A model generated the notes under the pieces. The model was not told the DNA's origin, did no database searches, and saw only the letters and a program-made list of their open reading frames with translations. The position numbers and the translations under genes are program-made. DNA of 64,000 nt from Roseateles oligotrophus. GTDB lineage: Bacteria > Pseudomonadota > Gammaproteobacteria > Burkholderiales > Burkholderiaceae_C. Positions 1 through 64,000 of the stretch are shown piece after piece. The stretch spans positions 868,001-932,000 of the forward strand of contig NZ_JACHLP010000001.1 in assembly GCF_014204525.1 (NCBI RefSeq), in the 5' to 3' direction. Positions within the stretch are counted from its first letter, which is position 1, and the number at the start of each line of letters is the position of its first letter.

Positions 1-1
1 G

Positions 2-1234
2 GCCTCGCTGGCACGCGGCTTCTCGGGCGTGCGCCCCGAGGTCGTGCAAAGCCTGCTGGACGTGTTCAACGCCGGCCTGATCCCCTACGTGCCCGCCCAA
101 GGTTCGGTCGGCGCCTCGGGCGATCTGGCCCCGCTGGCCCATATGACCCTGGCCCTGCTGGGCGAGGGCGAGATGCTGGTCGATGGCCAGCGCAAGCCCG
201 CCCTGGCCGAGCTGCAGAAGCACGGCATCGCCCCGCTGGTGCTGCAGGCCAAGGAAGGCCTGGCCCTGATCAACGGCACGCAAACCTCCACCGCCCTGGC
301 GCTGGAAGGCCTGCTGCGCTTCGAGACCGTCTACGCCGGGGCCATCGTCAGCGGCGCGCTGAGCCTGGACGCGGCGCGCGGCAGCGACGGCCCCTTTGAT
401 GCCCGCATCCACGCCGTGCGCGGCCAGCCCGGCCAGATCGAGGCGGCCGCCGCCTACCGCCAGCTGCTGGCCGGCAGCGCCATCCGCCAATCCCATGCCG
501 AGGGCGACGACCGCGTGCAAGACCCCTACTGCCTGCGCTGCCAGCCGCAGGTGATGGGCGCCTGCCTGGACCAGGCCCGTTATGTGCGCGAGGTGCTCTT
601 GCGCGAGGCCAATGCCGTCACCGACAACCCGCTGGTGTTTGCCGGTGAGGACGGCAAGAACGCCATGGTTTCGGGCGGCAACTTCCACGCCGAGCCGGTG
701 GCCCTTGCCGCCGACGCCCTGGCCGTGGCCATCGCCGAGGTGGGTGCGATTGCCGAGCGCCGCATCGCCATGCTGATCGACACCAGCGTCTCGCGCCTGC
801 CGCCCTTCCTGACCGAGAACGCCGGCCTCAACTCCGGCTTCATGATCGCCCACGTCACCGCCGCCGCCCTGGCCAGCGAGAACAAGAGCCTGGCCCACCC
901 CGCCAGCGTGGACAGCCTGCCCACCAGCGCCAACCAGGAAGACCATGTCTCCATGGCCACCTTCGGCGCGCGCCGTCTGGGCCCCATGCTGGACAACACC
1001 AGCCACATCATCGGCATCGAGCTGCTGGCCGCCGCGCAAGGCATCGAATTCCTGCGCCCCCTGGCCAGCTCGGCCGCGCTGGAGGAGGTGCACGCCCTGG
1101 TCCGCAAGAGCTGCCCGCCCATGCCCAGCGACCACTATCTGGCGCCGGACATCGAGCATGCCTTCGAGCTGGTGGGCAGCGGCCAGCTGGCCCAGCTGCT
1201 GGACCGCGACACCGGCCTGGTGGTGCTGCCCTGA
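2..1234 (+). CDS. hutH: Histidine ammonia-lyase, 3' part (5' end outside window)
   Basis: Deaminates L-histidine to trans-urocanate, the first step of histidine degradation in the cytoplasm. The frame is open from base 2, so about 100 N-terminal residues of the usual ~510 are missing. The Ala-Ser-Gly triad that cyclises to the MIO cofactor is visible in [14 protein letters not shown]. The family signatures [16 protein letters not shown] and [15 protein letters not shown] follow, which favour HutH over tyrosine or phenylalanine ammonia-lyase. The C-terminus looks complete and is followed 50 bp later by an intrinsic terminator, so this is probably the last gene of its transcript. No other hut gene is visible here. 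Confidence 0.93.
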
Positions 1235-1284
1235 GGCCCTGAGGCTTTAAACCCGGAAGATCAGACGGCCTGAACAGGCCGGCG

Positions 1285-1324
1285 GGCGGCGTCGGACTTG
1301 CTCCGACGCCGCCTTTGTCGTTTT
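1285..1324 (+). terminator. Rho-independent terminator of hutH
   Basis: A perfect 12-bp stem (1285-1296 with 1302-1313, GGCGGCGTCGGA) with a 5-nt loop is followed by a T-rich tract (TTTGTCGTTTT). It lies 50 bp after the hutH stop codon. Confidence 0.88.
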
Positions 1325-1487
1325 GGGGCCACGCCGCGGCGCGTCCGGGCCTCAAACTCATGCAGGCTCAAGCCCTGCCCTCCCCACAGACGGGGATGAA
1401 AGCCTGAACGCCGGCGAGCTCGGTCGGGCATAAGATGCCTGCCAGACAACATCCAAACCAAACGCAGGGTCGGGTCACAATAATAAG

Positions 1488-1590
1488 TAGGACTACGCAA
1501 AGCCGGTGCAGCAAGGCAGAGCGCCGAAGACGGTACACCTGGTACGGCGAGGCGCTCGAACGCAGCTGCGGCGGTTTTGCGTAAGTCCTG
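1488..1590. repeat. MITE-like palindromic element, 103 bp
   Basis: The ends are imperfect inverted repeats: TAGGACTACGCAAA on the left, and CAGGACTTACGCAAAA when the right end is read on the other strand. Similarity continues inward through CCG..GCAGC and GAGCGCC/GGCGCTC, so most of the element can fold into one long hairpin. It is flanked by the direct repeat ATAAG (1483-1487 and 1591-1595), a likely 5-bp target-site duplication. It encodes nothing and ends 28 bp before the next gene. The rest of this 384-bp gap (1325-1482) holds nothing I recognise. Confidence 0.7.
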
Positions 1591-1618
1591 ATAAGAAGCA
1601 AAGCGGAAACCTGATTCC

Positions 1619-2704
1619 ATGAGATTCCTGATCGCCCTCCTCTGCGGAATGTTCTGCCAACAGGTTGTGGCGCTGTCGGTGACCTTCATCAATCCGGGGC
1701 GCTCGGACGAAGCCTATTGGGTCACCGCCGGCAAGGCCGCGCAGGCCGCAGCCAATAGCTTGGGGATGAAATTCGAGCAGATCTATGCCGAGCGCGACCC
1801 TCTGCGTGTGCTGGAAATCGCCCGCGGCCTGGCCGCCCGCCCCAAGGAGAGCCGGCCCGATTACGCCCTGCTGACCAATGACAAGCAGACCCTGCTCAGC
1901 ACCGTGCGGATTCTGGAGCGGGCCGGCATCAAGTCTTTTGCCGCCTTCAGCGGCCTGACGGATGAGGAGCGAGCCCAGTTCGGTGAACCCCGCAGCGGCG
2001 TCAGCGGCCTGATCGGCTCGCTCGAACCGCAGGGCCGCGATGCCGGCTACCTGACCGCGCAAGCCCTGATCAAGCAAGGCCGGCGCCTGCGCCTGCAGGC
2101 GCCGGATGGCAAGCTGCATCTGCTGGCCCTGGCCGGCGACCGCTCCACCCCCGCCTCGCTGCAGCGCAATCTGGGCCTGCAGCAGGCCCTGGCCGAGCAG
2201 CCCGATGTGGTGCTGGACCAGCAGGTCTATGCCGACTGGCGGCGCGACAAGGCCGGCGAGCAGATGAGCTGGCTGCTGCGCCGCCACCCCCAGGCCCGAC
2301 TGCTCTGGGCCGCCAGCGATCAAATGGCTTTCGGCGCGCTGGAGGTGCTGGAACTTGCCCGCCTCACGCCCGGCCGCGATGCGCTGGTCTCGGCCATCAA
2401 CACCTCCCCCGAAGCCATGCAGGCCTTGCTCGGCGGGCGGCTCAGCGCCCTGGCCGGTGGCCATTTCATGTGCGGAGCCTGGGGCCTGGTGATGCTGTAC
2501 GACTACCACCACGGCCGCGACTTCGCCGACCAGGGGCTGGAACTCAGCAAGCCCATGTTCATACTCTTTGACAAAAACCTGGCCGAGCGCTACCTGGCGC
2601 GCTTCGGTAACGAGGGCCGGGCCATCGACTTCCGCAGCTACAGCCGCGTGCTGAATCCCGCCCGCCGCCACTACGAGTTCGACTTCGAAGCCCTGCTCAA
2701 ATGA
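1619..2704 (+). CDS. ABC-type sugar-binding-like periplasmic protein (sensor partner)
   Basis: A 361-residue type-1 periplasmic binding protein. A signal peptide covers about residues 1-18 (hydrophobic core FLIALLCGMF), followed at once by the first beta strand VTFINPGRSDEAYW. The body has two alternating lobes typical of the sugar-binding/LuxP-like group, for example LLWAASDQMAFGALEVL near residues 223-240. No permease or ATPase gene is adjacent. Its stop overlaps the start of the downstream diguanylate cyclase by four bases (ATGA). I infer that it is not a transport component but the ligand-sensing subunit of that enzyme, much as LuxP serves LuxQ. The ligand cannot be predicted. No strong Shine-Dalgarno site is visible upstream. 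Confidence 0.82.
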   Translation: MRFLIALLCGMFCQQVVALSVTFINPGRSDEAYWVTAGKAAQAAANSLGMKFEQIYAERDPLRVLEIARGLAARPKESRPDYALLTNDKQTLLSTVRILERAGIKSFAAFSGLTDEERAQFGEPRSGVSGLIGSLEPQGRDAGYLTAQALIKQGRRLRLQAPDGKLHLLALAGDRSTPASLQRNLGLQQALAEQPDVVLDQQVYADWRRDKAGEQMSWLLRRHPQARLLWAASDQMAFGALEVLELARLTPGRDALVSAINTSPEAMQALLGGRLSALAGGHFMCGAWGLVMLYDYHHGRDFADQGLELSKPMFILFDKNLAERYLARFGNEGRAIDFRSYSRVLNPARRHYEFDFEALLK

Positions 2705-4585
2705 ACTGGCTGCACGAACCCCTGGGCACCACCCTGCCCCCAGCCGCCAGCGGGCCGGACGGTGGCCTGCCGCCCCAGCCCACGCCCGACCCCCGGCCGC
2801 TGCGCTCGCTGGCGGAAAGCCTGACGCGCCGCATCGTCTGGCTTTGCGTGGGCGTCACGCTGATGGTGGCGGGCGCCCGCCTGCTGCTGGTCTACAAGCA
2901 GGAGCGCCAGGCCTTCGAAGCCGCCGTCAGCAATGTCAGCCAGACCCATCTGCCCCTGCTGGCCAATAGCTTGTGGGATATCGAACCCCTGGCCATCCAG
3001 CATCTGCTGCAGGACATCGCCCGCGCGCCGCAGATCCAGGCCGTGCGCCTGAACGTCAGCACCGGCCAGTTCTTCCAGGCCGGCGAGGCCTTGAGCAAGG
3101 CCGAGCGCAACGGCGGGCAAGGCGATATCAATCTGGAAGTGCCAGGCCCCAAGGGCGGCAAGTCCCTGGGCCAGCTGAGCCTGGACTTCAACCAGGGCTA
3201 TCTGCGCCAGCAACTGCTGCACACCTTTGCCCAGGTCGGCCTGATCGGCCTGCTGGCCACGCTGGGCCTGGGCGCACTGACCCTGCGCATCCTGCGCCGC
3301 GAGCTGCATCAGCCCTTGCAGGAGCTGGCCCACTTCGCCGGCACCCTGGCCCCCGGCAAGGCCACACCGGCGCTGGAGCTGGCCCGCCCGTCGCGCCCGC
3401 AGCGCGACGAGCTGGATGTGGTGGTGGAAGGCTTTCGCACCCTGCAGGCCGAGATCCAGCACTATGTCGACGAACGCCAGCGCCGCGCCGAACAGCTGGA
3501 GCAGGCCGTGGCCCGCCGCACCACCGAGCTGCACGAGGTGACGCGTTACCTCGAGACCATGTCACGCCGCTCCAGCCGCTTCCTCAATCTGGCGGTGGAC
3601 GAGTATCCCGGCATGATCCGCGCCACCTTGCGCGACATCTCCAGCCACTCCGGCGACTGCAGCCTGGCCATCGCCGAGCAGCCGCTGGGCGCGCCCCAGG
3701 CCAGCTGCCGCCTCGTCTGGCTGGCGCCGCGCGACAGCGTGGCCGGCGTGGCCCTGGACCAGCCCCTGCTGGCCGATCTGATCGGCCCCTTGCCGCGCGG
3801 CTGGATCGTGCTGCGCTTCGAATGCCTGGCCGACGCCGAACCGCAGCGCGCCATCGCCATGCAGCGTCACGGCATCCAGGCCATGGTCTGCTGCGCCTTC
3901 ACCGGCAGCGCGGGCACCCAACTCCTGCTGGCCATGTCCTCCAGGCCCGAAAAATGGGTGTTCCGCGACGACCGCATGGCCAAGATGTCGGCCGAGATGC
4001 TGTTCAACATCATGCGCCACTGGCAGGACCAGCAAGCCCTGCAGCGCCTGCACCAGGAGCTGGAGCAGCGCTCCAACACCGACTCCCTGACCGGCCTGGC
4101 CAATCGCCGCTGGTTCGACGAGGTCAAGCTGGAAGAAACCCGCCGGGCCATGCGCACCAGCACCTCGCTGGCGGTGGTGACCATCGATGTGGACTTCTTC
4201 AAAAGCTATAACGACACCTACGGCCATGCCCAGGGCGACCAATGCCTGGTGGCCGTCAGCCGCATGATCCAGCAGACCTTCAACCGCGCCGGCGAACTGC
4301 CGGCCCGGGTCGGCGGCGAGGAGTTCACCGTGCTGGTGCCCGAGCACGATCTGGCCCAGGCCCTGGGCCAGGCCGAGCCTGCGCCAATGCGTGGCCGATC
4401 TGGCCATCCCGCATCTGGGCTCACCGCTGCAGCGAGTCAGCATCAGCGCCGGTGTGGCCTGCGTGCGGCCCGACCGCTTCGAGGCCGGCACCAGCCCCGA
4501 GCACTTCATCGCCGAAGCCCTGGAAGCGGCCGACGGCGCGCTCTACCGCGCCAAGCGCAGCGGGCGGGATCGGGTGTCGGACTGA
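2701..4585 (+). pseudogene. Membrane diguanylate cyclase (GGDEF), interrupted by a one-base frameshift
   Basis: A membrane-anchored cyclic-di-GMP synthase. TM1 lies near residues 45-65 and is followed by a periplasmic region. TM2 lies near 180-200 and leads into a HAMP-like and coiled-coil linker, a cytoplasmic middle domain and the GGDEF domain. The active-site motif GGEEF is intact at residues 538-542. Near base 4378, in GAGCCTGCG, there is one base too many. In the starting frame the protein runs on as low-quality sequence to 4593. In the +1 frame the true C-terminus resumes (LRQCVADLAIPHLG, then SISAGVA and ALYRAKRSGRD) and stops at 4585. The start overlaps the binding-protein gene by 4 bp. 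This is either a real inactivation or a sequencing error. The next gene, clsB, converges on it and ends 1 bp away. Confidence 0.85.
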
Positions 4586-4586
4586 G

Positions 4587-5903
4587 TCAGTAACGGCCTG
4601 TTGCGCCGGCCACGCGCAGATAAACATAAGCCCCCCAGGCCACCAGCGCCCGGCGCAGCATGCCGGCCAGGCCGCTGCCGCCCAGCGTCTTCAGCTCCAC
4701 CTGGCGCGACACGGCCAGGGCGGCGGCGAACTGCGTGGCCACGGTCTGCGCGAACGGGGCGTCACGCACGATCACATTGGCCTCCAGATTGAGCAGCAGG
4801 GAGAGTGGGTCGATATTGGAGCTGCCCACCGTGGCCCAGGCCTGGTCCACCACGCCGACCTTGGCGTGCAGATAGGCGGGGGTGTATTCGAAGATCTGCA
4901 CCCCATGGCCCAGCAGCTCGGCATACAGGGCTTGCGCGGCCAGGCCGGCGATGCGGTAGTCCAGCTTGCCCTGCAGCAGCAGGCGCACCGTCACGCCGCG
5001 CCGGGCGGCGTCGCGCAGGGCGCGGCGAAAGGCCTGGCCGGGGTAGAAATAAGGCGTGACCAGATCGACCTGCTGCCGGGCCCCGCGTATGGCCTCGATA
5101 TAGGCCCGCTCGATGGTGCGGCGCTGGCGCAGATTGTCACGCAGCACAAAGGCGGCGCAGACCGGCGGCTGCGGCGACTCGGGCTCGGCCGAGCGCCGCC
5201 AAAGGCTGGCGCCGCGCGGCATGCGCAGGCGCTGGGCCAGGCGGCGCAGCCGCGCCACCGGCTCCGGGCTGCGTACCAGGGCGCGCAATTCCTCGCCAAA
5301 ATCGCGGCCCAGCCAGGCCCGCGTCCAGACCGCCCGGGCGGCCTGGGCCACGCCCTGCACGATGGGGCCGCGCAGACCGACGGCAAAGTCCAGGCGCGGC
5401 TGATCGGTCGGGCCCTTGTTGATGTCGATGCGGTCGTCGACGATATTGATGCCGCCCACAAAGCCTTGCAGGCCGTCGATGACGCAGAGCTTTTGGTGCA
5501 GGCGTCGCAGCTGGCCGGGCTGCAGCCAGCGCCACCAGCGATCGATGGGGCGGAACACCGCCAGGGCCACCTGCGAGCCGGCAAAAGCCTGGCGCAGCCA
5601 GGGCAGACTGGCCTTGGAACCGAAGCCGTCCACCACCACCCGCACCCGCACACCGCGCGCGGCCGCGGCCAGCAAGGCCTGGGCCAGCTCGCGGCCGGCC
5701 ACATCGTCGTTGAAGATATAGGTGGCCAGCCAGACCTCGTGCAAGGCATGCCGGATGGCCTCGTTCTGCAGCGGGAACAGCTCATCGCCGCCGCGCAGCA
5801 GGCGGACCTCGTTGCCGCCCTGGTAGCTGGCGCCATGCGGCGCATGCCAGCTCGCCAAGGCCTCGGCCTCGGACAGCTCGGCAGCCGCTTGCGCCTGGCT
5901 CAC
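4587..5903 (-). CDS. clsB: Cardiolipin synthase B-type phospholipase D family protein
   Basis: A 438-residue two-domain phospholipase D-family enzyme expected to make cardiolipin at the inner membrane from phosphatidylglycerol and a second phospholipid. Both HKD motifs are present: HQKLCVID (H136, K138, D143) and HAKVGVVD (H346, K348, D353), each followed by a GxxN/SSN turn (GGIN, GSSN). No N-terminal membrane segment is seen, as in ClsB rather than ClsA. A short hydrophobic stretch occurs at the C-terminus. The GTG start overlaps the stop of the upstream EEP-family gene by four bases, so the two are co-transcribed. ClsB next to an endonuclease/exonuclease/phosphatase protein is also seen in E. 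coli (ybhP-clsB). Confidence 0.9.
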   Translation of the reverse strand: MSQAQAAAELSEAEALASWHAPHGASYQGGNEVRLLRGGDELFPLQNEAIRHALHEVWLATYIFNDDVAGRELAQALLAAAARGVRVRVVVDGFGSKASLPWLRQAFAGSQVALAVFRPIDRWWRWLQPGQLRRLHQKLCVIDGLQGFVGGINIVDDRIDINKGPTDQPRLDFAVGLRGPIVQGVAQAARAVWTRAWLGRDFGEELRALVRSPEPVARLRRLAQRLRMPRGASLWRRSAEPESPQPPVCAAFVLRDNLRQRRTIERAYIEAIRGARQQVDLVTPYFYPGQAFRRALRDAARRGVTVRLLLQGKLDYRIAGLAAQALYAELLGHGVQIFEYTPAYLHAKVGVVDQAWATVGSSNIDPLSLLLNLEANVIVRDAPFAQTVATQFAAALAVSRQVELKTLGGSGLAGMLRRALVAWGAYVYLRVAGATGRY

Positions 5904-6727
5904 GGCGACTCCAGCGCCAGCTCGGCCAGCAGGGGCAGGTGGTCGGACATGCGGGCCCAGGCCGGGCCCTTGGGCACCTGCAGATTCACGCAGCGCAGGC
6001 CGCGGATATAGATCCGGTCCAGCGAAAAAAACGGCATGCGCGAGGGAAAGGTGGCCAGGCGCGAGCGCCCGTCCGGCAGGCAGGCGCGGGCCAGGCCATG
6101 GGCGCGCATGGGCGCATCCAGGCGCTCGCCCCAGTCATTGAAGTCGCCCGCCACCACCAGCAAGGCCTCAGGCGGCACATGCTTGTGTACATACTCGACC
6201 AGGCGCTGCACCTGGCGCAGGCGGCCGCTGTGCATCAGACCCAGATGGGCCACCACGGTGTGCAACTCGCGGCCCTGCCACAGCACGGGCACATGCAAGA
6301 GGCCGCGCTGCTCGAAGCGGTGGTCGGACACATCGTGATGCCCCACATCACCCAGCGGCCAGCGCGAGAGCAAGGCATTGCCATGCTCACCATGCTTGGT
6401 GACGGCATTGGTTCGATAGGCCACCTCGTAGCCATCGGGTGCCAGGAACTCGGCCTGGCCTTGCTCGGGCCAGCCAAACCAGGTGCGCTGGAACTGCTGG
6501 GCTTCGCGATGGTGGAACTGCCTGACCTCTTGCAAGAACACCAGATCGGCCTTCAGCGCATCCACGCCCTGGCTGAGGTTGTGGATCTCCAGGCGCTTTT
6601 GCGGCCCCAGGCCGCGCACCCCCTTGTGGATGTTGTAGGTGGCCACCCGCAGATGCGGCGTGGGTTCAGGACCTGCGGGGCTGGCACTATTGCTCAGCGC
6701 GGCACTCAGGGCGGGACTGCTGCTCAT
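5900..6727 (-). CDS. Endonuclease/exonuclease/phosphatase family protein (YbhP-like)
   Basis: A metal-dependent phosphodiesterase of the EEP fold. Conserved blocks in order: RVATYNIHKG (metal-binding Asn), DLVFLQEV (catalytic Glu), VVAHLGL, VAGDFNDW, LDRIYI and SDHLPLLAEL (final Asp-His pair). I chose the ATG at 6727. The frame stays open upstream to a GTG at 6811, but that would overlap nudB and adds residues unlike the family. The product is about 275 residues with no clear signal peptide. Its stop overlaps the clsB start (GTGA). By analogy with ybhP-clsB a role in phospholipid turnover is likely, but the substrate is not known from sequence. Confidence 0.86.
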   Translation of the reverse strand: MSSSPALSAALSNSASPAGPEPTPHLRVATYNIHKGVRGLGPQKRLEIHNLSQGVDALKADLVFLQEVRQFHHREAQQFQRTWFGWPEQGQAEFLAPDGYEVAYRTNAVTKHGEHGNALLSRWPLGDVGHHDVSDHRFEQRGLLHVPVLWQGRELHTVVAHLGLMHSGRLRQVQRLVEYVHKHVPPEALLVVAGDFNDWGERLDAPMRAHGLARACLPDGRSRLATFPSRMPFFSLDRIYIRGLRCVNLQVPKGPAWARMSDHLPLLAELALESP

Positions 6728-6744
6728 AGCGGAATCAAATGGGT

Positions 6745-7239
6745 TCAGGAGAGTGCCGGCACAAAGCGCGGCAGCTGCAGGATGGCCTCGGCATTGGAGG
6801 GCGAGAAGCACAGGTCCGCCGCCTCGCGCCAGGGCAGCCAGCGGTATTGCAGATGTTCGCGCGGCGCCAGGCGCACCGGCGTGCCGGCCGGCACGGTGAG
6901 GCCGAACACATGCTCGGTGTTGTGCGTCACGCCGGGGGCATAACGATGCCGCCAGACGGGGTAGATTTCATAATGGTTGGCCAAGCCCCAGTCGCGCAAG
7001 GCCGCGCCCGGCAGGCTGGCCAGGGCAATGCCGGTTTCCTCCTGCACTTCGCGCTCGGCGGTCCAGGGCAGGGCCTCGTCCGGGCTGTCCTTGGAGCCGG
7101 TCACGCTCTGCCAGAAACCCGGCCGGTCGGCCCGCTCCAGCATCAGGACCTGCAACGCCGGCGTATGGATGAGCACCAGCACGGATTCGGGGATTTTGTA
7201 GCTGGCCGGCGGGGCATCTTGATCGGTTCTGGCACTCAT
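6745..7239 (-). CDS. nudB: Dihydroneopterin triphosphate diphosphatase (Nudix)
   Basis: A Nudix hydrolase expected to remove pyrophosphate from 7,8-dihydroneopterin triphosphate in folate synthesis. The Nudix box is GSKDSPDEALPWTAEREV followed by QEETGI. The core REVQEETGI is canonical, while the Gly-to-Glu spacing is one residue longer than the textbook box, as I recall for this family. FWQSVTGS just before the box is typical of NudB. I chose the ATG at 7239; a TTG two codons upstream is less likely. It is first in a minus-strand group with the EEP gene (17-bp gap) and clsB, and divergent from the histidine kinase gene. Confidence 0.85.
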   Translation of the reverse strand: MSARTDQDAPPASYKIPESVLVLIHTPALQVLMLERADRPGFWQSVTGSKDSPDEALPWTAEREVQEETGIALASLPGAALRDWGLANHYEIYPVWRHRYAPGVTHNTEHVFGLTVPAGTPVRLAPREHLQYRWLPWREAADLCFSPSNAEAILQLPRFVPALS

Positions 7240-7397
7240 GCGCAAAGCATAGCGCCACTTGCCGGCCTCGGCACCCGCCGGGCCCGCTGCGGCTGCGGAT
7301 GGCGCAATTCACCTCGCGGCCCATCCGCAACAAGCCCCCTCCCTAGCGGCGGACTTACGCGGTATCCTGAGCGCCAAGCCAAGGCCCCCAAGAGTAC

Positions 7398-10300
7398 ATG
7401 AAACTGCTGCCCCGTATCGTCGTCAGCATCATCCTGCCGATTCTGGTGACGGCGGCTTCCACCCTCTATCTGGCCATTCATTTGCTGCAGAACTCGCTCA
7501 GCGAGGAGGTGGAAGAGCGGGCCCGCGCCACCCTCAAGCAAAGCGTGGCACGCCTCAGCCTGGGGCTGGAGGATGCGCTGGACACCCTGCGCATCCTGTC
7601 GCGCAGCGAAAGCCTGGCCGGCCCCCAGGCGCAGCCGCGCCTTGATGCCATGCAGCGCTGGCGCGGCAGCACCGAACGCTTTGAGAACTTCTTTTTCTTC
7701 GACACGCAAGCGCGCATAGCGGACGGCGCCAAGCTGCCCGCCCCCGCCCTGCAGGGCCAGCTCCAGCCCCTGCTCAAGCAGCAAGGGCCCAGTTACTCAA
7801 GCCCGGTGTTCAGCGAGGACACGGGCGAACTGGTGATGCTGGTGATGAACCCGGTCTACGCCGGCCAGGGCGCCCAAGTGGGCAGCCTGGCCGGCAGCGT
7901 GAAGCTGCTGCCCTTGCTCTCCTTTGCCATCGGCAATACCACCCAGCGCGACGCCCACCTGATGGTGCTGGACCAGGCCGGCCGCCTGCTGGCCGGCGGC
8001 CTGGGTGAGACCGACAAAACAGCAGAGGCCTTGCAAACCCCCGGCCCCGCCAACGCACCGCAGGCCTCGGCCTTGATCCAGGCCCTGGGCCCGGCCGAGC
8101 TGGCGATGCCCAAGATGGCACGCATCGTGATTGACGATGTAGCCTGGCGGGCCTTGCAGCTGCGCGTGCCCGAGCTGGAGTGGCGGGTGATTTACGCCCT
8201 GCCCGAGCGCAGCCTGTTTGCCCGCGCCCTGGAGCAGCAGCGCCTGGGCCTGCTGGCCCTGCTGGCCTGCACCCTGCTGGCCCTGGCCGGCGCGGCCGTG
8301 ACGCGCCGCGTGGTGCTGCGGCCGCTGCACCAGCTGCGCCAGGCCCATGCGGCCCTGCAAGCCGGGCAGAAAGAGGCGCGCGCGCCGGTGGTGGGCAATG
8401 ACGAGATCAGCGAGCTGGCGCGCTCCTTCAACCATATGGCGCAGTCGCTGGCGGAGACCGAGGCGCGTTTTCGCCTGATGTTCGAGCTCTTCCCTCATCC
8501 GGTCAGCCTGGTCCGGATCGCGGACGGGCACTATCTGGACATCAACCCCGCCTTCGAACACCTGGTGGGCGTGGATCGGCTGCAGGCCCGCCGGCAAGGC
8601 CCGCTGGACTTCCACCTGGCCGGCTCCCAGCCCGACCTGCAGACCCAGTACGATTTGCTGCTGCGGACCGGCCGCGTCGACGGGCATAGCTGCCAGATCC
8701 AGAACGCCCAGGGCGAAACGCGCTGGCTGCTGTTTTCCTCGCGCCTGATCGAGCTGGAGGAAGAGCGGCTGGCGCTCTCGGTGGCCACCGACATCACCGC
8801 GCTCAAGCAGGTTGAGCGCCAGCTGCAGCAAAGCGAGCAGAGCTTCACCGCCTTGTTTGATTCGGCCCCCTTGCCGATGGCGCGCTCACCGCTGAGCAAT
8901 CAGCTCAACGTGACCTACTGGAACAAGGCCTGGTACGACAGCTTCGGCTATGCCCCGGGCAGCTGCGATGGCCGCGGCGGCCTGCTGTTCGATTTCTGGG
9001 AAGACCCGCAAGCCCGCAGCCTCTTGATCGCCGACCTGGTGCGCGAACAGGCGGTGGTGGGCCGGGAGGCCTTGCTGCGCCATGCCGATGGCTCGGTGAG
9101 AATCTGCGAGGTCTCGGGCCGCCATCTCGATGTACAGGGCGAGCGCATCATACTGACCAGTTATCTGGACGTCACCGAAAGCCGCCTCGCCGAACGCGCG
9201 CTGCGCGACAGCGAGCAGCGCTTCCGCCAGCTCTTTGAGAACGCGCCGGTGGCCTTGATGCATGCCGCCGAGGATGGGCGCATCCTGGCCCTCAACCAGC
9301 AATGGGTGGAGCTGCTGGGCTACACCCTGGACGACATCCCCGCGGCCAGCGACTGGTGGCGGCAGGCCTACCCCGACCCCGAGGCGCGCCGCGCGGCCCG
9401 CCAGCTCTGGCAGGAACGCATCGCGGCCGCCCGCCTGAGCGACGGCAAGATCGTCACGCTCAAGATGCTGCCGCTGGCCAAGGACGGCCGACCGCTCACC
9501 GCCATCGTCGGGGGCGTCTGGGTGGGCGACAGCCTGCTGCTGAGCTTCTTCGACGTGAGCGAGAACGAGCGGGCCGCCGCCGCCGTGCGCCTGAGCCGCC
9601 AGCAGCTGCTGGCCAATCTGGAGAACACCCCGGCCGTCTCGGTGCAGTGGTATGACGAGCAGGGCCGGGCGCTGTACTGGAATCCCGCCTCGCACACCCT
9701 GTTCGGCTTCAGCAGCGAGGAAATGCTGGGCCGCAGCCTGGAGGAAGTGGGCTTGCTGAATGCTCGGGAGGCTGAGGATTTTCTGGGCCATCTGGCCCGG
9801 ATACGCGCGAGCGGCCAGGCCGTCGGCCCGCTGGAGCTGGAGCTGCGCCACCGCGACGGCAGCTCCTTATGGGTGATGGCGACCCTGTTCCCCATGCCCC
9901 TGCCCGAGGGCCGCATGGGCTTTGTCTGCATGGATGTGGACATCAGCCACCGCAAGCAGGTGGAGGCCCAGCTGGGCGAGCTGAACGCCCAGCTGGAGCT
10001 GCGGGTGGCCGCCCGCACCCAGGAACTGGCCCGACGCAACGAGGAGCTGGACCAGGCCCTGCACCATCTGCAACACACCCAGGGCGAGCTGGTGCGGGCG
10101 GAAAAACTCGCCTCGCTGGGCCGCCTGGTGGCCGGTGTGGCCCATGAGCTGAACACGCCGATCGGCAATGCGCTGCTGATGGCCAGCACCTTGAGCGACA
10201 AGCAACAGCAGTTCGAAACCGGCCTGCAGACGGGCCTGCGGCGCAGCACGCTGAACGACTTTCTGGCCACCTTGCGCGAGGCCAGCAGCATGCTGGACGC

Positions 10301-10868
10301 CAGCCTGGGCCGAGCCAATGAGCTGATCGGCAGCTTCAAGCAGGTGGCGGTCAATCAGTCCAGCCACCAGCGGCGCGGCTTCGATCTGCGCGCGGTGCTG
10401 CACGAGACGGCGCTGAGCTTAGGCCCCAGCCTGCGCCGCAGCGGCGTGCGCCTGCATGAAGAAGTGCCCGAAGGCATTGCGCTGCAGAGCTACCCCGGCC
10501 CGCTGATCCAGGTGCTGATGAACATCATCAACAACGCCGTGCTGCATGCCTACGCGCCGGGCCAGGGCGGGGTGATCAGCATCCGCGCCCAGACCCTGCC
10601 CGAGGCCTGGGTGAGGCTGGACTTGCAGGACGATGGCTGCGGCATGCCGCCCGAGCATCTGGCCCGGGTGTTTGACCCCTTCTTCACCACCAAGCTGGGC
10701 CAGGGCGGTTCGGGCCTGGGCCTGCACATCGCCTACAACCTGGTGACGGGCCCGCTGGGAGGGCGCATCGAGATCAGCAGCGAACTGGGCCAGGGCACCC
10801 GGGTGCGGCTGGAGTTGCCGCTGGAAGCACCCCAGGAGCAGAGCGAAGCGCTTGCGCGCAGCCCATAA
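7398..10868 (+). CDS. Multi-PAS hybrid-less sensor histidine kinase, 1156 residues
   Basis: Inner-membrane sensor kinase. TM1 is at about residues 5-28, a periplasmic Cache-type domain spans about 40-275, and TM2 is at about 283-302. A HAMP segment follows, with NDEISELARSFNHMA near 335. Four PAS-like domains occupy about 355-860, and a coiled coil leads into the kinase core. The phosphoacceptor box is VAGVAHELNTPIGN with His916. The ATPase domain shows the N box (IINNAVLHAY), the DDGCGM G1 box, FDPFFTTK and GSGLGLHIA. There is no receiver domain, and no response regulator or output gene sits next to it. The partner and signal are therefore unknown. Confidence 0.92.
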   Translation: MKLLPRIVVSIILPILVTAASTLYLAIHLLQNSLSEEVEERARATLKQSVARLSLGLEDALDTLRILSRSESLAGPQAQPRLDAMQRWRGSTERFENFFFFDTQARIADGAKLPAPALQGQLQPLLKQQGPSYSSPVFSEDTGELVMLVMNPVYAGQGAQVGSLAGSVKLLPLLSFAIGNTTQRDAHLMVLDQAGRLLAGGLGETDKTAEALQTPGPANAPQASALIQALGPAELAMPKMARIVIDDVAWRALQLRVPELEWRVIYALPERSLFARALEQQRLGLLALLACTLLALAGAAVTRRVVLRPLHQLRQAHAALQAGQKEARAPVVGNDEISELARSFNHMAQSLAETEARFRLMFELFPHPVSLVRIADGHYLDINPAFEHLVGVDRLQARRQGPLDFHLAGSQPDLQTQYDLLLRTGRVDGHSCQIQNAQGETRWLLFSSRLIELEEERLALSVATDITALKQVERQLQQSEQSFTALFDSAPLPMARSPLSNQLNVTYWNKAWYDSFGYAPGSCDGRGGLLFDFWEDPQARSLLIADLVREQAVVGREALLRHADGSVRICEVSGRHLDVQGERIILTSYLDVTESRLAERALRDSEQRFRQLFENAPVALMHAAEDGRILALNQQWVELLGYTLDDIPAASDWWRQAYPDPEARRAARQLWQERIAAARLSDGKIVTLKMLPLAKDGRPLTAIVGGVWVGDSLLLSFFDVSENERAAAAVRLSRQQLLANLENTPAVSVQWYDEQGRALYWNPASHTLFGFSSEEMLGRSLEEVGLLNAREAEDFLGHLARIRASGQAVGPLELELRHRDGSSLWVMATLFPMPLPEGRMGFVCMDVDISHRKQVEAQLGELNAQLELRVAARTQELARRNEELDQALHHLQHTQGELVRAEKLASLGRLVAGVAHELNTPIGNALLMASTLSDKQQQFETGLQTGLRRSTLNDFLATLREASSMLDASLGRANELIGSFKQVAVNQSSHQRRGFDLRAVLHETALSLGPSLRRSGVRLHEEVPEGIALQSYPGPLIQVLMNIINNAVLHAYAPGQGGVISIRAQTLPEAWVRLDLQDDGCGMPPEHLARVFDPFFTTKLGQGGSGLGLHIAYNLVTGPLGGRIEISSELGQGTRVRLELPLEAPQEQSEALARSP

Positions 10869-10890
10869 AAAAGGCGCCTTGCGGCGCCCT
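10866..10890 (-). terminator. Rho-independent terminator of aspS
   Basis: On the minus strand the stem GGCGCC (10883-10888 with 10873-10878, loop GCAA) is followed by six or more T residues (complement of 10867-10872). It lies 23 bp after the aspS stop and overlaps the end of the convergent kinase gene. The same hairpin could serve the plus strand weakly, since there is no T tract on that side. Confidence 0.8.
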
Positions 10891-10912
10891 TCTGGCAAGC
10901 TCGGAAGCGGGT

Positions 10913-12709
10913 TCAGGCCGCGCTCGGCGCCACCGCATTGCGCAGGCGGATGTGCAGCTCGCGCAATTGCTTGTCGTCCACATTGCTGGGAGCGCCGGTC
11001 AGCAGGCACTGGGCGCGCTGGGTCTTGGGGAAGGCGATCACGTCGCGGATGGACTCGGCCTTGGTCATCATGGTGACGATGCGGTCCAGGCCGAAGGCCA
11101 GGCCACCGTGCGGGGGCGCGCCGTACTGCAGGGCTTCGAGCAGGAAGCCGAACTTTTCCTGCGCGTCTTCGGCGCTGATGTTCAGGGCGCTGAAGACCTT
11201 GCTCTGCACCTCGGCCTTGTGGATACGCACCGAACCACCGCCCAGTTCCCAGCCGTTCAAGACCATGTCATAGGCCTTGGCGATGCAGGCGCCGGGGTCG
11301 GTGACCATCAGGTCCTCATGGCCGTCCTTGGGTGCCGTGAAGGGGTGGTGCACGGCGTTCCAGCGGCCGCCCTCTTCGTCCTGCTCGAACATGGGGAAAT
11401 CCACCACCCACAGCGGGGCCCAGACATCATTGAACAGGCCGTTAGCCTTGCCGAACTCGCTATGGCCCACCTTCAGGCGCAGGGCGCCGATGGCGTCGTT
11501 GACGACCTTGGCACGGTCGGCGCCGAAGAAGATCAGGTCGCCGTCCTGGGCGCCGGTGCGGGCCAGGATGTCGGCCACGGCCTTGTCGTGCAGGTTCTTG
11601 ACGATGGGGCTTTGCAGGCCTTCGCGGCCCTTGGCCACTTCATTGACCTTGATCCAGGCCAGGCCCTTGGCGCCGTAGATCTTGACGAACTCGGTGTAGC
11701 TGTCGATCTCGCCACGGCTGATGCTGGCGCCGCCGGGCACGCGCAAGGCGACCACGCGGCCGCCCTTGGTGGTGGCGGGGGTGCTGAAGACCTTGAAGTC
11801 CACATCGCCCATCACATCGGTCAGCTCGGTGAACTGCAGCTTGACGCGCAGATCGGGCTTGTCCGAGCCGTAGAGATGCATGGCGTCGGCATACTTCATC
11901 ACCGGGTAGTCGCCCAGCTCGACGTTCAAGGCCTTGCGGAAGACGTGACGGATCATGCCCTCGAACATGGCGCGGATTTCTTCCTCGCCCAGGAAGGAGG
12001 TCTCGATATCGATCTGGGTGAATTCGGGCTGGCGATCGGCGCGCAGGTCCTCGTCACGGAAGCATTTGGTGATCTGGTAGTAGCGATCAAAGCCGGCCAC
12101 CATCAGCAGCTGCTTGAACAGCTGGGGCGATTGCGGCAGCGCGAAGAACATGCCGTCGTGCACCCGCGAAGGCACCAGATAGTCGCGCGCGCCTTCCGGC
12201 GTGCTCTTGGTCAGCATGGGGGTTTCGATGTCCACGAAGCCCTGCTCGTCCAGGAATTTGCGCACTTCCATCGCCACGCGGTAGCGCAGCATCAGGTTGT
12301 TCTGCATATAGGGGCGGCGCAGATCCAGCACGCGGTGCGTCAGGCGGGTGGTTTCCGACAGGTTCTCGTCGTCCATCTGGAAGGGCGGCGTGACGCTGGC
12401 GTTCAGCACTTCCAGCTCATGGCACAGCACCTCGATCTTGCCGCTGGTGAGGTTGGCGTTCTCGGTGCCGGCGGGGCGGGCACGTACCTTGCCGATGACC
12501 TTGACGCAGAACTCGTTGCGCACCTCTTCGGCCACCTTGAACATCGTGGGGCGATCCGGGTCGCAGACGATTTGCACCAGGCCTTCGCGGTCGCGCAGAT
12601 CGATGAAGATGACGCCGCCATGGTCACGGCGGCGGTGGGCCCAGCCCATCAGGGTCACGGTTTGATCCAGCAGCTTCTCGCTGACTTGGCCGGCGTAGCA
12701 AGTTCTCAT
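10913..12709 (-). CDS. aspS: Aspartate--tRNA ligase
   Basis: Class II aminoacyl-tRNA synthetase that charges tRNA(Asp). The 598-residue length is normal for bacterial AspRS. An N-terminal OB-fold anticodon-binding domain ([19 protein letters not shown]) is followed by class II motif 2 in the catalytic domain ([20 protein letters not shown]). A GAD insertion domain and motif 3 (GLAFGLDRI) follow. The start is the ATG at 12709, with GGAGTGA about 9 nt upstream. It follows the DUF502 gene by about 120 bp, the order fmdB-DUF502-aspS that is common in Burkholderiales. Confidence 0.97.
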
Positions 12710-12808
12710 TTTTCAGTCACTCCAGAGATTCGTTGAGGGGCTGCCCTGCAGGAGCGGGCAGACCGTGTATTTGAGATTGGCGCTGAGGAGCTGCATTCAA
12801 AGCTCTCA

Positions 12809-12837
12809 GGGTTGAGCACCTGCCGGGCACTCAACCC
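12809..12837 (-). other. Inverted repeat at the DUF502 stop codon
   Basis: A perfect 8-bp inverted repeat (GGGTTGAG, 12809-12816 with 12830-12837) with a 13-nt loop overlaps the stop codon of the DUF502 gene. It could act as an attenuator or RNA 3' end between that gene and aspS. No T tract follows, so a terminator role is uncertain. Confidence 0.3.
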
Positions 12838-13484
12838 GGCTGATTTCGCGGCTGGGCGGGCGCTGTGTGCGCCTCTTCGGGCGCCACCACCCCCATCGAG
12901 ATGATGTGCTTGAGCGCCGCGTCCACGCTCATCTTCAGCGGCCGTACGCTGCTGCGCGGCATCATCAAAAAGAAACCCGAGGTGGGGTTGGGCGTGGTCG
13001 GCACGTAGAGGCTGACATGCTCACCACCCAGGGCCTCGGCCACCTCGCCCGAGGGCTTGCCGGTGACGAAGGCAATGGTCCAGGAGCCTGAGTGCGGGTA
13101 CTGCACCAGCACCGCTTCGCGGAAGGCATTGCCGCTGCTGGAGAACAAGGTGTCGGACACCTGTTTGACCGAGCTGTAAATGCTTTTGACGATGGGGATA
13201 TTGGACAGCAGGCGGTCCCACTGCATCAACCACCACTGGCCAAAGATATTGGCCACGAACATGCCGGTCAGCAGCATGCCGCTGAGCAGGATCAGCACAC
13301 CCAGGCCCGGCACATGGCGCAGGCGATCGATGCTCTCGGCCGCCGAGGCCGGCAGCACCGCCTGCGAGGCATTGAGCATGGAGGCGAAAACGCCGTCGAT
13401 CACGCCCAGCACCGAGTGCAGCACCCAGATGGTGATGGCCAGGGGCAGCCAGACCAGCAGGCCGGTGATGATGTACTTTTTCAC
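12831..13484 (-). CDS. DUF502 family inner-membrane protein
   Basis: A 217-residue membrane protein of unknown function. It opens with KKYIITGLLVWLPLAITIWV, a transmembrane helix. A second helix near residues 62-85 (VLILLSGMLLTGMFVANIFG) is followed by the family motif IPIVKSIYSSVKQV and a soluble region with FVTGKPSGE and VPTTPNPTSGFF. The start is the GTG at 13484; the much longer open frame upstream overlaps fmdB and has no family similarity. It lies 11 bp after fmdB and upstream of aspS, and is probably co-transcribed with both. Confidence 0.87.
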   Translation of the reverse strand: MKKYIITGLLVWLPLAITIWVLHSVLGVIDGVFASMLNASQAVLPASAAESIDRLRHVPGLGVLILLSGMLLTGMFVANIFGQWWLMQWDRLLSNIPIVKSIYSSVKQVSDTLFSSSGNAFREAVLVQYPHSGSWTIAFVTGKPSGEVAEALGGEHVSLYVPTTPNPTSGFFLMMPRSSVRPLKMSVDAALKHIISMGVVAPEEAHTAPAQPRNQPG

Positions 13485-13495
13485 GCCGGGCCGAC

Positions 13496-13774
13496 TCAGT
13501 GGCAGTTGCTGCCGGAGCAACTGGTTCCACAGGCCGGCGCCGGCGCCGCAGCAGGGGCGGCCTCGGCTGCGGCCGGCGCAAGGGCACTGCCGCCACCTTT
13601 GAAATCGGTGGCGTACCAACCCGAGCCCTTGAGCTGAAAGCCGGCGGCGGTGATTTGTTTGCTGAAGGCCTCGGCATGGCAGGCCGGGCAGGTGGTCAAC
13701 GGGGCATCGGAGAGCTTTTGAAGCACGTCTTTGGCGTGACCGCATTCGGCGCAGCGGTAGGCGTAGATAGGCAT
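13496..13774 (-). CDS. FmdB-family zinc ribbon protein
   Basis: A 92-residue small protein with the FmdB/CxxC regulatory-protein signature. MPIYAYRCAECGHAKDV and TTCPACHAEAF supply two CxxC pairs for one zinc ribbon, and GSGWYATDFKG follows as in the family. The tail after residue 60 is Ala/Pro-rich and ends in a Cys-rich stretch (CGTSCSGSNCH). The start is the ATG at 13774; a few codons are open upstream. It is first in the fmdB-DUF502-aspS group. The biochemical role is not established for the family. Confidence 0.88.
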   Translation of the reverse strand: MPIYAYRCAECGHAKDVLQKLSDAPLTTCPACHAEAFSKQITAAGFQLKGSGWYATDFKGGGSALAPAAAEAAPAAAPAPACGTSCSGSNCH

Positions 13775-13815
13775 GGCTTGTCGAGGTTCGCTAAACCGTT
13801 GATTCAAAACCGCAA

Positions 13816-13821
13816 ATTATA
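13816..13821 (-). promoter_or_regulatory. Candidate -10 box for fmdB-DUF502-aspS
   Basis: On the minus strand a perfect TATAAT lies 42 bp upstream of the fmdB start, in a locally AT-rich spot. No good -35 box sits 16-18 bp upstream, so this is a weak or activator-dependent sigma-70 candidate. Confidence 0.4.
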
Positions 13822-13872
13822 GGGGGCAAGGCTTCCATGGATTTGCCGCCGCCCTGCCCTGCCGTTAGGACT

Positions 13873-15327
13873 TCAGGCCTTTTGCTCGATCCCGGCCAAT
13901 TTGTGGTGGGAAGCCTGCACATTGCGGATGGCCTGCGGGCCCAGCGAGCCGATCAACATGCCCGCGATGGCGGCCAGAAAGCCGGCCAGCTGGGCCGGGA
14001 AGACCTCACCGGCCGGCGTGTTCAGGAAGATCAACCAGCTCAGCATGCCCAGCACGATGGCGAAGATGGCGCCCTGGGTGCTGGCACGCTTCCAGTACAG
14101 GCCGAACACCAGGGGCACGAAGGCGCCGACCAGGGTCACCTGGTAGGCGGCCGACACCATCTCGTAAATCGGCGTGCCCTGCAGGGCGATGGCATAGGTG
14201 CAGACGCAGACGCTGAAGATCAGCACGGCGGCACGCATGGTGCGCAGCTCCTGCTTGTCGCTGATGCGCGGGAAGACCTGGCGCCAGATGTTCTCCACAA
14301 AAGTAACCGAGGGCGCCAGCAGCGTGGCCGAAGCGGTGGACTTGAGGGCCGACAGCAGGGCGCCGAAGAAGATCACCTGCATGATGAAGGGCATGCGCTC
14401 CATCACCAGGGTGGGGATGACTTTCTGCGGGTCTTCGGCGATCAGCTGGGTGGCCCGCTCCGGCATGATGATCAAGGCGCTGGTGACCAGGAACATGGGC
14501 ACAAAGGCGAACAGGATGTAGCTGATGCCGCCGATGACGGGGCCGCGGGTGGCGGCGTATTCGTCCTTGGCCGACATCACGCGCTGGAACACGTCCTGCT
14601 GCGGGATGGAGCCCAGCATCATCGTGATGGCGGCCGCGATGAAGAAGACGATGTCGTAGAACTTGGGCTCGGGGAAGAAACGGAACAAGTCCTTGCTGGT
14701 GGCCAGGCTCACGACCTTGTCGGCACCGCCGGCCAGATTGGCCGCGAACACGGCGATCAAGGTCAGGCCCACGACCAGGATGATCATCTGCATAAAGTCC
14801 GTCACCGCCACCGACCACATGCCACCGAACAAGGTGTAGGCCAGGATGGAGGCCGTGCCTATGACCATGCCCACCGGGATGCTGATGGCGCCGCCCGACA
14901 GCAGGTTGAAGACCAGGCCCAGGGCCGTGACCTGGGCCGACACCCAGCCCAGATAGCTCAGGATGATGATGAAGCTGCAGATCACCTCGACCGCACGGCC
15001 ATAGCGCTCGCGGTAATAGTCGCTGATGGTCAGCAGGGTCATGCGGTAGAGCTTGGCGGCAAAGAAAATGCCCACCAGGATCAGGCAGGTGCCGGCGCCG
15101 AAGGGGTCTTCGACCACGCCGTTCAAGCCGCTTTGCACAAATTTGGCCGGAATGCCCAGCACCGTCTCCGAACCGAACCAGGTCGCGAAGGTGGTGGTGA
15201 TGATCATCACCAGGGGCAGATTGCGGCCGGCGATGGCGAAATCCGCCGTGTTCTTGACCCGTTTGGCGGCCCAAAGCCCAATCGCGATGGTGACCAGGAG
15301 GTAGACGATGACGAGGGTCAAAAGCAT
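13873..15327 (-). CDS. Sodium:solute symporter family protein
   Basis: A 484-residue polytopic inner-membrane protein of the SSS family (the PutP/PanF/SGLT fold). About 13 hydrophobic segments are visible. Family features include FAIAGRNLPLVMIITTTFAT near residue 30 and GSETVLGIPAKF, typical of the TM1-TM2 region, and LLSALKSTASATLLAPS near 340, which corresponds to the Na+ site in TM8. The solute cannot be read from sequence. It lies about 110 bp downstream of ubiB on the same strand. Between them is a GC-rich hairpin region with an oligo-T, not a clean terminator. Confidence 0.88.
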   Translation of the reverse strand: MLLTLVIVYLLVTIAIGLWAAKRVKNTADFAIAGRNLPLVMIITTTFATWFGSETVLGIPAKFVQSGLNGVVEDPFGAGTCLILVGIFFAAKLYRMTLLTISDYYRERYGRAVEVICSFIIILSYLGWVSAQVTALGLVFNLLSGGAISIPVGMVIGTASILAYTLFGGMWSVAVTDFMQMIILVVGLTLIAVFAANLAGGADKVVSLATSKDLFRFFPEPKFYDIVFFIAAAITMMLGSIPQQDVFQRVMSAKDEYAATRGPVIGGISYILFAFVPMFLVTSALIIMPERATQLIAEDPQKVIPTLVMERMPFIMQVIFFGALLSALKSTASATLLAPSVTFVENIWRQVFPRISDKQELRTMRAAVLIFSVCVCTYAIALQGTPIYEMVSAAYQVTLVGAFVPLVFGLYWKRASTQGAIFAIVLGMLSWLIFLNTPAGEVFPAQLAGFLAAIAGMLIGSLGPQAIRNVQASHHKLAGIEQKA

Positions 15328-15440
15328 GGCATCAAGGGTCCGCGGAGCAAGACGGAAGGAGGTTCAGGCGCGTGCGCCAAAAAAAGGAGCGCGCGCATTA
15401 TCGCCACAGAAGCCCCGCCCCGCCGGCCTCGCAAACCCGA

Positions 15441-16997
15441 TCAGAAGCCCTGTGTGCGCAGAAAGATCGTCGCCCCCAGCAGACCCAGGGTGAAGCCGAC
15501 GGCACCGTAGAGCAGGGCCTGCAGCAGGCGATTGGTGCGCCGCTGCTCCTGGATCAGCGCCAGCATGGCAGCGCTGTCCTGCCGGCTACCCTGCTGTTTG
15601 AGCGCGTCATGCAAGAGGCGCGGCAGCTCGGGGAAGAGCTGGGCATAGCGCGGCGCCTCCTTCTTGACCTGGTTGATCAGGGCGCGCCAACCCACCTGCT
15701 CGTTCATCCAGCGCTCCAGAAAGGGCTTGGCCGTGGCCCAGAGGTCTAACTCCGGGTCCAGCTGGCGGCCCAGGCCCTCGATATTGAGCAAGGTCTTTTG
15801 CAAAAGCACCAGCTGGGGCTGGATTTCCACATTGAAGCGGCGCGAGGTCTGGAACAAGCGCATCAGCACCTGGCCGAGCGAAATATCCTTCAGCGGCCGG
15901 TCGAAATGCGGCTCGCAGACCGCGCGCACGGCGCTCTCCAGCTCGTCCACCCGCGTGCCCGCCGGCACCCAGCCCGAGGCGATGTGCAGCTCGGCCACGC
16001 GCTTGTAGTCGCGGCGGAAGAAGGCGATGAAGTTCTGCGCCAGATACTCCTTGTCCACCTCGGTCAGCGTGCCGATGATGCCGAAGTCCAGCGCGATATA
16101 ACGCCCAAACGTGGCGGGGTTCAGACTGACCTGGATATTGCCCGGGTGCATATCGGCGTGGAAGAAGCCGTCGCGGAAGACCTGGGTGAAGAAGATGGTG
16201 ACGCCATCGCGCGCCAGCTTGGGGATGTCGACGCCCGCGTCCTGGAGCTTTTGCAGCTGCGAGATGGGCACGCCGTGCATACGCTCCATCACGATAACGT
16301 CGGAGCTGCACATATCCCACATCATCTCGGGCACCAGCACCAGGTCCAGGCCCGCCATATTGCGGCGCAGCTGGGCGGCATTGGCGGCCTCGCGCACCAG
16401 GTCCAGCTCATCGTGCAGATAGTTGTTGAACTCGGCCACCACCTCGCGCGGCTTCAGGCGCCGGCCGTCGGCCGAGAGTCGCTCCACCCACACGGCCACC
16501 GTGCGCAGCAGGGCCATATCGTCGTCGATGGTGTCCAGCATGCCGGGGCGCAAGACCTTGACCGCCACCTCGCGGCCATCCTTCAGGGTCGCAAAATGCA
16601 CTTGGGCGATGGAGGCGCTGGCCACCGGCTCGGCATCGAAGCTGCCGAACAGCTCGGCCACCGGCCGGCCAAAAGCCTTCTCCACCAGGGCGCGCGACTG
16701 GGCCGCCGGGAAGGGCGGCACCCGGTCCTGCAGCTTGGACAGCTCCACAATGATGTCGTCCGGCACCAGGTCGCGCCGAGTGGACAGCACCTGGCCGAAT
16801 TTGACGAAGATGGGGCCCAGATGCTCTAGCGCCAGGCGCAGGCGCACGCCGCGCGGCTGCTCCCAGCTGCGGCCGAAGGAGACAAAGCGTCTCAGTAACT
16901 TGAATCTTCGACGGCGCAGGCCGGACAGAGCCAGCTCATCGAGGCCAAAGCGGAAAATCGTCCAGACGATGACCAGCAGACGGGCAAAGTACCTCAT
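15441..16997 (-). CDS. ubiB: Ubiquinone biosynthesis ABC1-type atypical kinase/ATPase
   Basis: A member of the aarF/ABC1 kinase-like family needed for aerobic ubiquinone synthesis, thought to help extract polyprenyl intermediates from the membrane. The KxGQ signature is [11 protein letters not shown] (K66). The Ala-rich nucleotide loop region is [11 protein letters not shown], the catalytic-loop equivalent is [11 protein letters not shown], and the metal-binding motif is ALDFGIIG. The C-terminus carries hydrophobic membrane segments ([18 protein letters not shown]). The length of 518 residues is usual. Its start overlaps the ubiJ stop by four bases (ATGA), so the two genes are one transcript. 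Confidence 0.95.
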
Positions 16998-17515
16998 GCG
17001 CCGCTGCGTCCGCCCGGCTGCAAGGAGGCCGCCCCACGCGCCAGCGCGGCCAGGGCTGCGGCAACGGCCTTGGACCAGCGCGCCAGCTGATGCGCAGGCG
17101 CCGGGCCCAGCAGGGCGGCAAGATCGTCCTCGATGTCCCAGCGCAGGTTTTCCATCAGCCAGTTGATCTCGCCGGCCAGGGCCGCATCGCCCTGCACCGT
17201 CACCCGCGGCTTGGTCCCGCTCAGGGCGCCCAAGGCCAGCAAGGCGGGGTTGGAGGCGTCCAACTCGATGCGCAAGGCCTCGCCCCCGCCCTCGGCAAGG
17301 CGCTCAAACAAACCGGCCGGCGTGATGGCCAGCACCAGATCAGGCAACGACGGCAAGATCGCCGGCCAGCCCTGCAGATGCACCAGCAGGGAGCGCCCCG
17401 CAAACGGTGCCAAACGTGCCATGGCGTGGCTTTCACGCGAAATGACATGATTGAGCAATAGGATTGCGCGATCCTGCAGGGCAGGCGTCAAAAGGGAAAA
17501 CCAGTTTGAAATCAT
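16994..17515 (-). CDS. ubiJ: Ubiquinone biosynthesis accessory factor UbiJ (SCP2 domain)
   Basis: A 173-residue protein with an SCP2-like lipid-binding domain ([20 protein letters not shown] and the acidic stretch [22 protein letters not shown]). UbiJ holds the hydrophobic intermediates for the soluble Ubi complex. The ATG at 17515 was chosen: the longer frame to 17569 adds residues unlike the family. The gene overlaps ubiB (ATGA). In E. coli the operon is ubiE-ubiJ-ubiB, but here ubiE lies about 37 kb away on the same strand, with a polysaccharide locus between. ubiJ must therefore use a promoter in the 198-bp gap shared with epsB. Confidence 0.88.
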
Positions 17516-17713
17516 GGCTGGATTGTAGGCAGTCGCACCCACCCGCCGAATTAGGGGGCGGGGCCGCACAAGTGCCCCCCGGGTTCTGAGCGAGAATCAG
17601 CGGAAAATACCTAAAAAGCAAAGGGCGATTCCCCTCAATCGCTCGGCAAAGCAGTACCGAAACAACCGTGTCCGGCGTGCATTCCGCCAAAGACACCAAG
17701 GAGCAAGGGATCA
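17516..17713. promoter_or_regulatory. Divergent ubiJ/epsB control region
   Basis: A 198-bp gap between divergent genes, which must carry promoters for both ubiJ-ubiB and the first polysaccharide operon. A 6-bp inverted repeat GCGATT-N6-AATCGC (17625-17642) is a possible operator. AAGGAG (17698-17703) and AGGGA precede the epsB ATG. I could not find a convincing sigma-70 or sigma-54 promoter by eye. Confidence 0.35.
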
Positions 17714-19102
17714 ATGTTCGAGGATAGAAGCTACAAAAGAACGTTCTATAGCGCGCCGCAATCCGTCGAATCCTTGGTCGCAGCCTTTCTTGAGCCCGGC
17801 ATCATCGTGCTGTGCTACTTGGCCGTTAACGCCTATTTTGGCGAGCCCATTCTGCGCTCCAGCCTCACCCTCTGCCTGCTGGTCTTCGCCCTCACCTTCC
17901 CTGGCCGCAACCGTTTTGCCGACCAGACGATCAGCGCCATCATCGATGTGCTGGGGGCCTGGCTGGCCTTGCTGGCCATCCTGGCGCTGTGCGGCTATGC
18001 CACCAATAGCATGGGTTATTTTGATGACCATGTGCTGCTGTGGTGGGCGGCGATCACGCCCGTGCTGCAGGTCTTTGCGCTGGAGATCGGCAAACATATC
18101 CGCCGCCACCTCAACCGCGGCACCCGCCGCGGCGCGGTCATCGTCGGCGCCGGCCCCCTGGGCGTCAAAGTGGCCCGCGCCCTGCGTGACAGCCCGGACA
18201 AAGGCGTCGACTTCCTGGGCTATTTCGATGACCGCCAGGACGACCGCCTGCACACCGACGCCGCCGGCATGCTGAAGGGCACGCTCAGCGAATTGAGTGA
18301 GTTTGTGCGCCAGAACAATGTGCGCGAGGTCTACATCACCCTGCCCCTGGGCTCGCAACCCCGCATCGTGCAGTTGCTGGAGCAGATCCAGGGCACCACC
18401 GCCTCGCTGTTCTTCGTGCCCGATGTGTTCGGCATCAGCATCATCCAGGGCCGCTTGCAGGATATGAATGGTGTGCCGGTGGTGGGCATTTGCGAAACCC
18501 CCTTCACGGGCACGAACGAACTCGTCAAGCGCATCAGCGATGTGGTGCTGGCCAGCCTGATCCTGCTGCTGATCTCGCCCCTGCTGCTGGCCGTGGCCCT
18601 GGGCGTGAAACTCAGCTCGCCCGGCCCCATCATCTTCAAGCAGCGCCGCAACGGCCTGGACGGCGAAGAAATCATCGTCTACAAATTCCGCTCCATGCGC
18701 ACCCAGGACAACGGCGCCGTGGTCAGGCAAGCCACCAAGGAAGACCCGCGGGTGACCCCCTTCGGCGCCTTCATACGCCGCACCTCGCTGGACGAATTGC
18801 CGCAATTCATCAATGTGCTGCAAGGCCGCATGAGCATCGTCGGCCCCCGCCCCCACGCGGTGGCGCACAACGAGGAGTACCGCAAGCTGATCAAGGCCTA
18901 TATGGTGCGCCACAAGGTCAAGCCCGGCATCACCGGCTGGGCCCAGGTTAACGGCTTGCGCGGCGAAACCGACACCATCGACAAGATGAAGGCCCGGGTC
19001 GAACTGGACCTGGAGTATTTGCGCAACTGGTCTTTGGCCCTGGATCTGCAAATCATCGTGCGTACCGCCCGCCTGATGGTGTTTGACCGCAATGCCTACT
19101 GA
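17714..19102 (+). CDS. epsB: Undecaprenyl-phosphate hexose-1-phosphate transferase (initiating sugar transferase)
   Basis: A 462-residue polyprenyl glycosylphosphotransferase of the WcaJ/EpsB type. It transfers hexose-1-phosphate, probably glucose, from UDP-sugar to undecaprenyl phosphate and so starts the repeat unit at the inner membrane. Several N-terminal TM helices come first. A Rossmann-like CoA-binding segment (GAVIVGAGPLGVKVARAL, near 135-152) follows, then a last TM helix (residues ~280-300). The catalytic bacterial sugar transferase domain contains FKQRRNGLDGEEI, VYKFRSMR, RRTSLDELPQF, MSIVGPRPH and KPGITGWAQVNG. It is the first gene of the plus-strand block and is followed by epsL, as in other exosortase-B-associated loci. 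Confidence 0.93.
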   Translation: MFEDRSYKRTFYSAPQSVESLVAAFLEPGIIVLCYLAVNAYFGEPILRSSLTLCLLVFALTFPGRNRFADQTISAIIDVLGAWLALLAILALCGYATNSMGYFDDHVLLWWAAITPVLQVFALEIGKHIRRHLNRGTRRGAVIVGAGPLGVKVARALRDSPDKGVDFLGYFDDRQDDRLHTDAAGMLKGTLSELSEFVRQNNVREVYITLPLGSQPRIVQLLEQIQGTTASLFFVPDVFGISIIQGRLQDMNGVPVVGICETPFTGTNELVKRISDVVLASLILLLISPLLLAVALGVKLSSPGPIIFKQRRNGLDGEEIIVYKFRSMRTQDNGAVVRQATKEDPRVTPFGAFIRRTSLDELPQFINVLQGRMSIVGPRPHAVAHNEEYRKLIKAYMVRHKVKPGITGWAQVNGLRGETDTIDKMKARVELDLEYLRNWSLALDLQIIVRTARLMVFDRNAY

Positions 19103-19133
19103 ATCCGAACAAACCAACAAGAAAAGGACTGCC

Positions 19134-20378
19134 ATGTCTGCGACAAACACCCACAAAATCCGCCGACTGAGCAGCGCCCTGGGCCTGCTGGGTGCCGCCT
19201 GCCTCGGCAGCAGCACGGCATGGGCCGAGCAAAGCCCGTATTACTACGGCGCCTCGCTGGGCCTGAACCATGTGTCCAATATCTACCGGGTGAACAACAA
19301 CGCCAATAGCGACGAGGTGGCCACCGCCTCCCTGCTGGCCGGCATCGACCAACACCTGGGCCGCCAGCGCCTGTATGCCGACGCCTCGGTACAGGCCAAC
19401 CGCTACCGCAAAAGCAGCACGCTGAACAATCTGGGCTACAACCTCAAAGGAGGTTTGGACTGGTCCACGATCGGGCGGCTTTCGGGCACCGTCAGCGCCA
19501 GCGCCAACCGCGCTTTGGCTAACTACAATATTGATCGCAACAACACCACGCCGATTTTCGCCAAGAACATCGAGACCAATAACCGCCTGGACAGCACGGT
19601 CCGCCTGGGCCTGGTGACCAAGCTAACGCTGGAGGGCAGCGTGGGCCTGGTGCAACGACGCTTCACGCTGGACCAGTTCAACCGCTTTGAATACGATCAA
19701 AAGCGCTATGCCGTGGACCTGTTCTACAAGCCCAGTGCCGATTTGAGGTTTGGGCTCGGCCTGAGTCGATCCAACACCGATTACCCGCGCTACGAGGCCA
19801 TTGGCACCCCTGTCACCGACTACAAGCCCGCGGCCTATAAACGCGATGACATCAATCTGACCAGCGATTGGACGATCAGCGGCAAAAGCGCCTTGTATGC
19901 GCGGCTGAGTTCGGGCAAATCCAAGCAAACCGTCGGAGGCAACAACGACTTCTCGGGCGTGACGGGCCAACTGACCTGGAACTGGCGCCCCACGGCGCGC
20001 TGGAATGTCTCGACCTCGGTGAGCCGGGACACCGGCCTGGAATCCTCGCTATTCCAGAACGGCCCCGTCACCAGCAGCTACGACCAGGACCGCCTGACCA
20101 ATGCGCTGCAGGTGAACGCCAGCTACGAACTCAGCGCCAAAGTCACCCTCACCGGCGGCATGAGCTTCAGCAACACCGACCGGGCCAAGTCGCTAGCGAC
20201 CAATTCCCTCAAGGACTTCGACAAGGACAAGGCCTACAACCTGGGCCTGCGCTGGGCCTATTCGCGCGGCATCACGCTGGGCTGCCAAGTCGGCGTCCAG
20301 TCACGCGACAGCAGCGTCGCCACCTACGCCTACTCGGCCAATAACTACGGTTGCTACGGCCAGATCCTGGTCAACTGA
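19134..20378 (+). CDS. epsL: Exosortase-B-associated outer-membrane beta-barrel protein EpsL
   Basis: A 414-residue predicted outer-membrane protein. The signal peptide (about residues 1-31) ends near SSTAWAEQ. The rest is alternating beta strands rich in aromatic residues, Asn, Ser and Thr, with internal barrel-like repeats such as LSARVTL-type and YNLGLRWAYSRG strands. It matches the EpsL family, proposed outer-membrane component of XrtB-linked polysaccharide systems. The start at 19134 is set by GAAAAGGA just upstream; a start at 19092 is also open. The end LVN is compatible with a barrel but lacks the usual terminal Phe. The gap to epsB is 31 bp, so the two are co-transcribed. Confidence 0.82.
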   Translation: MSATNTHKIRRLSSALGLLGAACLGSSTAWAEQSPYYYGASLGLNHVSNIYRVNNNANSDEVATASLLAGIDQHLGRQRLYADASVQANRYRKSSTLNNLGYNLKGGLDWSTIGRLSGTVSASANRALANYNIDRNNTTPIFAKNIETNNRLDSTVRLGLVTKLTLEGSVGLVQRRFTLDQFNRFEYDQKRYAVDLFYKPSADLRFGLGLSRSNTDYPRYEAIGTPVTDYKPAAYKRDDINLTSDWTISGKSALYARLSSGKSKQTVGGNNDFSGVTGQLTWNWRPTARWNVSTSVSRDTGLESSLFQNGPVTSSYDQDRLTNALQVNASYELSAKVTLTGGMSFSNTDRAKSLATNSLKDFDKDKAYNLGLRWAYSRGITLGCQVGVQSRDSSVATYAYSANNYGCYGQILVN

Positions 20379-20391
20379 GCGGACAAATCCC

Positions 20392-21429
20392 GTGACAAAA
20401 CCCACCATCCTGCTGACCGGCGCCACCGGCTATATCGGCTCCCACACCTGGCTGGCTTTGCAAGCCGCGGGCTATGCGGTCGTCGGTATCGACAATTTCT
20501 CCAACAGCTCGGCCGAGGTACTGACTCGCCTGGAGCGCCTGAGCGGCCGGACGCCGGTGTTCGAGCAAGTGGACGTCTGCGACGCGGCCGCGCTGGGCGC
20601 CGTGTTTGCCCGCCATCGCCCGGCAGCCGTCGTGCACTTCGCGGCCTTCAAGGCCGTGGGCGAATCGACCGCCAAGCCGCTGGACTACTACCGCAACAAT
20701 ATCGGCGGCCTGATCAATACCTGCGAGGTGATGCGCCAGCATGGCTGCACCCGTATCGTCTTCAGCTCCAGTGCCACGGTCTACGGCGTGCCCGAGAAGC
20801 TACCCCTGGACGAGCAGGCCGCGCTGTCGGCCGTCAACCCCTACGGCGCCACCAAGCTGATGGGCGAGACGATTCTGCGCGATCTGGGTGCCGCAGAGCC
20901 GGCCTGGCAAACCGCCGCCCTGCGCTACTTCAACCCGGTGGGCGCGCACGAGAGCGGCCTGATCGGCGAGGATCCCAGCGGCATCCCCAACAACCTGATG
21001 CCTTTTGTGGCCCAGGTCGCCGTGGGCCGCCGCGCGCGCCTGCAGGTCTTTGGCAATGACTACGCCACGCATGACGGCACCGGCGTGCGCGACTACATCC
21101 ATGTGCAGGATCTGGCCGAGGGCCATGTGGCGGCGCTGCGCTTCCTGCTGGCGGGAAGCGAGTCCATCACCGTCAACCTGGGCACCGGCCAGGGCTATAG
21201 CGTGCTCGATCTGGTCAAGGCCTACGAGGCCGCCAGCGGACGCGCCGTGCCCTACGACATCGTGGCCCGCCGGGCCGGCGATGTGGCGGCCTGCTATGCC
21301 GATCCGCAACTGGCCAAGGACAAGCTGGGCTGGCAGGCCAAGCACGATCTGGCCCGCATGTGCGAAGACAGCTGGCGTTGGCAAAGTCTGAATCCCAAGG
21401 GGTTTGCGCAACAAGAAATTTCGGCCTAA
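20392..21429 (+). CDS. galE: UDP-glucose 4-epimerase
   Basis: Interconverts UDP-glucose and UDP-galactose (NAD-dependent, cytoplasmic). An extended short-chain dehydrogenase fold: nucleotide motif TGATGYIGSH at residues 9-18, active-site Ser-Ser-Ser at 125-127, and the YxxxK pair Y151/K155 in NPYGATKLMGE. The substrate segment GVRDYIHVQDLAEGH is typical of GalE. The GTG start lies 13 bp after the epsL stop. It supplies UDP-Gal for the polysaccharide. Confidence 0.94.
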   Translation: MTKPTILLTGATGYIGSHTWLALQAAGYAVVGIDNFSNSSAEVLTRLERLSGRTPVFEQVDVCDAAALGAVFARHRPAAVVHFAAFKAVGESTAKPLDYYRNNIGGLINTCEVMRQHGCTRIVFSSSATVYGVPEKLPLDEQAALSAVNPYGATKLMGETILRDLGAAEPAWQTAALRYFNPVGAHESGLIGEDPSGIPNNLMPFVAQVAVGRRARLQVFGNDYATHDGTGVRDYIHVQDLAEGHVAALRFLLAGSESITVNLGTGQGYSVLDLVKAYEAASGRAVPYDIVARRAGDVAACYADPQLAKDKLGWQAKHDLARMCEDSWRWQSLNPKGFAQQEISA

Positions 21430-21450
21430 ACAGACCTAAGCAAGATAACA

Positions 21451-22902
21451 ATGACTCAGCTGAATGAATCCATCCTGGTCCAACCGGTCATCATGGCGGG
21501 CGGCAGCGGCACCCGCTTGTGGCCGCTTTCGCGCGCCCGCTACCCCAAGCAATTCCTGATCCTGTCGGGCAATACCAGCTTGTTTCAGCAGGCCGCAACA
21601 CGCTTGGCGGCCTTGGCCGCCGGCGACCTTGCCCTGGCCAAGCCCTTGATCGTCGGCAATGAAGAACACCGCTTCCTGGTGCTGGACCAATTGCAGGAGT
21701 CCGGCCAGGAGCCCAGCGCCGTGCTGCTGGAGCCGGTGGGCCGCAACACCGCGCCGGCCCTGACCCTGGCGGCCCTGCAGGCGCTTGAAGGCGGGCAGGA
21801 TCCGGTGCTGGTGGTGACGCCGGCCGACCAGACCGTCACCCGACCCGAGGCCTTCACCACCAGCCTGCAGCAGGCCGTGCGCCTGGCGGCGGACGGAACC
21901 ATCGTCATCCTGGGCATCAAGCCCGACCGGGCCGAAACCGGCTTTGGCTATATCCGCAGCCATCTGGATGGCGCGAGCCTGGCGGTCGAGCAATTCGTCG
22001 AGAAGCCCGATGCCGCCACCGCCGAACGTTATGTGGCCGACGGCAATTACTGCTGGAACAGCGGCATGTTTGTGCTGCGCGCCAGCCGCTGGATCGAGGC
22101 CTTGCAGCGCTTCCGGCCGGACATCCTGGCGGCGACGCGCGCCGCCTTCGAGGCCCGCAAGATCGACGCCAAATTCATTCGCCCGGGCAAGGCCGAGTTC
22201 GCCGCCATTCCTTCGGAATCGGTGGACTACGCGGTGATGGAGCGCTGCCCCGGCAGCGAGTTCCCCCTGCGCATGCTGGCCCTGGATGCGGGCTGGAGCG
22301 ATCTGGGCGCCTGGGACGCCGTCTGGCAGGTCTCGGACAAGGACGCCGAGGGCAATGCCTGCGTGGGCGACGCGATGATCAGCGATAGCAAGAACACCCT
22401 GGTCCACGCCAGCAGCCGCCTGGTCAGCGTGGTTGGGCTGCAAGACGTGGTGGTGGTGGAGACGGCCGACGCCGTGCTGGTCAGCGACCGCGCCCGCAGC
22501 CAGGACGTGAAACACATCGTCGCCCGCCTGGACGCCGCCGGGCGCGAGGAACAAAGCCTGCACCGCAAGGTGCACCGGCCCTGGGGCTGGTACGACAGCA
22601 TAGACTCCGGCGCGCGCTTCCAGGTCAAGCGCATCATGGTCAAGCCCGGCGCCACGCTGAGCCTGCAGATGCACCACCACCGGGCCGAGCATTGGGTCGT
22701 CGTCTCCGGCACGGCCGAGGTCACCAATGGCGACAAGGTCCAGTTGCTGAGCGAAAACCAGAGCACCTACATCCCCTTGGGCCAGACCCATCGCCTGGCC
22801 AATCCCGGCAAGGTGCCGCTGGAAATCATCGAGGTCCAGTCTGGCGCCTATCTGGGCGAGGACGATATTGTTCGCTTCGATGACAGCTACGGCCGCCAAT
22901 AG
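21451..22902 (+). CDS. manC: Mannose-1-phosphate guanylyltransferase / mannose-6-phosphate isomerase
   Basis: A bifunctional 483-residue enzyme that makes GDP-mannose. The N-terminal nucleotidyltransferase domain has the pyrophosphorylase signature [20 protein letters not shown] at about residues 15-34 and the FVEKP motif. The C-terminal cupin isomerase domain carries RPWGWYD, KPGATLSLQMHHHRAEHW with metal-binding His residues, and QTHRLANPG. Length is normal for the AlgA/ManC family. It lies 21 bp after galE in the same operon. No phosphomannomutase or GDP-mannose-modifying gene is present nearby. Confidence 0.94.
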   Translation: MTQLNESILVQPVIMAGGSGTRLWPLSRARYPKQFLILSGNTSLFQQAATRLAALAAGDLALAKPLIVGNEEHRFLVLDQLQESGQEPSAVLLEPVGRNTAPALTLAALQALEGGQDPVLVVTPADQTVTRPEAFTTSLQQAVRLAADGTIVILGIKPDRAETGFGYIRSHLDGASLAVEQFVEKPDAATAERYVADGNYCWNSGMFVLRASRWIEALQRFRPDILAATRAAFEARKIDAKFIRPGKAEFAAIPSESVDYAVMERCPGSEFPLRMLALDAGWSDLGAWDAVWQVSDKDAEGNACVGDAMISDSKNTLVHASSRLVSVVGLQDVVVVETADAVLVSDRARSQDVKHIVARLDAAGREEQSLHRKVHRPWGWYDSIDSGARFQVKRIMVKPGATLSLQMHHHRAEHWVVVSGTAEVTNGDKVQLLSENQSTYIPLGQTHRLANPGKVPLEIIEVQSGAYLGEDDIVRFDDSYGRQ

Positions 22903-22968
22903 CTGTTCGGCGGCGGATTTTGTCAGCCGTTTTTACCCATTAGAAAATCATCCTCGCAAGGAATTGTC

Positions 22969-24249
<1,281 letters not shown>

Positions 24250-24275
24250 TTTGTCCTTCTTGAGGCGCGCAAAAT

Positions 24276-25334
24276 ATGACTCTCCTCGTCACCGGCGGCG
24301 CCGGCTTCATCGGCAGCAATTTCGTGCTCGACTGGCTCAAATCCTCGGATGAGCCCATCGTCACCCTGGACGCGCTGACCTATGCCGGCAATCTGGAAAA
24401 CCTCGCCTCGCTGCAAGGCGATGCCCGCCACACTTTCGTGAAGGGCGATATCTGCGAGCGCGCCTTGGTGGATCAGCTGCTGAGCCAGCACCGGCCGCGC
24501 GCCCTGATCCACTTCGCGGCGGAGAGCCATGTGGACCGCTCCATCAGCGGCCCCGGCGCCTTTATGCGCACCAATATCGAAGGCACTTACACGCTGCTGG
24601 AGGCATCGCGCGCCTACTGGAGCGGCCTCGGCGATGTCGACAAGGCTGCATGGCGCTTCCACCATGTGTCGACCGACGAGGTCTACGGCTCTTTGAGCGA
24701 GCAAGACCCGCCCTTTGCCGAGACCAAGACCTACGAGCCCAACAGCCCCTACTCGGCCAGCAAGGCCGCCAGCGACCACCTGGTGCGCGCCTGGCACCAC
24801 ACCTACGGCCTGCCGGTGCTGACCACCAATTGCAGCAATAACTACGGGCCCTATCACTTCCCCGAGAAGCTGATCCCGCTGATGATCGTCAACGCCCTGG
24901 CGGGCAAGGCCCTGCCCATCTATGGTGACGGCAAGAATGTGCGGGACTGGCTGTTTGTGAGCGACCACGCCAGCGCCATCCGCGCCGTGCTCCAGGGCGG
25001 CCGCGTGGGCGAGACCTACAACATCGGCGGCTGGAACGAGATGAGCAATCTGGAGATCGTGCACACCGTCTGCGAGCTTCTCGATGAGCTGCGCCCCGAT
25101 GCAGCGGGCAGCTACAAGCGTCTGATCACTTTCGTCAAAGACCGCCCCGGCCACGACAGGCGTTATGCCATCGACGCCCGCAAGATCGAGCGTGAACTGG
25201 GCTGGCGCCCCGCCGAGACCTTTGCCACGGGCATTCGCAAAACGGTGCAGTGGTACTTGGACCACCCCGAGTGGGTGGTGCGCGTGCAAAGCGGCGCCTA
25301 CCGCGACTGGGTGGCCCAGCAATACCAAGCATGA
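24276..25334 (+). CDS. rfbB: dTDP-glucose 4,6-dehydratase
   Basis: Second step of dTDP-L-rhamnose synthesis. Short-chain dehydrogenase fold: NAD motif [10 protein letters not shown] (residues 6-15), catalytic Thr-Asp-Glu at 133-135 (VSTDEVYG) and Y159/K163 in [29 protein letters not shown] and the C-terminal [12 protein letters not shown] are diagnostic of RmlB. The length of 352 residues is usual. Its stop overlaps rfbD by four bases. Confidence 0.96.
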
Positions 25335-26212
25335 AGATTCTCTTGCTGGGCAAGAACGGCCAAGTGGGTTGGGAGCTGCAACGCGCCCTGGCGCCGCTGG
25401 GCGAGCTGATCGCGCTGGACCGCAGCGAGGGTGCCGACCTCGCCAACGCGCAGGCGCTGCAGGCCAAGGTCCGCGAAGTCGCCCCCCAAATCATCGTCAA
25501 TGCCGCGGCCTACACGGCGGTGGACAAGGCCGAGTCGGAGCAAGACCTGGCCCTGGCCATCAACGCCCATGCACCCGGCCTGCTGGCCCAGGAGGCCAAA
25601 CGCTCACGCGCCTTGCTGATTCACTACAGCAGCGACTATGTGTTTGACGGCAGCGGTGACGCACCTCGCAGCGAAGACGCGGCCACCGGCCCCTTGAGCG
25701 TCTACGGTCGCAGCAAATTGCAAGGCGAAGAGGCCATACGCGAAAGCGGCTGCCAACACCTGATCCTGCGCACCAGCTGGGTCTATGCCGCGCGCGGCGG
25801 CAACTTCGCCAAGACCATGTTGCGCCTGGCGGCAGAACGGGAACAACTCAAGGTCATCGCCGATCAGATCGGCGCGCCCACGGGTGCCGATCTCCTGGCC
25901 GACCTGACGGCACAGATGCTCGCACCAGCGCGAGCTCGGCCCGAACTCAGCGGCACCTATCACGCGGTGGCTAGCGGCGAAACCAGCTGGCATGCCTACG
26001 CGCGGCATGTGATCGCGTTCGCCCGCAGCCGGGGTCAGGTCTTGCGCGTGGCGCCGGATCAGGTGCTGGCCATCACTACCCGCGACTACCCCACGCCTGC
26101 CCAGCGCCCCCTGAACTCCCGCCTGTCCACGGCCAAGCTGCAAGCGGCCTTTGGCCTGCGCCTACCGCATTGGCAGCCCGGCGTGGAGCGTATGTTGACC
26201 GAAATTCTCTAG
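25331..26212 (+). CDS. rfbD: dTDP-4-dehydrorhamnose reductase
   Basis: Last step of dTDP-L-rhamnose synthesis, NAD(P)H-dependent. The start ATG at 25331 overlaps the rfbB stop (ATGA); the open frame upstream of it lies inside rfbB. The Rossmann motif is [12 protein letters not shown]. Active-site region: [10 protein letters not shown] and the YxxxK motif in [26 protein letters not shown] and [14 protein letters not shown] are typical of RmlD. 293 residues, 10 bp before rfbA. Confidence 0.95.
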
Positions 26213-26222
26213 GGAGAAAACC

Positions 26223-27110
26223 ATGAGCAAAAACCGCAAAGGCATCATCCTCGCCGGAGGTTCCGGCACCCGGCTGCACCCCGCCACCCTGGCTATCAGC
26301 AAGCAACTGCTGCCGGTCTACGACAAGCCCATGGTGTACTACCCGCTGGCCACCCTGATGCTGGCCGGCATCCGCGACATCTTGCTGATCAGCACGCCAC
26401 AAGACCTGCCGCGCTTCGAGGCCTTGCTGGGTGACGGTGCACGCTGGGGCATCCATATCGGCTACTGCGTACAACCCAGCCCCGACGGCCTGGCCCAGGC
26501 CTTCATCCTGGGCAAAAACTTCATCGATGGTGCGCCGAGCGCCCTGGTCCTGGGCGACAACATCTTCTACGGTCATAATTTCCAAGGTCTGCTGAACCAC
26601 GCCAGCGAAACAAAAACCGGCGCCACCGTCTTCGCCTACCACGTGACCGACCCCGAGCGCTATGGCGTGGTGGACTTCGATGCCGACAAGAAAGCCCTGT
26701 CCATCGAAGAAAAACCCGCCCAGCCCAAGAGCAATTACGCCGTCACCGGCCTGTACTTCTACGACGAGCAGGTCTGCGATATCGCCGCCAATATCAAGCC
26801 CAGCGCACGTGGCGAATTGGAGATCACCGACGTCAACGCCCAGTACCTGCGCCAAGAGCAGCTGCAGGTCGAAATCATGGGCCGGGGCTACGCCTGGCTG
26901 GACACGGGCACGCACGACAGCTTGATGGAAGCCGGCCAGTTCATCGCCACCTTGGAAAAGCGCCAAGGGCTCAAGGTCGCCTGCCCGGAGGAAATCGCCT
27001 TCCGCGCTGGCTGGATCACGGCCGAGCAATTGGCCGCCCTGGCCCAGCCCCTGGCCAAGAACGGCTACGGCCAGTACCTGCAAAAGCTGCTGGCCGACAA
27101 AGCCTTCTGA
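26223..27110 (+). CDS. rfbA: Glucose-1-phosphate thymidylyltransferase
   Basis: First step of dTDP-L-rhamnose synthesis: dTTP plus glucose-1-phosphate gives dTDP-glucose. The nucleotidyltransferase signature [18 protein letters not shown] opens the protein and [16 protein letters not shown] follows. [12 protein letters not shown] holds the metal-binding Asp, and [20 protein letters not shown] is the RmlA sugar-binding region. 295 residues, normal. A strong AGGGAGAA ribosome site is present. It lies 2 bp before rfbC. Confidence 0.96.
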
Positions 27111-27112
27111 CG

Positions 27113-27664
27113 ATGAAGCTCACGCCCACCAAGCTGCCCGAGGTCCTCATCGTCGAACCCCGTGTGTTCGGCGATGCGCGCGGTTTCTTCACCGAGAGCT
27201 GGAACGAGCAAGTCTTCAACCAGACTCTGGGGCAAGAGATCCGCTTTGTACAGGACAACCACTCGCGCTCGGCGCGTGGCGTGCTGCGCGGCCTGCATTA
27301 CCAGCTGGCCCCGCACACCCAGGGCAAGCTGGTCCGTGTCGTGAAGGGTGCGGTCTTTGACGTGGCGGTCGATATGCGCCGCTCCAGTCCCAATTTCGGC
27401 CGCTGGGCCGGGGTGGAGTTGAGTGAAGACAATCACCGCCAGCTCTGGGTGCCGCCGGGCTTTGCGCACGGCTTCCTGGTGCTGAGCGAGTCGGCGGACT
27501 TTCTGTACAAGACCACGGACTTTTACGCGCCGCATTCTGAAGCCTGCGTGCGCTGGGACGATCCGGCCATTGGCATCCAATGGCCGGATGAGGGCGTCCC
27601 CCCCTTGTTGGCGGAGAAGGATGCGAAGGCACCCCTGCTCGCGCAAGCAAGTACTTTTGCTTGA
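27113..27664 (+). CDS. rfbC: dTDP-4-dehydrorhamnose 3,5-epimerase
   Basis: Third step of dTDP-L-rhamnose synthesis, a cupin-fold epimerase. Characteristic segments: EPRVFGDARGFFTESWN, FVQDNHSRSARGVLRGLHYQ (catalytic His in GLHYQ), WVPPGFAHGFLVLS and the Tyr-containing YKTTDFYAP. 183 residues. Last gene of the first plus-strand block. The convergent DUF535 gene ends 4 bp away and no terminator hairpin fits between, so transcripts may overlap. Confidence 0.95.
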   Translation: MKLTPTKLPEVLIVEPRVFGDARGFFTESWNEQVFNQTLGQEIRFVQDNHSRSARGVLRGLHYQLAPHTQGKLVRVVKGAVFDVAVDMRRSSPNFGRWAGVELSEDNHRQLWVPPGFAHGFLVLSESADFLYKTTDFYAPHSEACVRWDDPAIGIQWPDEGVPPLLAEKDAKAPLLAQASTFA

Positions 27665-27668
27665 ACTC

Positions 27669-28601
27669 CTAGCGACTAAAAACAGGCATACCGCGACGGT
27701 GAGAGGCCAAGGTCGCCCTGGCTGCGCTCTCGATTTCCTGCCAGAAAGCGCGCCGGGTGGCGGCACGCTTGCGGTGCTTGCTTGAGACCTCACTCAAGGG
27801 CTTCATCAAGAACGGCACGGGTATTTCAAATCCCAGGGCATGGGAATCGGTTCCGCCCAGCACGGTCCAAAACGCGTCGTAAGCATTGGCAAAATGCTTC
27901 ACGTCATTGGGGTCGTAGCAACATTGATCGACACCGCGAATTGCCATGACCCTGGACGCATCCATGGCCAAGGCCAGGCCTTGCAACGCGGCATAGCAGA
28001 AGTACGAAGGTGAATTCTGCGGAAACGCGCGCTCGAATTTCTCCAGCGGCTCGGTGTCCTGACGCCAGCGGGCCTGATTCCGGGTGATATAGGGGCGAAC
28101 CTCCTGCTCACCCTGCTCCCCATGCACGCAGATCCAGCTGAAGGAAATGCTGTGCAGGCGATCCTGGTCGGCAAAGAAATACACCGCTAACTCGCCTTCC
28201 GGAATCTTGATCGACCCACGGCGCAAACACATCTGGAAATTCACACCCTCAACATTCTTCTCCCACAGCACCAAACCATCGCCACCGTAAATCGCTGATT
28301 TATAGCTGGCGTCAAAAGCCTGGTCATCCACCAGAAAATGATTGAATGCATATTCAATCCGCTGGTCCACCGAGAACTCACCGTTCAAATACTTCTTGGT
28401 CGTCAGATGGTGCAGGAAATTTCCCGGATCACCCGCATCGAAGAATTCCAGGCACAAAGAAAGCGCCCATATTTTTTTATTCGACCAAAAATACCAGAAA
28501 TTACGCAGCGAACGCAGCGCAAAAACGGTTCCACTCCTGACACCAAATACTCTCCCATTCTGTCGGGTGGCCTTGTAGAGACTCTTCGCAATCTTCAGCA
28601 C
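27669..28601 (-). CDS. DUF535 (VirK/YbjX) family protein
   Basis: A 310-residue protein of the VirK/YbjX family, linked in enterobacteria to intracellular survival and resistance to antimicrobial peptides through the envelope; its biochemical activity is unknown. Family-like blocks: RIEYAFNHFLVDDQAF, EGELAVYFF, FCYAALQGLALAMDASRVMAIRG and YDAFWTVLGG near the C-terminus. The start is the GTG at 28601, preceded by GAGGAG (28607-28612) with 5-nt spacing. A TTG ten codons upstream is less likely. Its start is in a visibly AT-richer stretch than the neighbouring rfb and ugd genes, which suggests separate acquisition. It lies on the minus strand, downstream of ugd. Confidence 0.8.
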   Translation of the reverse strand: MLKIAKSLYKATRQNGRVFGVRSGTVFALRSLRNFWYFWSNKKIWALSLCLEFFDAGDPGNFLHHLTTKKYLNGEFSVDQRIEYAFNHFLVDDQAFDASYKSAIYGGDGLVLWEKNVEGVNFQMCLRRGSIKIPEGELAVYFFADQDRLHSISFSWICVHGEQGEQEVRPYITRNQARWRQDTEPLEKFERAFPQNSPSYFCYAALQGLALAMDASRVMAIRGVDQCCYDPNDVKHFANAYDAFWTVLGGTDSHALGFEIPVPFLMKPLSEVSSKHRKRAATRRAFWQEIESAARATLASHRRGMPVFSR

Positions 28602-28709
28602 ACGGGCTCCTCGATGTCCGTCATGACGCAACGCGCTCAGCTTGGCGGGAGCAATACCTCATCCCCAATCAATCTAGTTTTTATCAATCCAGCAAGAAAT
28701 CCAACACCA

Positions 28710-30059
28710 TCACAGGCAGTCGTTCCGCCCCCGCCCAATCCCCCAATGTTCAATCCCCAAGGCCTTCATCAATGCAGGCTCATACTGGTTGCGGCCGTCA
28801 AACACCACAGGCTGCTTGAGGCTGGACTTGATCTGATCAAAGTCGGGGCTTTTGAACTCTTTCCACTCCGTCACCAGCAGCAAGGCGTCCGCGCCCTCCA
28901 GAGCCTGGTCCGCACGTTCGCTGAAGCGCAGGCGCTCGGAGGCCAGCTCCTTGGCCAGGAGCCGGCGCGCCTCGGGCATGGCCACCGGGTCGTAGGCGGT
29001 GAGGGTGGCCCCGCGCTTGAGCAAGGCTTGCACGATCACCAGGGCCGGGGCCTCGCGCATATCGTCGGTATTGGGCTTGAAAGCCAGGCCCCAGACGGCG
29101 AAATGCCGGCCGCTCAGGTCGGCGCCAAAGCGCGCGGTGACCTTGTCCACCAGCAGCATCTTTTGCCGCTCATTGGCCTCTTCCACCGCAGTCAGCACAC
29201 GCAGCGGAATGCCCTCGCCTTGCGCGGCCTGGATCAAGGCCTTGACGTCCTTGGGGAAGCAGGAGCCGCCATAGCCCGCGCCGGCGTACAAAAAGCTGTA
29301 GCCGATGCGCGGGTCGGAGCCGATGCCCCGCCGGACTAACTCGATATCCGCGCCGACCTTCTCGGCCAGCAAGGCCATCTCGTTCATGAAGCTGATGCGG
29401 GTGGCCAGCATGGCATTGGCCGCGTACTTGGTGAACTCGGCGCTGCGCAGATCCATCACCACCAGGCGGTCATGATTGCGGGTGAAGGGCGCGTAGAGGG
29501 CGCGCATCAGCAAGGTGGCTTGCTCGTCCTCGCTGCCGACGATGATGCGGTCGGGCTTCATGAAGTCCTCCACCGCCGCGCCCTCTTTCAGGAACTCGGG
29601 GTTGGAGACCACGGCATAGGCCATCTCGCTCAGGCCGCGCTTGGCCAGCTCCTCGCCCACGGCGGCGCGCACCTTGTCGGCCGTACCCACGGGCACCGTG
29701 CTCTTGTCCACGATGACCTTGTAGTCGGTCATGCGCTGGCCGATGGAGCGCGCGGCCGCCAGCACGTATTGCAGATCGGCCGAGCCGTCCTCATCGGGCG
29801 GCGTACCCACGCCGATGAAGAGGATGGTGCCGTGCTTCACCGCCAGGTCCACGTCGGTGGTGAACTGCAGGCGGCCCGCCGCCACATTGCGGCGCACCAC
29901 CTCCAGCAGGCCGGGTTCGTGAATGGGGATTTCGCCGTCGTTGAGGATGCGGATCTTCTCCGCGTTGACGTCCAGGCAAACCACATGGTTGCCCATCTCG
30001 GCCAGGCAGGCACCCGTCACCAAGCCAACATAACCCGTACCAATGGCGGTAACTTTCAT
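28710..30059 (-). CDS. ugd: UDP-glucose 6-dehydrogenase
   Basis: Makes UDP-glucuronate from UDP-glucose with two NAD+. The N-terminal motif is [18 protein letters not shown]. The active-site Cys267 lies in [16 protein letters not shown], and the C-terminal domain has [16 protein letters not shown]. Length 449, usual for the class. The downstream neighbour (in transcription) is the DUF535 gene, and the upstream one is the UDP-glucuronate 4-epimerase, 69 bp away, so the pair should give UDP-GlcA then UDP-GalA. Confidence 0.95.
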
Positions 30060-30128
30060 TCCCTGAAACCCTCTTTACTCAAACGAATACACTTCAATCA
30101 GCCCAGCGAGGCGCAAGCCAACGCAGCG

Positions 30129-31136
30129 TCAAACCTTGAAATAGTCGCGATACCAGGCCACAAACCTGGCCACGCCATCCGGCACCGGCATGGCGGGGCG
30201 GAAGTCGGTCCAGGCCGCCAGCTCTTCCACATCCGCATGGGTGGCGGGCACATCGCCGTCTTGCAAGGGCATGAAGTTTTTGAGCGCTTCTTTGCCCACG
30301 GCCTGTTCGATGGCTTCGATGAAAGCCATCAGCTGGATGGGCGCATGGTTGCCGATATTGAAGACGCGGTAAGGCGCGTTGGAATGCGCCGGGTCGCTCT
30401 TCATCGCGTCATAGCCGGGCTCGGGCGTGGCCACGCGGTCCAGCACCCTCACCACGCCTTCGGCGATATCGTCCACATAGGTGAAATCGCGCACCATCTG
30501 GCCGTGGTTGAACACATTGATGGGGCGGCCTTCGATGATGGCCTTGGTGAACAGGAACAAGGCCATATCCGGCCGGCCCCAGGGCCCATAGACCGTGAAG
30601 AAGCGCAGGCCCGTGGTGGGCAGGCGGAACAGATGGCTATAGGTATGGGCCATCAACTCATTGGCCTTCTTGGTGGCCGCGTACAGGCTCACCGGATGAT
30701 CCACGCTGTGATGTTCCGAGAAGGGCATCAAGGTATTGCCGCCATAGACGCTGGAGCTGGAGGCATAGGCCAGATGCTCGACCTGGTTGTGGCGGCAGCC
30801 TTCCAGGATGTTGGTGAAGCCGACGATATTGCTCTCGATGTAGGCATGCGGGTTCTCGATCGAGTAACGCACACCGGCCTGGGCGGCCAGATGCACAACG
30901 CGGTCGAACTTCTCGGCCTTGAACAAGGCCTCGATGCCGGCACGGTCCGCCACATCCAGCTTGACGAAGCGGAAGCCCGGCAGCGGCGTCAGGCGGGCCA
31001 GACGGTCCAGCTTGAGCTGCGGGTCGTAATAGTCATTCAGATTGTCCAGGCCCACCACCTGATCGCCGCGCGCCAGCAGAAGCTGAGCCACATGCATGCC
31101 GATAAAACCGGCCGCGCCGGTAATGAGAACTTTCAC
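30129..31136 (-). CDS. UDP-glucuronate 4-epimerase (NAD-dependent epimerase)
   Basis: Interconverts UDP-glucuronate and UDP-galacturonate. Rossmann motif [33 protein letters not shown] is diagnostic of the GAE/LspL group. SSSSVYG and YAATKKANE (YxxxK) form the active site, and [13 protein letters not shown] is also typical. I chose the GTG at 31136 because GGAGAG precedes it and the protein then begins [11 protein letters not shown]; the open frame to 31250 looks non-coding. 335 residues. It is the first gene of the minus-strand block with ugd and the DUF535 gene. Confidence 0.91.
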
Positions 31137-31215
31137 GCAATCTCTCCGAATCGATGTCCTTGGGCGAACCCGCCCCTTGCTCACACCCTCAGCCTCAGTC
31201 AGGCTTTGGTGATGT

Positions 31216-31260
31216 AGCGCCGACGAAACTTGCGGGCGCTCGGCCCGCACGCTCGGCGCT
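31216..31260. repeat. Nested palindrome in the 390-bp divergent gap before wecB
   Basis: An outer perfect 8-bp stem (AGCGCCGA, 31216-31223 with 31253-31260) encloses an inner 6-bp stem (GCGGGC, 31232-31237 with 31243-31248). It could be an RNA structure in the leader of the UDP-GlcA epimerase transcript, a REP-like repeat or a protein site. The rest of the 31137-31526 gap should hold divergent promoters. A TTGACA occurs near 31408 but no -10 box is correctly spaced. Confidence 0.45.
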
Positions 31261-31526
31261 GCAGCATTCTCTCCCAGTCTCCTGCGTAAATAGTGCCTGC
31301 AAAAGGCCTGCCCACCTATTCAGGTGTGACGCTCAACACGGCTTGCAAAAGCATACGCAGGGAAAATGACAGGGTGAAGAATCCTCGCCTCGGCCGAGCC
31401 CACGCTTTGACACAAATCCAGCGGGTAAGCCCCCCATAGAATTGCCTGCAAATCGCTCCGGTGCTTGGGCTCTTTGCCCTTGCCCCAATGCGCCCCCCGT
31501 TCGAACCCTTGCTGAGACCCCAACCG

Positions 31527-32633
31527 ATGACTCGACCCTGCATCCACCTCATCGCCGGCGCGCGCCCCAACTTCATGAAGATCGCGCCCATCGTGCGGGC
31601 CCTGCAGGCCGACGGCCGCCTGGCCTGGAAGATCATCCACACCGGCCAGCATTACGACCGTGATATGAACGAGGTGTTCTTCGAGGAGCTGGGCATCCCG
31701 GCCCCCGATGTGCGCCTGGGCTGCGGCGGCGGCAGCCACGCCGAGCAAACCGGCAAGATCATGCAAGCCTACGAGGCCCTGATCGCCACCGACAAACCCG
31801 CCGCCTGCCTGGTGGTCGGCGATGTGAACTCCACCGCCGCCTGCTCCATCGTGGCCAAGAAGGCCTGCGTCCCGGTGGCCCACGTCGAGGCCGGCCTGCG
31901 CAGCGGCGATATGAGCATGCCCGAGGAGATCAACCGCCTCGTCACCGACGCCATCACCGACTGGTTCTTCGTCACCGAGCCCAGCGCCCGCCAGCACCTG
32001 GCGCGCGAAGGCAAGGACATGGGCGCGGTCTGGGACGTCGGCCATGTGATGGCCGACAACGTGCTCTACCAGGCCGAGAAACTTAAACTAACTGCCGATA
32101 CCAGCGGACTGGAAAGCGATGCCTACAAGCGCCGCCACGCCCGCTACGGCGTCGTCACCCTGCACCGCCCCAGCAATGTGGACAGCGCCGAGGCCCTGGA
32201 GCGCATTGCCAGCGTGCTGCGTGCCGTCTCGCAAGAGCTGCCCCTGGTCTTCCCCGTCCACCCCCGCACCCGCGCCAATATCGAGAAGTTCGGCATCGAT
32301 CTGGGCGCAGGCGTCGAGCTGATGGGCCCGCAGGCCTATATGTCCTTTCTGCATCTGTGGAAGGATGCCCTCGTCATCCTCACCGACAGCGGCGGCCTGC
32401 AGGAGGAAAGCACGGCCCTGGGCGTGCCCTGCATCACCATGCGCGAGAACACCGAGCGCCCCATCACCGTCGACGAAGGCAGCAATGTGCTGGCCGGTAC
32501 CGACCCCGCCGTGATCATCCCCCTGGCGCTGGACGCCATCCGCAATGGCGGCAAACGCGGCCGCAGGCCCGAGCTGTGGGACGGCAAATCGGCCGAGCGC
32601 ATCGTCAGCATCCTGGCGGAGCGCCTGGCATGA
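31527..32633 (+). CDS. wecB: UDP-N-acetylglucosamine 2-epimerase (non-hydrolysing)
   Basis: Converts UDP-GlcNAc to UDP-ManNAc in the cytoplasm. GT-B-like fold with family motifs GARPNFMKIAPI, HTGQHYDRDMN, VVGDVNSTAA, HVEAGLRSGDMSMPEE, TLHRPSNVD and LTDSGGLQEE. The ATG at 31527 gives 368 residues; earlier starts at 31461 (GTG) and 31488 (ATG) add a non-homologous leader. Its stop overlaps wecG by four bases, which links UDP-ManNAc supply directly to the ManNAc transferase. Confidence 0.94.
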   Translation: MTRPCIHLIAGARPNFMKIAPIVRALQADGRLAWKIIHTGQHYDRDMNEVFFEELGIPAPDVRLGCGGGSHAEQTGKIMQAYEALIATDKPAACLVVGDVNSTAACSIVAKKACVPVAHVEAGLRSGDMSMPEEINRLVTDAITDWFFVTEPSARQHLAREGKDMGAVWDVGHVMADNVLYQAEKLKLTADTSGLESDAYKRRHARYGVVTLHRPSNVDSAEALERIASVLRAVSQELPLVFPVHPRTRANIEKFGIDLGAGVELMGPQAYMSFLHLWKDALVILTDSGGLQEESTALGVPCITMRENTERPITVDEGSNVLAGTDPAVIIPLALDAIRNGGKRGRRPELWDGKSAERIVSILAERLA

Positions 32634-33385
32634 GCAAGACCGACACTCGCCCCCGCATCCAGATGATGGGCTGCAGCATCGACAACCTGTCGATGGAAGA
32701 CACCTTGCAGACCATCGAAGGCTTTATCGCCAGCGGCAAGCCCCACCAACATGTGGTGGTCAATGTGGACAAGCTGGTCAAGGCCCAGAAAGACCCCGAG
32801 CTGCGCCAGATCATCAATGACTGCGCCCTCATCAATGCCGACGGCATGCCCGTGGTCTGGGCCTCGCGCCTGCTGGGCCGGCCGCTGAAGGAACGCGTGG
32901 CCGGCGTTGATCTGTTCGAAGCGCTGATGGCGCGCTCCGCCGATAAAGGCTGGCGCGTCTTTCTGCTCGGCGCCAAGGAAGACATCGTCTCCCGCGTGCG
33001 CGATCTCTATGCCGCCAAATACCCCCATCTGGTCTTTGCCGGCTACCGCAACGGCTACTGGAAGCCCGAGGAAGAAGGCGCCATCGTCCAGCAGATTGCC
33101 GACGCCCGTGCCGACCTGCTCTTCGTCGCCATCAGCTCACCCAAGAAAGAGCAATTCCTGGGCGCCTACCAGGCCACCATGAAGATCCCCTTCGCCATGG
33201 GCGTGGGCGGCACCTTCGACGTCGCCGCAGGCAAGGTCAAACGCGCGCCGGTGTGGATGCAAAAGACCGGGCTGGAATGGTTCTACCGCTTCTTGCAAGA
33301 GCCGCGCCGCATGTTCCGCCGCTATTTCATCGAGGACATGGCTTTCTTTGGGCTGCTGGTCAAGGAGTGGCGGCAGCCACGGTGA
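32630..33385 (+). CDS. wecG: WecG/TagA/CpsF family N-acetylmannosaminyl(uronosyl)transferase
   Basis: A 251-residue glycosyltransferase of the GT26 family, which adds ManNAc (TagA) or ManNAcA (WecG) to a polyprenyl-diphosphate-linked sugar at the inner-membrane surface. Motifs: VVNVDKLVKAQKD, CALINADGMPVVWASRLLG (catalytic Asp region), ERVAGVDLF, FLLGAKE, FVAISSPKKEQF and MGVGGTFDVAAGKVKRAP. The start overlaps wecB (ATGA); the longer frame upstream is an overlap within wecB. It implies that ManNAc or ManNAcA is an early sugar in the repeat unit. Confidence 0.92.
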   Translation: MSKTDTRPRIQMMGCSIDNLSMEDTLQTIEGFIASGKPHQHVVVNVDKLVKAQKDPELRQIINDCALINADGMPVVWASRLLGRPLKERVAGVDLFEALMARSADKGWRVFLLGAKEDIVSRVRDLYAAKYPHLVFAGYRNGYWKPEEEGAIVQQIADARADLLFVAISSPKKEQFLGAYQATMKIPFAMGVGGTFDVAAGKVKRAPVWMQKTGLEWFYRFLQEPRRMFRRYFIEDMAFFGLLVKEWRQPR

Positions 33386-33614
33386 GGCCTATGCCCATTC
33401 ACAGATGACGCCCCAGCAAGACGGAGACCCCGCAAAGGCCGGCCCCAAACAGTTTGAACAAACTTCCCGCTGCGGAAAAGTTTGACTCAAGCACTGGGCC
33501 GAGTTGCCGAAGTATGCGATACCAGCTTCTGGCGAGTGGTATGCCGCCCGCAATTTGCATGCGCCACCGCCCCCAGAACAGCCCCCGCAGCCGCAGCAGT
33601 GAGCCCGCCCCAAA

Positions 33615-36518
33615 ATGAAGTCGCCATCCAATCTTCGCTTGCACCCTCTCTCTTTGGTCCTGGCAACATGTACGGCAGTCAGTGCTTGCGGCGGCGGCGG
33701 CGGCAATACCGACAATCTCGAAAAATCGATGGCAGCGGTCGGCGTCAACGGACAAGCCTCCGCGGTCGCTGATGGCAGCCCGGCCAGCGCCGACAGTACC
33801 GCCAGTGCGGCGTCGGATGCGGCGAGCTCAACCGCAATTTCCAAAACGACTGCGGCCAACTCCAAAGCCGATTCTTCGGCCGGTGCGAGCCAGACTTCGA
33901 CCACAGCCGCCAAGCCAGCGAACACCGCATCAGCTAGTACCAGTTCAAGCAGCAACTCGCTCCTTGCAGGCACCGCTCAAGCAAACGCCTCAAAAGGTGT
34001 TGCGACCGGAGGTGGCTCAACATCGAGCGGTCAAGTCAGTGCCACGGTAAGCGGCAGCCCAATAGCAAACAGCACTCAGTCTGTCTCAGGCCCGGCCCCC
34101 ACCTCGGGTACGGTCAGTGCGAACAACATGGCAGCGACGGCCGCATCAAGCACGCCCCAGCCCATCCGGCTTGCCGGGACCGGCGTGCCTGGCATGTCCG
34201 CGGACGCATGTACCGAAACGGCAAATCAGGACTTTGTCGAAGCGCCTGATGTCTGGACCGCGAAACGGTTGGTCCCCAAAGATTGCGCGATTCTCCGTAC
34301 GCCTACCCCTGTGTTCGCATGGAGCCAGCCTGCGAATCGGGACACCAGCAAGCCCTGGACCTTTGTCTTGCTGGACAGCAAAGGTGGGGCCATTGAGACC
34401 CGGAGCCTGGGGGTTCCGCGCCTGCTGCTCAGCTCCCGTTCCCTGCCTGCAGGAAGGTACGCCTGGAACGTCAGTTATGTGGACAGGGGTGGCAAAACCA
34501 GAACCAGCGATACCCGCCGGTTTGAGGTCGCGGCCGGTTCAGAGAAAAACACCTTGCCTACCCCCTTTGCCGTCGTCGCCGCGGCGACGGCCAAAGCACA
34601 CCCGAGACTTTTGCCTACCGGTACGGGATTCGGGACCATCGTGACGCTGGCGACCAACGGTGAACTCAAGGACTCCTACGCCGCCTTTGTCAAACGCGCC
34701 GAGACGGCCTTGGCTCAAACAACGATTTACAACCCGGACGCAAAGTTCAAAGGCACTGCCGCCTCTGGGCTTGCGGGCGCTCAGAACGGCATGCTGATCG
34801 TGCATGCGGCCGAAGACGAGCGCAATGCCATTGAGGCCCTGGCCTACGTCGGCAAACTCAAGAACGACTCAAGGTACACCAACGCAGCAGTGACTCGCTT
34901 GCTCGCCATGGCTGCGTGGGACTCCAATGGTGTGACCAGTGAAACGAATCAAGATCAAGCCAACCGCGAAGTCTTTCTGGCACTGGCCCAGGGCCTGGAT
35001 TTCCTCGATGGCAAACTCACCACGGCGCAGTCTGCAACCGTGACCGATGCCCTGAAGATTCGACTGCAACAAGCGACCAGCAGATTCAGCGCACTCGATA
35101 CCGCGCCCTATAACTCGCACGTCCTGACCGCCGTCGCCTATGCCACCGAAGCCCTGCTCTACACAGCAGGCAACCCCAGCTTTCCCGAAGCCAAGACCTT
35201 GCTCGCCCAAGTCTATGAAACATGGATGACCCACATCGGCATCTGGGGCGGCGCTGACGGTGGTTTTGGCAATGGCACCGCCTATGGCTGGTACACCCTC
35301 AGCTCGCTGCCACGCCAACTGGCGATATTGAAACTCTGCACAGGCTTGAATCTCGCCAACTGGCAGCCTATCGCCAAAATGGGTGACCAGTTCATGGCAA
35401 TGACACCCCCAACAGACGGGCTGCGCGGCGCTTTTGGAGATGACGCGGAAGTCCTGAACAACTACACCTCCAATAGCTTCGACGGCTATCGCATGCTTGC
35501 CGGCCTCACTCGCGACTCGGCCCAGGAATGGTACTGGCGGCAGTCTGCGACAAACGTCCAGACCAAATACGCACTGCCTCCTGCGCACTACATGCTGCTC
35601 GCCTTGGACAGCAGCCGCCCCACGCCCGTCAAACCATCCCGAAATTCCTTTGTGTTCGAAGACGCCGGACTGGTTGCGATGCACTCCGCCACAGCCGATC
35701 CACTGCGGTCCAGCCTCTACTTCAGGTCCAGCTCGCTGGGGAGCTTCAACCACTCCCACGCCGACAACAATGCCTTCACCTATGTTTCCAAAGGCAAGGA
35801 CCTCTTGATCAGTGCCGGCTACTACCCCTATTACGAAAGCCCCCACCACGCCCTGGTCGGGCGCGCCACCCGCTTCAAGAACGCGCTGACTTTTGACGGT
35901 GGCATCGGGCAAGCAGAGCCCAGCAAAGCTCCGACGGCACCCGGCAAACCGGTGTTCGCCACCGAAGCCCGAGGCCGCATCACAAACTACTTTGACGACG
36001 GCGTATGGGCCGCCACAAGCGGTGATGCCAGCTTGGCCTACCGAGGCCGCGATCCCTCGGCTTTGACCTGGACGCCCTTGCTGACCAATGCCATCCGCTC
36101 CGTGGCAATGAATAGAAGCGAGCGTGTGGTCTTGATTTACGACTGGGCCACCAGTGCCACGCCACGCAAATGGGAGCTCAATTTCCAATCCTTGGCCGCC
36201 CCCACACTCAACGCCACAACCATCAATGTGAGCAATGGCAGCGCCAAGGCCTGCATCGATGTTTACGGCCCCTCAGGCAATATCAGCACGGCCTCGGGCT
36301 TCCCCATTGCGCCCGAGAATGGCGCGCCCAATCACTTCCGCGCCATCTTCAAGGCAGGATCGGCCAGCACGCAACTCGCCTCACTCACGGTCATTCGAGA
36401 GGACTGCAGAAGCGTCCCGGTCTCGGTGAATGTCTCAGGGGCCGTCATCAAAGCCAGCATCAACGGCGGGCCGGCTGTGAGCTTTGATCAAAAGACCGTC
36501 ACCATGTACGCGCCCTGA
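33615..36518 (+). CDS. Heparinase II/III-like polysaccharide lyase lipoprotein with low-complexity linker
   Basis: A 967-residue predicted lipoprotein. The signal ends in a lipobox (VSAC, Cys25) followed by GGGGG. Residues ~30-180 are low-complexity Ser/Ala/Thr, probably a flexible tether. A Fn3-like segment (~210-310; WNVSYVDRG) comes next. An alpha-helical toroid region of DUF4962/heparinase II type (~330-650) follows, with HVLTAVAYATEALLY and GADGGFGNGTAYGWYTLSS. The C-terminal heparinase II/III beta domain begins near 680, with the signature FNHSHADNNAFTYVSKGKD. Probably an outer-membrane-anchored lyase acting on the polymer made here; activity is inferred. It is convergent with the second heparinase-like gene, 1 bp apart. 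A 229-bp gap precedes it. Confidence 0.83.
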   Translation: MKSPSNLRLHPLSLVLATCTAVSACGGGGGNTDNLEKSMAAVGVNGQASAVADGSPASADSTASAASDAASSTAISKTTAANSKADSSAGASQTSTTAAKPANTASASTSSSSNSLLAGTAQANASKGVATGGGSTSSGQVSATVSGSPIANSTQSVSGPAPTSGTVSANNMAATAASSTPQPIRLAGTGVPGMSADACTETANQDFVEAPDVWTAKRLVPKDCAILRTPTPVFAWSQPANRDTSKPWTFVLLDSKGGAIETRSLGVPRLLLSSRSLPAGRYAWNVSYVDRGGKTRTSDTRRFEVAAGSEKNTLPTPFAVVAAATAKAHPRLLPTGTGFGTIVTLATNGELKDSYAAFVKRAETALAQTTIYNPDAKFKGTAASGLAGAQNGMLIVHAAEDERNAIEALAYVGKLKNDSRYTNAAVTRLLAMAAWDSNGVTSETNQDQANREVFLALAQGLDFLDGKLTTAQSATVTDALKIRLQQATSRFSALDTAPYNSHVLTAVAYATEALLYTAGNPSFPEAKTLLAQVYETWMTHIGIWGGADGGFGNGTAYGWYTLSSLPRQLAILKLCTGLNLANWQPIAKMGDQFMAMTPPTDGLRGAFGDDAEVLNNYTSNSFDGYRMLAGLTRDSAQEWYWRQSATNVQTKYALPPAHYMLLALDSSRPTPVKPSRNSFVFEDAGLVAMHSATADPLRSSLYFRSSSLGSFNHSHADNNAFTYVSKGKDLLISAGYYPYYESPHHALVGRATRFKNALTFDGGIGQAEPSKAPTAPGKPVFATEARGRITNYFDDGVWAATSGDASLAYRGRDPSALTWTPLLTNAIRSVAMNRSERVVLIYDWATSATPRKWELNFQSLAAPTLNATTINVSNGSAKACIDVYGPSGNISTASGFPIAPENGAPNHFRAIFKAGSASTQLASLTVIREDCRSVPVSVNVSGAVIKASINGGPAVSFDQKTVTMYAP

Positions 36519-36519
36519 A

Positions 36520-38562
36520 TTAACGGTCTTCGCCACACCTTCCGGCACGGTCGACGTCACCTGGCCAAGTCATCAAGGTTTTGAGGTCCACCTGAGCAGC
36601 GTTCGCTGACCACCGCAAAGTTTGGCAAGGTTCTTTCTCGTTGTAAGCAGACGAACACCACGCAAGCGGCGGATTGGTTTGTGCCTGCAGCAGTTCCAGG
36701 CGACCGGGGACATCGGCCTCTACCCGCAAGGTGAGTGCTTGCCCTGGCCTTGACAGCAGCACCTGATTACCATCCAACACGGCAGACCAACCAGGCGCGA
36801 AATGCCAGAAAAGCTCGACCAACTCAGGTGATCGCCCACGCACCACATCTTCAACCAAGAGGCTCCGTTCGAGCGGTTCAAACCTCACGCGCCGCTGATG
36901 GCGGAAGCGTCCGGCCAGGCGCAAATAGCCATCATGTTCCGCAACGAGTCGGAAGCTTCCACCTAGGCCACGCTGAACCGAACGGTTCTCGATTCGCGCC
37001 TTGCGCGTCCACATGAAGCGCCCACCACTCAAAGACTGATCAACCCCGCCAATGCGCACCGTGTTGTGCGCCGAGGTACCACGGAAGTAGTCTCGCCACT
37101 CTTTGTCGGCCCAGTAAGAGTAGGTGCCGGGGTCGATCAATACCGGCAGCCCACCTACCGATAGCCACACTTGCAGAGCATCGGCATGGCCATGCGCGGC
37201 AATGCCCAGATAGCCCAAAGGCCCGGCATCGACCAGCCCCAAAATCTCATTTGAGCCGCCCAGGTCCCGGCCAAACAAAAAATACCCTCCGTCCGGGAAA
37301 TCCAATTTCCGCTGGGCCAAACCATCCCGCCCCTTCACTGAGCGCGCGCCGTCTGCCGAAAAATCCAACCAGGCAACGTCATCGCGTCGGAACTGCTCCC
37401 GTGGTAGCCAGGCCTCGCAACCGAACAGCGCGGCGCCCTTTTGCTGCATGGCGGCAAAGCAGTCTCGCCCGGGGCGGGGGTCCAGCCTGAAAGCCTCGGC
37501 ACCATCGGCGTCACCCACTTGAGGCACCGCACCCTTGACGGTGGTAATAGCGGCAGTGAACTCGCACATCGATTGCATACGGGCCAAATAGGCCTGCGAC
37601 ATCGGCTCGCCCGCCGCCGCAGCGGCCCGCTCCACGGCCAGGAAGAAATCAAAGGTAAAGGTCGCGTATTCAAACGCCTGCTCACGCAGCACGCCGTCGG
37701 GCGCCACTTGCAGCAGCACCTCGCGCTCCAACTCCAAGCGCGCCTGCTTAGCCAGCGCTTCAAAGCTGGTCCACATGGGCCATGTTTGCGCGGCCACAAA
37801 AATGCCGGCCAACTCGCCCACAAGGTGGTTGTTGGCCGACGAATGCCGCGAGAAATGCTTGCTGATTGCCCGCACATGCAGATTGATGCTGTCCAACCAG
37901 CGCTGCCGCAAAGCCTGCCCCTCAGCACCGACAAACAGCGGCGACGCCAAGCCGCCAATCAACTGCCAAACCGCCGACCAATTGAGCAGGCGCAGCGCGT
38001 ATTCCAAGGAGCTGGTCCAGTTGGGGCCAATGCCGTAAGGGCATTGGTCCAGCCATGAGCGCAATTGCACTTCCAAGGCGTGCAGATGCCTGGCGTCACC
38101 GCTGAGTGACCAAGCCTGCGCGAGCGCCACCCAATGCAAATGGCGATTCAGCTCCCAAACGTATTTGATGTCACCCACCAAGGCTCGGTCGGTGATCGAA
38201 ATCGAATGTGCGGCGCGGGCGGGCGCAAGAACACCCGTCAAGGGGCAACGATTCCATTGCGGAGCGGGGCCAACATCGAATCGGTGACTGGCAAACAAAC
38301 GCACGGAACCATGTCCAATGGCCTGCGCCTCGGCAATGTAGACGTTGGCATCCACAACAGCGGGTGACTGAGGGGAACGGACCCAGCCAAGGCCATCACG
38401 CAAAACCTCAGGAGGTTCAGTACGCAAACCACCTATGCCCAACACACGCGCCGACTTTGACTGCACAGCATAGATTGCCCGGTGGGCGACCTCTGCTGGC
38501 GCCATGCAGCGCAAGCGATTCCAGAGCCAGGCTAGTCGCCCCTGAGCTTCAGCGCTGCTCAT
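36520..38562 (-). CDS. Heparinase II/III family protein
   Basis: A 680-residue protein with an N-terminal alpha-toroid (RHLHWVALAQAWSLSGDARH, NWTSSLEYALRLLNW, HSSANNHLVGELAG) and a C-terminal heparinase II/III domain. The signature there is IAAHGHADALQVWLSVGG, then PVLIDPGTYSY and GTSAHNTVRIGG. No signal peptide is visible, as I recall for related genes in exosortase-linked polysaccharide loci, so whether it works in the cytoplasm or by another route is open. Its ATG overlaps the stop of the next gene in coordinate order, a GT4 transferase (4 bp), and it is the last gene of the long minus-strand operon. Confidence 0.86.
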   Translation of the reverse strand: MSSAEAQGRLAWLWNRLRCMAPAEVAHRAIYAVQSKSARVLGIGGLRTEPPEVLRDGLGWVRSPQSPAVVDANVYIAEAQAIGHGSVRLFASHRFDVGPAPQWNRCPLTGVLAPARAAHSISITDRALVGDIKYVWELNRHLHWVALAQAWSLSGDARHLHALEVQLRSWLDQCPYGIGPNWTSSLEYALRLLNWSAVWQLIGGLASPLFVGAEGQALRQRWLDSINLHVRAISKHFSRHSSANNHLVGELAGIFVAAQTWPMWTSFEALAKQARLELEREVLLQVAPDGVLREQAFEYATFTFDFFLAVERAAAAAGEPMSQAYLARMQSMCEFTAAITTVKGAVPQVGDADGAEAFRLDPRPGRDCFAAMQQKGAALFGCEAWLPREQFRRDDVAWLDFSADGARSVKGRDGLAQRKLDFPDGGYFLFGRDLGGSNEILGLVDAGPLGYLGIAAHGHADALQVWLSVGGLPVLIDPGTYSYWADKEWRDYFRGTSAHNTVRIGGVDQSLSGGRFMWTRKARIENRSVQRGLGGSFRLVAEHDGYLRLAGRFRHQRRVRFEPLERSLLVEDVVRGRSPELVELFWHFAPGWSAVLDGNQVLLSRPGQALTLRVEADVPGRLELLQAQTNPPLAWCSSAYNEKEPCQTLRWSANAAQVDLKTLMTWPGDVDRAGRCGEDR

Positions 38563-39641
38563 CGACGGTTCCGCTCTGGGACGCCCAGTTCGCGATAGAC
38601 CTCGCCCACCTGCCGCAACACCACATCGGTACTGAATCGCTCTTGAACTCGCTGCCGCGCCCTGTCGCCCAGGCGATGTCTGAACTCATCGTCTTTGAGC
38701 AAACGCAGCAGAGCAACTGCCAATTCATCCGGTTGACCAGGCAGCACGAGCAACCCCTGCTGCTCATGCTGCACAGCCTCAGGAATGCCGCCAACCGGCG
38801 TCACCACAATTGCCTTGGCACGAGCCATGGATTCCAACATTGCCATCGGCAAACCTTCGTCATAGGACGGCAGCACAAACACTTGAGCACGCGCTACCTG
38901 TGCCAACTTGGCCTCACCCGCCACCCAACCCAACACCTCGACCCGCTCCCCCAAGCCCAAGGCCTGAACGCGCTCTCGCACCGCGGTCAAATCACCGTCC
39001 CCCCCGATCGCCAAGCTGGCAGTCGGCAACTGATCCACAACTTGGCGAAAAGCTTCAAGAAGATCAAAAACGCCCTTGTGCTGATCGGCGCGGCCCAAGA
39101 AAAGGACACGCCCGGCCTGCTCCGATTCACGCGAAGTCTGGTTTGGCAGATGCACAGGGTTGGCCACCGCCAATACCTTGGCTCCCGGTGCGATGCCCCT
39201 TAGATACTCCACCCAAGCTTGCGACAAACCGAAAACATAGGTGCTTCTTTTCAATGTATGAACAATCCATCTCCGCAATCTAGGAGATGCCAGTTCATCA
39301 GTGAATTTTCGAAATCCGCCACCATGCAAATGGAACACCGTCGGCACCCCAGCGGCCCGTGCTAGCGCCAAATAAATTGACTTACGCTTGAAACTCCCAT
39401 GGGACGCAACCTGCGCATGCAGCACCGCGACCTGCCCGGTCACAAGCAAGAAGAATATTTTCAAAAATGCAACGACACTGCAAGCAATTTTCTGAAAAAT
39501 ACTACCTTCTCTATGAGTAGCAATATAGCGAATTGGAAAGGACTCGAACAATCCATTCTCTATATAGACCGACACCACCGAGGCAATGCCGCCTTTTCCC
39601 TCTGGTGCGGTACCAACCATCAGAATTCCCGGTTTCTTCAC
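38559..39641 (-). CDS. Glycosyltransferase family 4
   Basis: A 360-residue GT-B glycosyltransferase. N-terminal acceptor domain: GTAPEGKGGIASVVSVY. C-terminal donor domain: VLFLGRADQHKGVFDLLEAF, then VEVLGWVAGEAK and the E-x7-E region SYDEGLPMAMLESMARAKAIV, typical of GT4 retaining enzymes. The start is a GTG at 39641 with GAAGG 7 nt upstream. The donor sugar cannot be assigned. It lies 22 bp after the CapK-like gene. Confidence 0.9.
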   Translation of the reverse strand: MKKPGILMVGTAPEGKGGIASVVSVYIENGLFESFPIRYIATHREGSIFQKIACSVVAFLKIFFLLVTGQVAVLHAQVASHGSFKRKSIYLALARAAGVPTVFHLHGGGFRKFTDELASPRLRRWIVHTLKRSTYVFGLSQAWVEYLRGIAPGAKVLAVANPVHLPNQTSRESEQAGRVLFLGRADQHKGVFDLLEAFRQVVDQLPTASLAIGGDGDLTAVRERVQALGLGERVEVLGWVAGEAKLAQVARAQVFVLPSYDEGLPMAMLESMARAKAIVVTPVGGIPEAVQHEQQGLLVLPGQPDELAVALLRLLKDDEFRHRLGDRARQRVQERFSTDVVLRQVGEVYRELGVPERNRR

Positions 39642-39663
39642 AGCTTCGCCTTCACCCTTTTTT

Positions 39664-40980
39664 CTATTCGGTCAGCTCAATGTGCACCAGTTTCCGCTTG
39701 CCGTTCTTCCCCAAGGGAATGTCTGCCACCAGCTCCAGCTCAACATCAAAAAAACTCCCCCACCGCTTCAACTGCGCATTCAGCACAAACTGCTGTTGCT
39801 CGGCGGTCATCGCCGCTCCCCGTGGCACCACTGCAATCGAAATAGCGCCTGCTCTGCGTTGGCGAACCTGATACAGGCGAACAAAGTCCCAAGTCACCTC
39901 ATCAATGACGATAGACAAACCCGGAATACGGCCACCAAATCGATCAATCAAAAACTCTTGGCTGCGCCCCTCGATCAATTCGCAGGCACCGCGGTCATCA
40001 ATGGCGCCGAAATCTTTGGTGCAATATCGCACCAACGGCGTCACATCATTCCAAAGCGAAGTACCTACGATCTCAGACCGGCCATCAACCACCCTGTTTT
40101 CATTCACCCCATACAAGTCTTCAAACTGAAACCGCAAGGGCTTTCCGCTTTCGTACCGCGCAAAGGCAATATTGGTGCGCTCGGTCAAACCGTAGTTGAC
40201 GGAGATGGGGCAGTCGAAGGTTCGTACTATCGAACTCAACTGGCCTGCTGTCGCAGGCTCAGAGGCCAGCAATACCGCCCGCACCTGAAAACCCAAATCC
40301 TCGCCCGCCAATAAGTCGGCCAAATCGGCAGCGACACTCGGATATGCATGGATATAAGCTGGCTTGAAGCTGCGCAATGCGGCCAGGATGGCTGATCTAT
40401 GACCGGTGTTGACGTGATAGGGCGACAACATCAAACGATTGCCATTAACTCGCGTCGGCGGTTCATTGGCCTTTGCACGCGCGTCAGCACCAACCCGCAA
40501 ATACTGCGACTTGTCAAAGCTAAAGCCGAATCTACCCCACTCCGCCGCAAAGAAAGCCCGCTCAATATCAGCAAGGCGTTTATTCCGCCACAAACCAATT
40601 CCCTCGCCGGTGGAGCCGCCGCTGGTCGCGTAATGCAAACGGCCCAGGCGGTATCGCTCATTACGAAACTCGGCCTGCCGACTCATTACCGTGGCTTTTT
40701 CCAATAAAGGGAACTGCCGCAGCAAGGCATAGGGGTCTTCGTTAGCCAACTCGACAGCGCTCAACTTGACTTCACTGCGGTAAAAGGGCACGTCGCGCAC
40801 ACAAGTGCTCAAGATCGCGCGCAGCCGCTCCCTTCGCTGCTGCAGCAATCCATCGTGTGATTGAGCACGCTGCGCCTGCAAGGCGAGCACCTGAAAGTAC
40901 TGGGGGTGATACAGCAAGCGCTGTGGAATATAGGCCCGGTATTTGTAGTAGGCCTTCTCCAATTGATCGATCAAACTCAT
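39664..40980 (-). CDS. CapK/PaaK-like adenylate-forming enzyme
   Basis: A 438-residue member of the phenylacetate-CoA ligase/CapK branch of the ANL superfamily (ATP plus a carboxylic acid gives an acyl-adenylate). P-loop-like motif: HYATSGGSTGEGIGLW (near 115-130). YIHAYPSVAADLADLL, SVNYGLTERTNIAFA (Tyr-Gly-x-Thr-Glu motif), the hinge Asp region RYCTKDFGAID and the C-terminal Lys in LGKNGKRKLVHI are all present. It sits 4 bp after an opine dehydrogenase-family gene. I infer that it activates a carboxylate, possibly the opine made by that enzyme, for attachment to the polysaccharide. The substrate is unproven; simple acyl-CoA formation is an alternative. Confidence 0.82.
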   Translation of the reverse strand: MSLIDQLEKAYYKYRAYIPQRLLYHPQYFQVLALQAQRAQSHDGLLQQRRERLRAILSTCVRDVPFYRSEVKLSAVELANEDPYALLRQFPLLEKATVMSRQAEFRNERYRLGRLHYATSGGSTGEGIGLWRNKRLADIERAFFAAEWGRFGFSFDKSQYLRVGADARAKANEPPTRVNGNRLMLSPYHVNTGHRSAILAALRSFKPAYIHAYPSVAADLADLLAGEDLGFQVRAVLLASEPATAGQLSSIVRTFDCPISVNYGLTERTNIAFARYESGKPLRFQFEDLYGVNENRVVDGRSEIVGTSLWNDVTPLVRYCTKDFGAIDDRGACELIEGRSQEFLIDRFGGRIPGLSIVIDEVTWDFVRLYQVRQRRAGAISIAVVPRGAAMTAEQQQFVLNAQLKRWGSFFDVELELVADIPLGKNGKRKLVHIELTE

Positions 40981-40984
40981 CGCC

Positions 40985-42076
40985 TCAACCGTTGATCACA
41001 GCCACAAATTCATCCGCCGACATACCGGCAAAGCCGAGCTGATCCAAGGTCCTCGCCTTCGACTCAAACTCGGTTCCCAGCAAGGCACCCGCCAACACCA
41101 CCAGCGAGTTACAAACCGGCGTCGGTACGCCCAAGCGCAGGCCTAAGGAGGCCATCAGGCCCAAACCCATTGGCACATCTTCGGTGACATAGCGGGTCGT
41201 CATATCCGTCGGACCCTTGGGCCCACCTTCGCTTGCATACTTGCGGAGAACGTCAAGGGCAGGCATGTCCAGGTCCTGTTCATTGCGGAACTTGAAGGCC
41301 TCCAGATAAGCACTGGGTTCCCCCTTGGTCCGGGAAATGATGGCCTTTTTTTCTTCGTCCAAGCGTTCCATCAAACGAATGGTGGATGGCGTGAACGCCT
41401 CCCGATACATCCAGAACTCGCCTTGGGAATACTCGATTCGGCTAGCAGACAACAAGGTGCCGACGGTATGCAGAATCAAATTCGGGTTGTGCATCGCCGA
41501 CTCAACCACATTGCTTCGGGCCGCAACATAACGCGGCAACAACGCTTGAGCGATCTTCAAACCTTCGTCGCTGCGGCTCCGCGGCAAAAACGCCAGCGCA
41601 TTGCGGGTGTTCTCCCACAAAACGTTGACCACCCCCGGCTCCACAATACGGGCATCAAAAGGCAAGCTCTCGCCCTCGGCCACGATCACATCGGGGGAGG
41701 CGCTGTATTTACGGAAATAGCAACTACCCATATAGCCTGGGCTGACGACCACCAATTGCCCGGCGCTCAAACGAGGACCGACCAATTTGGCAATTACCTC
41801 ATGCTGGGTGGATTGGGTGGCAACAAACACGAGGTCGGGGCGGGTCGAGAAGGCCGCATCCAAGTCACGTGTAGCCAAGTGGAAGGGCTGAAAGCGCCGC
41901 TCCCCATGGCGCGGATTGTCAATGACGTCGATGCCCTGGCGCTCCAGCACACGCTCAAAATTGGCGTCATGCATGGACTTCGACGTCTTCAACAAAACGA
42001 CCTGATGGCCACGAAAAGACAACTCAGCGGCATGGGCACAGCCCGCATTGCCGGCGCCAACGATGACTACGCGCAT
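40985..42076 (-). CDS. NAD/NADP octopine/opine dehydrogenase family protein
   Basis: A 363-residue two-domain dehydrogenase. N-terminal Rossmann domain: VVIVGAGNAGCAHAAELSFR, then LVFVATQSTQHEVIAKLV. The C-terminal octopine dehydrogenase domain has ESAMHNPNLILHTVGTLL, where the family's catalytic His is expected, and a conserved helix bundle. Family members reductively condense an amino acid with an alpha-keto acid, giving N-(1-carboxyalkyl) amino acids. The start is the ATG at 42076, with GGGAG upstream; the open frame to 42115 is less likely. It lies within the EPS operon directly upstream of the CapK-like gene, so it probably makes a polymer substituent (inference). Confidence 0.82.
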   Translation of the reverse strand: MRVVIVGAGNAGCAHAAELSFRGHQVVLLKTSKSMHDANFERVLERQGIDVIDNPRHGERRFQPFHLATRDLDAAFSTRPDLVFVATQSTQHEVIAKLVGPRLSAGQLVVVSPGYMGSCYFRKYSASPDVIVAEGESLPFDARIVEPGVVNVLWENTRNALAFLPRSRSDEGLKIAQALLPRYVAARSNVVESAMHNPNLILHTVGTLLSASRIEYSQGEFWMYREAFTPSTIRLMERLDEEKKAIISRTKGEPSAYLEAFKFRNEQDLDMPALDVLRKYASEGGPKGPTDMTTRYVTEDVPMGLGLMASLGLRLGVPTPVCNSLVVLAGALLGTEFESKARTLDQLGFAGMSADEFVAVING

Positions 42077-42158
42077 ATCCCTACTCCCCAAAAATAGGCC
42101 GATTGAAGGCAACAAACACTTCCAGAAAAAATGAAACTACTGCTAGGCCATATAGCAT

Positions 42159-43373
42159 TCAATCCCTAACGAGCGAACGGTAGACTGCGGCAACAGAATG
42201 CGCCAAAACCTGATAGCTGCGATTGGCCGCCACCCAAGGAGGACCCTTGGCGCGCAGCGAAGCTGCCAAATCAGCATTTTGTAGCACCTGCAAACAAGCA
42301 TCCGCAAAAGCCTGGGCGTCCATGTCCACGCATAGCCCTGCAGCGCTTTGTTCCAGCACCAGTTTCTGGTCAGGAATATCGTTGCCAACGCAAGGCAGGC
42401 CAAGAGCCAAATACTCCGCCGCCTTGGTGGGCGAGGACACATCAAACAAAACGCCACGGGGAATAGGCGACAGGCCCACATCCGCATGGCGTAACAAAGC
42501 CAATCCCTCGGCCTGAGGCAGCCACCCCGTCAACCACACATGATCGGCCAGCCCACTGTCGACAATAGCTTGCCGTACCCACGCTCGCTCATCTGCGCTA
42601 GGGCCATCACCCGCCAGCAGCAATATCGCTGTTGGCTCCTGCACCCGAACCCGCCGCAACACCTCCAGTAAAAAACCCGACTGCCGCGATTGCCCCAAGC
42701 TGCCCATATAGGCCAACACCTTGCGTCCGAGCAGCTGCGGCGGCCGCGGCACCACACATTGGCCTGCCGCGAACAAAGCTAAGTCCACGCCCATGGGTAC
42801 AGCCGTCATCTTGCTGCGCGCCACGCCCTTGCTGGCCATGAAGTCCAGCATGGCCTCGCTTTGCACGAACAGGTGATCCACCCTGGGCGCCAAGCAACGG
42901 TAATAAATGTGACCCGCAAACGCGGCCCGAAGGCGATAGAACAACTGGTTCGCCAAGCCTTGGCTGGCCCCAACCTGCTGGGCCCTGAGTTTGAACCCCT
43001 CCGCGAATGGGAAGGACATCCAATACGTCATCTTGCGACCGGTCAACCGCGCCACCCCTAGAGCCAGCAAGCCGGTGCGAATTTTGTCTCGTACCTGGAT
43101 GACGTCGTGCTTAGGCTTAAGGCGAAACAGCAGGGCCACGTCGTGCAAAGGTCGCAGAATTTGGCCAAGCAACCCATCGCGTTGCCTGCCATACACAAAT
43201 ATTTCACCAGCTGGCCAGGCCTTAGCTTCCACCAATGACTTCGCACCAGAGACCTGGCCCAAGAGATCCGTCCCAATACCTAGTTGCTTCAACTCCTTGC
43301 CAAACAAGACCGTCACATCCGGTCTAAATGCAGGCAAATAGTCATACATCAAAAAAAGCAACCGAATATTCAT
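42159..43373 (-). CDS. Glycosyltransferase family 4
   Basis: A 404-residue GT-B transferase. N-terminal domain: MNIRLLFLMYDYLPAF, DVIQVRDKIRTGLLALGVA and a membrane-proximal basic patch. The C-terminal donor domain has VLAYMGSLGQSRQSGFLLEV, AILLLAGDGPSADE and VWLTGWLPQAEGLAL. The acidic motif region is SPTKAAEYLALGLPCVG. The specific linkage is unknown. About 80 bp separate it from the opine dehydrogenase gene, and a 146-bp AT-rich gap with a perfect hairpin separates it from the upstream GT4 gene. Confidence 0.9.
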   Translation of the reverse strand: MNIRLLFLMYDYLPAFRPDVTVLFGKELKQLGIGTDLLGQVSGAKSLVEAKAWPAGEIFVYGRQRDGLLGQILRPLHDVALLFRLKPKHDVIQVRDKIRTGLLALGVARLTGRKMTYWMSFPFAEGFKLRAQQVGASQGLANQLFYRLRAAFAGHIYYRCLAPRVDHLFVQSEAMLDFMASKGVARSKMTAVPMGVDLALFAAGQCVVPRPPQLLGRKVLAYMGSLGQSRQSGFLLEVLRRVRVQEPTAILLLAGDGPSADERAWVRQAIVDSGLADHVWLTGWLPQAEGLALLRHADVGLSPIPRGVLFDVSSPTKAAEYLALGLPCVGNDIPDQKLVLEQSAAGLCVDMDAQAFADACLQVLQNADLAASLRAKGPPWVAANRSYQVLAHSVAAVYRSLVRD

Positions 43374-43478
43374 AACCCATCCAAATCAAAGGCACCATTC
43401 AATCCATGGGAACCAGGAGTACTTTAACGACTTGGAGCCACGAAACCATCACGCGCCACCCATTGAATCACCAGAAGA

Positions 43479-43514
43479 TGAAAGTTAAATTAACAATAAT
43501 TAATTTAACTTTCA
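43479..43514. repeat. Perfect AT-rich palindrome between two glycosyltransferase genes
   Basis: Two perfect 15-nt arms, TGAAAGTTAAATTAA (43479-43493) and its reverse complement (43500-43514), are separated by CAATAA. It begins 5 bp after the stop of the GT4 gene at 43520-44665. No T tract follows on either strand, so it is not a standard terminator. It may stabilise or process the operon mRNA, or be a remnant of inserted DNA. Confidence 0.75.
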
Positions 43515-43519
43515 CCAAA

Positions 43520-44665
43520 TCAATTGAATTTCTCACTTCCAAAACCAATATAACCCAACGATTCGTTCAACATAGAAAATTGCCAATCATGCCCTGGAAT
43601 TTCAGAGAATCGCATCTCTGAGATTCGCCTAAACTCCAGCTGTTGCCCCAAGACGAGCCACATTGCGTCCGCCAATGCACCAACATCACCTTGTGGAACA
43701 ACCAGCCGCTCGTCTAGCAATCGCACAAAAACTTCCGAGCTTCCTACGGCGTTGGAACTCACCACTGGCAGCCCCGCAGACATAGCCTCCAATATGACTA
43801 AGGGCCCACCCTCGGTCCGGCCCTGATGCGTCACCGAGGGCACCGCCATCAACGCGCACTCACGCAACAAATAACTTTTTTGCGCAGGATCATGGATGGC
43901 ACCAAGAAAGTGGGTTCGCTCAGCCACGCCGAGTTCTTGCGCCAAGGCCTGCAAAGCAGCGCGCTCTGTGCCTTCGCCAACCAACAATAGATCAAGTTCA
44001 GACTGCCCCGCTTGCTGCAACTGAGCAAATGCTCGCAACAAGACGTCCACCCCCTTTACGGGAATCAAGCGGCCGAGAAACAATATCCGCTGCTCGGATG
44101 ACTGACCAGGCAAGTCCATTGGGCGCGGTGGCACCTTCGAATAGACCTGCCCCGGATACTCGTTGGCAACGAATATCTTGGCGTCATCGGCACCCATGGA
44201 CAATAGTGATCTCCGTTGCAATTGCCCCAGCGTGAAAAAACTGTTCACATACTTTTGCGCAAACCGGTAGTACGCGGCTTGCACACGCCCCAGCCTGCTG
44301 ACGGGGAAGCGACTCAATTCCTCCCATACCGTCAACGGCTTGCCCTGGACCCGGCAAAACAGCAGCAAACAAAGCGTGTATGAATTCCACAGAAAGGAGC
44401 TGATGACAGCATCGGCCTCCCGCACCCCTTTCCACATGGTTTTGATTTCAGCCCATGTCAAACGCCAAGGGCGCATAGCAACGTCCTTGGGGCCATCGCA
44501 AACCGTTACTTCTGCCTGCTGTCGAAGCTCTGCGCCTGGATCGGCCAATAGCAAGAAATGCACATCCCAAGCGGCACAGGCCTGATCGAAAAGCGGCCGG
44601 CGATAGTCCATCAGCTTTGGATGCCACCAGAAAACTTTGGGCTTTATCACACCAGCCAATTTCAC
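43520..44665 (-). CDS. Glycosyltransferase family 4
   Basis: A 381-residue GT-B transferase. The N-terminal part has WWHPKLMDYRRPLFDQA. The donor domain shows RILFLGRLIPVKGVDVLLRA, LLLVGEGTERAALQ and HFLGAIHDPAQKSYLL. The E-x7-E type region is TEGGPLVILEAMSAGLPVV. The start is a GTG at 44665. Codon usage is less GC-biased than in the housekeeping genes, as in the adjoining wzx and wzy. Donor and acceptor are unknown. Confidence 0.89.
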   Translation of the reverse strand: MKLAGVIKPKVFWWHPKLMDYRRPLFDQACAAWDVHFLLLADPGAELRQQAEVTVCDGPKDVAMRPWRLTWAEIKTMWKGVREADAVISSFLWNSYTLCLLLFCRVQGKPLTVWEELSRFPVSRLGRVQAAYYRFAQKYVNSFFTLGQLQRRSLLSMGADDAKIFVANEYPGQVYSKVPPRPMDLPGQSSEQRILFLGRLIPVKGVDVLLRAFAQLQQAGQSELDLLLVGEGTERAALQALAQELGVAERTHFLGAIHDPAQKSYLLRECALMAVPSVTHQGRTEGGPLVILEAMSAGLPVVSSNAVGSSEVFVRLLDERLVVPQGDVGALADAMWLVLGQQLEFRRISEMRFSEIPGHDWQFSMLNESLGYIGFGSEKFN

Positions 44666-44716
44666 ATCCCTTTTTTCATAGGTTTTCGAAACCTGGGCCG
44701 TGTAGCACAGTCGGCC

Positions 44717-46228
44717 TCATTTGCCACGCAAAACATCCAACTCGCGCAGGCGAAAGCTCCGAGTCGTCAGCACCAATATCACAAAGCAAAGAAGCAGTAA
44801 TAGTGAGCCATACAGCACGTCCGACATTGCGGTCTCAAATGGGAGTTGAGCAACCAAAACAGCGCTCAGCATGGCACAGCCAAGCAACTTGAACATGAAG
44901 AGCCATTCGCCTTGCCAGGCATAGCCTGCACGCCGCAGGCCGAGCACCATGGTCAGAACCCAGACGCACTCGTCCCACACCACGACAGCAAAAGCACCCC
45001 AAACGGCCCACCCTTGGTAGGCTGACCACCAGGACAAAGGCAAGACGACCAAGGCGCACAGGCCAGCCCTTAGAAGCAGGCCACTCAGCTCCACACAATT
45101 GACCAGAACCACCGAAATTTGCCGGTGCACTCGAACAATCAGCGTCATGGTGAAGGCGGCTAGCACCCAGCGGCCGGAAGTGATCTTTCCGCCCGAGGCC
45201 AGGCTCAGCAAAGTATCTCCATACAAGGCGGTAATGCCTACCAAGGGCGCGACGGTGAGTGCACTCAAACGACTGGCCAATGCAGCCTCACGAGCCACCG
45301 GCACGAAGTCTTTAAAGCGGGCGAACATGCCAACAAACCGGGGCCGAAGAACATTCATCAACATCATGCCCGGTAGGTAGCCGCGCATGATTTCGACCAA
45401 GCGAACAATGAACCCAAAGCTCGCAACCACGGTCGGCGATCCAATGCTGGAAACCATCAGCAGCAGTGCTTGTAGCGTGAGCGGAAAACTCATCAAACTG
45501 CTCAGATAGTTGTTCCAGCCCGCCTTGAATGCCTCTCGAAATGCGGGGGGGCGCCACTCAATTGACACGGCGCGTTGACCACCAACATCGCGCACGGCGA
45601 TGGCAACCACAATGCCTGCATAGGCCAGCGTGATCAGCGAGACGACAACTTCGATTGTCAGCAAGGTCTGCACGGCGAGCGTGTTCTCATGCCGGCTGAA
45701 CCAGAGTGCCGCCACGAGCATCAAGCCAGTTCTCAGCATCACACCGAGCTGGGTAAATCCTTGCCTACCCATGCTTTCCAAGGCGTTCTCGCGCAGCAAG
45801 CGCATGCTGGCCTCAGACAGCAGAAGCACAGCTAGCAGGGGGCCGACACCCGCTTGAAAGACCAGTGCCGGTTGATGCCGGAAATGCAAAACCGCCATGC
45901 CAAGAGCAACGGCCAGACAAGTCGCTGCAATACGCACAACCACGGCCAAGCCTATAAATCGCTTCAGGCGCCCGCCATCTCCATGCACGACATATTCGGG
46001 AACGTAACGCAGCAGCAGCCATTCCACGCCGAAGGACGACAGGGCAATACCGGCTTCCAGAGTAGCAATAGCTGCCACATAGACTGCGTAATCCCCAAGG
46101 TCGAGCAGCCGCACCAACAAGCCAAGCCAAAAAACATTCAGTGCGGCAGAGCAAGCCTTGCCCAGCACAAAAATCTTGGCATTCCTAATAGTGCGCTGAC
46201 GTGAGTAGGCCCCTTCAGCCACCGTCAC
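44717..46228 (-). CDS. wzx: Lipopolysaccharide/exopolysaccharide flippase (Wzx-like, MOP superfamily)
   Basis: A 503-residue protein with about 12-14 hydrophobic helices and no soluble domain. It fits the oligosaccharide flippase family that moves undecaprenyl-diphosphate-linked repeats across the inner membrane. The N-terminal segment NAKIFVLGKACSAALNVFWL and the loop LLRYVPEYVVHGDG resemble the RfbX/polysaccharide-synthase family. The GTG start overlaps the wzy stop by four bases (GTGA), pairing flippase and polymerase in one transcript. Confidence 0.86.
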   Translation of the reverse strand: MTVAEGAYSRQRTIRNAKIFVLGKACSAALNVFWLGLLVRLLDLGDYAVYVAAIATLEAGIALSSFGVEWLLLRYVPEYVVHGDGGRLKRFIGLAVVVRIAATCLAVALGMAVLHFRHQPALVFQAGVGPLLAVLLLSEASMRLLRENALESMGRQGFTQLGVMLRTGLMLVAALWFSRHENTLAVQTLLTIEVVVSLITLAYAGIVVAIAVRDVGGQRAVSIEWRPPAFREAFKAGWNNYLSSLMSFPLTLQALLLMVSSIGSPTVVASFGFIVRLVEIMRGYLPGMMLMNVLRPRFVGMFARFKDFVPVAREAALASRLSALTVAPLVGITALYGDTLLSLASGGKITSGRWVLAAFTMTLIVRVHRQISVVLVNCVELSGLLLRAGLCALVVLPLSWWSAYQGWAVWGAFAVVVWDECVWVLTMVLGLRRAGYAWQGEWLFMFKLLGCAMLSAVLVAQLPFETAMSDVLYGSLLLLLCFVILVLTTRSFRLRELDVLRGK

Positions 46229-47871
46229 GTACCAATCCTAGGCCTGAACACTTGCCGCTTCACCACCTTCACTTGACTGCTTACAGCCGGAAGAAATGCT
46301 TGTTTTTTAGCGAACCTAGTTAACACAAACACCATGCCGATGGCCAGTGAGGCCAACAACTGAACAGAAGAAACGTTAACGCTGGCATTGTTGTACAGGT
46401 AGCCAGAGCCAGTGAGCGCGATTGCTACAGCGCAAGACTCCGCCAGCGCAGACAAAGGCGGATCAGCCGCAAGCCGCTTTGCAAGGCTCAATGAACGAAC
46501 AAAAGCCAACACGAAGATTGCAGCCACCAAACCGCCGCCAACGACACCTAGATCCCAAAGCACCGTCGAAGCAGACGAAGTTTGCAACTGGAACACATAC
46601 TTCCGCGCCACTGTGCCCTTGCCAAACATGGAACTAAATCCTTTGCTTGCCGCAGGCCCGTAACCAACCAATGACTCAACCAGGCGGCCTCGTCCGATAT
46701 TTTCTTGGCTCCAAGTCTTAAGTGCGCCCGTACGACTCAACTCGCCGGTCTCCCTATTATAGGTATATGTATCTTGCTCCGCCTTTGTCGCAAACTCAAA
46801 TATCTCTGACAGGCTTTTTGAGCCCGTCTGCTTATTACTGTAGTGCAATACTTGATAAACCAACAACAAGCCAACGACAAACGCCAAGGTTGCCAATAGC
46901 CAAGCAGCAGCACTGACTGCCGACTTCAAGACCTTCGCCCTATTGAGAATAAGCAAAGCGAGAGGCAGAAAAATAACGACGACCTTAACTTCCGCTAAAA
47001 ATATCGAAGCCATGGCAGCGGCATTGCTCAACCAGGCCAGCCGAGGCGAAATTTGCTGACTCCGCAGCAACGCCAGATTGCTTGCGATACCAAAGCAAAG
47101 GAACAACGCCAGGGCACCGCTGGCGCCCCCCCCCTCCGGATTGCCGCCAAAGCTGCCAACCACCGCATCCCAAGCAATGCCGGTGGCACCAAATGCCGTC
47201 GATGTCCCTTTCTCAACAAACAAGTATTGATACAAGCACAAAGGCAACTGAGCGATAAGAAACCACGGAATGCTGCGCCAGACTTTCAACCAAAACTCGC
47301 GCGGGGCGACCGCCAACGTGACAGCTGCGGTTAAGGCCAAAGGAAAAACATACTGCTTAACACCAACCAATGCCTGCATTGGCGGGTTTTTATTGACTAG
47401 TGCTGATGCAAAAACCAGCACGACAAAGGCAATAAGCAGGAAACCAAGTAGATCCACCCCGTCTGATCGCTCACCAGGTTTAGCAGCTCGCATTGCGTCC
47501 AGAGGAACTCGCGCCAGCATGACCGCCAAGATCAGAAATGGCATCCAATGCGCCTGTTCCACTCGCGCAAAATACTGCAGGCAACCCGCCACGATCATAC
47601 TGACTACCAGTAACCAGGCAATCAAGGTGGTCGATTGCATCAGCAGAACCAAAGGTGCCACGATGATCGCCACGATCAAAATAGCGTACTGAATTGAACC
47701 TAGCCCCATGATTAGGCCGCAAAGCACGGCCACAATCATCATAAAAATAGGTAGGCCAAGCTTTATCGGAGCCTTCTTCCGACTACTGCCGCGCGCGGTG
47801 ACTTGGGCCTTTGCTTCGCTACGAAGCCGCAGCTTCGTTCGCCAAGGACTCAGATTAAATGGCAGATTCAT
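46225..47871 (-). CDS. wzy: Wzy-like polysaccharide polymerase / O-antigen ligase-family membrane protein
   Basis: A 548-residue integral membrane protein. A basic cytoplasmic N-terminus (about 40 residues) is followed by ~10-12 hydrophobic helices and one large periplasmic loop near residues 340-430 containing Tyr/Lys/Thr-rich sequence. This topology is that of Wzy polymerases and WaaL-type ligases. Position beside wzx and the chain-length genes favours polymerase. The start ATG at 47871 lacks a clear ribosome site. It lies 25 bp after epsI. The wzx symbol pairing is by role, not by close sequence match. Confidence 0.8.
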   Translation of the reverse strand: MNLPFNLSPWRTKLRLRSEAKAQVTARGSSRKKAPIKLGLPIFMMIVAVLCGLIMGLGSIQYAILIVAIIVAPLVLLMQSTTLIAWLLVVSMIVAGCLQYFARVEQAHWMPFLILAVMLARVPLDAMRAAKPGERSDGVDLLGFLLIAFVVLVFASALVNKNPPMQALVGVKQYVFPLALTAAVTLAVAPREFWLKVWRSIPWFLIAQLPLCLYQYLFVEKGTSTAFGATGIAWDAVVGSFGGNPEGGGASGALALFLCFGIASNLALLRSQQISPRLAWLSNAAAMASIFLAEVKVVVIFLPLALLILNRAKVLKSAVSAAAWLLATLAFVVGLLLVYQVLHYSNKQTGSKSLSEIFEFATKAEQDTYTYNRETGELSRTGALKTWSQENIGRGRLVESLVGYGPAASKGFSSMFGKGTVARKYVFQLQTSSASTVLWDLGVVGGGLVAAIFVLAFVRSLSLAKRLAADPPLSALAESCAVAIALTGSGYLYNNASVNVSSVQLLASLAIGMVFVLTRFAKKQAFLPAVSSQVKVVKRQVFRPRIGT

Positions 47872-47896
47872 GCAGAGGCTTAGGCAATACTAGTTA

Positions 47897-48577
47897 TCAG
47901 GTGCCAAATACCCGCGCGCGCCCGTCAAGCGCCATCGCCTGATGCAAATCAGAAATGAATTTCTGCTGTACCCGCTGCGCACGCTCAGGCTCGTTATCAA
48001 TCGAAGAAACCCTCACCAGCATGCCATCTGGAATGATTCCACGAATGCCAAAGCGCAGTTGGGCAAGCTTTTGCTCCGACGAGCTCGTCGCCACCTTGTC
48101 ACCCACGACAACCCAGTAAGTGATCGGCTCGTCCCGGCCGCCTAGCTTGGCCATCAACTGCTTGACATGCAGTTTCTTGGGCGCCCCGATATCCAGATCA
48201 GCGGTACGTCCCGACATGATCTGGAACCCTTGTGCCGGGTAGCACACCTCGGGACGGTGTGCACGCGTGCCATCCGATTGATCCCCCCCGTAGGCGACCG
48301 ACAGCATGATGCGCTCGCCTTTCTGGGAAATATAGGTACGACTCAAGACCTGGTTATAAATTGCATCCAGCTTGGCCTGCACATCGGGCGCCGGGAGAAT
48401 CACCGGCATGCTGTGGTCTTCACGCCATTCACCGAATTGCAGCGGAAATGCCTGACCCAGATTCGGCTGCCCAATTTCGTCGACCAAATGCTTGGTCGGG
48501 TGCCAGACATAGGCTGCCGCCGCAGCTGAGACCGCCAGCGCCAGTACCACGATACCTCGCACAATCGCCGCACTCAC
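47897..48577 (-). CDS. epsI: EpsI, exosortase-B-associated protein
   Basis: A 226-residue protein of the EpsI family, found fused to or beside exosortases in polysaccharide loci. One N-terminal TM helix (GIVVLALAVSAAAAAYVW) is followed by a periplasmic domain with FGEWREDHSMPVILP, AYGGDQSDGTRAHRPEVCYP (the RPExCY motif) and ITYWVVVGD. Its biochemical function is not settled. I chose the GTG at 48577: it comes 1 bp after the xrtB stop and has GAGGGG upstream. The open frame to 48610 would overlap xrtB. Confidence 0.87.
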   Translation of the reverse strand: MSAAIVRGIVVLALAVSAAAAAYVWHPTKHLVDEIGQPNLGQAFPLQFGEWREDHSMPVILPAPDVQAKLDAIYNQVLSRTYISQKGERIMLSVAYGGDQSDGTRAHRPEVCYPAQGFQIMSGRTADLDIGAPKKLHVKQLMAKLGGRDEPITYWVVVGDKVATSSSEQKLAQLRFGIRGIIPDGMLVRVSSIDNEPERAQRVQQKFISDLHQAMALDGRARVFGT

Positions 48578-48578
48578 A

Positions 48579-49496
48579 TCAAGCCCCTCGTCGCTGGCCA
48601 GCAAAAACAAAGCTCAGCAGCTTGTCAACAAACAACATCAACATCAGCGCCACCATGAACAAAACCATGCCAGCAAAACCATGCACAAAACCTTGCCCGG
48701 CCTCGTCACCAAAATGATAAGTCACCATCACCAAAATCATCACACGCACAATATTTGCACAGAATGATATGGGGACAAGCAATAGAGCAAGCGTTACGTT
48801 TCTCCCTGCCGAGGTGTAGTTCATGAGGTTCATGTACAACAAGCCCAGCGCTTCCAAGGTGAACATGGAGTTCAAACCTGCGCAAGCATCAGCCACCAGC
48901 AGTTGATACTGCCCCACCGTCAACATGACGCCCGAGCGGCCAATCGGATATCCCAGCCAATACATCAAGCTGCTGGCGACGCTGGACACAGCCATTTTCA
49001 AGGGGCTAGTGACCGAGCTGACCAATACGTCGGGCAAGGGCACCATGAACAACAGGAAGAACAGTGGGAACCACGCCTTCCGAAGCGCCCCACGCCCACC
49101 GAACAGCAGCATGATCGAGATGAGGACAAAAATCTGCGACCCGACCTCAAACAGCAAAATATCCTGCGATCTTCCAAATGCGTAGAACAACAGCGCAATA
49201 CATAAGAAAGGATAGGCCAGCCAAGGCAATGGCTTCGTCGCTGCAGCTGCAATTTCATGCCGCTGCCGATATAAAAGCCAGAAACTCACGGCCAAGATAA
49301 TAGGGCCATGGCCTTGCTCGTCTGAAACCCAGACGCTGTGCGACAAGGCCCAGTAACTGGGCAGATACAAAACCAGAAATGCCAGTGCCACCAGCACGAA
49401 TGCCCGCAGATCAAACTGCGCAGGGAAAATCGCTGGAGCGACGCTGCGAGGCTGATCGGTCGTGGTATTTCCCACCATATCAGAACTCGTTGACAA
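48579..49496 (-). CDS. xrtB: Exosortase B (XrtB)
   Basis: An inner-membrane transpeptidase-like protein that in such systems is expected to recognise PEP-CTERM proteins and couple them to surface material. 305 residues with about 8 TM helices. The conserved triad is visible: Cys205 in VADACAGLNS, Arg251 in ANIVRV and His272 in GFVHGFAG. Helices between carry LFFLLFMVPLPDVLV, typical of the family. The start overlaps the epsG stop by 17 bp. No protein with a PEP-CTERM C-terminal signal is encoded in this window, so its substrates must lie elsewhere. Confidence 0.92.
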   Translation of the reverse strand: MSTSSDMVGNTTTDQPRSVAPAIFPAQFDLRAFVLVALAFLVLYLPSYWALSHSVWVSDEQGHGPIILAVSFWLLYRQRHEIAAAATKPLPWLAYPFLCIALLFYAFGRSQDILLFEVGSQIFVLISIMLLFGGRGALRKAWFPLFFLLFMVPLPDVLVSSVTSPLKMAVSSVASSLMYWLGYPIGRSGVMLTVGQYQLLVADACAGLNSMFTLEALGLLYMNLMNYTSAGRNVTLALLLVPISFCANIVRVMILVMVTYHFGDEAGQGFVHGFAGMVLFMVALMLMLFVDKLLSFVFAGQRRGA

Positions 49497-50340
49497 TCAC
49501 GCCAACCACTTTGGCCGAAGAGGCAGAAACAGCGTCAACCAGTTCCTGCAGGGCAGCAACCCGGGATGAGTCCTTGCGCGCCACCACCAAGGCACCGCCA
49601 CATCTCGCCGCAATCACGCTGGCGTCAGAGCCCAGATAGGCCGCGGGGGAATCGACAATCACATGGTCAAACTTGCTCACCAACTCGTGCAGCAATAAAC
49701 CAAAGGCCGGGCGTTCCACCAACTCCACCGGGTTTGGCGGCGTCACACCTACCGGCAAGACAAACAAACTCGGAATGCCTTTGACCTGCTGTATCACCTT
49801 TGCTTCGGCTCGTCCGGACAAAATTCCTGACAAACCAGATGTATTGCTAAGTCCGAAAACTTCGTGCTGCCGCGGCCCGCGCAAGTCGGCGTCCACCAGC
49901 AATGTTCGCCCACCCAGTTGCGCCAGGGTGACGGCCAGGTTGGCCGCAAAATAGGTCTTGCCGTCGCCGGAATCCGGGCTCACCACGGCCAGAGCACGAC
50001 GGGGAGCTTCCGCCTCACCAAAGAAGCGCATGATGATCTGGCTTCGAATCGCCCGAAACACTTCGGCCTGCGGTGAAAATGGGTGATTCAGTGCAATCAG
50101 TTCGGAGCTGAAGTTCTGCTGCTCACTCGGCGCGTAGGAATAATGAAATTGCTGCGACAGGGCAAACAAAACATCATCTGAGCTGGCGAGTCCAAGCGCA
50201 ACCGCAGCCTCCCCAAACTTGACCTTATTGTCGCGCTGGTAGGTGAGAATTTTCTCAACTTGCTCAGCACCAAGATTGCGAGTTTCGGCAATGATGTCGC
50301 CAATAGAACGATCTTGAACAGTCGATTCGCTTGCGGTCAT
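49480..50340 (-). CDS. epsG: Chain-length determinant tyrosine kinase-like ATPase EpsG with MshEN-like N-terminus
   Basis: Cytoplasmic partner of the EpsF co-polymerase, a BY-kinase-like P-loop ATPase. Residues 1-75 resemble the MshEN/GspE N-terminal fold (RSIGDIIAE, then KFGEAAVALGLASSDDVLFA). The ATPase domain has Walker A SPDSGDGKT (K128), Walker A' LLVDADLRGPR (147-157) and VIVDSPAA. The protein ends at VVGVIVNEF with no tyrosine-rich tail, so autophosphorylation as in Wzc is doubtful. ATG at 50340 chosen, giving 286 residues; the frame is open 12 codons upstream. It overlaps xrtB and follows epsF by 70 bp. Confidence 0.88.
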   Translation of the reverse strand: MTASESTVQDRSIGDIIAETRNLGAEQVEKILTYQRDNKVKFGEAAVALGLASSDDVLFALSQQFHYSYAPSEQQNFSSELIALNHPFSPQAEVFRAIRSQIIMRFFGEAEAPRRALAVVSPDSGDGKTYFAANLAVTLAQLGGRTLLVDADLRGPRQHEVFGLSNTSGLSGILSGRAEAKVIQQVKGIPSLFVLPVGVTPPNPVELVERPAFGLLLHELVSKFDHVIVDSPAAYLGSDASVIAARCGGALVVARKDSSRVAALQELVDAVSASSAKVVGVIVNEF

Positions 50341-50410
50341 GATCTTTTTCAATCCTTGGCATTTGGCCTGAAGCACAAACGCAATCCAGTACGGGCTAAC
50401 TGCCCAATAT

Positions 50411-51829
50411 TTATCGAGGCGCGGGAGTGGAATTGCCCAGCACCCTTTGCTTCATCAAATTAGGAAGTGCCCGACGGCTTTGTGCGCCCGGCTTTGACAG
50501 GACGCCAATGACAGGCAGGTCCAGTGCCATTGCAATGTCATCGCTGCTACGAACACGCCGGTCCATCATTTCCATGACCATGATGGTTCCCAGCGCCAGC
50601 ATGCCGCCGACAAGGAAAGACAGAACCATGTTCAGCAGTTTCTTGGGAGATGCAGGATCAACCGGAGGAACGGCCGGACTCAGCAAATTGACACTGCTTT
50701 GAGTCGTCTGGCTTTCGAGGTTCGTCTGGTTCAGACGCGCCAGCACCGCATCGTAGGAGCGCTGGGCGTTCTCCAACTCGCGAACCAAAACTGCGCCCTC
50801 GTCTCGCACCGCCTTCATCGCCAATACCTTGGTACGCTGGGCATCCAGGTCGGCCCGCACCTGCGCTTCGCGCTGCTTGCTGATGTTGTAGCTGACCGTA
50901 ACCCCACCTGTGATTCTCTTGATTTCAGAATCCATGCGCGCGCGCAGTTCGCTCAAATTGGCCTTGAGCTCAATCACCTGTGGGTGGTTATCGCCGAGCT
51001 TGACGTTCACCTCTTGCAAACGCGCTTCTTGACGAGAGATATCAGATTTCAGGCCGGCAACGACCGGGCTGTTGAAAACCTCTTGGATTTTGTCCCCAGA
51101 ACTCCCTTGCGCCTGTACCTGCCGGCTACCGGACTCGGAAGACATGGCCTGCAACGCCACCAATTGCGTCGAGAGTTCATTCAAACGGGTGTTTTCGATA
51201 TCAAGGCGCTCATCCGCCGCGGTGATACCTTTTTCGCTCTGGAATGCGCTCAGACGATTTTGGGCTTTTTCCACCGCTTCGCGCGCTTCCTTGGATCGAA
51301 CTTCAAAGAAGCTGCTGTATTGACGAGCGGGATCAACCCTCAATTCAAGCGATGTTTCGATATAGGCCTGGACAAAGGCATTGGCCAACCCAGCCGCAAA
51401 GCGCGGATCGGGCGCACGGTACGAAATGGAAACAACGTTGGATTCGCGCGAGGGCTTCACATCCATATTCTTTTGGAATGAGTCGGCAATCCAGGCATCC
51501 ATACTTCCCTGGCCACCGGTTGCCTCCATCCATTGCGCGCGAACTTCGGGATTCTCATTCAGCTTCAAATTCCGAACGACTCGCTGAGCGACCCGATCGC
51601 TTTGAATAATGTCGACTTGCGTCGCCATAAAACCCGGCGACGGCATGCCCCCGTAGGCCATCACCGAAAGTGGATCGGGCTTCACATCAATCACGACGCT
51701 TGCTGTCGCTGCATATTGCTTTGGCAGCAGCAGCGTGATCACCAAGGTCGTCAGCAATGTGGCGCCCAAAACCAGGGTCCCCACCAGCCATCGGGCTCGC
51801 AGAATTGAGAAAAGCTGGGTGAGATTCAT
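50411..51829 (-). CDS. epsF: Chain-length determinant protein EpsF (Wzz-type co-polymerase)
   Basis: A 472-residue polysaccharide co-polymerase. TM1 is near residues 14-34, and a long periplasmic alpha-helical region (200-400) has coiled-coil character. Pro-rich TM2 segment: PVDPASPKKLLNMVLSFLVG. A cytoplasmic tail of about 55 residues includes SSDDIAMALDLPVIG. It controls chain length and activates EpsG, and interacts with the outer-membrane EpsE channel. GAGG precedes the ATG. epsE ends 9 bp upstream. Confidence 0.92.
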   Translation of the reverse strand: MNLTQLFSILRARWLVGTLVLGATLLTTLVITLLLPKQYAATASVVIDVKPDPLSVMAYGGMPSPGFMATQVDIIQSDRVAQRVVRNLKLNENPEVRAQWMEATGGQGSMDAWIADSFQKNMDVKPSRESNVVSISYRAPDPRFAAGLANAFVQAYIETSLELRVDPARQYSSFFEVRSKEAREAVEKAQNRLSAFQSEKGITAADERLDIENTRLNELSTQLVALQAMSSESGSRQVQAQGSSGDKIQEVFNSPVVAGLKSDISRQEARLQEVNVKLGDNHPQVIELKANLSELRARMDSEIKRITGGVTVSYNISKQREAQVRADLDAQRTKVLAMKAVRDEGAVLVRELENAQRSYDAVLARLNQTNLESQTTQSSVNLLSPAVPPVDPASPKKLLNMVLSFLVGGMLALGTIMVMEMMDRRVRSSDDIAMALDLPVIGVLSKPGAQSRRALPNLMKQRVLGNSTPAPR

Positions 51830-51838
51830 GGCGCCCTC

Positions 51839-52729
51839 TTAGAACAAGCTCTCTTTGACATACACAACGTCACCATCCTTCAACGGCGCTTCCATGGGCA
51901 GTTGCAGGGCTTCAACCTTGCCTTCGCTGTCCTTGCGGTTCACGCGGATGCCTTTTTCGGTGCCGCGCAGGGTGATGCCACCACCGGTGGCCAGGCTTTG
52001 CATGACGGTCATGCCACGCTCCAGCTTCATGGGGCCGGGGCGTTGCACCTCGCCGTAGATGTAGACCATGGGCGCACGGTCGACCCAGATGACGTCGCCG
52101 TTCTGAATGAAGATGTCGTTGGCGGCGCCGCCAGCGGCAAAAATGGCCGGGAAGTCGATTTCAACGCGGTAGGGCTGGCCTGCGCGCTTGCCCGTAACCA
52201 CCAGCACCTCGGCACCGGTACTGGCCACACCACCGGCGGTCGCCACCAAATCGGTCAGACGCATATCTGCCGTTTCGATGGGGTAGCGGCCGGGGCGGTT
52301 CACATTGCCCAGCACGCTGGCCTGATTGCCTTTGACCTGCAGTACGACGATGGTGGTCTGCGGGTTCTTGACGAAGCTGCCTTTTCTGAGGCCTTCGGAG
52401 ATCAGGTTTTCGGCCTGGGTCACGCTCAGGCCGCCGACCTTGATATTGCCCAGCAGGGGGTAGGACACCAGACCGTTCTCGGAAACGCGGGTCTCCAAGG
52501 TGAGGTCGGGATTCTGATAGACGGAGACTCGCATCACATCACCCGAGCCCAGACGGTACTCGGCGCTATTGCTGCTCGCCGCGCTTGCGGGCACGGCAGC
52601 GGCCGTTTGAGCGGCGGCCGGAGCCGCCGACATCGCCAGCACGGCCGACAAGCTCAAGGCCAGGCCGGTGAGGCCCAGTGGGCGAATCCTGCGGGTGTGC
52701 TCTTGCTGCATGCGCGTCAACATCTTCAT
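51839..52729 (-). CDS. epsE: Polysaccharide export outer-membrane protein EpsE (Wza family)
   Basis: A 296-residue exported protein of the outer-membrane polysaccharide exporter family. The signal peptide (about 1-42) ends near SAAPAAAQ; there is no lipobox, unlike Wza. The PES domain begins YRLGSGDVMRVSVYQNPDLT and continues ISEGLRKGSF. SLBB-like repeats follow: ASVLGNVNRPGRYPI and VYIYGEVQRPGPMKLERG. The start at 52729 gives the best ribosome spacing (AGAGGA); ATG at 52738 is an alternative. It lies 19 bp after epsD. Confidence 0.91.
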   Translation of the reverse strand: MKMLTRMQQEHTRRIRPLGLTGLALSLSAVLAMSAAPAAAQTAAAVPASAASSNSAEYRLGSGDVMRVSVYQNPDLTLETRVSENGLVSYPLLGNIKVGGLSVTQAENLISEGLRKGSFVKNPQTTIVVLQVKGNQASVLGNVNRPGRYPIETADMRLTDLVATAGGVASTGAEVLVVTGKRAGQPYRVEIDFPAIFAAGGAANDIFIQNGDVIWVDRAPMVYIYGEVQRPGPMKLERGMTVMQSLATGGGITLRGTEKGIRVNRKDSEGKVEALQLPMEAPLKDGDVVYVKESLF

Positions 52730-52748
52730 CGATCCCATCCTCTTCAAA

Positions 52749-53756
52749 TCACTTCAGACCCATGCCCTTGGAGATGTCGGCGGCGTTCAAGCCACCGGCA
52801 CTGGCGGGCGCCTCGGCAGGCGCCGTCACAGCGGCCGGAGCAGCGCTGGCGGCGGGCGCCGAGGCGGCGCCGGCGGCACCTTCGCCGAACTTACCGACGT
52901 ATTCCACCTTGGCCGCGTCGCGCAAGGCCTTGATGTCTTTTTGCACCTGTTCACCCTTGCGCTGATTGAGCAGGAAGGCTTCGATGGCGGGCTTGGCGCG
53001 GGCTTCGTCCACCGGCTGGCTGCGCGAGCCCACCAGGAAGAGCACGGTCAGGCCGGTCGGGGTTTGCGTAACGGCGGAGTCGCCGTCCTTCATGCGGGCA
53101 ATCGCGTCCAGGCCGGCCAGGGGCAGTTGCTCGGCGGCGCGCACGGCCTGGTTGCCGGTGAACTTGAAGTCATTGGCCTTCAGGAACTCGGCAAACTCGG
53201 CCATGCTCTTGGCGGTTTGCAGCTTGCCGCGGATCTGCTCGAACTGCTCGGGCTTGGCCTCGATGGAGACTTCTTGCAGGCTGTAGATGCGGCGGTCTTT
53301 GAAGAGCGCGGGCTTCTCGTTGTAGTACTTGGAGATTTCTTCGTTGCTGGGCTTGGCCACCGACTCGCCGATGCGCTCGACGTAGGCGCGCGAGATGATT
53401 TCGCGCTTGGCGGCTTCGATCTGCTGCACCACGCGGGGGTCGCGGTCTAGCTTCAGTTCCTGGGCCTTTTGCACGGCCAGTTCCTGGTCGATCAGACGCT
53501 CCAGTACTTGCTTGCTGGCGGCTTCGGCCTGCTCGGGCTTGAGGCCTTGCTGGCGTTGCAGCACGTAGTTGATCTGATGAACGGTGATTTCTTCCTTGTT
53601 GACCTTGGCGGCGGTCTGCGAAGCCTTGTCGGACTTCTTGCCATCACCGCAGCCGGTCAGGGCCACGGCCACCACGGCCAGCGCCACGGCAGCGACCCGG
53701 AAGTTGGCAAAAGCACTCATGGCGTGGATTTGTTTTTGGTCGTTCTTCAAGTACAT
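52749..53756 (-). CDS. epsD: EpsD family peptidyl-prolyl cis-trans isomerase lipoprotein
   Basis: A 335-residue predicted periplasmic lipoprotein (lipobox LTGC, Cys36) with a SurA/PpiD-like N-terminal chaperone region (HQINYVLQRQQGL, LERLIDQELAVQKAQEL) and a parvulin-type domain. It probably helps fold or insert an envelope component of the system, such as EpsE or EpsL. The tail (~300-335) is Ala/Pro-rich. The ATG at 53756 has AAAAGAGA upstream; ATG at 53720 is also open, and the long frame to 53915 is non-coding. It is the first gene of the long minus-strand operon ending at 36520. Confidence 0.88.
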   Translation of the reverse strand: MYLKNDQKQIHAMSAFANFRVAAVALAVVAVALTGCGDGKKSDKASQTAAKVNKEEITVHQINYVLQRQQGLKPEQAEAASKQVLERLIDQELAVQKAQELKLDRDPRVVQQIEAAKREIISRAYVERIGESVAKPSNEEISKYYNEKPALFKDRRIYSLQEVSIEAKPEQFEQIRGKLQTAKSMAEFAEFLKANDFKFTGNQAVRAAEQLPLAGLDAIARMKDGDSAVTQTPTGLTVLFLVGSRSQPVDEARAKPAIEAFLLNQRKGEQVQKDIKALRDAAKVEYVGKFGEGAAGAASAPAASAAPAAVTAPAEAPASAGGLNAADISKGMGLK

Positions 53757-54276
53757 GGCAAATTCTCTTTTCTGCACGAAGCGCCGTTTTTCCAGCGCAA
53801 CACATAGATGCTGCAAAGCAGCGCCCGGCCCAGCCTTCATAGGACGGCCGAGTGTAACTTTGGAAAATGACAATTGCCCTCCCCAAGCTCCCTCTTTCGT
53901 CGGGCCCGAACTCACGGTTTACCCGCGGTTACAAGCCTTTGCGATGCGGCCCTAACCCGTCCGGCAGGGCCATGGCGAAGCAAGCCGACGATGCACGCCT
54001 ACCCCGGTGCAAACGCCGAATCTGAGCGCAATTGTGCGGCGCCGCAAACCAGCGCCTCACAACGCCCAGCCAGGGTCAGGCCAGCTGCCTCTCCAGGCGT
54101 CTAGACCATATCGGGTTTCGAGGGGGCGCCACCCCCATGACTAAGGGGGGGCCAATGTGACGGAATACGAGGAAGTGCGGCTTTTATATGCGCCGGGCGG
54201 CAGGCAGACAGCGCATGAAGTCAGAGCAGGCGCGGCGACGGCAAAACGGAGCGATGCCCGGTGGCCGCTCAGCGCC
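53757..54276. promoter_or_regulatory. Leader and promoter region of the epsD operon; 3' flank of ubiE
   Basis: A 520-bp gap with no gene. Small open frames here lack coding character. It must hold the promoter of the operon epsD to heparinase and any terminator of ubiE. Visible structures: a GCTGC-AAA-GCAGC hairpin (53810-53822) in the epsD leader, the GGGGG-CGCCA-CCCCC dyad (54122-54136) and the palindrome GCGGCGCCGC near 54038. I found neither a clear sigma-70 or sigma-54 promoter nor a T-tailed terminator. Confidence 0.4.
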
Positions 54277-55008
54277 TCAGCACTTGATGCCGGCGTGCAG
54301 AGCCACCAGGCCGGCGCTGAGGTTGTGCACATCGACGTGGCCAAAGCCGGCCGTCTTCATCATGGCCTTGAGCTCCTGCTGGCCGGGGTGCATGCGGATG
54401 GACTCGGCCAGGTAGCGGTAGCTGTCGGCATCGCCGGCCACCCACTTGCCCAGGCGAGGCAGGATGTTGAAGGAATACCAGTCGTAAGGCTTTTGCAGCG
54501 GCGCGGCGACCTTGGAGAACTCCAGCACCAGCAGGCGACCGCCCGGCTTCAGCACCCGGCACATCTCGGCCAGGGCCTGGTCCTTGTGGGTCATATTGCG
54601 CAGGCCGAAGGAGACACTGACCAGATCAAAGCTGGCCGATTTGAAGGGCAGCTTCTCGGCGTCGCACAAGCCGGTGGGCAGCACCAGGCCTTCGTTGAGC
54701 AGGCGGTTGCGGCCCTCGCGCAGCATGGCTTCGTTGATGTCGGTATGCACGACCATGCCGCTATCGCCCACCTTGCGAGCGAAGGCGCGGGTCAGATCGC
54801 CGGTGCCGGCGGCGATGTCCAGCACCCGCTCGCCCGGCTTCAGATTGGCCACGGCCACCGTGTAAGCCTTCCAGGCCCGGTGCATGCCCATGGACATGAA
54901 GTCGTTCATCAAGTCGTAGTTGCTGGCCACGGAGTCGAACACGCCGCGCACGCGGCTGGCCTTGTCACGCTCGTCAACGGTCTGGAAGCCGAAATGGGTG
55001 CTGCTCAT
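54277..55008 (-). CDS. ubiE: Demethylmenaquinone/2-methoxy-6-polyprenyl-1,4-benzoquinol methyltransferase
   Basis: C-methylation step of ubiquinone (and menaquinone) synthesis with S-adenosylmethionine. 243 residues. Motifs: [17 protein letters not shown] at the N-terminus, [23 protein letters not shown]-binding [35 protein letters not shown] and [16 protein letters not shown]. The DUF971 gene ends 26 bp upstream. In E. coli ubiE is followed directly by ubiJ and ubiB; here those genes lie on the same strand, but beyond a 36-kb polysaccharide locus. Confidence 0.96.
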
Positions 55009-55034
55009 ATTGGATCTCTTTAACGGGTCGCAGC

Positions 55035-55448
55035 TCAGTGGCTGCTGCAGGCGCCGGCAGACTTGACCGGCATGGCATCGTCACGGCCCCGGCCGGCGGC
55101 GGCCAGGCGGGCCTCGTAGTCGCGCCACAGCTCGGCCTGGCGGGCGCCCAAATCGTACAAATATTCCCAGGAGTAGAGGCCGCTGTCGTGACCATCGGAG
55201 AACTGTGGCTGGATGGCGTAATGCCCGACCGGCGCCAGCGCGGTGATATTGACCTCGCGCTTGCCGGTCTGCAGCGTCTCCTGGCCGGGGCCATGGCCCT
55301 TGACCTCGGCCGAGGGGCTGTAGACCCGCATCAGCTCAAACGGGATGCGAAAGCGCGCACCGTCGCTGAAGGCCACTTCCAACACCCGGGACTGCTGATG
55401 CACGGTGATCTCGGTGGGCGTGGGCGTGTTCGCGGAAAGTCCGGCCAT
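55035..55448 (-). CDS. DUF971 (gamma-butyrobetaine hydroxylase-like N-terminal domain) protein
   Basis: A 137-residue protein. The DUF971 domain is recognisable in [53 protein letters not shown] and [13 protein letters not shown]. The family is found beside ubiE in betaproteobacteria and next to Fe-S and metal-handling genes elsewhere; a metal-binding role is likely from the terminal Cys/His residues but not shown. The ATG at 55448 was chosen because homology starts shortly after; the ribosome site is poor. It is probably co-transcribed with ubiE. Confidence 0.86.
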
Positions 55449-55566
55449 ATTGAGGATGCGAGAGGGGATTCTTGAAGGATCGGCTTCGCCACAAGGCTTG
55501 CCGGGGCCGCCAGTGTAGCGCCGGGGCTGGGTCCAGCGCAGACCTTGGGGCTGCCGGACGGACGTG

Positions 55567-55613
55567 AAAAAGCCAAGCCGGCATGCCTGGCTGGGCATGC
55601 ACAAGCTTGGCTT
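55567..55613 (-). terminator. Rho-independent terminator of the 46-residue gene
   Basis: On the minus strand a 9-bp outer stem (AAGCCAAGC, 55605-55613 with 55570-55578) holds an inner GCATGCC-type hairpin and is followed by TTTT (complement of 55567-55570). It lies about 55 bp after the stop of the small gene at 55668. Confidence 0.7.
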
Positions 55614-55667
55614 GTTCGTCTTGCTGGCCCGCGCCGCAAGGCAGCGGCGGGATCGCTTGACCGGGCC

Positions 55668-55808
55668 TTACTTGGCCTTCTTGCTGCGGTCCGGCACCAC
55701 GGTGGTGATGGTGGGCATCACGGCGCCGGAGGAGATGGGCTTGGGCGGAGAAGTGTCCTTCTTGGGCTTCTTCGCTTCTTTATTGCTTTTTTGCTGTCCT
55801 TTGGCCAT
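55668..55808 (-). CDS. Small basic protein, 46 residues
   Basis: An open frame starting ATG at 55808 with AGGAGA 5-6 nt upstream and ending TAA at 55668. The product begins MAKGQQKSNKEAKKPKKDTS and ends in DRSKKAK. It is Lys-rich at both ends, with a hydrophobic central part (SSGAVMPTITTVVP). I recall near-identical small hypothetical proteins in many proteobacteria, but no function is known. A terminator follows, so it appears to be its own unit. Basic character suggests nucleic-acid or ribosome association (speculative). Confidence 0.8.
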   Translation of the reverse strand: MAKGQQKSNKEAKKPKKDTSPPKPISSGAVMPTITTVVPDRSKKAK

Positions 55809-55902
55809 GAGCTTCTCCTGGGTTGCTGTGCCTGACGCACGGATAGTGGCTCAGTGTGCCACGCGTTCCGGCGGGCTCAGGGCTCGCCGGCCCATGCCGG
55901 GC

Positions 55903-56412
55903 TCAATAAACGCCCATGTAATCCTTCTTGCCCAGCTCCACGCCTTGATGGCGCAGGATGTTGTAGCTGGTGGTGATGTGGAAGAAGAACTGCGGCAGGC
56001 CGTAGTGCAGCAGATAGTCCTGGCCCTGGAAGCGACGCTCCTTGGGCGTGCCGGGGCGCACGACGATCTCGCGGTTGGCGGCCTCGGCGAACTTGGCTTC
56101 GTCCAGGCTGGCGATGAAGGCCAGGGTCTGATTGATGCGCGCCTGCAGATCGGCAAAGCTCTGCTCCTTGTCTTCCACCGCGGGCACTTCGACGCCGGCC
56201 AGGCGGGCGCACACGCCCTTGGCGAAATCGCAGGCCACCTGCACCTGCTTGGTCAGGGCAAACATATCGGGGAAGAGGCGGCCCTGCAGCAGCACGCCGG
56301 GCTCGTAGCCGCGCGCCTGGGCATGGGCTTCGCCCTTGGCCAGGACGGCAGCCAGGCTGCCCAGCATTTGTTTGAAGACGGGCACGCTGGCTTGATACAT
56401 GGCTTGGCTCAT
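55903..56412 (-). CDS. DUF1993 domain-containing protein
   Basis: A 169-residue cytoplasmic protein of the DUF1993 family, related to the DinB-like four-helix bundle. It starts MSQAMYQASVPVFKQMLGSL. LFPDMFALTKQVQVACDFAK follows, and near the end FFFHITTSYNILRHQGVELG and KKDYMG, which are family signatures. The His residues could bind metal. No functional context: the neighbours are the small basic protein downstream and a divergent exported protein upstream. Activity unknown. Confidence 0.88.
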   Translation of the reverse strand: MSQAMYQASVPVFKQMLGSLAAVLAKGEAHAQARGYEPGVLLQGRLFPDMFALTKQVQVACDFAKGVCARLAGVEVPAVEDKEQSFADLQARINQTLAFIASLDEAKFAEAANREIVVRPGTPKERRFQGQDYLLHYGLPQFFFHITTSYNILRHQGVELGKKDYMGVY

Positions 56413-56718
56413 GGCTTGAGGCTCCGCAGGGTCGGAGAAAAAGAGTGGGGAATTGGTACGCAGACTGGGTGAGAACCCAGGGCCCGCATTCTGGCAGCGC
56501 CAGCCGCCAGCCGCCGGGCGCTGAGCGCGGAATATGCCCTTGCCCTGCCGAGGGCTTGCCGGCCGCTGCTGTCATGTCCCCTGAAAAATCAGTCGGCTCC
56601 TCGCAACAAGCAGGGCTTGCCGGGCGGTGGCCGCACAAAGCCAACCTAGGATCGACGGGTTTGGCCCCAGCAAGTTTCACCGAACACCGTCGTCAACAAG
56701 CCAATTCGAGGTAATTCC
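56413..56718. other. Divergent intergenic region, no gene
   Basis: A 306-bp gap between the DUF1993 gene (minus) and the exported Lys/Ala-rich gene (plus). No coding frame, RNA gene or clear promoter was recognised. GAGG precedes the ATG at 56719 by 8 nt. Confidence 0.5.
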
Positions 56719-57171
56719 ATGAGCAAATTCCTGCGCACCCTGGCCGCCCTGGCCATCGCCGCCAGCCCCCTGATGGGCGCCGTGGCCCATGCCGCCGATT
56801 CCACCGACCCCGTGGTGCAAAACCGCGCCAAGATCAGCAAGGCCGACAAGGTCAAGAACGCCGAGCTGAGCGCCGCGCGCAAAACCCGCAACGAAGCCCG
56901 CGCCAGCGCCAAGAAGGAATTGGCCGCCGCCAAGGCCGAGAACGCCGTCAAGGCCAAGGCCGCCGCCGCCGAGGGCAAGGACGCCCTGGTCGTGAAGCGT
57001 GAGTTGGATGCCCAGTCCAGCGCAGCCTACAAGGACAAGCTCAAGGCCGCCAACGAGCAGTACAAGAGCGTCGAAGCCCGGGTGAAGGCCGAGGCCGAGG
57101 CCAAAAAAGACAAGGCCAATACCGCCATCGCCAAGGAAATCAAGAAGGCGAATGAAGGCCAGAAGAACTGA
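56719..57171 (+). CDS. Exported Lys/Ala-rich helical protein of unknown function
   Basis: A 150-residue protein. A clear signal peptide (about 1-25) ends at VAHAAD. The mature part is almost entirely Ala, Lys, Glu, Asp and Arg in a heptad-like pattern (KAENAVKAKAAAAEGKDALV), so it should form a long charged helix or coiled coil in the periplasm. No enzyme domain or lipobox. Strong codon bias towards AAG/GCC suggests good expression, and a strong terminator follows. I do not recognise a family. A stress-related or histone-like periplasmic protein are guesses only. Confidence 0.75.
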   Translation: MSKFLRTLAALAIAASPLMGAVAHAADSTDPVVQNRAKISKADKVKNAELSAARKTRNEARASAKKELAAAKAENAVKAKAAAAEGKDALVVKRELDAQSSAAYKDKLKAANEQYKSVEARVKAEAEAKKDKANTAIAKEIKKANEGQKN

Positions 57172-57193
57172 GCAAGCCGGCGCCTGAAACGGC

Positions 57194-57233
57194 AAACGGC
57201 CCGCCACTTGCACAAGTGGTGGGCCGTTTCTTT
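57194..57233 (+). terminator. Strong terminator after the exported Lys/Ala-rich gene
   Basis: A 17-bp stem (57194-57210 with 57213-57229, one G-U wobble on the plus strand) with a very tight loop is followed by CTTTG. It is convergent with the NYN-domain gene and may act in both directions, since AAA precedes it for the other strand. Confidence 0.85.
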
Positions 57234-57254
57234 GTCGAGCCTCAACTCAGGCCG

Positions 57255-58157
<903 letters not shown>

Positions 58158-58242
58158 GGGGACGGGAAGCGGAAAACAAGAGCTGAGCAAGGCCGCGAGC
58201 TTAAGCGACGCGGCTGACATCGGTCTTTATATTTGATTGGAG

Positions 58243-58274
58243 ATAAGCAATCTACCAATCGATAGTTTGCTTAT
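58243..58274. promoter_or_regulatory. Dyad upstream of cysI, candidate LysR-type (CysB/Cbl) site
   Basis: A perfect inverted repeat ATAAGCAA-N16-TTGCTTAT lies in the AT-rich gap between the NYN gene and cysI. A TATAAC hexamer (58274-58279) could be the cysI -10 box, and no -35 consensus is present, as expected for an activator-dependent promoter. Regulation by a CysB-like protein is inferred from the operon's function. Confidence 0.5.
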
Positions 58275-58381
58275 ATAACCCTCTTCCCTACAGTGCGAGG
58301 CTTCGGTTAGCCCTGGGCTGGCCTGCTCGGCACCTCTCTCTTGACGGCTGGCTGGAAAGTCGCCTACCGAACTCACACCTT

Positions 58382-60112
58382 ATGTACGCCTATACCGATT
58401 TTGACCGCCAATTCGTCCGTGCCCGTGCGGCCCAGTTCCGCGACCAGCTGGAGCGCAATATCGCCGGCAGCTTGAGCGACGAGGAGTTCCGCCCCCTGCG
58501 CCTGCAGAACGGCTGGTATGTGCAGCGCCACGCCCCCATGCTTCGGGTGGCCGTGCCTTACGGCGTCTTGTCGGCGCCGCAGCTGCGCCAACTGGCCAAG
58601 ATCGCCCGCGAGTTCGACCGCGCCGAGTCCGGCCCCTTTGAAGGCCAGGGCGGCTACGGCCACTTCACCACCCGCCAGAACCTGCAGTACAACTGGATCC
58701 CGCTGCACAAATCCGCCGATGTGATGGACGCCCTGGCCGAGGTGGACATGCACGGCATCCAGACCAGCGGCAACTGCATCCGCAACATCACCAGCGACGC
58801 CTTTGCCGGCGTGGCCCCGGACGAGATCGTCGACCCCCGCCCCTATGCCGAAGTGCTGCGCCAGTGGAGCACCCTACACCCCGAGTTCGCCTTCCTGCCG
58901 CGTAAGTTCAAGATCGCCATCTCGGGCACACGGGAAGACCGCGCCGCCATTGCCTGGCACGATATCGGCCTGCAGTTGCTGAAGAACACGGCCGGCGAGG
59001 TCGGCTTCAAGGTGCTGGTGGGCGGCGGCATGGGCCGCACCCCCATCATCGGCCAGGTCATCAACGAGTTCCTGCCCTGGCAGCAGATCCTCGTCTACAT
59101 CGAGGCCATCGTGCGCGTCTACAACCGCTATGGCCGCCGCGACAACGCCTACAAGGCCCGCATCAAGATCCTGGTCAAGGCCGAGGGCCAAGCCTTCTTC
59201 GACGATGTGAACACCGAGTTCAAGCAGATCCTGGAGCTGGACGAGGGCGGCCGCGAGCACCTGATCCCGCAGGCCGAGCTGGACCGCGTGGCGGCCAGCT
59301 TCGTGATCCCGGCCGGCGTGCAAGCCACGACAGCCACCGACATCTTTGCCGGCGTGCAGCCCGGCGCCTACAAGCGCTGGCTGGAGCGCAATGTGCACGG
59401 CCACCGCCTCAGCGGCTACCGCTGCGTGACGCTGTCGCTAAAGCGCAGCGACATCGCCCCCGGCGACGCCACCGCCGACCAGATGGATGATGCGGCCGAG
59501 CTGGCCGAGCGCTTCGGCCTGGGCGAGCTGCGCGTCAGCCACGACCAGAACCTGGTGCTGACCTGGGTGCGCGAGGCCGATCTGCCCGCCGTCTTCGAGG
59601 CCGCCCGCGCCAAGGGTTTTGCCACGCCGAATATCGGCCTGCTGACCGACATGATCGCCTGCCCTGGCGGCGACTTCTGCGCCCTGGCCAATGCCCGCTC
59701 CATCCCGGTGGCGGCCGCCATCACCGAGCGCTTCGACGATCTGGACGAGCTCTACGACATCGGCGATATCGATCTGCACATCAGCGGCTGCATCAATAGC
59801 TGCGGCCACCACCACAGCGGCCATATCGGCATCCTCGGCGTCGACAAGGACGGCAAGGAGTGGTACCAGGTCTCGCTGGGCGGCTCCGACGGCGCCACGC
59901 TCTCGGGCACGGCCCAACCGGGCCGCGTCATCGGCCCCTCCTTCGCGGCCGACGAGGTGCCGGACGTGATCGAGTCCCTGATCCAGACCTACCGCGCCCA
60001 GCGCAGCCACTGTTCCGAGCGCTTCATCGACACCGTTCGCCGCGTCGGCCTGGAGCCCTTCAAGGCCCCGGCTAACGCCGTCCGCACCCTGACCGGCGCC
60101 GCCGCCAACTGA
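58382..60112 (+). CDS. cysI: Sulfite reductase, hemoprotein (siroheme/4Fe-4S)
   Basis: Six-electron reduction of sulfite to sulfide in assimilation. 576 residues of the nitrite/sulfite reductase family. The coupled siroheme-[4Fe-4S] ligands are visible near the C-terminus: CPGGDFCALANARS (Cys-x5-Cys) and GCINSCGHHHSGHIG (Cys-x3-Cys). The N-terminal ferredoxin-like half has GGYGHFTTRQNLQYNW and SGNCIRNITSDAFAG. No flavoprotein subunit (cysJ) is next to it. The following DUF934 gene is the partner usual in betaproteobacteria. First gene of the operon to cobA. A nitrite-reductase role is less likely in this context. Confidence 0.94.
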   Translation: MYAYTDFDRQFVRARAAQFRDQLERNIAGSLSDEEFRPLRLQNGWYVQRHAPMLRVAVPYGVLSAPQLRQLAKIAREFDRAESGPFEGQGGYGHFTTRQNLQYNWIPLHKSADVMDALAEVDMHGIQTSGNCIRNITSDAFAGVAPDEIVDPRPYAEVLRQWSTLHPEFAFLPRKFKIAISGTREDRAAIAWHDIGLQLLKNTAGEVGFKVLVGGGMGRTPIIGQVINEFLPWQQILVYIEAIVRVYNRYGRRDNAYKARIKILVKAEGQAFFDDVNTEFKQILELDEGGREHLIPQAELDRVAASFVIPAGVQATTATDIFAGVQPGAYKRWLERNVHGHRLSGYRCVTLSLKRSDIAPGDATADQMDDAAELAERFGLGELRVSHDQNLVLTWVREADLPAVFEAARAKGFATPNIGLLTDMIACPGGDFCALANARSIPVAAAITERFDDLDELYDIGDIDLHISGCINSCGHHHSGHIGILGVDKDGKEWYQVSLGGSDGATLSGTAQPGRVIGPSFAADEVPDVIESLIQTYRAQRSHCSERFIDTVRRVGLEPFKAPANAVRTLTGAAAN

Positions 60113-60125
60113 TTCCGAAGCTGCC

Positions 60126-60623
60126 ATGAAATTCATCGATTCCCACCACCCCCAGTGGCACCATGTCGTCGGCGAAGACGGTCCCAAGCCCGACCCGGAT
60201 CCCGCCCCCCATCTGCTGCTGAGCCTGGAGCAATGGCATGCCGTGCGCGATCACTGGCCGGCCGGCCTGCCCACCGGCGTCGAGCTGCCCAATGACTACG
60301 CGGTGGAAGACATCGCCGCCGACCTGCCCCGCCTGGCCTTGGTCGTGCTGCAGTTCCCCAAATGGGTGGACGGCCGCGCCTACAGCCAGGCCAAGCTGCT
60401 GCGCTCGCGTTACCGCTTTGCCGGCGAGTTACGTGCCGCCGGCGAAGTGCTGGTGGACATGCTGCCCCTGCTGGCCCGCACCGGCTTTGACGCGGTGCAG
60501 ATGCGCGCCGACCAAAGCCTGGCGGCCGCCCAGCGCGCGCTGGCCTTCTTCCCGGCGCAGGCCCGTTACCAGGGCGATGTGGAAACCGCGCAGCCCATCT
60601 TTGCCCGCCAGGAGGCCCCGTGA
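60126..60623 (+). CDS. DUF934 family protein, CysI partner
   Basis: A 165-residue protein. Family signatures: LPTGVELPNDYAVEDIAADL, VVLQFPKWVDGRAYSQAKLL, RSRYRFAGELRA and ARTGFDAVQMRADQSL. DUF934 genes lie directly after cysI in beta- and alphaproteobacteria and are often labelled oxidoreductase or electron-donor component, but the biochemistry is not settled. 13 bp after cysI; its stop overlaps the cysH GTG start (GTGA). Confidence 0.9.
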   Translation: MKFIDSHHPQWHHVVGEDGPKPDPDPAPHLLLSLEQWHAVRDHWPAGLPTGVELPNDYAVEDIAADLPRLALVVLQFPKWVDGRAYSQAKLLRSRYRFAGELRAAGEVLVDMLPLLARTGFDAVQMRADQSLAAAQRALAFFPAQARYQGDVETAQPIFARQEAP

Positions 60624-61564
60624 GCGGTCAGCTCTCCATGCTGGGCGGCGCGCCGGCCCGGGCCTCGGCCCTGGACCTGTATGCCCGCGCCACACCCGGT
60701 TTTGAGGAGCGCCTGGCCCGCACGGTGGCCCTGCTGCGCCAGGCCGCCAGCGAGCATGGCAGCGGTCTGATCCAGGCCAGCAGCCTGGGCGCGGAAGACA
60801 TGGTCATCACCGACCTGATCAGCCGCCACGCCCTGCCCATCTGCGTCGCCACCCTCGACACCGGCCGCCTGCATGCTCAGACCCTGGCCCTGCTGCCGCG
60901 CATCCGGCAAAGCTATGGCATTGAGGTGCAGGTCTACAGCCCGCCCGAGCAAGCCGTTATCACCCTGGTGCGCGAGCGCGGCTTGAATTCGATGTACGAG
61001 AGCCTGGCCCTGCGCAAGGAATGCTGCGGCATCCGCAAGCTGGAGCCGCTGAAGCGCATGCTGGACGGCCGCACGGCCTGGATCACCGGCCTGCGCCGCG
61101 AGCAATCGGCCAACCGCGCCGACGTGCCCTTCACCGAGCCCGACGGCCCCGGCCGCGTCAAGCTCAACGCCCTGGCCGAATGGAGCTGGGCCGATGTCTG
61201 GCACTACATCCAGAGCTATGCCGTGCCCTATAACGACCTGCACGACCAGTTCATGCCCAGCATAGGCTGCGAGCCCTGCACGCGCGCCATCGCGGTCGGC
61301 GAGGACTTCCGCGCGGGACGCTGGTGGTGGGAAAACGACGATGCCAAGGAATGCGGCTTGCACAAGTCGCATTCCCCGGCGCAAGCCGGTTCCGCGCACG
61401 GCGCGGAAATTGGCAGCGGCGTTTCGGCGCAGGCTAACTTCGGCAAGGCCGAAGTTAAGGCCGCGACAGCGGCCGGCCGAAGCCAAGACGAGAACGCCAA
61501 AGAGTGCGGCTTGCACAAAGCCCAGTCAAACGAAGAACTGAACAATCACGGAGCCAAGGCATGA
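60620..61564 (+). CDS. cysH: Adenylylsulfate (APS) reductase with duplicated C-terminal motif
   Basis: Reduces APS to sulfite with thioredoxin. Residues 1-250 are a standard PAPS/APS reductase: ASSLGAEDMVITDLI, TLDTGRLHAQTL, TGLRREQSANRADV. The paired cysteines of the [4Fe-4S] cluster are in KECCGIRK and GCEPCTRA, which mark the APS-using type; no APS kinase domain is present in cysN. The catalytic ECGLH lies at 244-248, right after RWWWENDDAK as usual. The protein then runs on for 66 residues, and a second AKECGLHK occurs at 293-300, exactly 51 codons later. The intervening DNA is a run of hairpins. Start GTG overlaps DUF934; stop overlaps cysD (ATGA). Confidence 0.92.
   Translation: MSGQLSMLGGAPARASALDLYARATPGFEERLARTVALLRQAASEHGSGLIQASSLGAEDMVITDLISRHALPICVATLDTGRLHAQTLALLPRIRQSYGIEVQVYSPPEQAVITLVRERGLNSMYESLALRKECCGIRKLEPLKRMLDGRTAWITGLRREQSANRADVPFTEPDGPGRVKLNALAEWSWADVWHYIQSYAVPYNDLHDQFMPSIGCEPCTRAIAVGEDFRAGRWWWENDDAKECGLHKSHSPAQAGSAHGAEIGSGVSAQANFGKAEVKAATAAGRSQDENAKECGLHKAQSNEELNNHGAKA
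61343..61519. repeat. In-frame hairpin cluster between direct repeats inside cysH
   Basis: Two 24-bp direct repeats (61343-61366 and 61496-61519, 21 of 24 bases equal) each encode AKECGLHK. Between them lie four short palindromes: CCGGC-GCAA-GCCGG (61376-61389), TTCCGCGC-ACG-GCGCGGAA (61390-61408), TAACTTCGGC-AAG-GCCGAAGTTA (61435-61457) and GGCCGC-GACA-GCGGCC (61459-61474). The reading frame stays open through all of them. It resembles insertion of REP/RPE-like palindromic sequence with duplication of the gene end. Confidence 0.8.
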
Positions 61565-62520
61565 ATGCCCCCCTGAATCTGCAAGAACTGGTGGCCACGG
61601 TGGATCAGCGCCATCTGGACCATCTGGAAGAAGAAGCCATCTTCATCCTGCGCGAGGTGGCCGCCGCCTTCGAGCGCCCGGGCCTGCTGTTCTCCAGCGG
61701 CAAGGATTCCTGCGTGGTGCTGCGCCTGGCCGAAAAGGCGTTCAAGACGCGGGTGGCTGGCAATGAATTCAAAGGCAAGCTGCCCTTCCCGCTGGTGCAT
61801 GTGGACACCGGCCACAACTTCCCCGAGGTGACCGAGTTCCGTGACCGCCGCGTGGCCGAGATGGGCGAGCGCCTGATCGTCGCGCACATGGACGAGTCCA
61901 TCAAAAAAGGCACGGTGCGCCTGGCCCACCCGCTGGAGTCGCGCAACGGCCACCAGACCGTGACCCTGCTGGAAGCCATCGAAGATAACCGTTTCGATGT
62001 GCTGATCGGCGGCGCCCGCCGCGACGAGGAAAAAGCCCGCGCCAAGGAGCGCATCTTCAGCCACCGCGATGCCTTCGGCCAATGGCAGCCCAAGGAGCAG
62101 CGCCCCGAGCTGTGGAATCTGTTCAACACCCGCATCCGCCCGGGCGAGCATTTCCGCGCATTCCCCATCAGCAACTGGACCGAGCTGGATGTCTGGCTCT
62201 ACATCGCCCGCGAAAACATCCCCCTGCCCAGCCTCTACTTCGCGCACCAGCGCCAGGTGATACGCCGCAAGGGCTTGCTGGTGCCGCTGACCGAGGTGAC
62301 CCCGCCCGAGGCCGGCGAGACGGTGGAAACCGCCACCGTGCGCTTCCGCACCGTCGGCGATATGACTTGCACCTGCCCGGTGGAAAGCACGGCGGCCGAC
62401 GCCAGCGACATCGTGGCCGAGACCCTGACCGTCACCGTCAGCGAGCGCGGCGCCACCCGCATGGACGACAGAACTTCGGAAGCCTCGATGGAGCGCCGCA
62501 AGAAAGAGGGCTATTTCTGA
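61561..62520 (+). CDS. cysD: Sulfate adenylyltransferase subunit 2
   Basis: Catalytic ATP-sulfurylase subunit that forms APS from ATP and sulfate, driven by the CysN GTPase. PP-loop motif LLFSSGKDSCVVLRL near residues 42-56. Other CysD features: FPLVHVDTGHNFPEV, GGARRDEEKARAKER, WNLFNTRIRPGEHFRAFPIS and the C-terminal RKKEGYF. 319 residues. The ATG at 61561 overlaps the cysH stop; its own stop shares one base with the cysN start. Confidence 0.96.
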   Translation: MNAPLNLQELVATVDQRHLDHLEEEAIFILREVAAAFERPGLLFSSGKDSCVVLRLAEKAFKTRVAGNEFKGKLPFPLVHVDTGHNFPEVTEFRDRRVAEMGERLIVAHMDESIKKGTVRLAHPLESRNGHQTVTLLEAIEDNRFDVLIGGARRDEEKARAKERIFSHRDAFGQWQPKEQRPELWNLFNTRIRPGEHFRAFPISNWTELDVWLYIARENIPLPSLYFAHQRQVIRRKGLLVPLTEVTPPEAGETVETATVRFRTVGDMTCTCPVESTAADASDIVAETLTVTVSERGATRMDDRTSEASMERRKKEGYF

Positions 62521-63818
62521 TGAACACCGCCTTGAACACCGTGATTCACGACACCGACGTCGACACCCACCACCGCGCCCTGCGCTTCCTGACCGCCGGC
62601 AGCGTGGACGACGGCAAGAGCACGCTGATCGGCCGCCTGCTGTTTGACAGCCGCGCCATCCTGGCCGACCAACTCGACGTGCTGGCCAAGCGCGCCGCCG
62701 GCGAGCCCATCGACCTGAGCCTCTTGACCGACGGCCTGGAGGCCGAGCGCGAGCAAGGCATCACCATCGACGTGGCCTACCGCTACTTCGCCACCAAGAC
62801 GCGCAAATTCATCATCGCCGACGCCCCCGGCCACGAGCAGTACACCCGCAATATGGTGACGGCCGCCGCCGGCTCGGACGCCGCCGTCGTGCTGGTGGAC
62901 ATCACCAAGCTGGACACCTCGGTGGACGCCGTCGAGCTGCTGCCGCAGACCCGTCGGCATAGCTTGTTAGCCCATCTGCTGCGCGTGCCCAGCATCGTCT
63001 TCGCCGTCAACAAGCTGGACGCCGTGGCCCAGCCCGGCCCCGCGTTTGCAGCGGTCTCGAAAGCCTTGCGCGCCTTTGCCGCCCAGGCCGGCATCGAGAT
63101 CACCGCCATCGTGCCCGTCTCGGCCCTGCGCGGCGACAACGTCACCCAGCCCCTGGCGGCCGACTGGTATAGCGGCCCATCCCTGCTGCAGGTGCTGGAA
63201 AGCCTGCCCGGCGTGCAGGAAAAGGTCGAGGGCCAGCTCTTGATCCCCGTGCAGTACGTGGCCAAAGACGGCGAAGGCACTGGCCACCAGGCCCGCACGC
63301 TGTGGGGCCGCATCGCCCACGGCCAGGTGCAGGCCGGCGACGAGGTGCAGATCCTGCCCAGCGGCCAGACGGCACAAGTGGCCGAGGTGCGCCGCGCCGG
63401 CGAGACCGTGGCCCATTGCGTCGCCGGTGAATCCGCCGGTGTGGTGCTGGACCGCCAGTTGGACGTCTCGCGCGGCGACTGGATCGTCACCCCCGGTTCG
63501 GCCCAGCCCAGGCAGAGCTTCGAGGCCACGCTGGCCTGGCTGGACACCGAGCCCGCCGTGCCCGGCCGCAAATACTGGCTGCGCCACGGCAACCGCTGGG
63601 TGCAGGCCCGCATCAGCGCCATCCAGCATCGCCTGGACATCCACAGCCTGCAAGAGCAGGAGGCCACGCAGCTGAACGTCAACGAGATCGGCCATGTGCT
63701 GATCGAGACCCAGAGCCCCTTGCCGGTGGAGCCCTACACCAGCAACCGTGTCGGCGGCAGCCTGATCGTGGTGGACCCGACGAGCAACCGCAGCAGCGGC
63801 GCCCTGCTGGTGCGCTGA
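62520..63818 (+). CDS. cysN: Sulfate adenylyltransferase subunit 1 (GTPase)
   Basis: An EF-Tu-like GTPase subunit of ATP sulfurylase. G1 AGSVDDGKSTLIG, switch II/G3 DAPGHEQYTRNM, G4 NKLD and G5-like VPVSALRG are intact, followed by two beta-barrel domains. 432 residues, so no CysC (APS kinase) fusion, consistent with direct APS reduction by CysH. The start ATG at 62520 overlaps the last base of the cysD stop (TGATG). The long open frame upstream of it is within cysD. Confidence 0.95.
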   Translation: MNTALNTVIHDTDVDTHHRALRFLTAGSVDDGKSTLIGRLLFDSRAILADQLDVLAKRAAGEPIDLSLLTDGLEAEREQGITIDVAYRYFATKTRKFIIADAPGHEQYTRNMVTAAAGSDAAVVLVDITKLDTSVDAVELLPQTRRHSLLAHLLRVPSIVFAVNKLDAVAQPGPAFAAVSKALRAFAAQAGIEITAIVPVSALRGDNVTQPLAADWYSGPSLLQVLESLPGVQEKVEGQLLIPVQYVAKDGEGTGHQARTLWGRIAHGQVQAGDEVQILPSGQTAQVAEVRRAGETVAHCVAGESAGVVLDRQLDVSRGDWIVTPGSAQPRQSFEATLAWLDTEPAVPGRKYWLRHGNRWVQARISAIQHRLDIHSLQEQEATQLNVNEIGHVLIETQSPLPVEPYTSNRVGGSLIVVDPTSNRSSGALLVR

Positions 63819-63869
63819 GCGCGCCGCGTCACAATCCACAGCCTAGCAACTGAGCAGCAAGCAAGCATC

Positions 63870-64000
63870 ATGGGAAAAGTCATCTTCGTCAGCGCTGGTC
63901 CCGGCGCGGCCGACCTGATCACCGTGCGGGGCGCGCGCGCCCTGGAGGCGGCCCAGGTGGTGCTGTTCGACGCGCTCACCGACCCGGCCCTGCGCGAGCT
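63870..64000 (+). CDS. cobA: Uroporphyrinogen-III C-methyltransferase, N-terminal fragment
   Basis: The frame opens at ATG 63870 and runs off the window end. Its first 43 residues start GKVIFVSAGPGAADLITVRG and continue with ALEAAQVVLFDALTDPALRE. This is the glycine-rich SAM-binding start of SUMT enzymes, which make precorrin-2 for siroheme. Siroheme is the cofactor of the CysI upstream, which explains its place 51 bp after cysN. A CysG fusion cannot be excluded because the C-terminus is not visible. Confidence 0.85.
   Translation, partial: MGKVIFVSAGPGAADLITVRGARALEAAQVVLFDALTDPALRE

What the first reader, a model, noticed from the sequence alone, without database searches (positions are those of the whole stretch)
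17516..54276. Whole polysaccharide locus sits between ubiE and ubiJ of a ubiquinone operon
Reading the minus strand, DUF971-ubiE (55448-54277) comes first, then 36.8 kb of polysaccharide genes, then ubiJ-ubiB (17515-15441), whose starts and stops still overlap. In E. coli ubiE-ubiJ-ubiB is one operon, and in related Burkholderiales I recall DUF971-ubiE-(Tim44-like)-ubiJ-ubiB. Order and strand are kept as expected after insertion of the locus into that operon, and the Tim44-like gene is absent. Such an event would uncouple ubiJB expression from ubiE and place it under a promoter shared with epsB.
Basis: partly seen in the sequence, partly recalled or inferred. Interest (0 to 1): 0.75.

Follow-up and report, generated by a model that had tools for sequence, protein, structure and literature searches.

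The report
Swappable sugar-coat locus beside ubiquinone genes
In one group of environmental bacteria, a large and partly exchangeable set of genes for an outer sugar coat sits at a fixed chromosome site between ubiquinone-making genes that related bacteria keep close together, and the downstream gene seems to manage because it carries its own tiny start signal.

Summary
Confirmed: ubiE and ubiJ-ubiB keep order and strand but lie 36.8 kb apart, with an exosortase-B (XrtB) polysaccharide locus between them. It is not private to this genome. In a 104-taxon UbiE+UbiB tree, 54 of 54 genomes of one weakly supported clade (named members mostly Sphaerotilaceae) carry polysaccharide genes beside ubiE and/or ubiJ; 0 of 35 other family genomes do. 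The usual order in those is ubiE-Tim44-ubiJ-ubiB. Clade members include relics (galE or manC only), and four keep Tim44 on the ubiE side, placing the insertion between Tim44 and ubiJ. This genome's remaining Tim44 gene is a separate paralog. The locus ends follow vertical descent; the middle differs even from a sister species. Three relatives hold XrtA-associated genes there.

The 'uncoupling' claim is probably too simple: a -10-like TACAAT lies 6-10 nt before the ubiJ start in 50 of 54 clade genomes, and a similar hexamer in 30 of 35 others, suggesting a leaderless or nearly leaderless ubiJ mRNA and an older transcription boundary. No promoter consensus or RNA data confirm it. Known kind of locus, new site.

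The parts
55035..55448 (-). DUF971 / GBBH-like_N protein gene, upstream of ubiE
   Evidence: PF06155 107.5 bits; start read from the translation
54277..55008 (-). ubiE
   Evidence: NF001240 391.7 bits, cut-off 378
53916..54276 (.). 361-bp ubiE-epsD gap; in R. gelatinosus L062, L053 and L095 the Tim44 gene lies between ubiE and the eps genes
52749..53915 (-). epsD, EpsD-type peptidyl-prolyl isomerase (conserved ubiE-side end)
   Evidence: TIGR02925 248.5 bits, cut-off 108.9
51839..52747 (-). epsE, polysaccharide export protein
   Evidence: TIGR03028 336.9 bits, cut-off 262.65
50411..51829 (-). epsF, chain length determinant
   Evidence: TIGR03017 550.5 bits, cut-off 422.75
49480..50376 (-). epsG-like tyrosine autokinase
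   Evidence: TIGR03029 289 bits, below cut-off 313.8
48579..49496 (-). epsH, exosortase B (XrtB)
   Evidence: TIGR03113 371.6 bits, cut-off 275
47897..48610 (-). epsI, B type
   Evidence: NF045609 270.3 bits, cut-off 220
44717..47871 (-). two polytopic membrane proteins, about 9 and 10 hydrophobic segments (Wzy- and Wzx-like by topology only, my inference); variable cassette
   Evidence: no Pfam or NCBIfam hit; hydropathy
36520..44665 (-). variable cassette: three group-1 glycosyltransferases, octopine-DH-like enzyme, protein weakly like CoA ligases (below cut-off), heparinase II/III-like protein
   Evidence: patchy nucleotide alignment to ten relatives
33615..36518 (+). heparinase II/III-like (DUF4962) protein, end of the variable cassette
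31461..33385 (+). UDP-GlcNAc 2-epimerase and WecG/TagA/CpsF glycosyltransferase
   Evidence: PF02350, PF03808
27669..31250 (-). three minus-strand genes: DUF535, UDP-glucose/GDP-mannose dehydrogenase family, NAD-dependent epimerase family
20392..27664 (+). galE, manC, UDP-glucose/GDP-mannose dehydrogenase family, rmlB, rmlD, rmlA, rmlC: sugar precursor genes of the ubiJ-side end
19083..20378 (+). EpsL-like outer membrane protein
   Evidence: TIGR03014 179.1 bits, below cut-off 275
17714..19102 (+). epsB / WcaJ-type initiating sugar-phosphate transferase
   Evidence: TIGR03023 504.9 bits, cut-off 410.75
17522..17527 (-). -10-like TACAAT, 6 nt before the ubiJ ATG
16994..17515 (-). ubiJ
15441..16997 (-). 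ubiB
   Evidence: NF003404 838.4 bits, cut-off 667

Best explanation
The interval between the ubiE unit and ubiJB is an ancestral, fixed docking site for an exosortase-linked polysaccharide locus in one clade of Burkholderiales (named members mostly Sphaerotilaceae). Most likely sequence: an XrtB locus entered once, between the ubi-linked Tim44 gene and ubiJ, in or near the ancestor of the clade. It then passed down mainly vertically at its two ends (epsD, epsE next to ubiE; epsB, epsL, galE, manC next to ubiJ), while the middle (epsF-epsI, flippase/polymerase, glycosyltransferases) was exchanged, probably by recombination between the conserved flanks. The ubi-linked Tim44 gene was later lost in the window's genus, and several lineages lost most of the locus and kept only galE or manC. 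Function (inferred from families): assembly and export of an exopolysaccharide probably containing rhamnose, mannose-derived or uronic sugars, plus exosortase sorting. ubiJB stays expressed because it has its own promoter just upstream of its start codon, probably giving a leaderless or nearly leaderless mRNA; that promoter probably predates the insertion. Shown: arrangement, distribution, relics, cassette difference, conserved element. Inferred: single insertion, recombination route, promoter activity, leaderless transcript, glycan and its function.
For: Distribution; polysaccharide genes beside ubiE and/or ubiJ in 54 of 54 clade genomes, 0 of 35 other family genomes, 0 of 15 outgroup loci. 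Clade. Vertical ends against mixed middle: distance correlation with UbiE+UbiB r=0.78 epsB, 0.75 galE, 0.71 epsD, 0.70 manC, 0.58 epsE, each above its permutation maximum; 0.31 epsH, below its maximum of 0.34. Cassette difference from sister species G004: ubiE 94%, epsD 94%, epsE 88% nucleotide identity; epsF, epsG, epsH 68-70% over 84, 87 and 34% of their length; no or partial alignment from epsI to hep1; wecG 93%, rmlB 91%. GC 0.525-0.564 over 38001-52000 against 0.60-0.70 in the other 2-kb steps of the window. Tim44 tree. Own promoter: hexamer 0-12 nt before an in-frame start in 50 of 54 (all TACAAT, 6-10 nt; shuffled text with real starts kept: mean 1.6, maximum 5) and in 30 of 35 others (mean 1.2, maximum 5); none within 25 nt of ubiE or ubiB starts (stricter pattern); of 33 window gene starts only ubiJ has one within 30 nt.
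Against: Monophyly of the 54 genomes is weakly supported (SH-like 0.62, UFBoot 59). epsH still shares 4 of 28 splits with the UbiE+UbiB tree (random maximum 2), so the middle is not wholly uncoupled. No sigma-70 promoter was called in 17400-17800. Four of 54 clade genomes lack the element (G037, L054, L074, L217; G037 has TAGAAT at that place). With the first, stricter pattern only 20 of 35 other family genomes had it; 30 came with the wider pattern. No expression data and no recombination breakpoint test.
Confidence: 0.78

Rival explanations
1. One reading: a lineage-specific insertion into a co-transcribed ubi operon, which uncoupled ubiJB from ubiE and put it under an epsB-shared promoter.
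For: Compact order in relatives; ubiJ and epsB are divergent across a 198-bp gap. In E. coli the three genes are described as considered an operon (PMC5581919, passages).
Against: Shared across the genus and the 54 clade genomes; a -10-like hexamer before ubiJ also in 30 of 35 other family genomes and a terminator-like hairpin before the ubiJ core in 23 of these 35, pointing to an older boundary.
Confidence: 0.12
2. Several independent insertions at a hotspot rather than one insertion with later loss.
For: Clade support is weak; XrtB-type and XrtA-associated gene sets both occur at the site; relics differ (galE, manC).
Against: Same two-ended layout and the same genes beside ubiJ in most members; galE, epsB, manC and epsD follow the UbiE+UbiB tree; 54 of 54 clade genomes have some trace and 0 of 35 other family genomes does.
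Confidence: 0.2
3. The conserved TACAAT before ubiJ is not a promoter but another element, such as a regulator site or a translation signal.
For: No sigma-70 call; no transcript data.
Against: -10-like sequence at the spacing expected for a start at or next to the ATG (6 nt in 29, 7 nt in 18 of 50), while most of the surrounding intergenic DNA is unconserved within the genus sample; no such element at ubiE or ubiB.
Confidence: 0.25

Closest known systems
Acinetobacter baumannii K locus (fkpA-lldP); recalled parallels from no call: E. coli galF-gnd, pneumococcal dexB-aliA
   Same: A polysaccharide locus at one fixed site between conserved genes, with many different gene sets (K locus: PMC9676051, passages).
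   Different: Here the flanks are ubiE and ubiJ-ubiB, the system is exosortase-linked, the two halves converge, and relics remain across a whole clade.
XrtB / EpsH-type PEP-CTERM exopolysaccharide loci (EpsH and EpsI of the exopolysaccharide locus of Methylobacillus sp. 12S; PMC1569441, passages)
   Same: EpsD, EpsE, EpsF, EpsH (XrtB) and EpsI B type pass their NCBIfam cut-offs.
   Different: EpsG- and EpsL-like proteins are below cut-off; glycosyltransferase content varies between relatives.
PEP-CTERM floc and biofilm loci of Aquincola tertiaricarbonis (PMC9850573) and psc1 of Rubrivivax gelatinosus (PMC3684757); passages
   Same: PEP-CTERM-associated polysaccharide loci in the same family; I infer XrtA type from EpsB2 (TIGR03013) and PrsK/PrsR. 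XrtA-associated genes occupy the ubiE site in L048, L060 and L092.
   Different: The window locus is XrtB type; neither paper's main text contains a word beginning 'ubi'.
E. coli ubiE-ubiJ-ubiB operon (PMC5581919, passages)
   Same: Same gene order; same strand here.
   Different: There ubiJ lies directly between ubiE and ubiB; here ubiE is 36.8 kb away.

Membership tests
XrtB exosortase exopolysaccharide locus | XrtB exosortase with EpsI B type | tested here: met
   TIGR03113 371.6 > 275; NF045609 270.3 > 220
XrtB exosortase exopolysaccharide locus | EpsD, EpsE, EpsF | tested here: met
   all over cut-off
XrtB exosortase exopolysaccharide locus | EpsG and EpsL at equivalog level | tested here: not met
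   289 < 313.8 and 179.1 < 275; still the best hits
XrtB exosortase exopolysaccharide locus | PEP-CTERM substrate proteins in the genome | not tested
   not searched
Fixed-site variable polysaccharide locus | Same conserved flanking genes in related genomes | tested here: met
Fixed-site variable polysaccharide locus | Conserved ends and variable middle | tested here: met
Fixed-site variable polysaccharide locus | Exchange by homologous recombination in the flanks | tested here: inconclusive
   sister species differ mainly in the middle; breakpoints not tested statistically
ubiE-ubiJ-ubiB operon | Adjacent genes | tested here: not met
   36.8 kb between ubiE and ubiJ
ubiE-ubiJ-ubiB operon | Co-transcription | not testable with these tools
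   no RNA data
Integrase-borne genomic island | Site at a tRNA, or an integrase/transposase in the locus | tested here: not met
   no tRNA in the window; no such family among the locus proteins scanned; an ancient insertion may have lost these marks

The most novel reading that the evidence does not exclude
The ubiE|ubiJ boundary is a clade-wide docking site at which whole exosortase systems (XrtB, or XrtA-associated) and their glycan cassettes are swapped. It was made safe by an older leaderless promoter of ubiJB; in compact relatives the same boundary also carries a terminator-like hairpin built around the ubiJ start codon, which would stop read-through RNA but not RNA started at the internal promoter.
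Probability: 0.45. Interest if true: 0.6.

Novelty: new member of a known kind. Interest (0 to 1): 0.45.

Why it matters
It gives a ready locus definition (everything between ubiE and ubiJ) for typing surface glycans of Roseateles and relatives, and a worked case of how a large variable locus settled inside a conserved housekeeping neighbourhood. It also predicts a leaderless or nearly leaderless ubiJ mRNA across one family and perhaps its sister group, which is directly testable.

Tried and rejected
Relocation of the ubi-linked Tim44 to contig C4: rejected, the C4 protein groups with second paralogs of two genomes that also keep a ubi-linked copy. A lineage-specific insertion: rejected. Shared CTAGGGG-like motif upstream of both epsD and epsB: rejected, 1 of 18 and 7 of 18 (chance sums 1.8 and 1.4). 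ORFs 28338-29339 and 29472-31217 as conserved unknown genes: rejected as shadows of minus-strand genes; their hits mark those antisense genes. Sigma-70 promoter by plain consensus: none found in two scanned stretches. My first pass at ubiJ starts misplaced starts in compact genomes and was replaced. Hairpin with T-run before ubiJ inside the clade: 1 of 54. In the window alone the scan tool listed three overlapping terminator-like sites at 17619-17642 on the minus strand (shuffle mean 0.8); I did not follow them.

Limits and rows dropped: the tree has 104 taxa; named loci without a paired UbiB sequence, or from a genome already present under a G handle, were left out (for example L033, L035, L036, L039, L041, L042, L044, L047, L048, L051, L052, L056, L059, L065, L088, L089, L090, L101). 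The UbiB search by handle was given 48 of the 80 named loci. The congruence test kept only hits over set identity (40-65%) and coverage (70%) limits: 30-48 of 54 genomes per gene. The classes rest on similarity to window proteins, not on family models. The 54-genome list was typed from the tree and then tested against it. UbiJ is poorly conserved in the 15 outgroup loci (core scores 28-82), so their ubiJ starts, and the 0 of 15 there (1 of 15 with the pattern and wider spacing), are uncertain. The genome-contig scan behind the named loci kept the best 80 of a capped list.
Full report
What is there. On the minus strand, DUF971 (55448-55035) and ubiE (55008-54277) are followed by a 36.8-kb block and then ubiJ (17515-16994) and ubiB (16997-15441). 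The block has two converging halves. The ubiE-side half runs with ubiE: epsD, epsE, epsF, epsG-like, epsH (exosortase B), epsI, two polytopic membrane proteins, then glycosyltransferases and modifying enzymes. The ubiJ-side half runs away from ubiJ: WcaJ-type epsB, EpsL-like protein, galE, manC, a UDP-glucose/GDP-mannose dehydrogenase family gene, rmlBDAC, wecB, wecG; three minus-strand genes are embedded in it. The halves meet between two heparinase-like genes at 36518/36520.

How common it is. I searched the own genome plus 98 relatives for UbiE, UbiB, Tim44 and exosortases and tallied the 99. Same genus (18): 8 with both genes on one contig, all with a 35-57 kb gap and an exosortase inside; 9 on different contigs, 5 of these with an exosortase within 8 kb of ubiE; 1 missing a match. 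Other genera of the family (41): 28 compact under 4 kb (27 with Tim44 between), 5 with 30-46 kb and an exosortase, 2 with 5-10 kb, 3 on different contigs, 3 missing a match. Other families of the order (40): 26 compact (8 with Tim44 between), 4 with gaps of 4-24 kb, none of which has any exosortase match, 3 on different contigs, 3 on opposite strands, 2 far apart, 2 missing a match.

Named genomes. Of the best 80 named ubiE loci (classes by similarity to window proteins): 31 compact with Tim44, 1 compact without, 21 with XrtB-type eps genes after ubiE, 3 with them after Tim44 (Rubrivivax gelatinosus L062, a Rhizobacter MAG L053, Caldimonas caldifontis L095), 2 mini loci, 6 with galE only, 1 with Tim44 and galE (L058, also rmlD), 1 with manC only, 3 with another eps type, and 11 unresolved. 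The other type is XrtA-associated: all proteins that I gave from these loci (6 from Sphaerotilus natans L092, 2 from Rhizobacter L060, 1 from Methylibium rhizosphaerae L048) pass the cut-off of an XrtA- or PEP-CTERM-associated family; the exosortase gene itself was not identified there. In M. rhizosphaerae ubiE, these genes, galE, ubiJ and ubiB lie on one contig within 61.5 kb.

History. In a UbiE+UbiB tree of 104 taxa the locus and relic genomes form one clade of 54, with the other 35 family genomes next to it. Support is weak (0.62; UFBoot 59). A direct count finds window-type polysaccharide genes within 12 kb of ubiE (downstream) or ubiB (upstream) in 54 of 54, 0 of 35 and 0 of 15 outgroup loci (for some genomes only shorter stretches were held). 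Of the genera named in the clade's records, Roseateles, Rubrivivax, Ideonella, Azohydromonas, Rhizobacter, Aquabacterium, Methylibium, Caldimonas and Scleromatobacter are listed under Sphaerotilaceae, with a Sphaerotilus/Leptothrix group; other records bear names such as Pelomonas, Paucibacter, Albitalea or Schlegelella, or no genus. Because Tim44 follows ubiE and precedes eps or relic genes in four genomes, the insertion point was between Tim44 and ubiJ. The window genome's only Tim44-family match groups (0.943) with second paralogs of G051 and G055, which also keep the ubi-linked copy, so the ubi-linked copy was lost here.

Exchange of the middle. Against sister species G004, nucleotide identity is 94% in ubiE and epsD and 88% in epsE, then 68-70% over part of epsF-epsH, none from epsI to the CoA-ligase-like gene, 67-71% over 64% and 48% of the next glycosyltransferase and hep2, none in hep1, and 83-93% from wecG to rmlB (the G004 contig ends in the dehydrogenase gene, so its ubiJ side was not compared there). 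The more distant G005 aligns in the interior (octopine-DH-like gene 82%, CoA-ligase-like 78%). Protein distances of epsB, galE, manC, epsD and epsE follow UbiE+UbiB (r 0.58-0.78, above their permutation maxima), while epsH does not (0.31, maximum 0.34), although it shares 4 of 28 splits (random maximum 2). The interior has lower GC.

Why ubiJB survives. In 16 aligned genus and near-genus sequences most of the roughly 200-bp gap upstream of ubiJ is unconserved, but CTACAAT just before the ATG is invariant. Across the clade TACAAT lies 6-10 nt before an in-frame start in 50 of 54 genomes, mostly 6 or 7 nt, which would place transcription start at or beside the A of ATG. In the other 35 family genomes a similar hexamer lies 6-9 nt before the start in 30. 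Shuffled text with the real starts kept gives means of 1.6 of 54 and 1.2 of 35; a stricter pattern finds 50 and 20, and none before ubiE or ubiB. Of the 35, 23 also have a hairpin plus T-run with an in-frame start codon inside it (shuffle mean 0.9); one of them (L103) was called on a different stem. Stems in L066, L080 and L219 differ in sequence yet still pair, and those of L078 and L111 are extended. In the 15 outgroup loci the hexamer is 0 of 15, but ubiJ is hard to place there, and 2 of 15 have a hairpin. So a ubiJ promoter most likely predates the insertion. This is a sequence prediction: the consensus scan found no sigma-70 promoter.

Literature. Searches listed no paper whose title or abstract start describes a polysaccharide locus between ubiE and ubiJ; only open-licence papers are held, most hits were seen as listings, and I read passages of five papers, none whole. 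The kind of system is known; this site and its clade-wide history appear not to be described in what I searched.

Noticed in passing
L069, L070, L077, L098 and other compact loci, around the ubiJ start: A 7-12 bp stem-loop with the ubiJ start codon inside, followed by a T-run, in 23 of 35 family genomes outside the clade; possibly a terminator that only read-through RNA can form.
   Followed up: partly
L048, L060, L092 after ubiE: XrtA-associated polysaccharide genes occupy the ubiE site instead of XrtB-type ones.
   Followed up: partly
L043, L046, L049, L054, L067, L072: In galE-only relics galE runs with ubiE and ubiJ, the reverse of its direction in full loci, which restores a one-strand gene row.
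   Followed up: no
window 22969-24249 (+) and 28710-30059 (-): Two UDP-glucose/GDP-mannose dehydrogenase family genes in one locus on opposite strands.
   Followed up: no
window 33615-38562: Two heparinase II/III-like proteins encoded tail to tail with a 1-nt gap at the convergence of the two halves.
   Followed up: no
L039 4904 and 10001: In Roseateles toxinivorans DUF971 lies about 5 kb upstream of ubiE, so a second insertion may have split that pair.
   Followed up: no
L111 and L199 (Lampropedia aestuarii): Tim44-ubiJ-ubiB stay together, but ubiE lies on another stretch without them.
   Followed up: no
window 57255-58220 (-): Protein with an NYN domain and an OST-HTH/LOTUS domain near the ubi genes.
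   Followed up: no
window 13837-15510 (+): Long ORF with no Pfam hit that overlaps a sodium/solute symporter-like gene on the minus strand (13873-15327); probably a shadow.
   Followed up: partly
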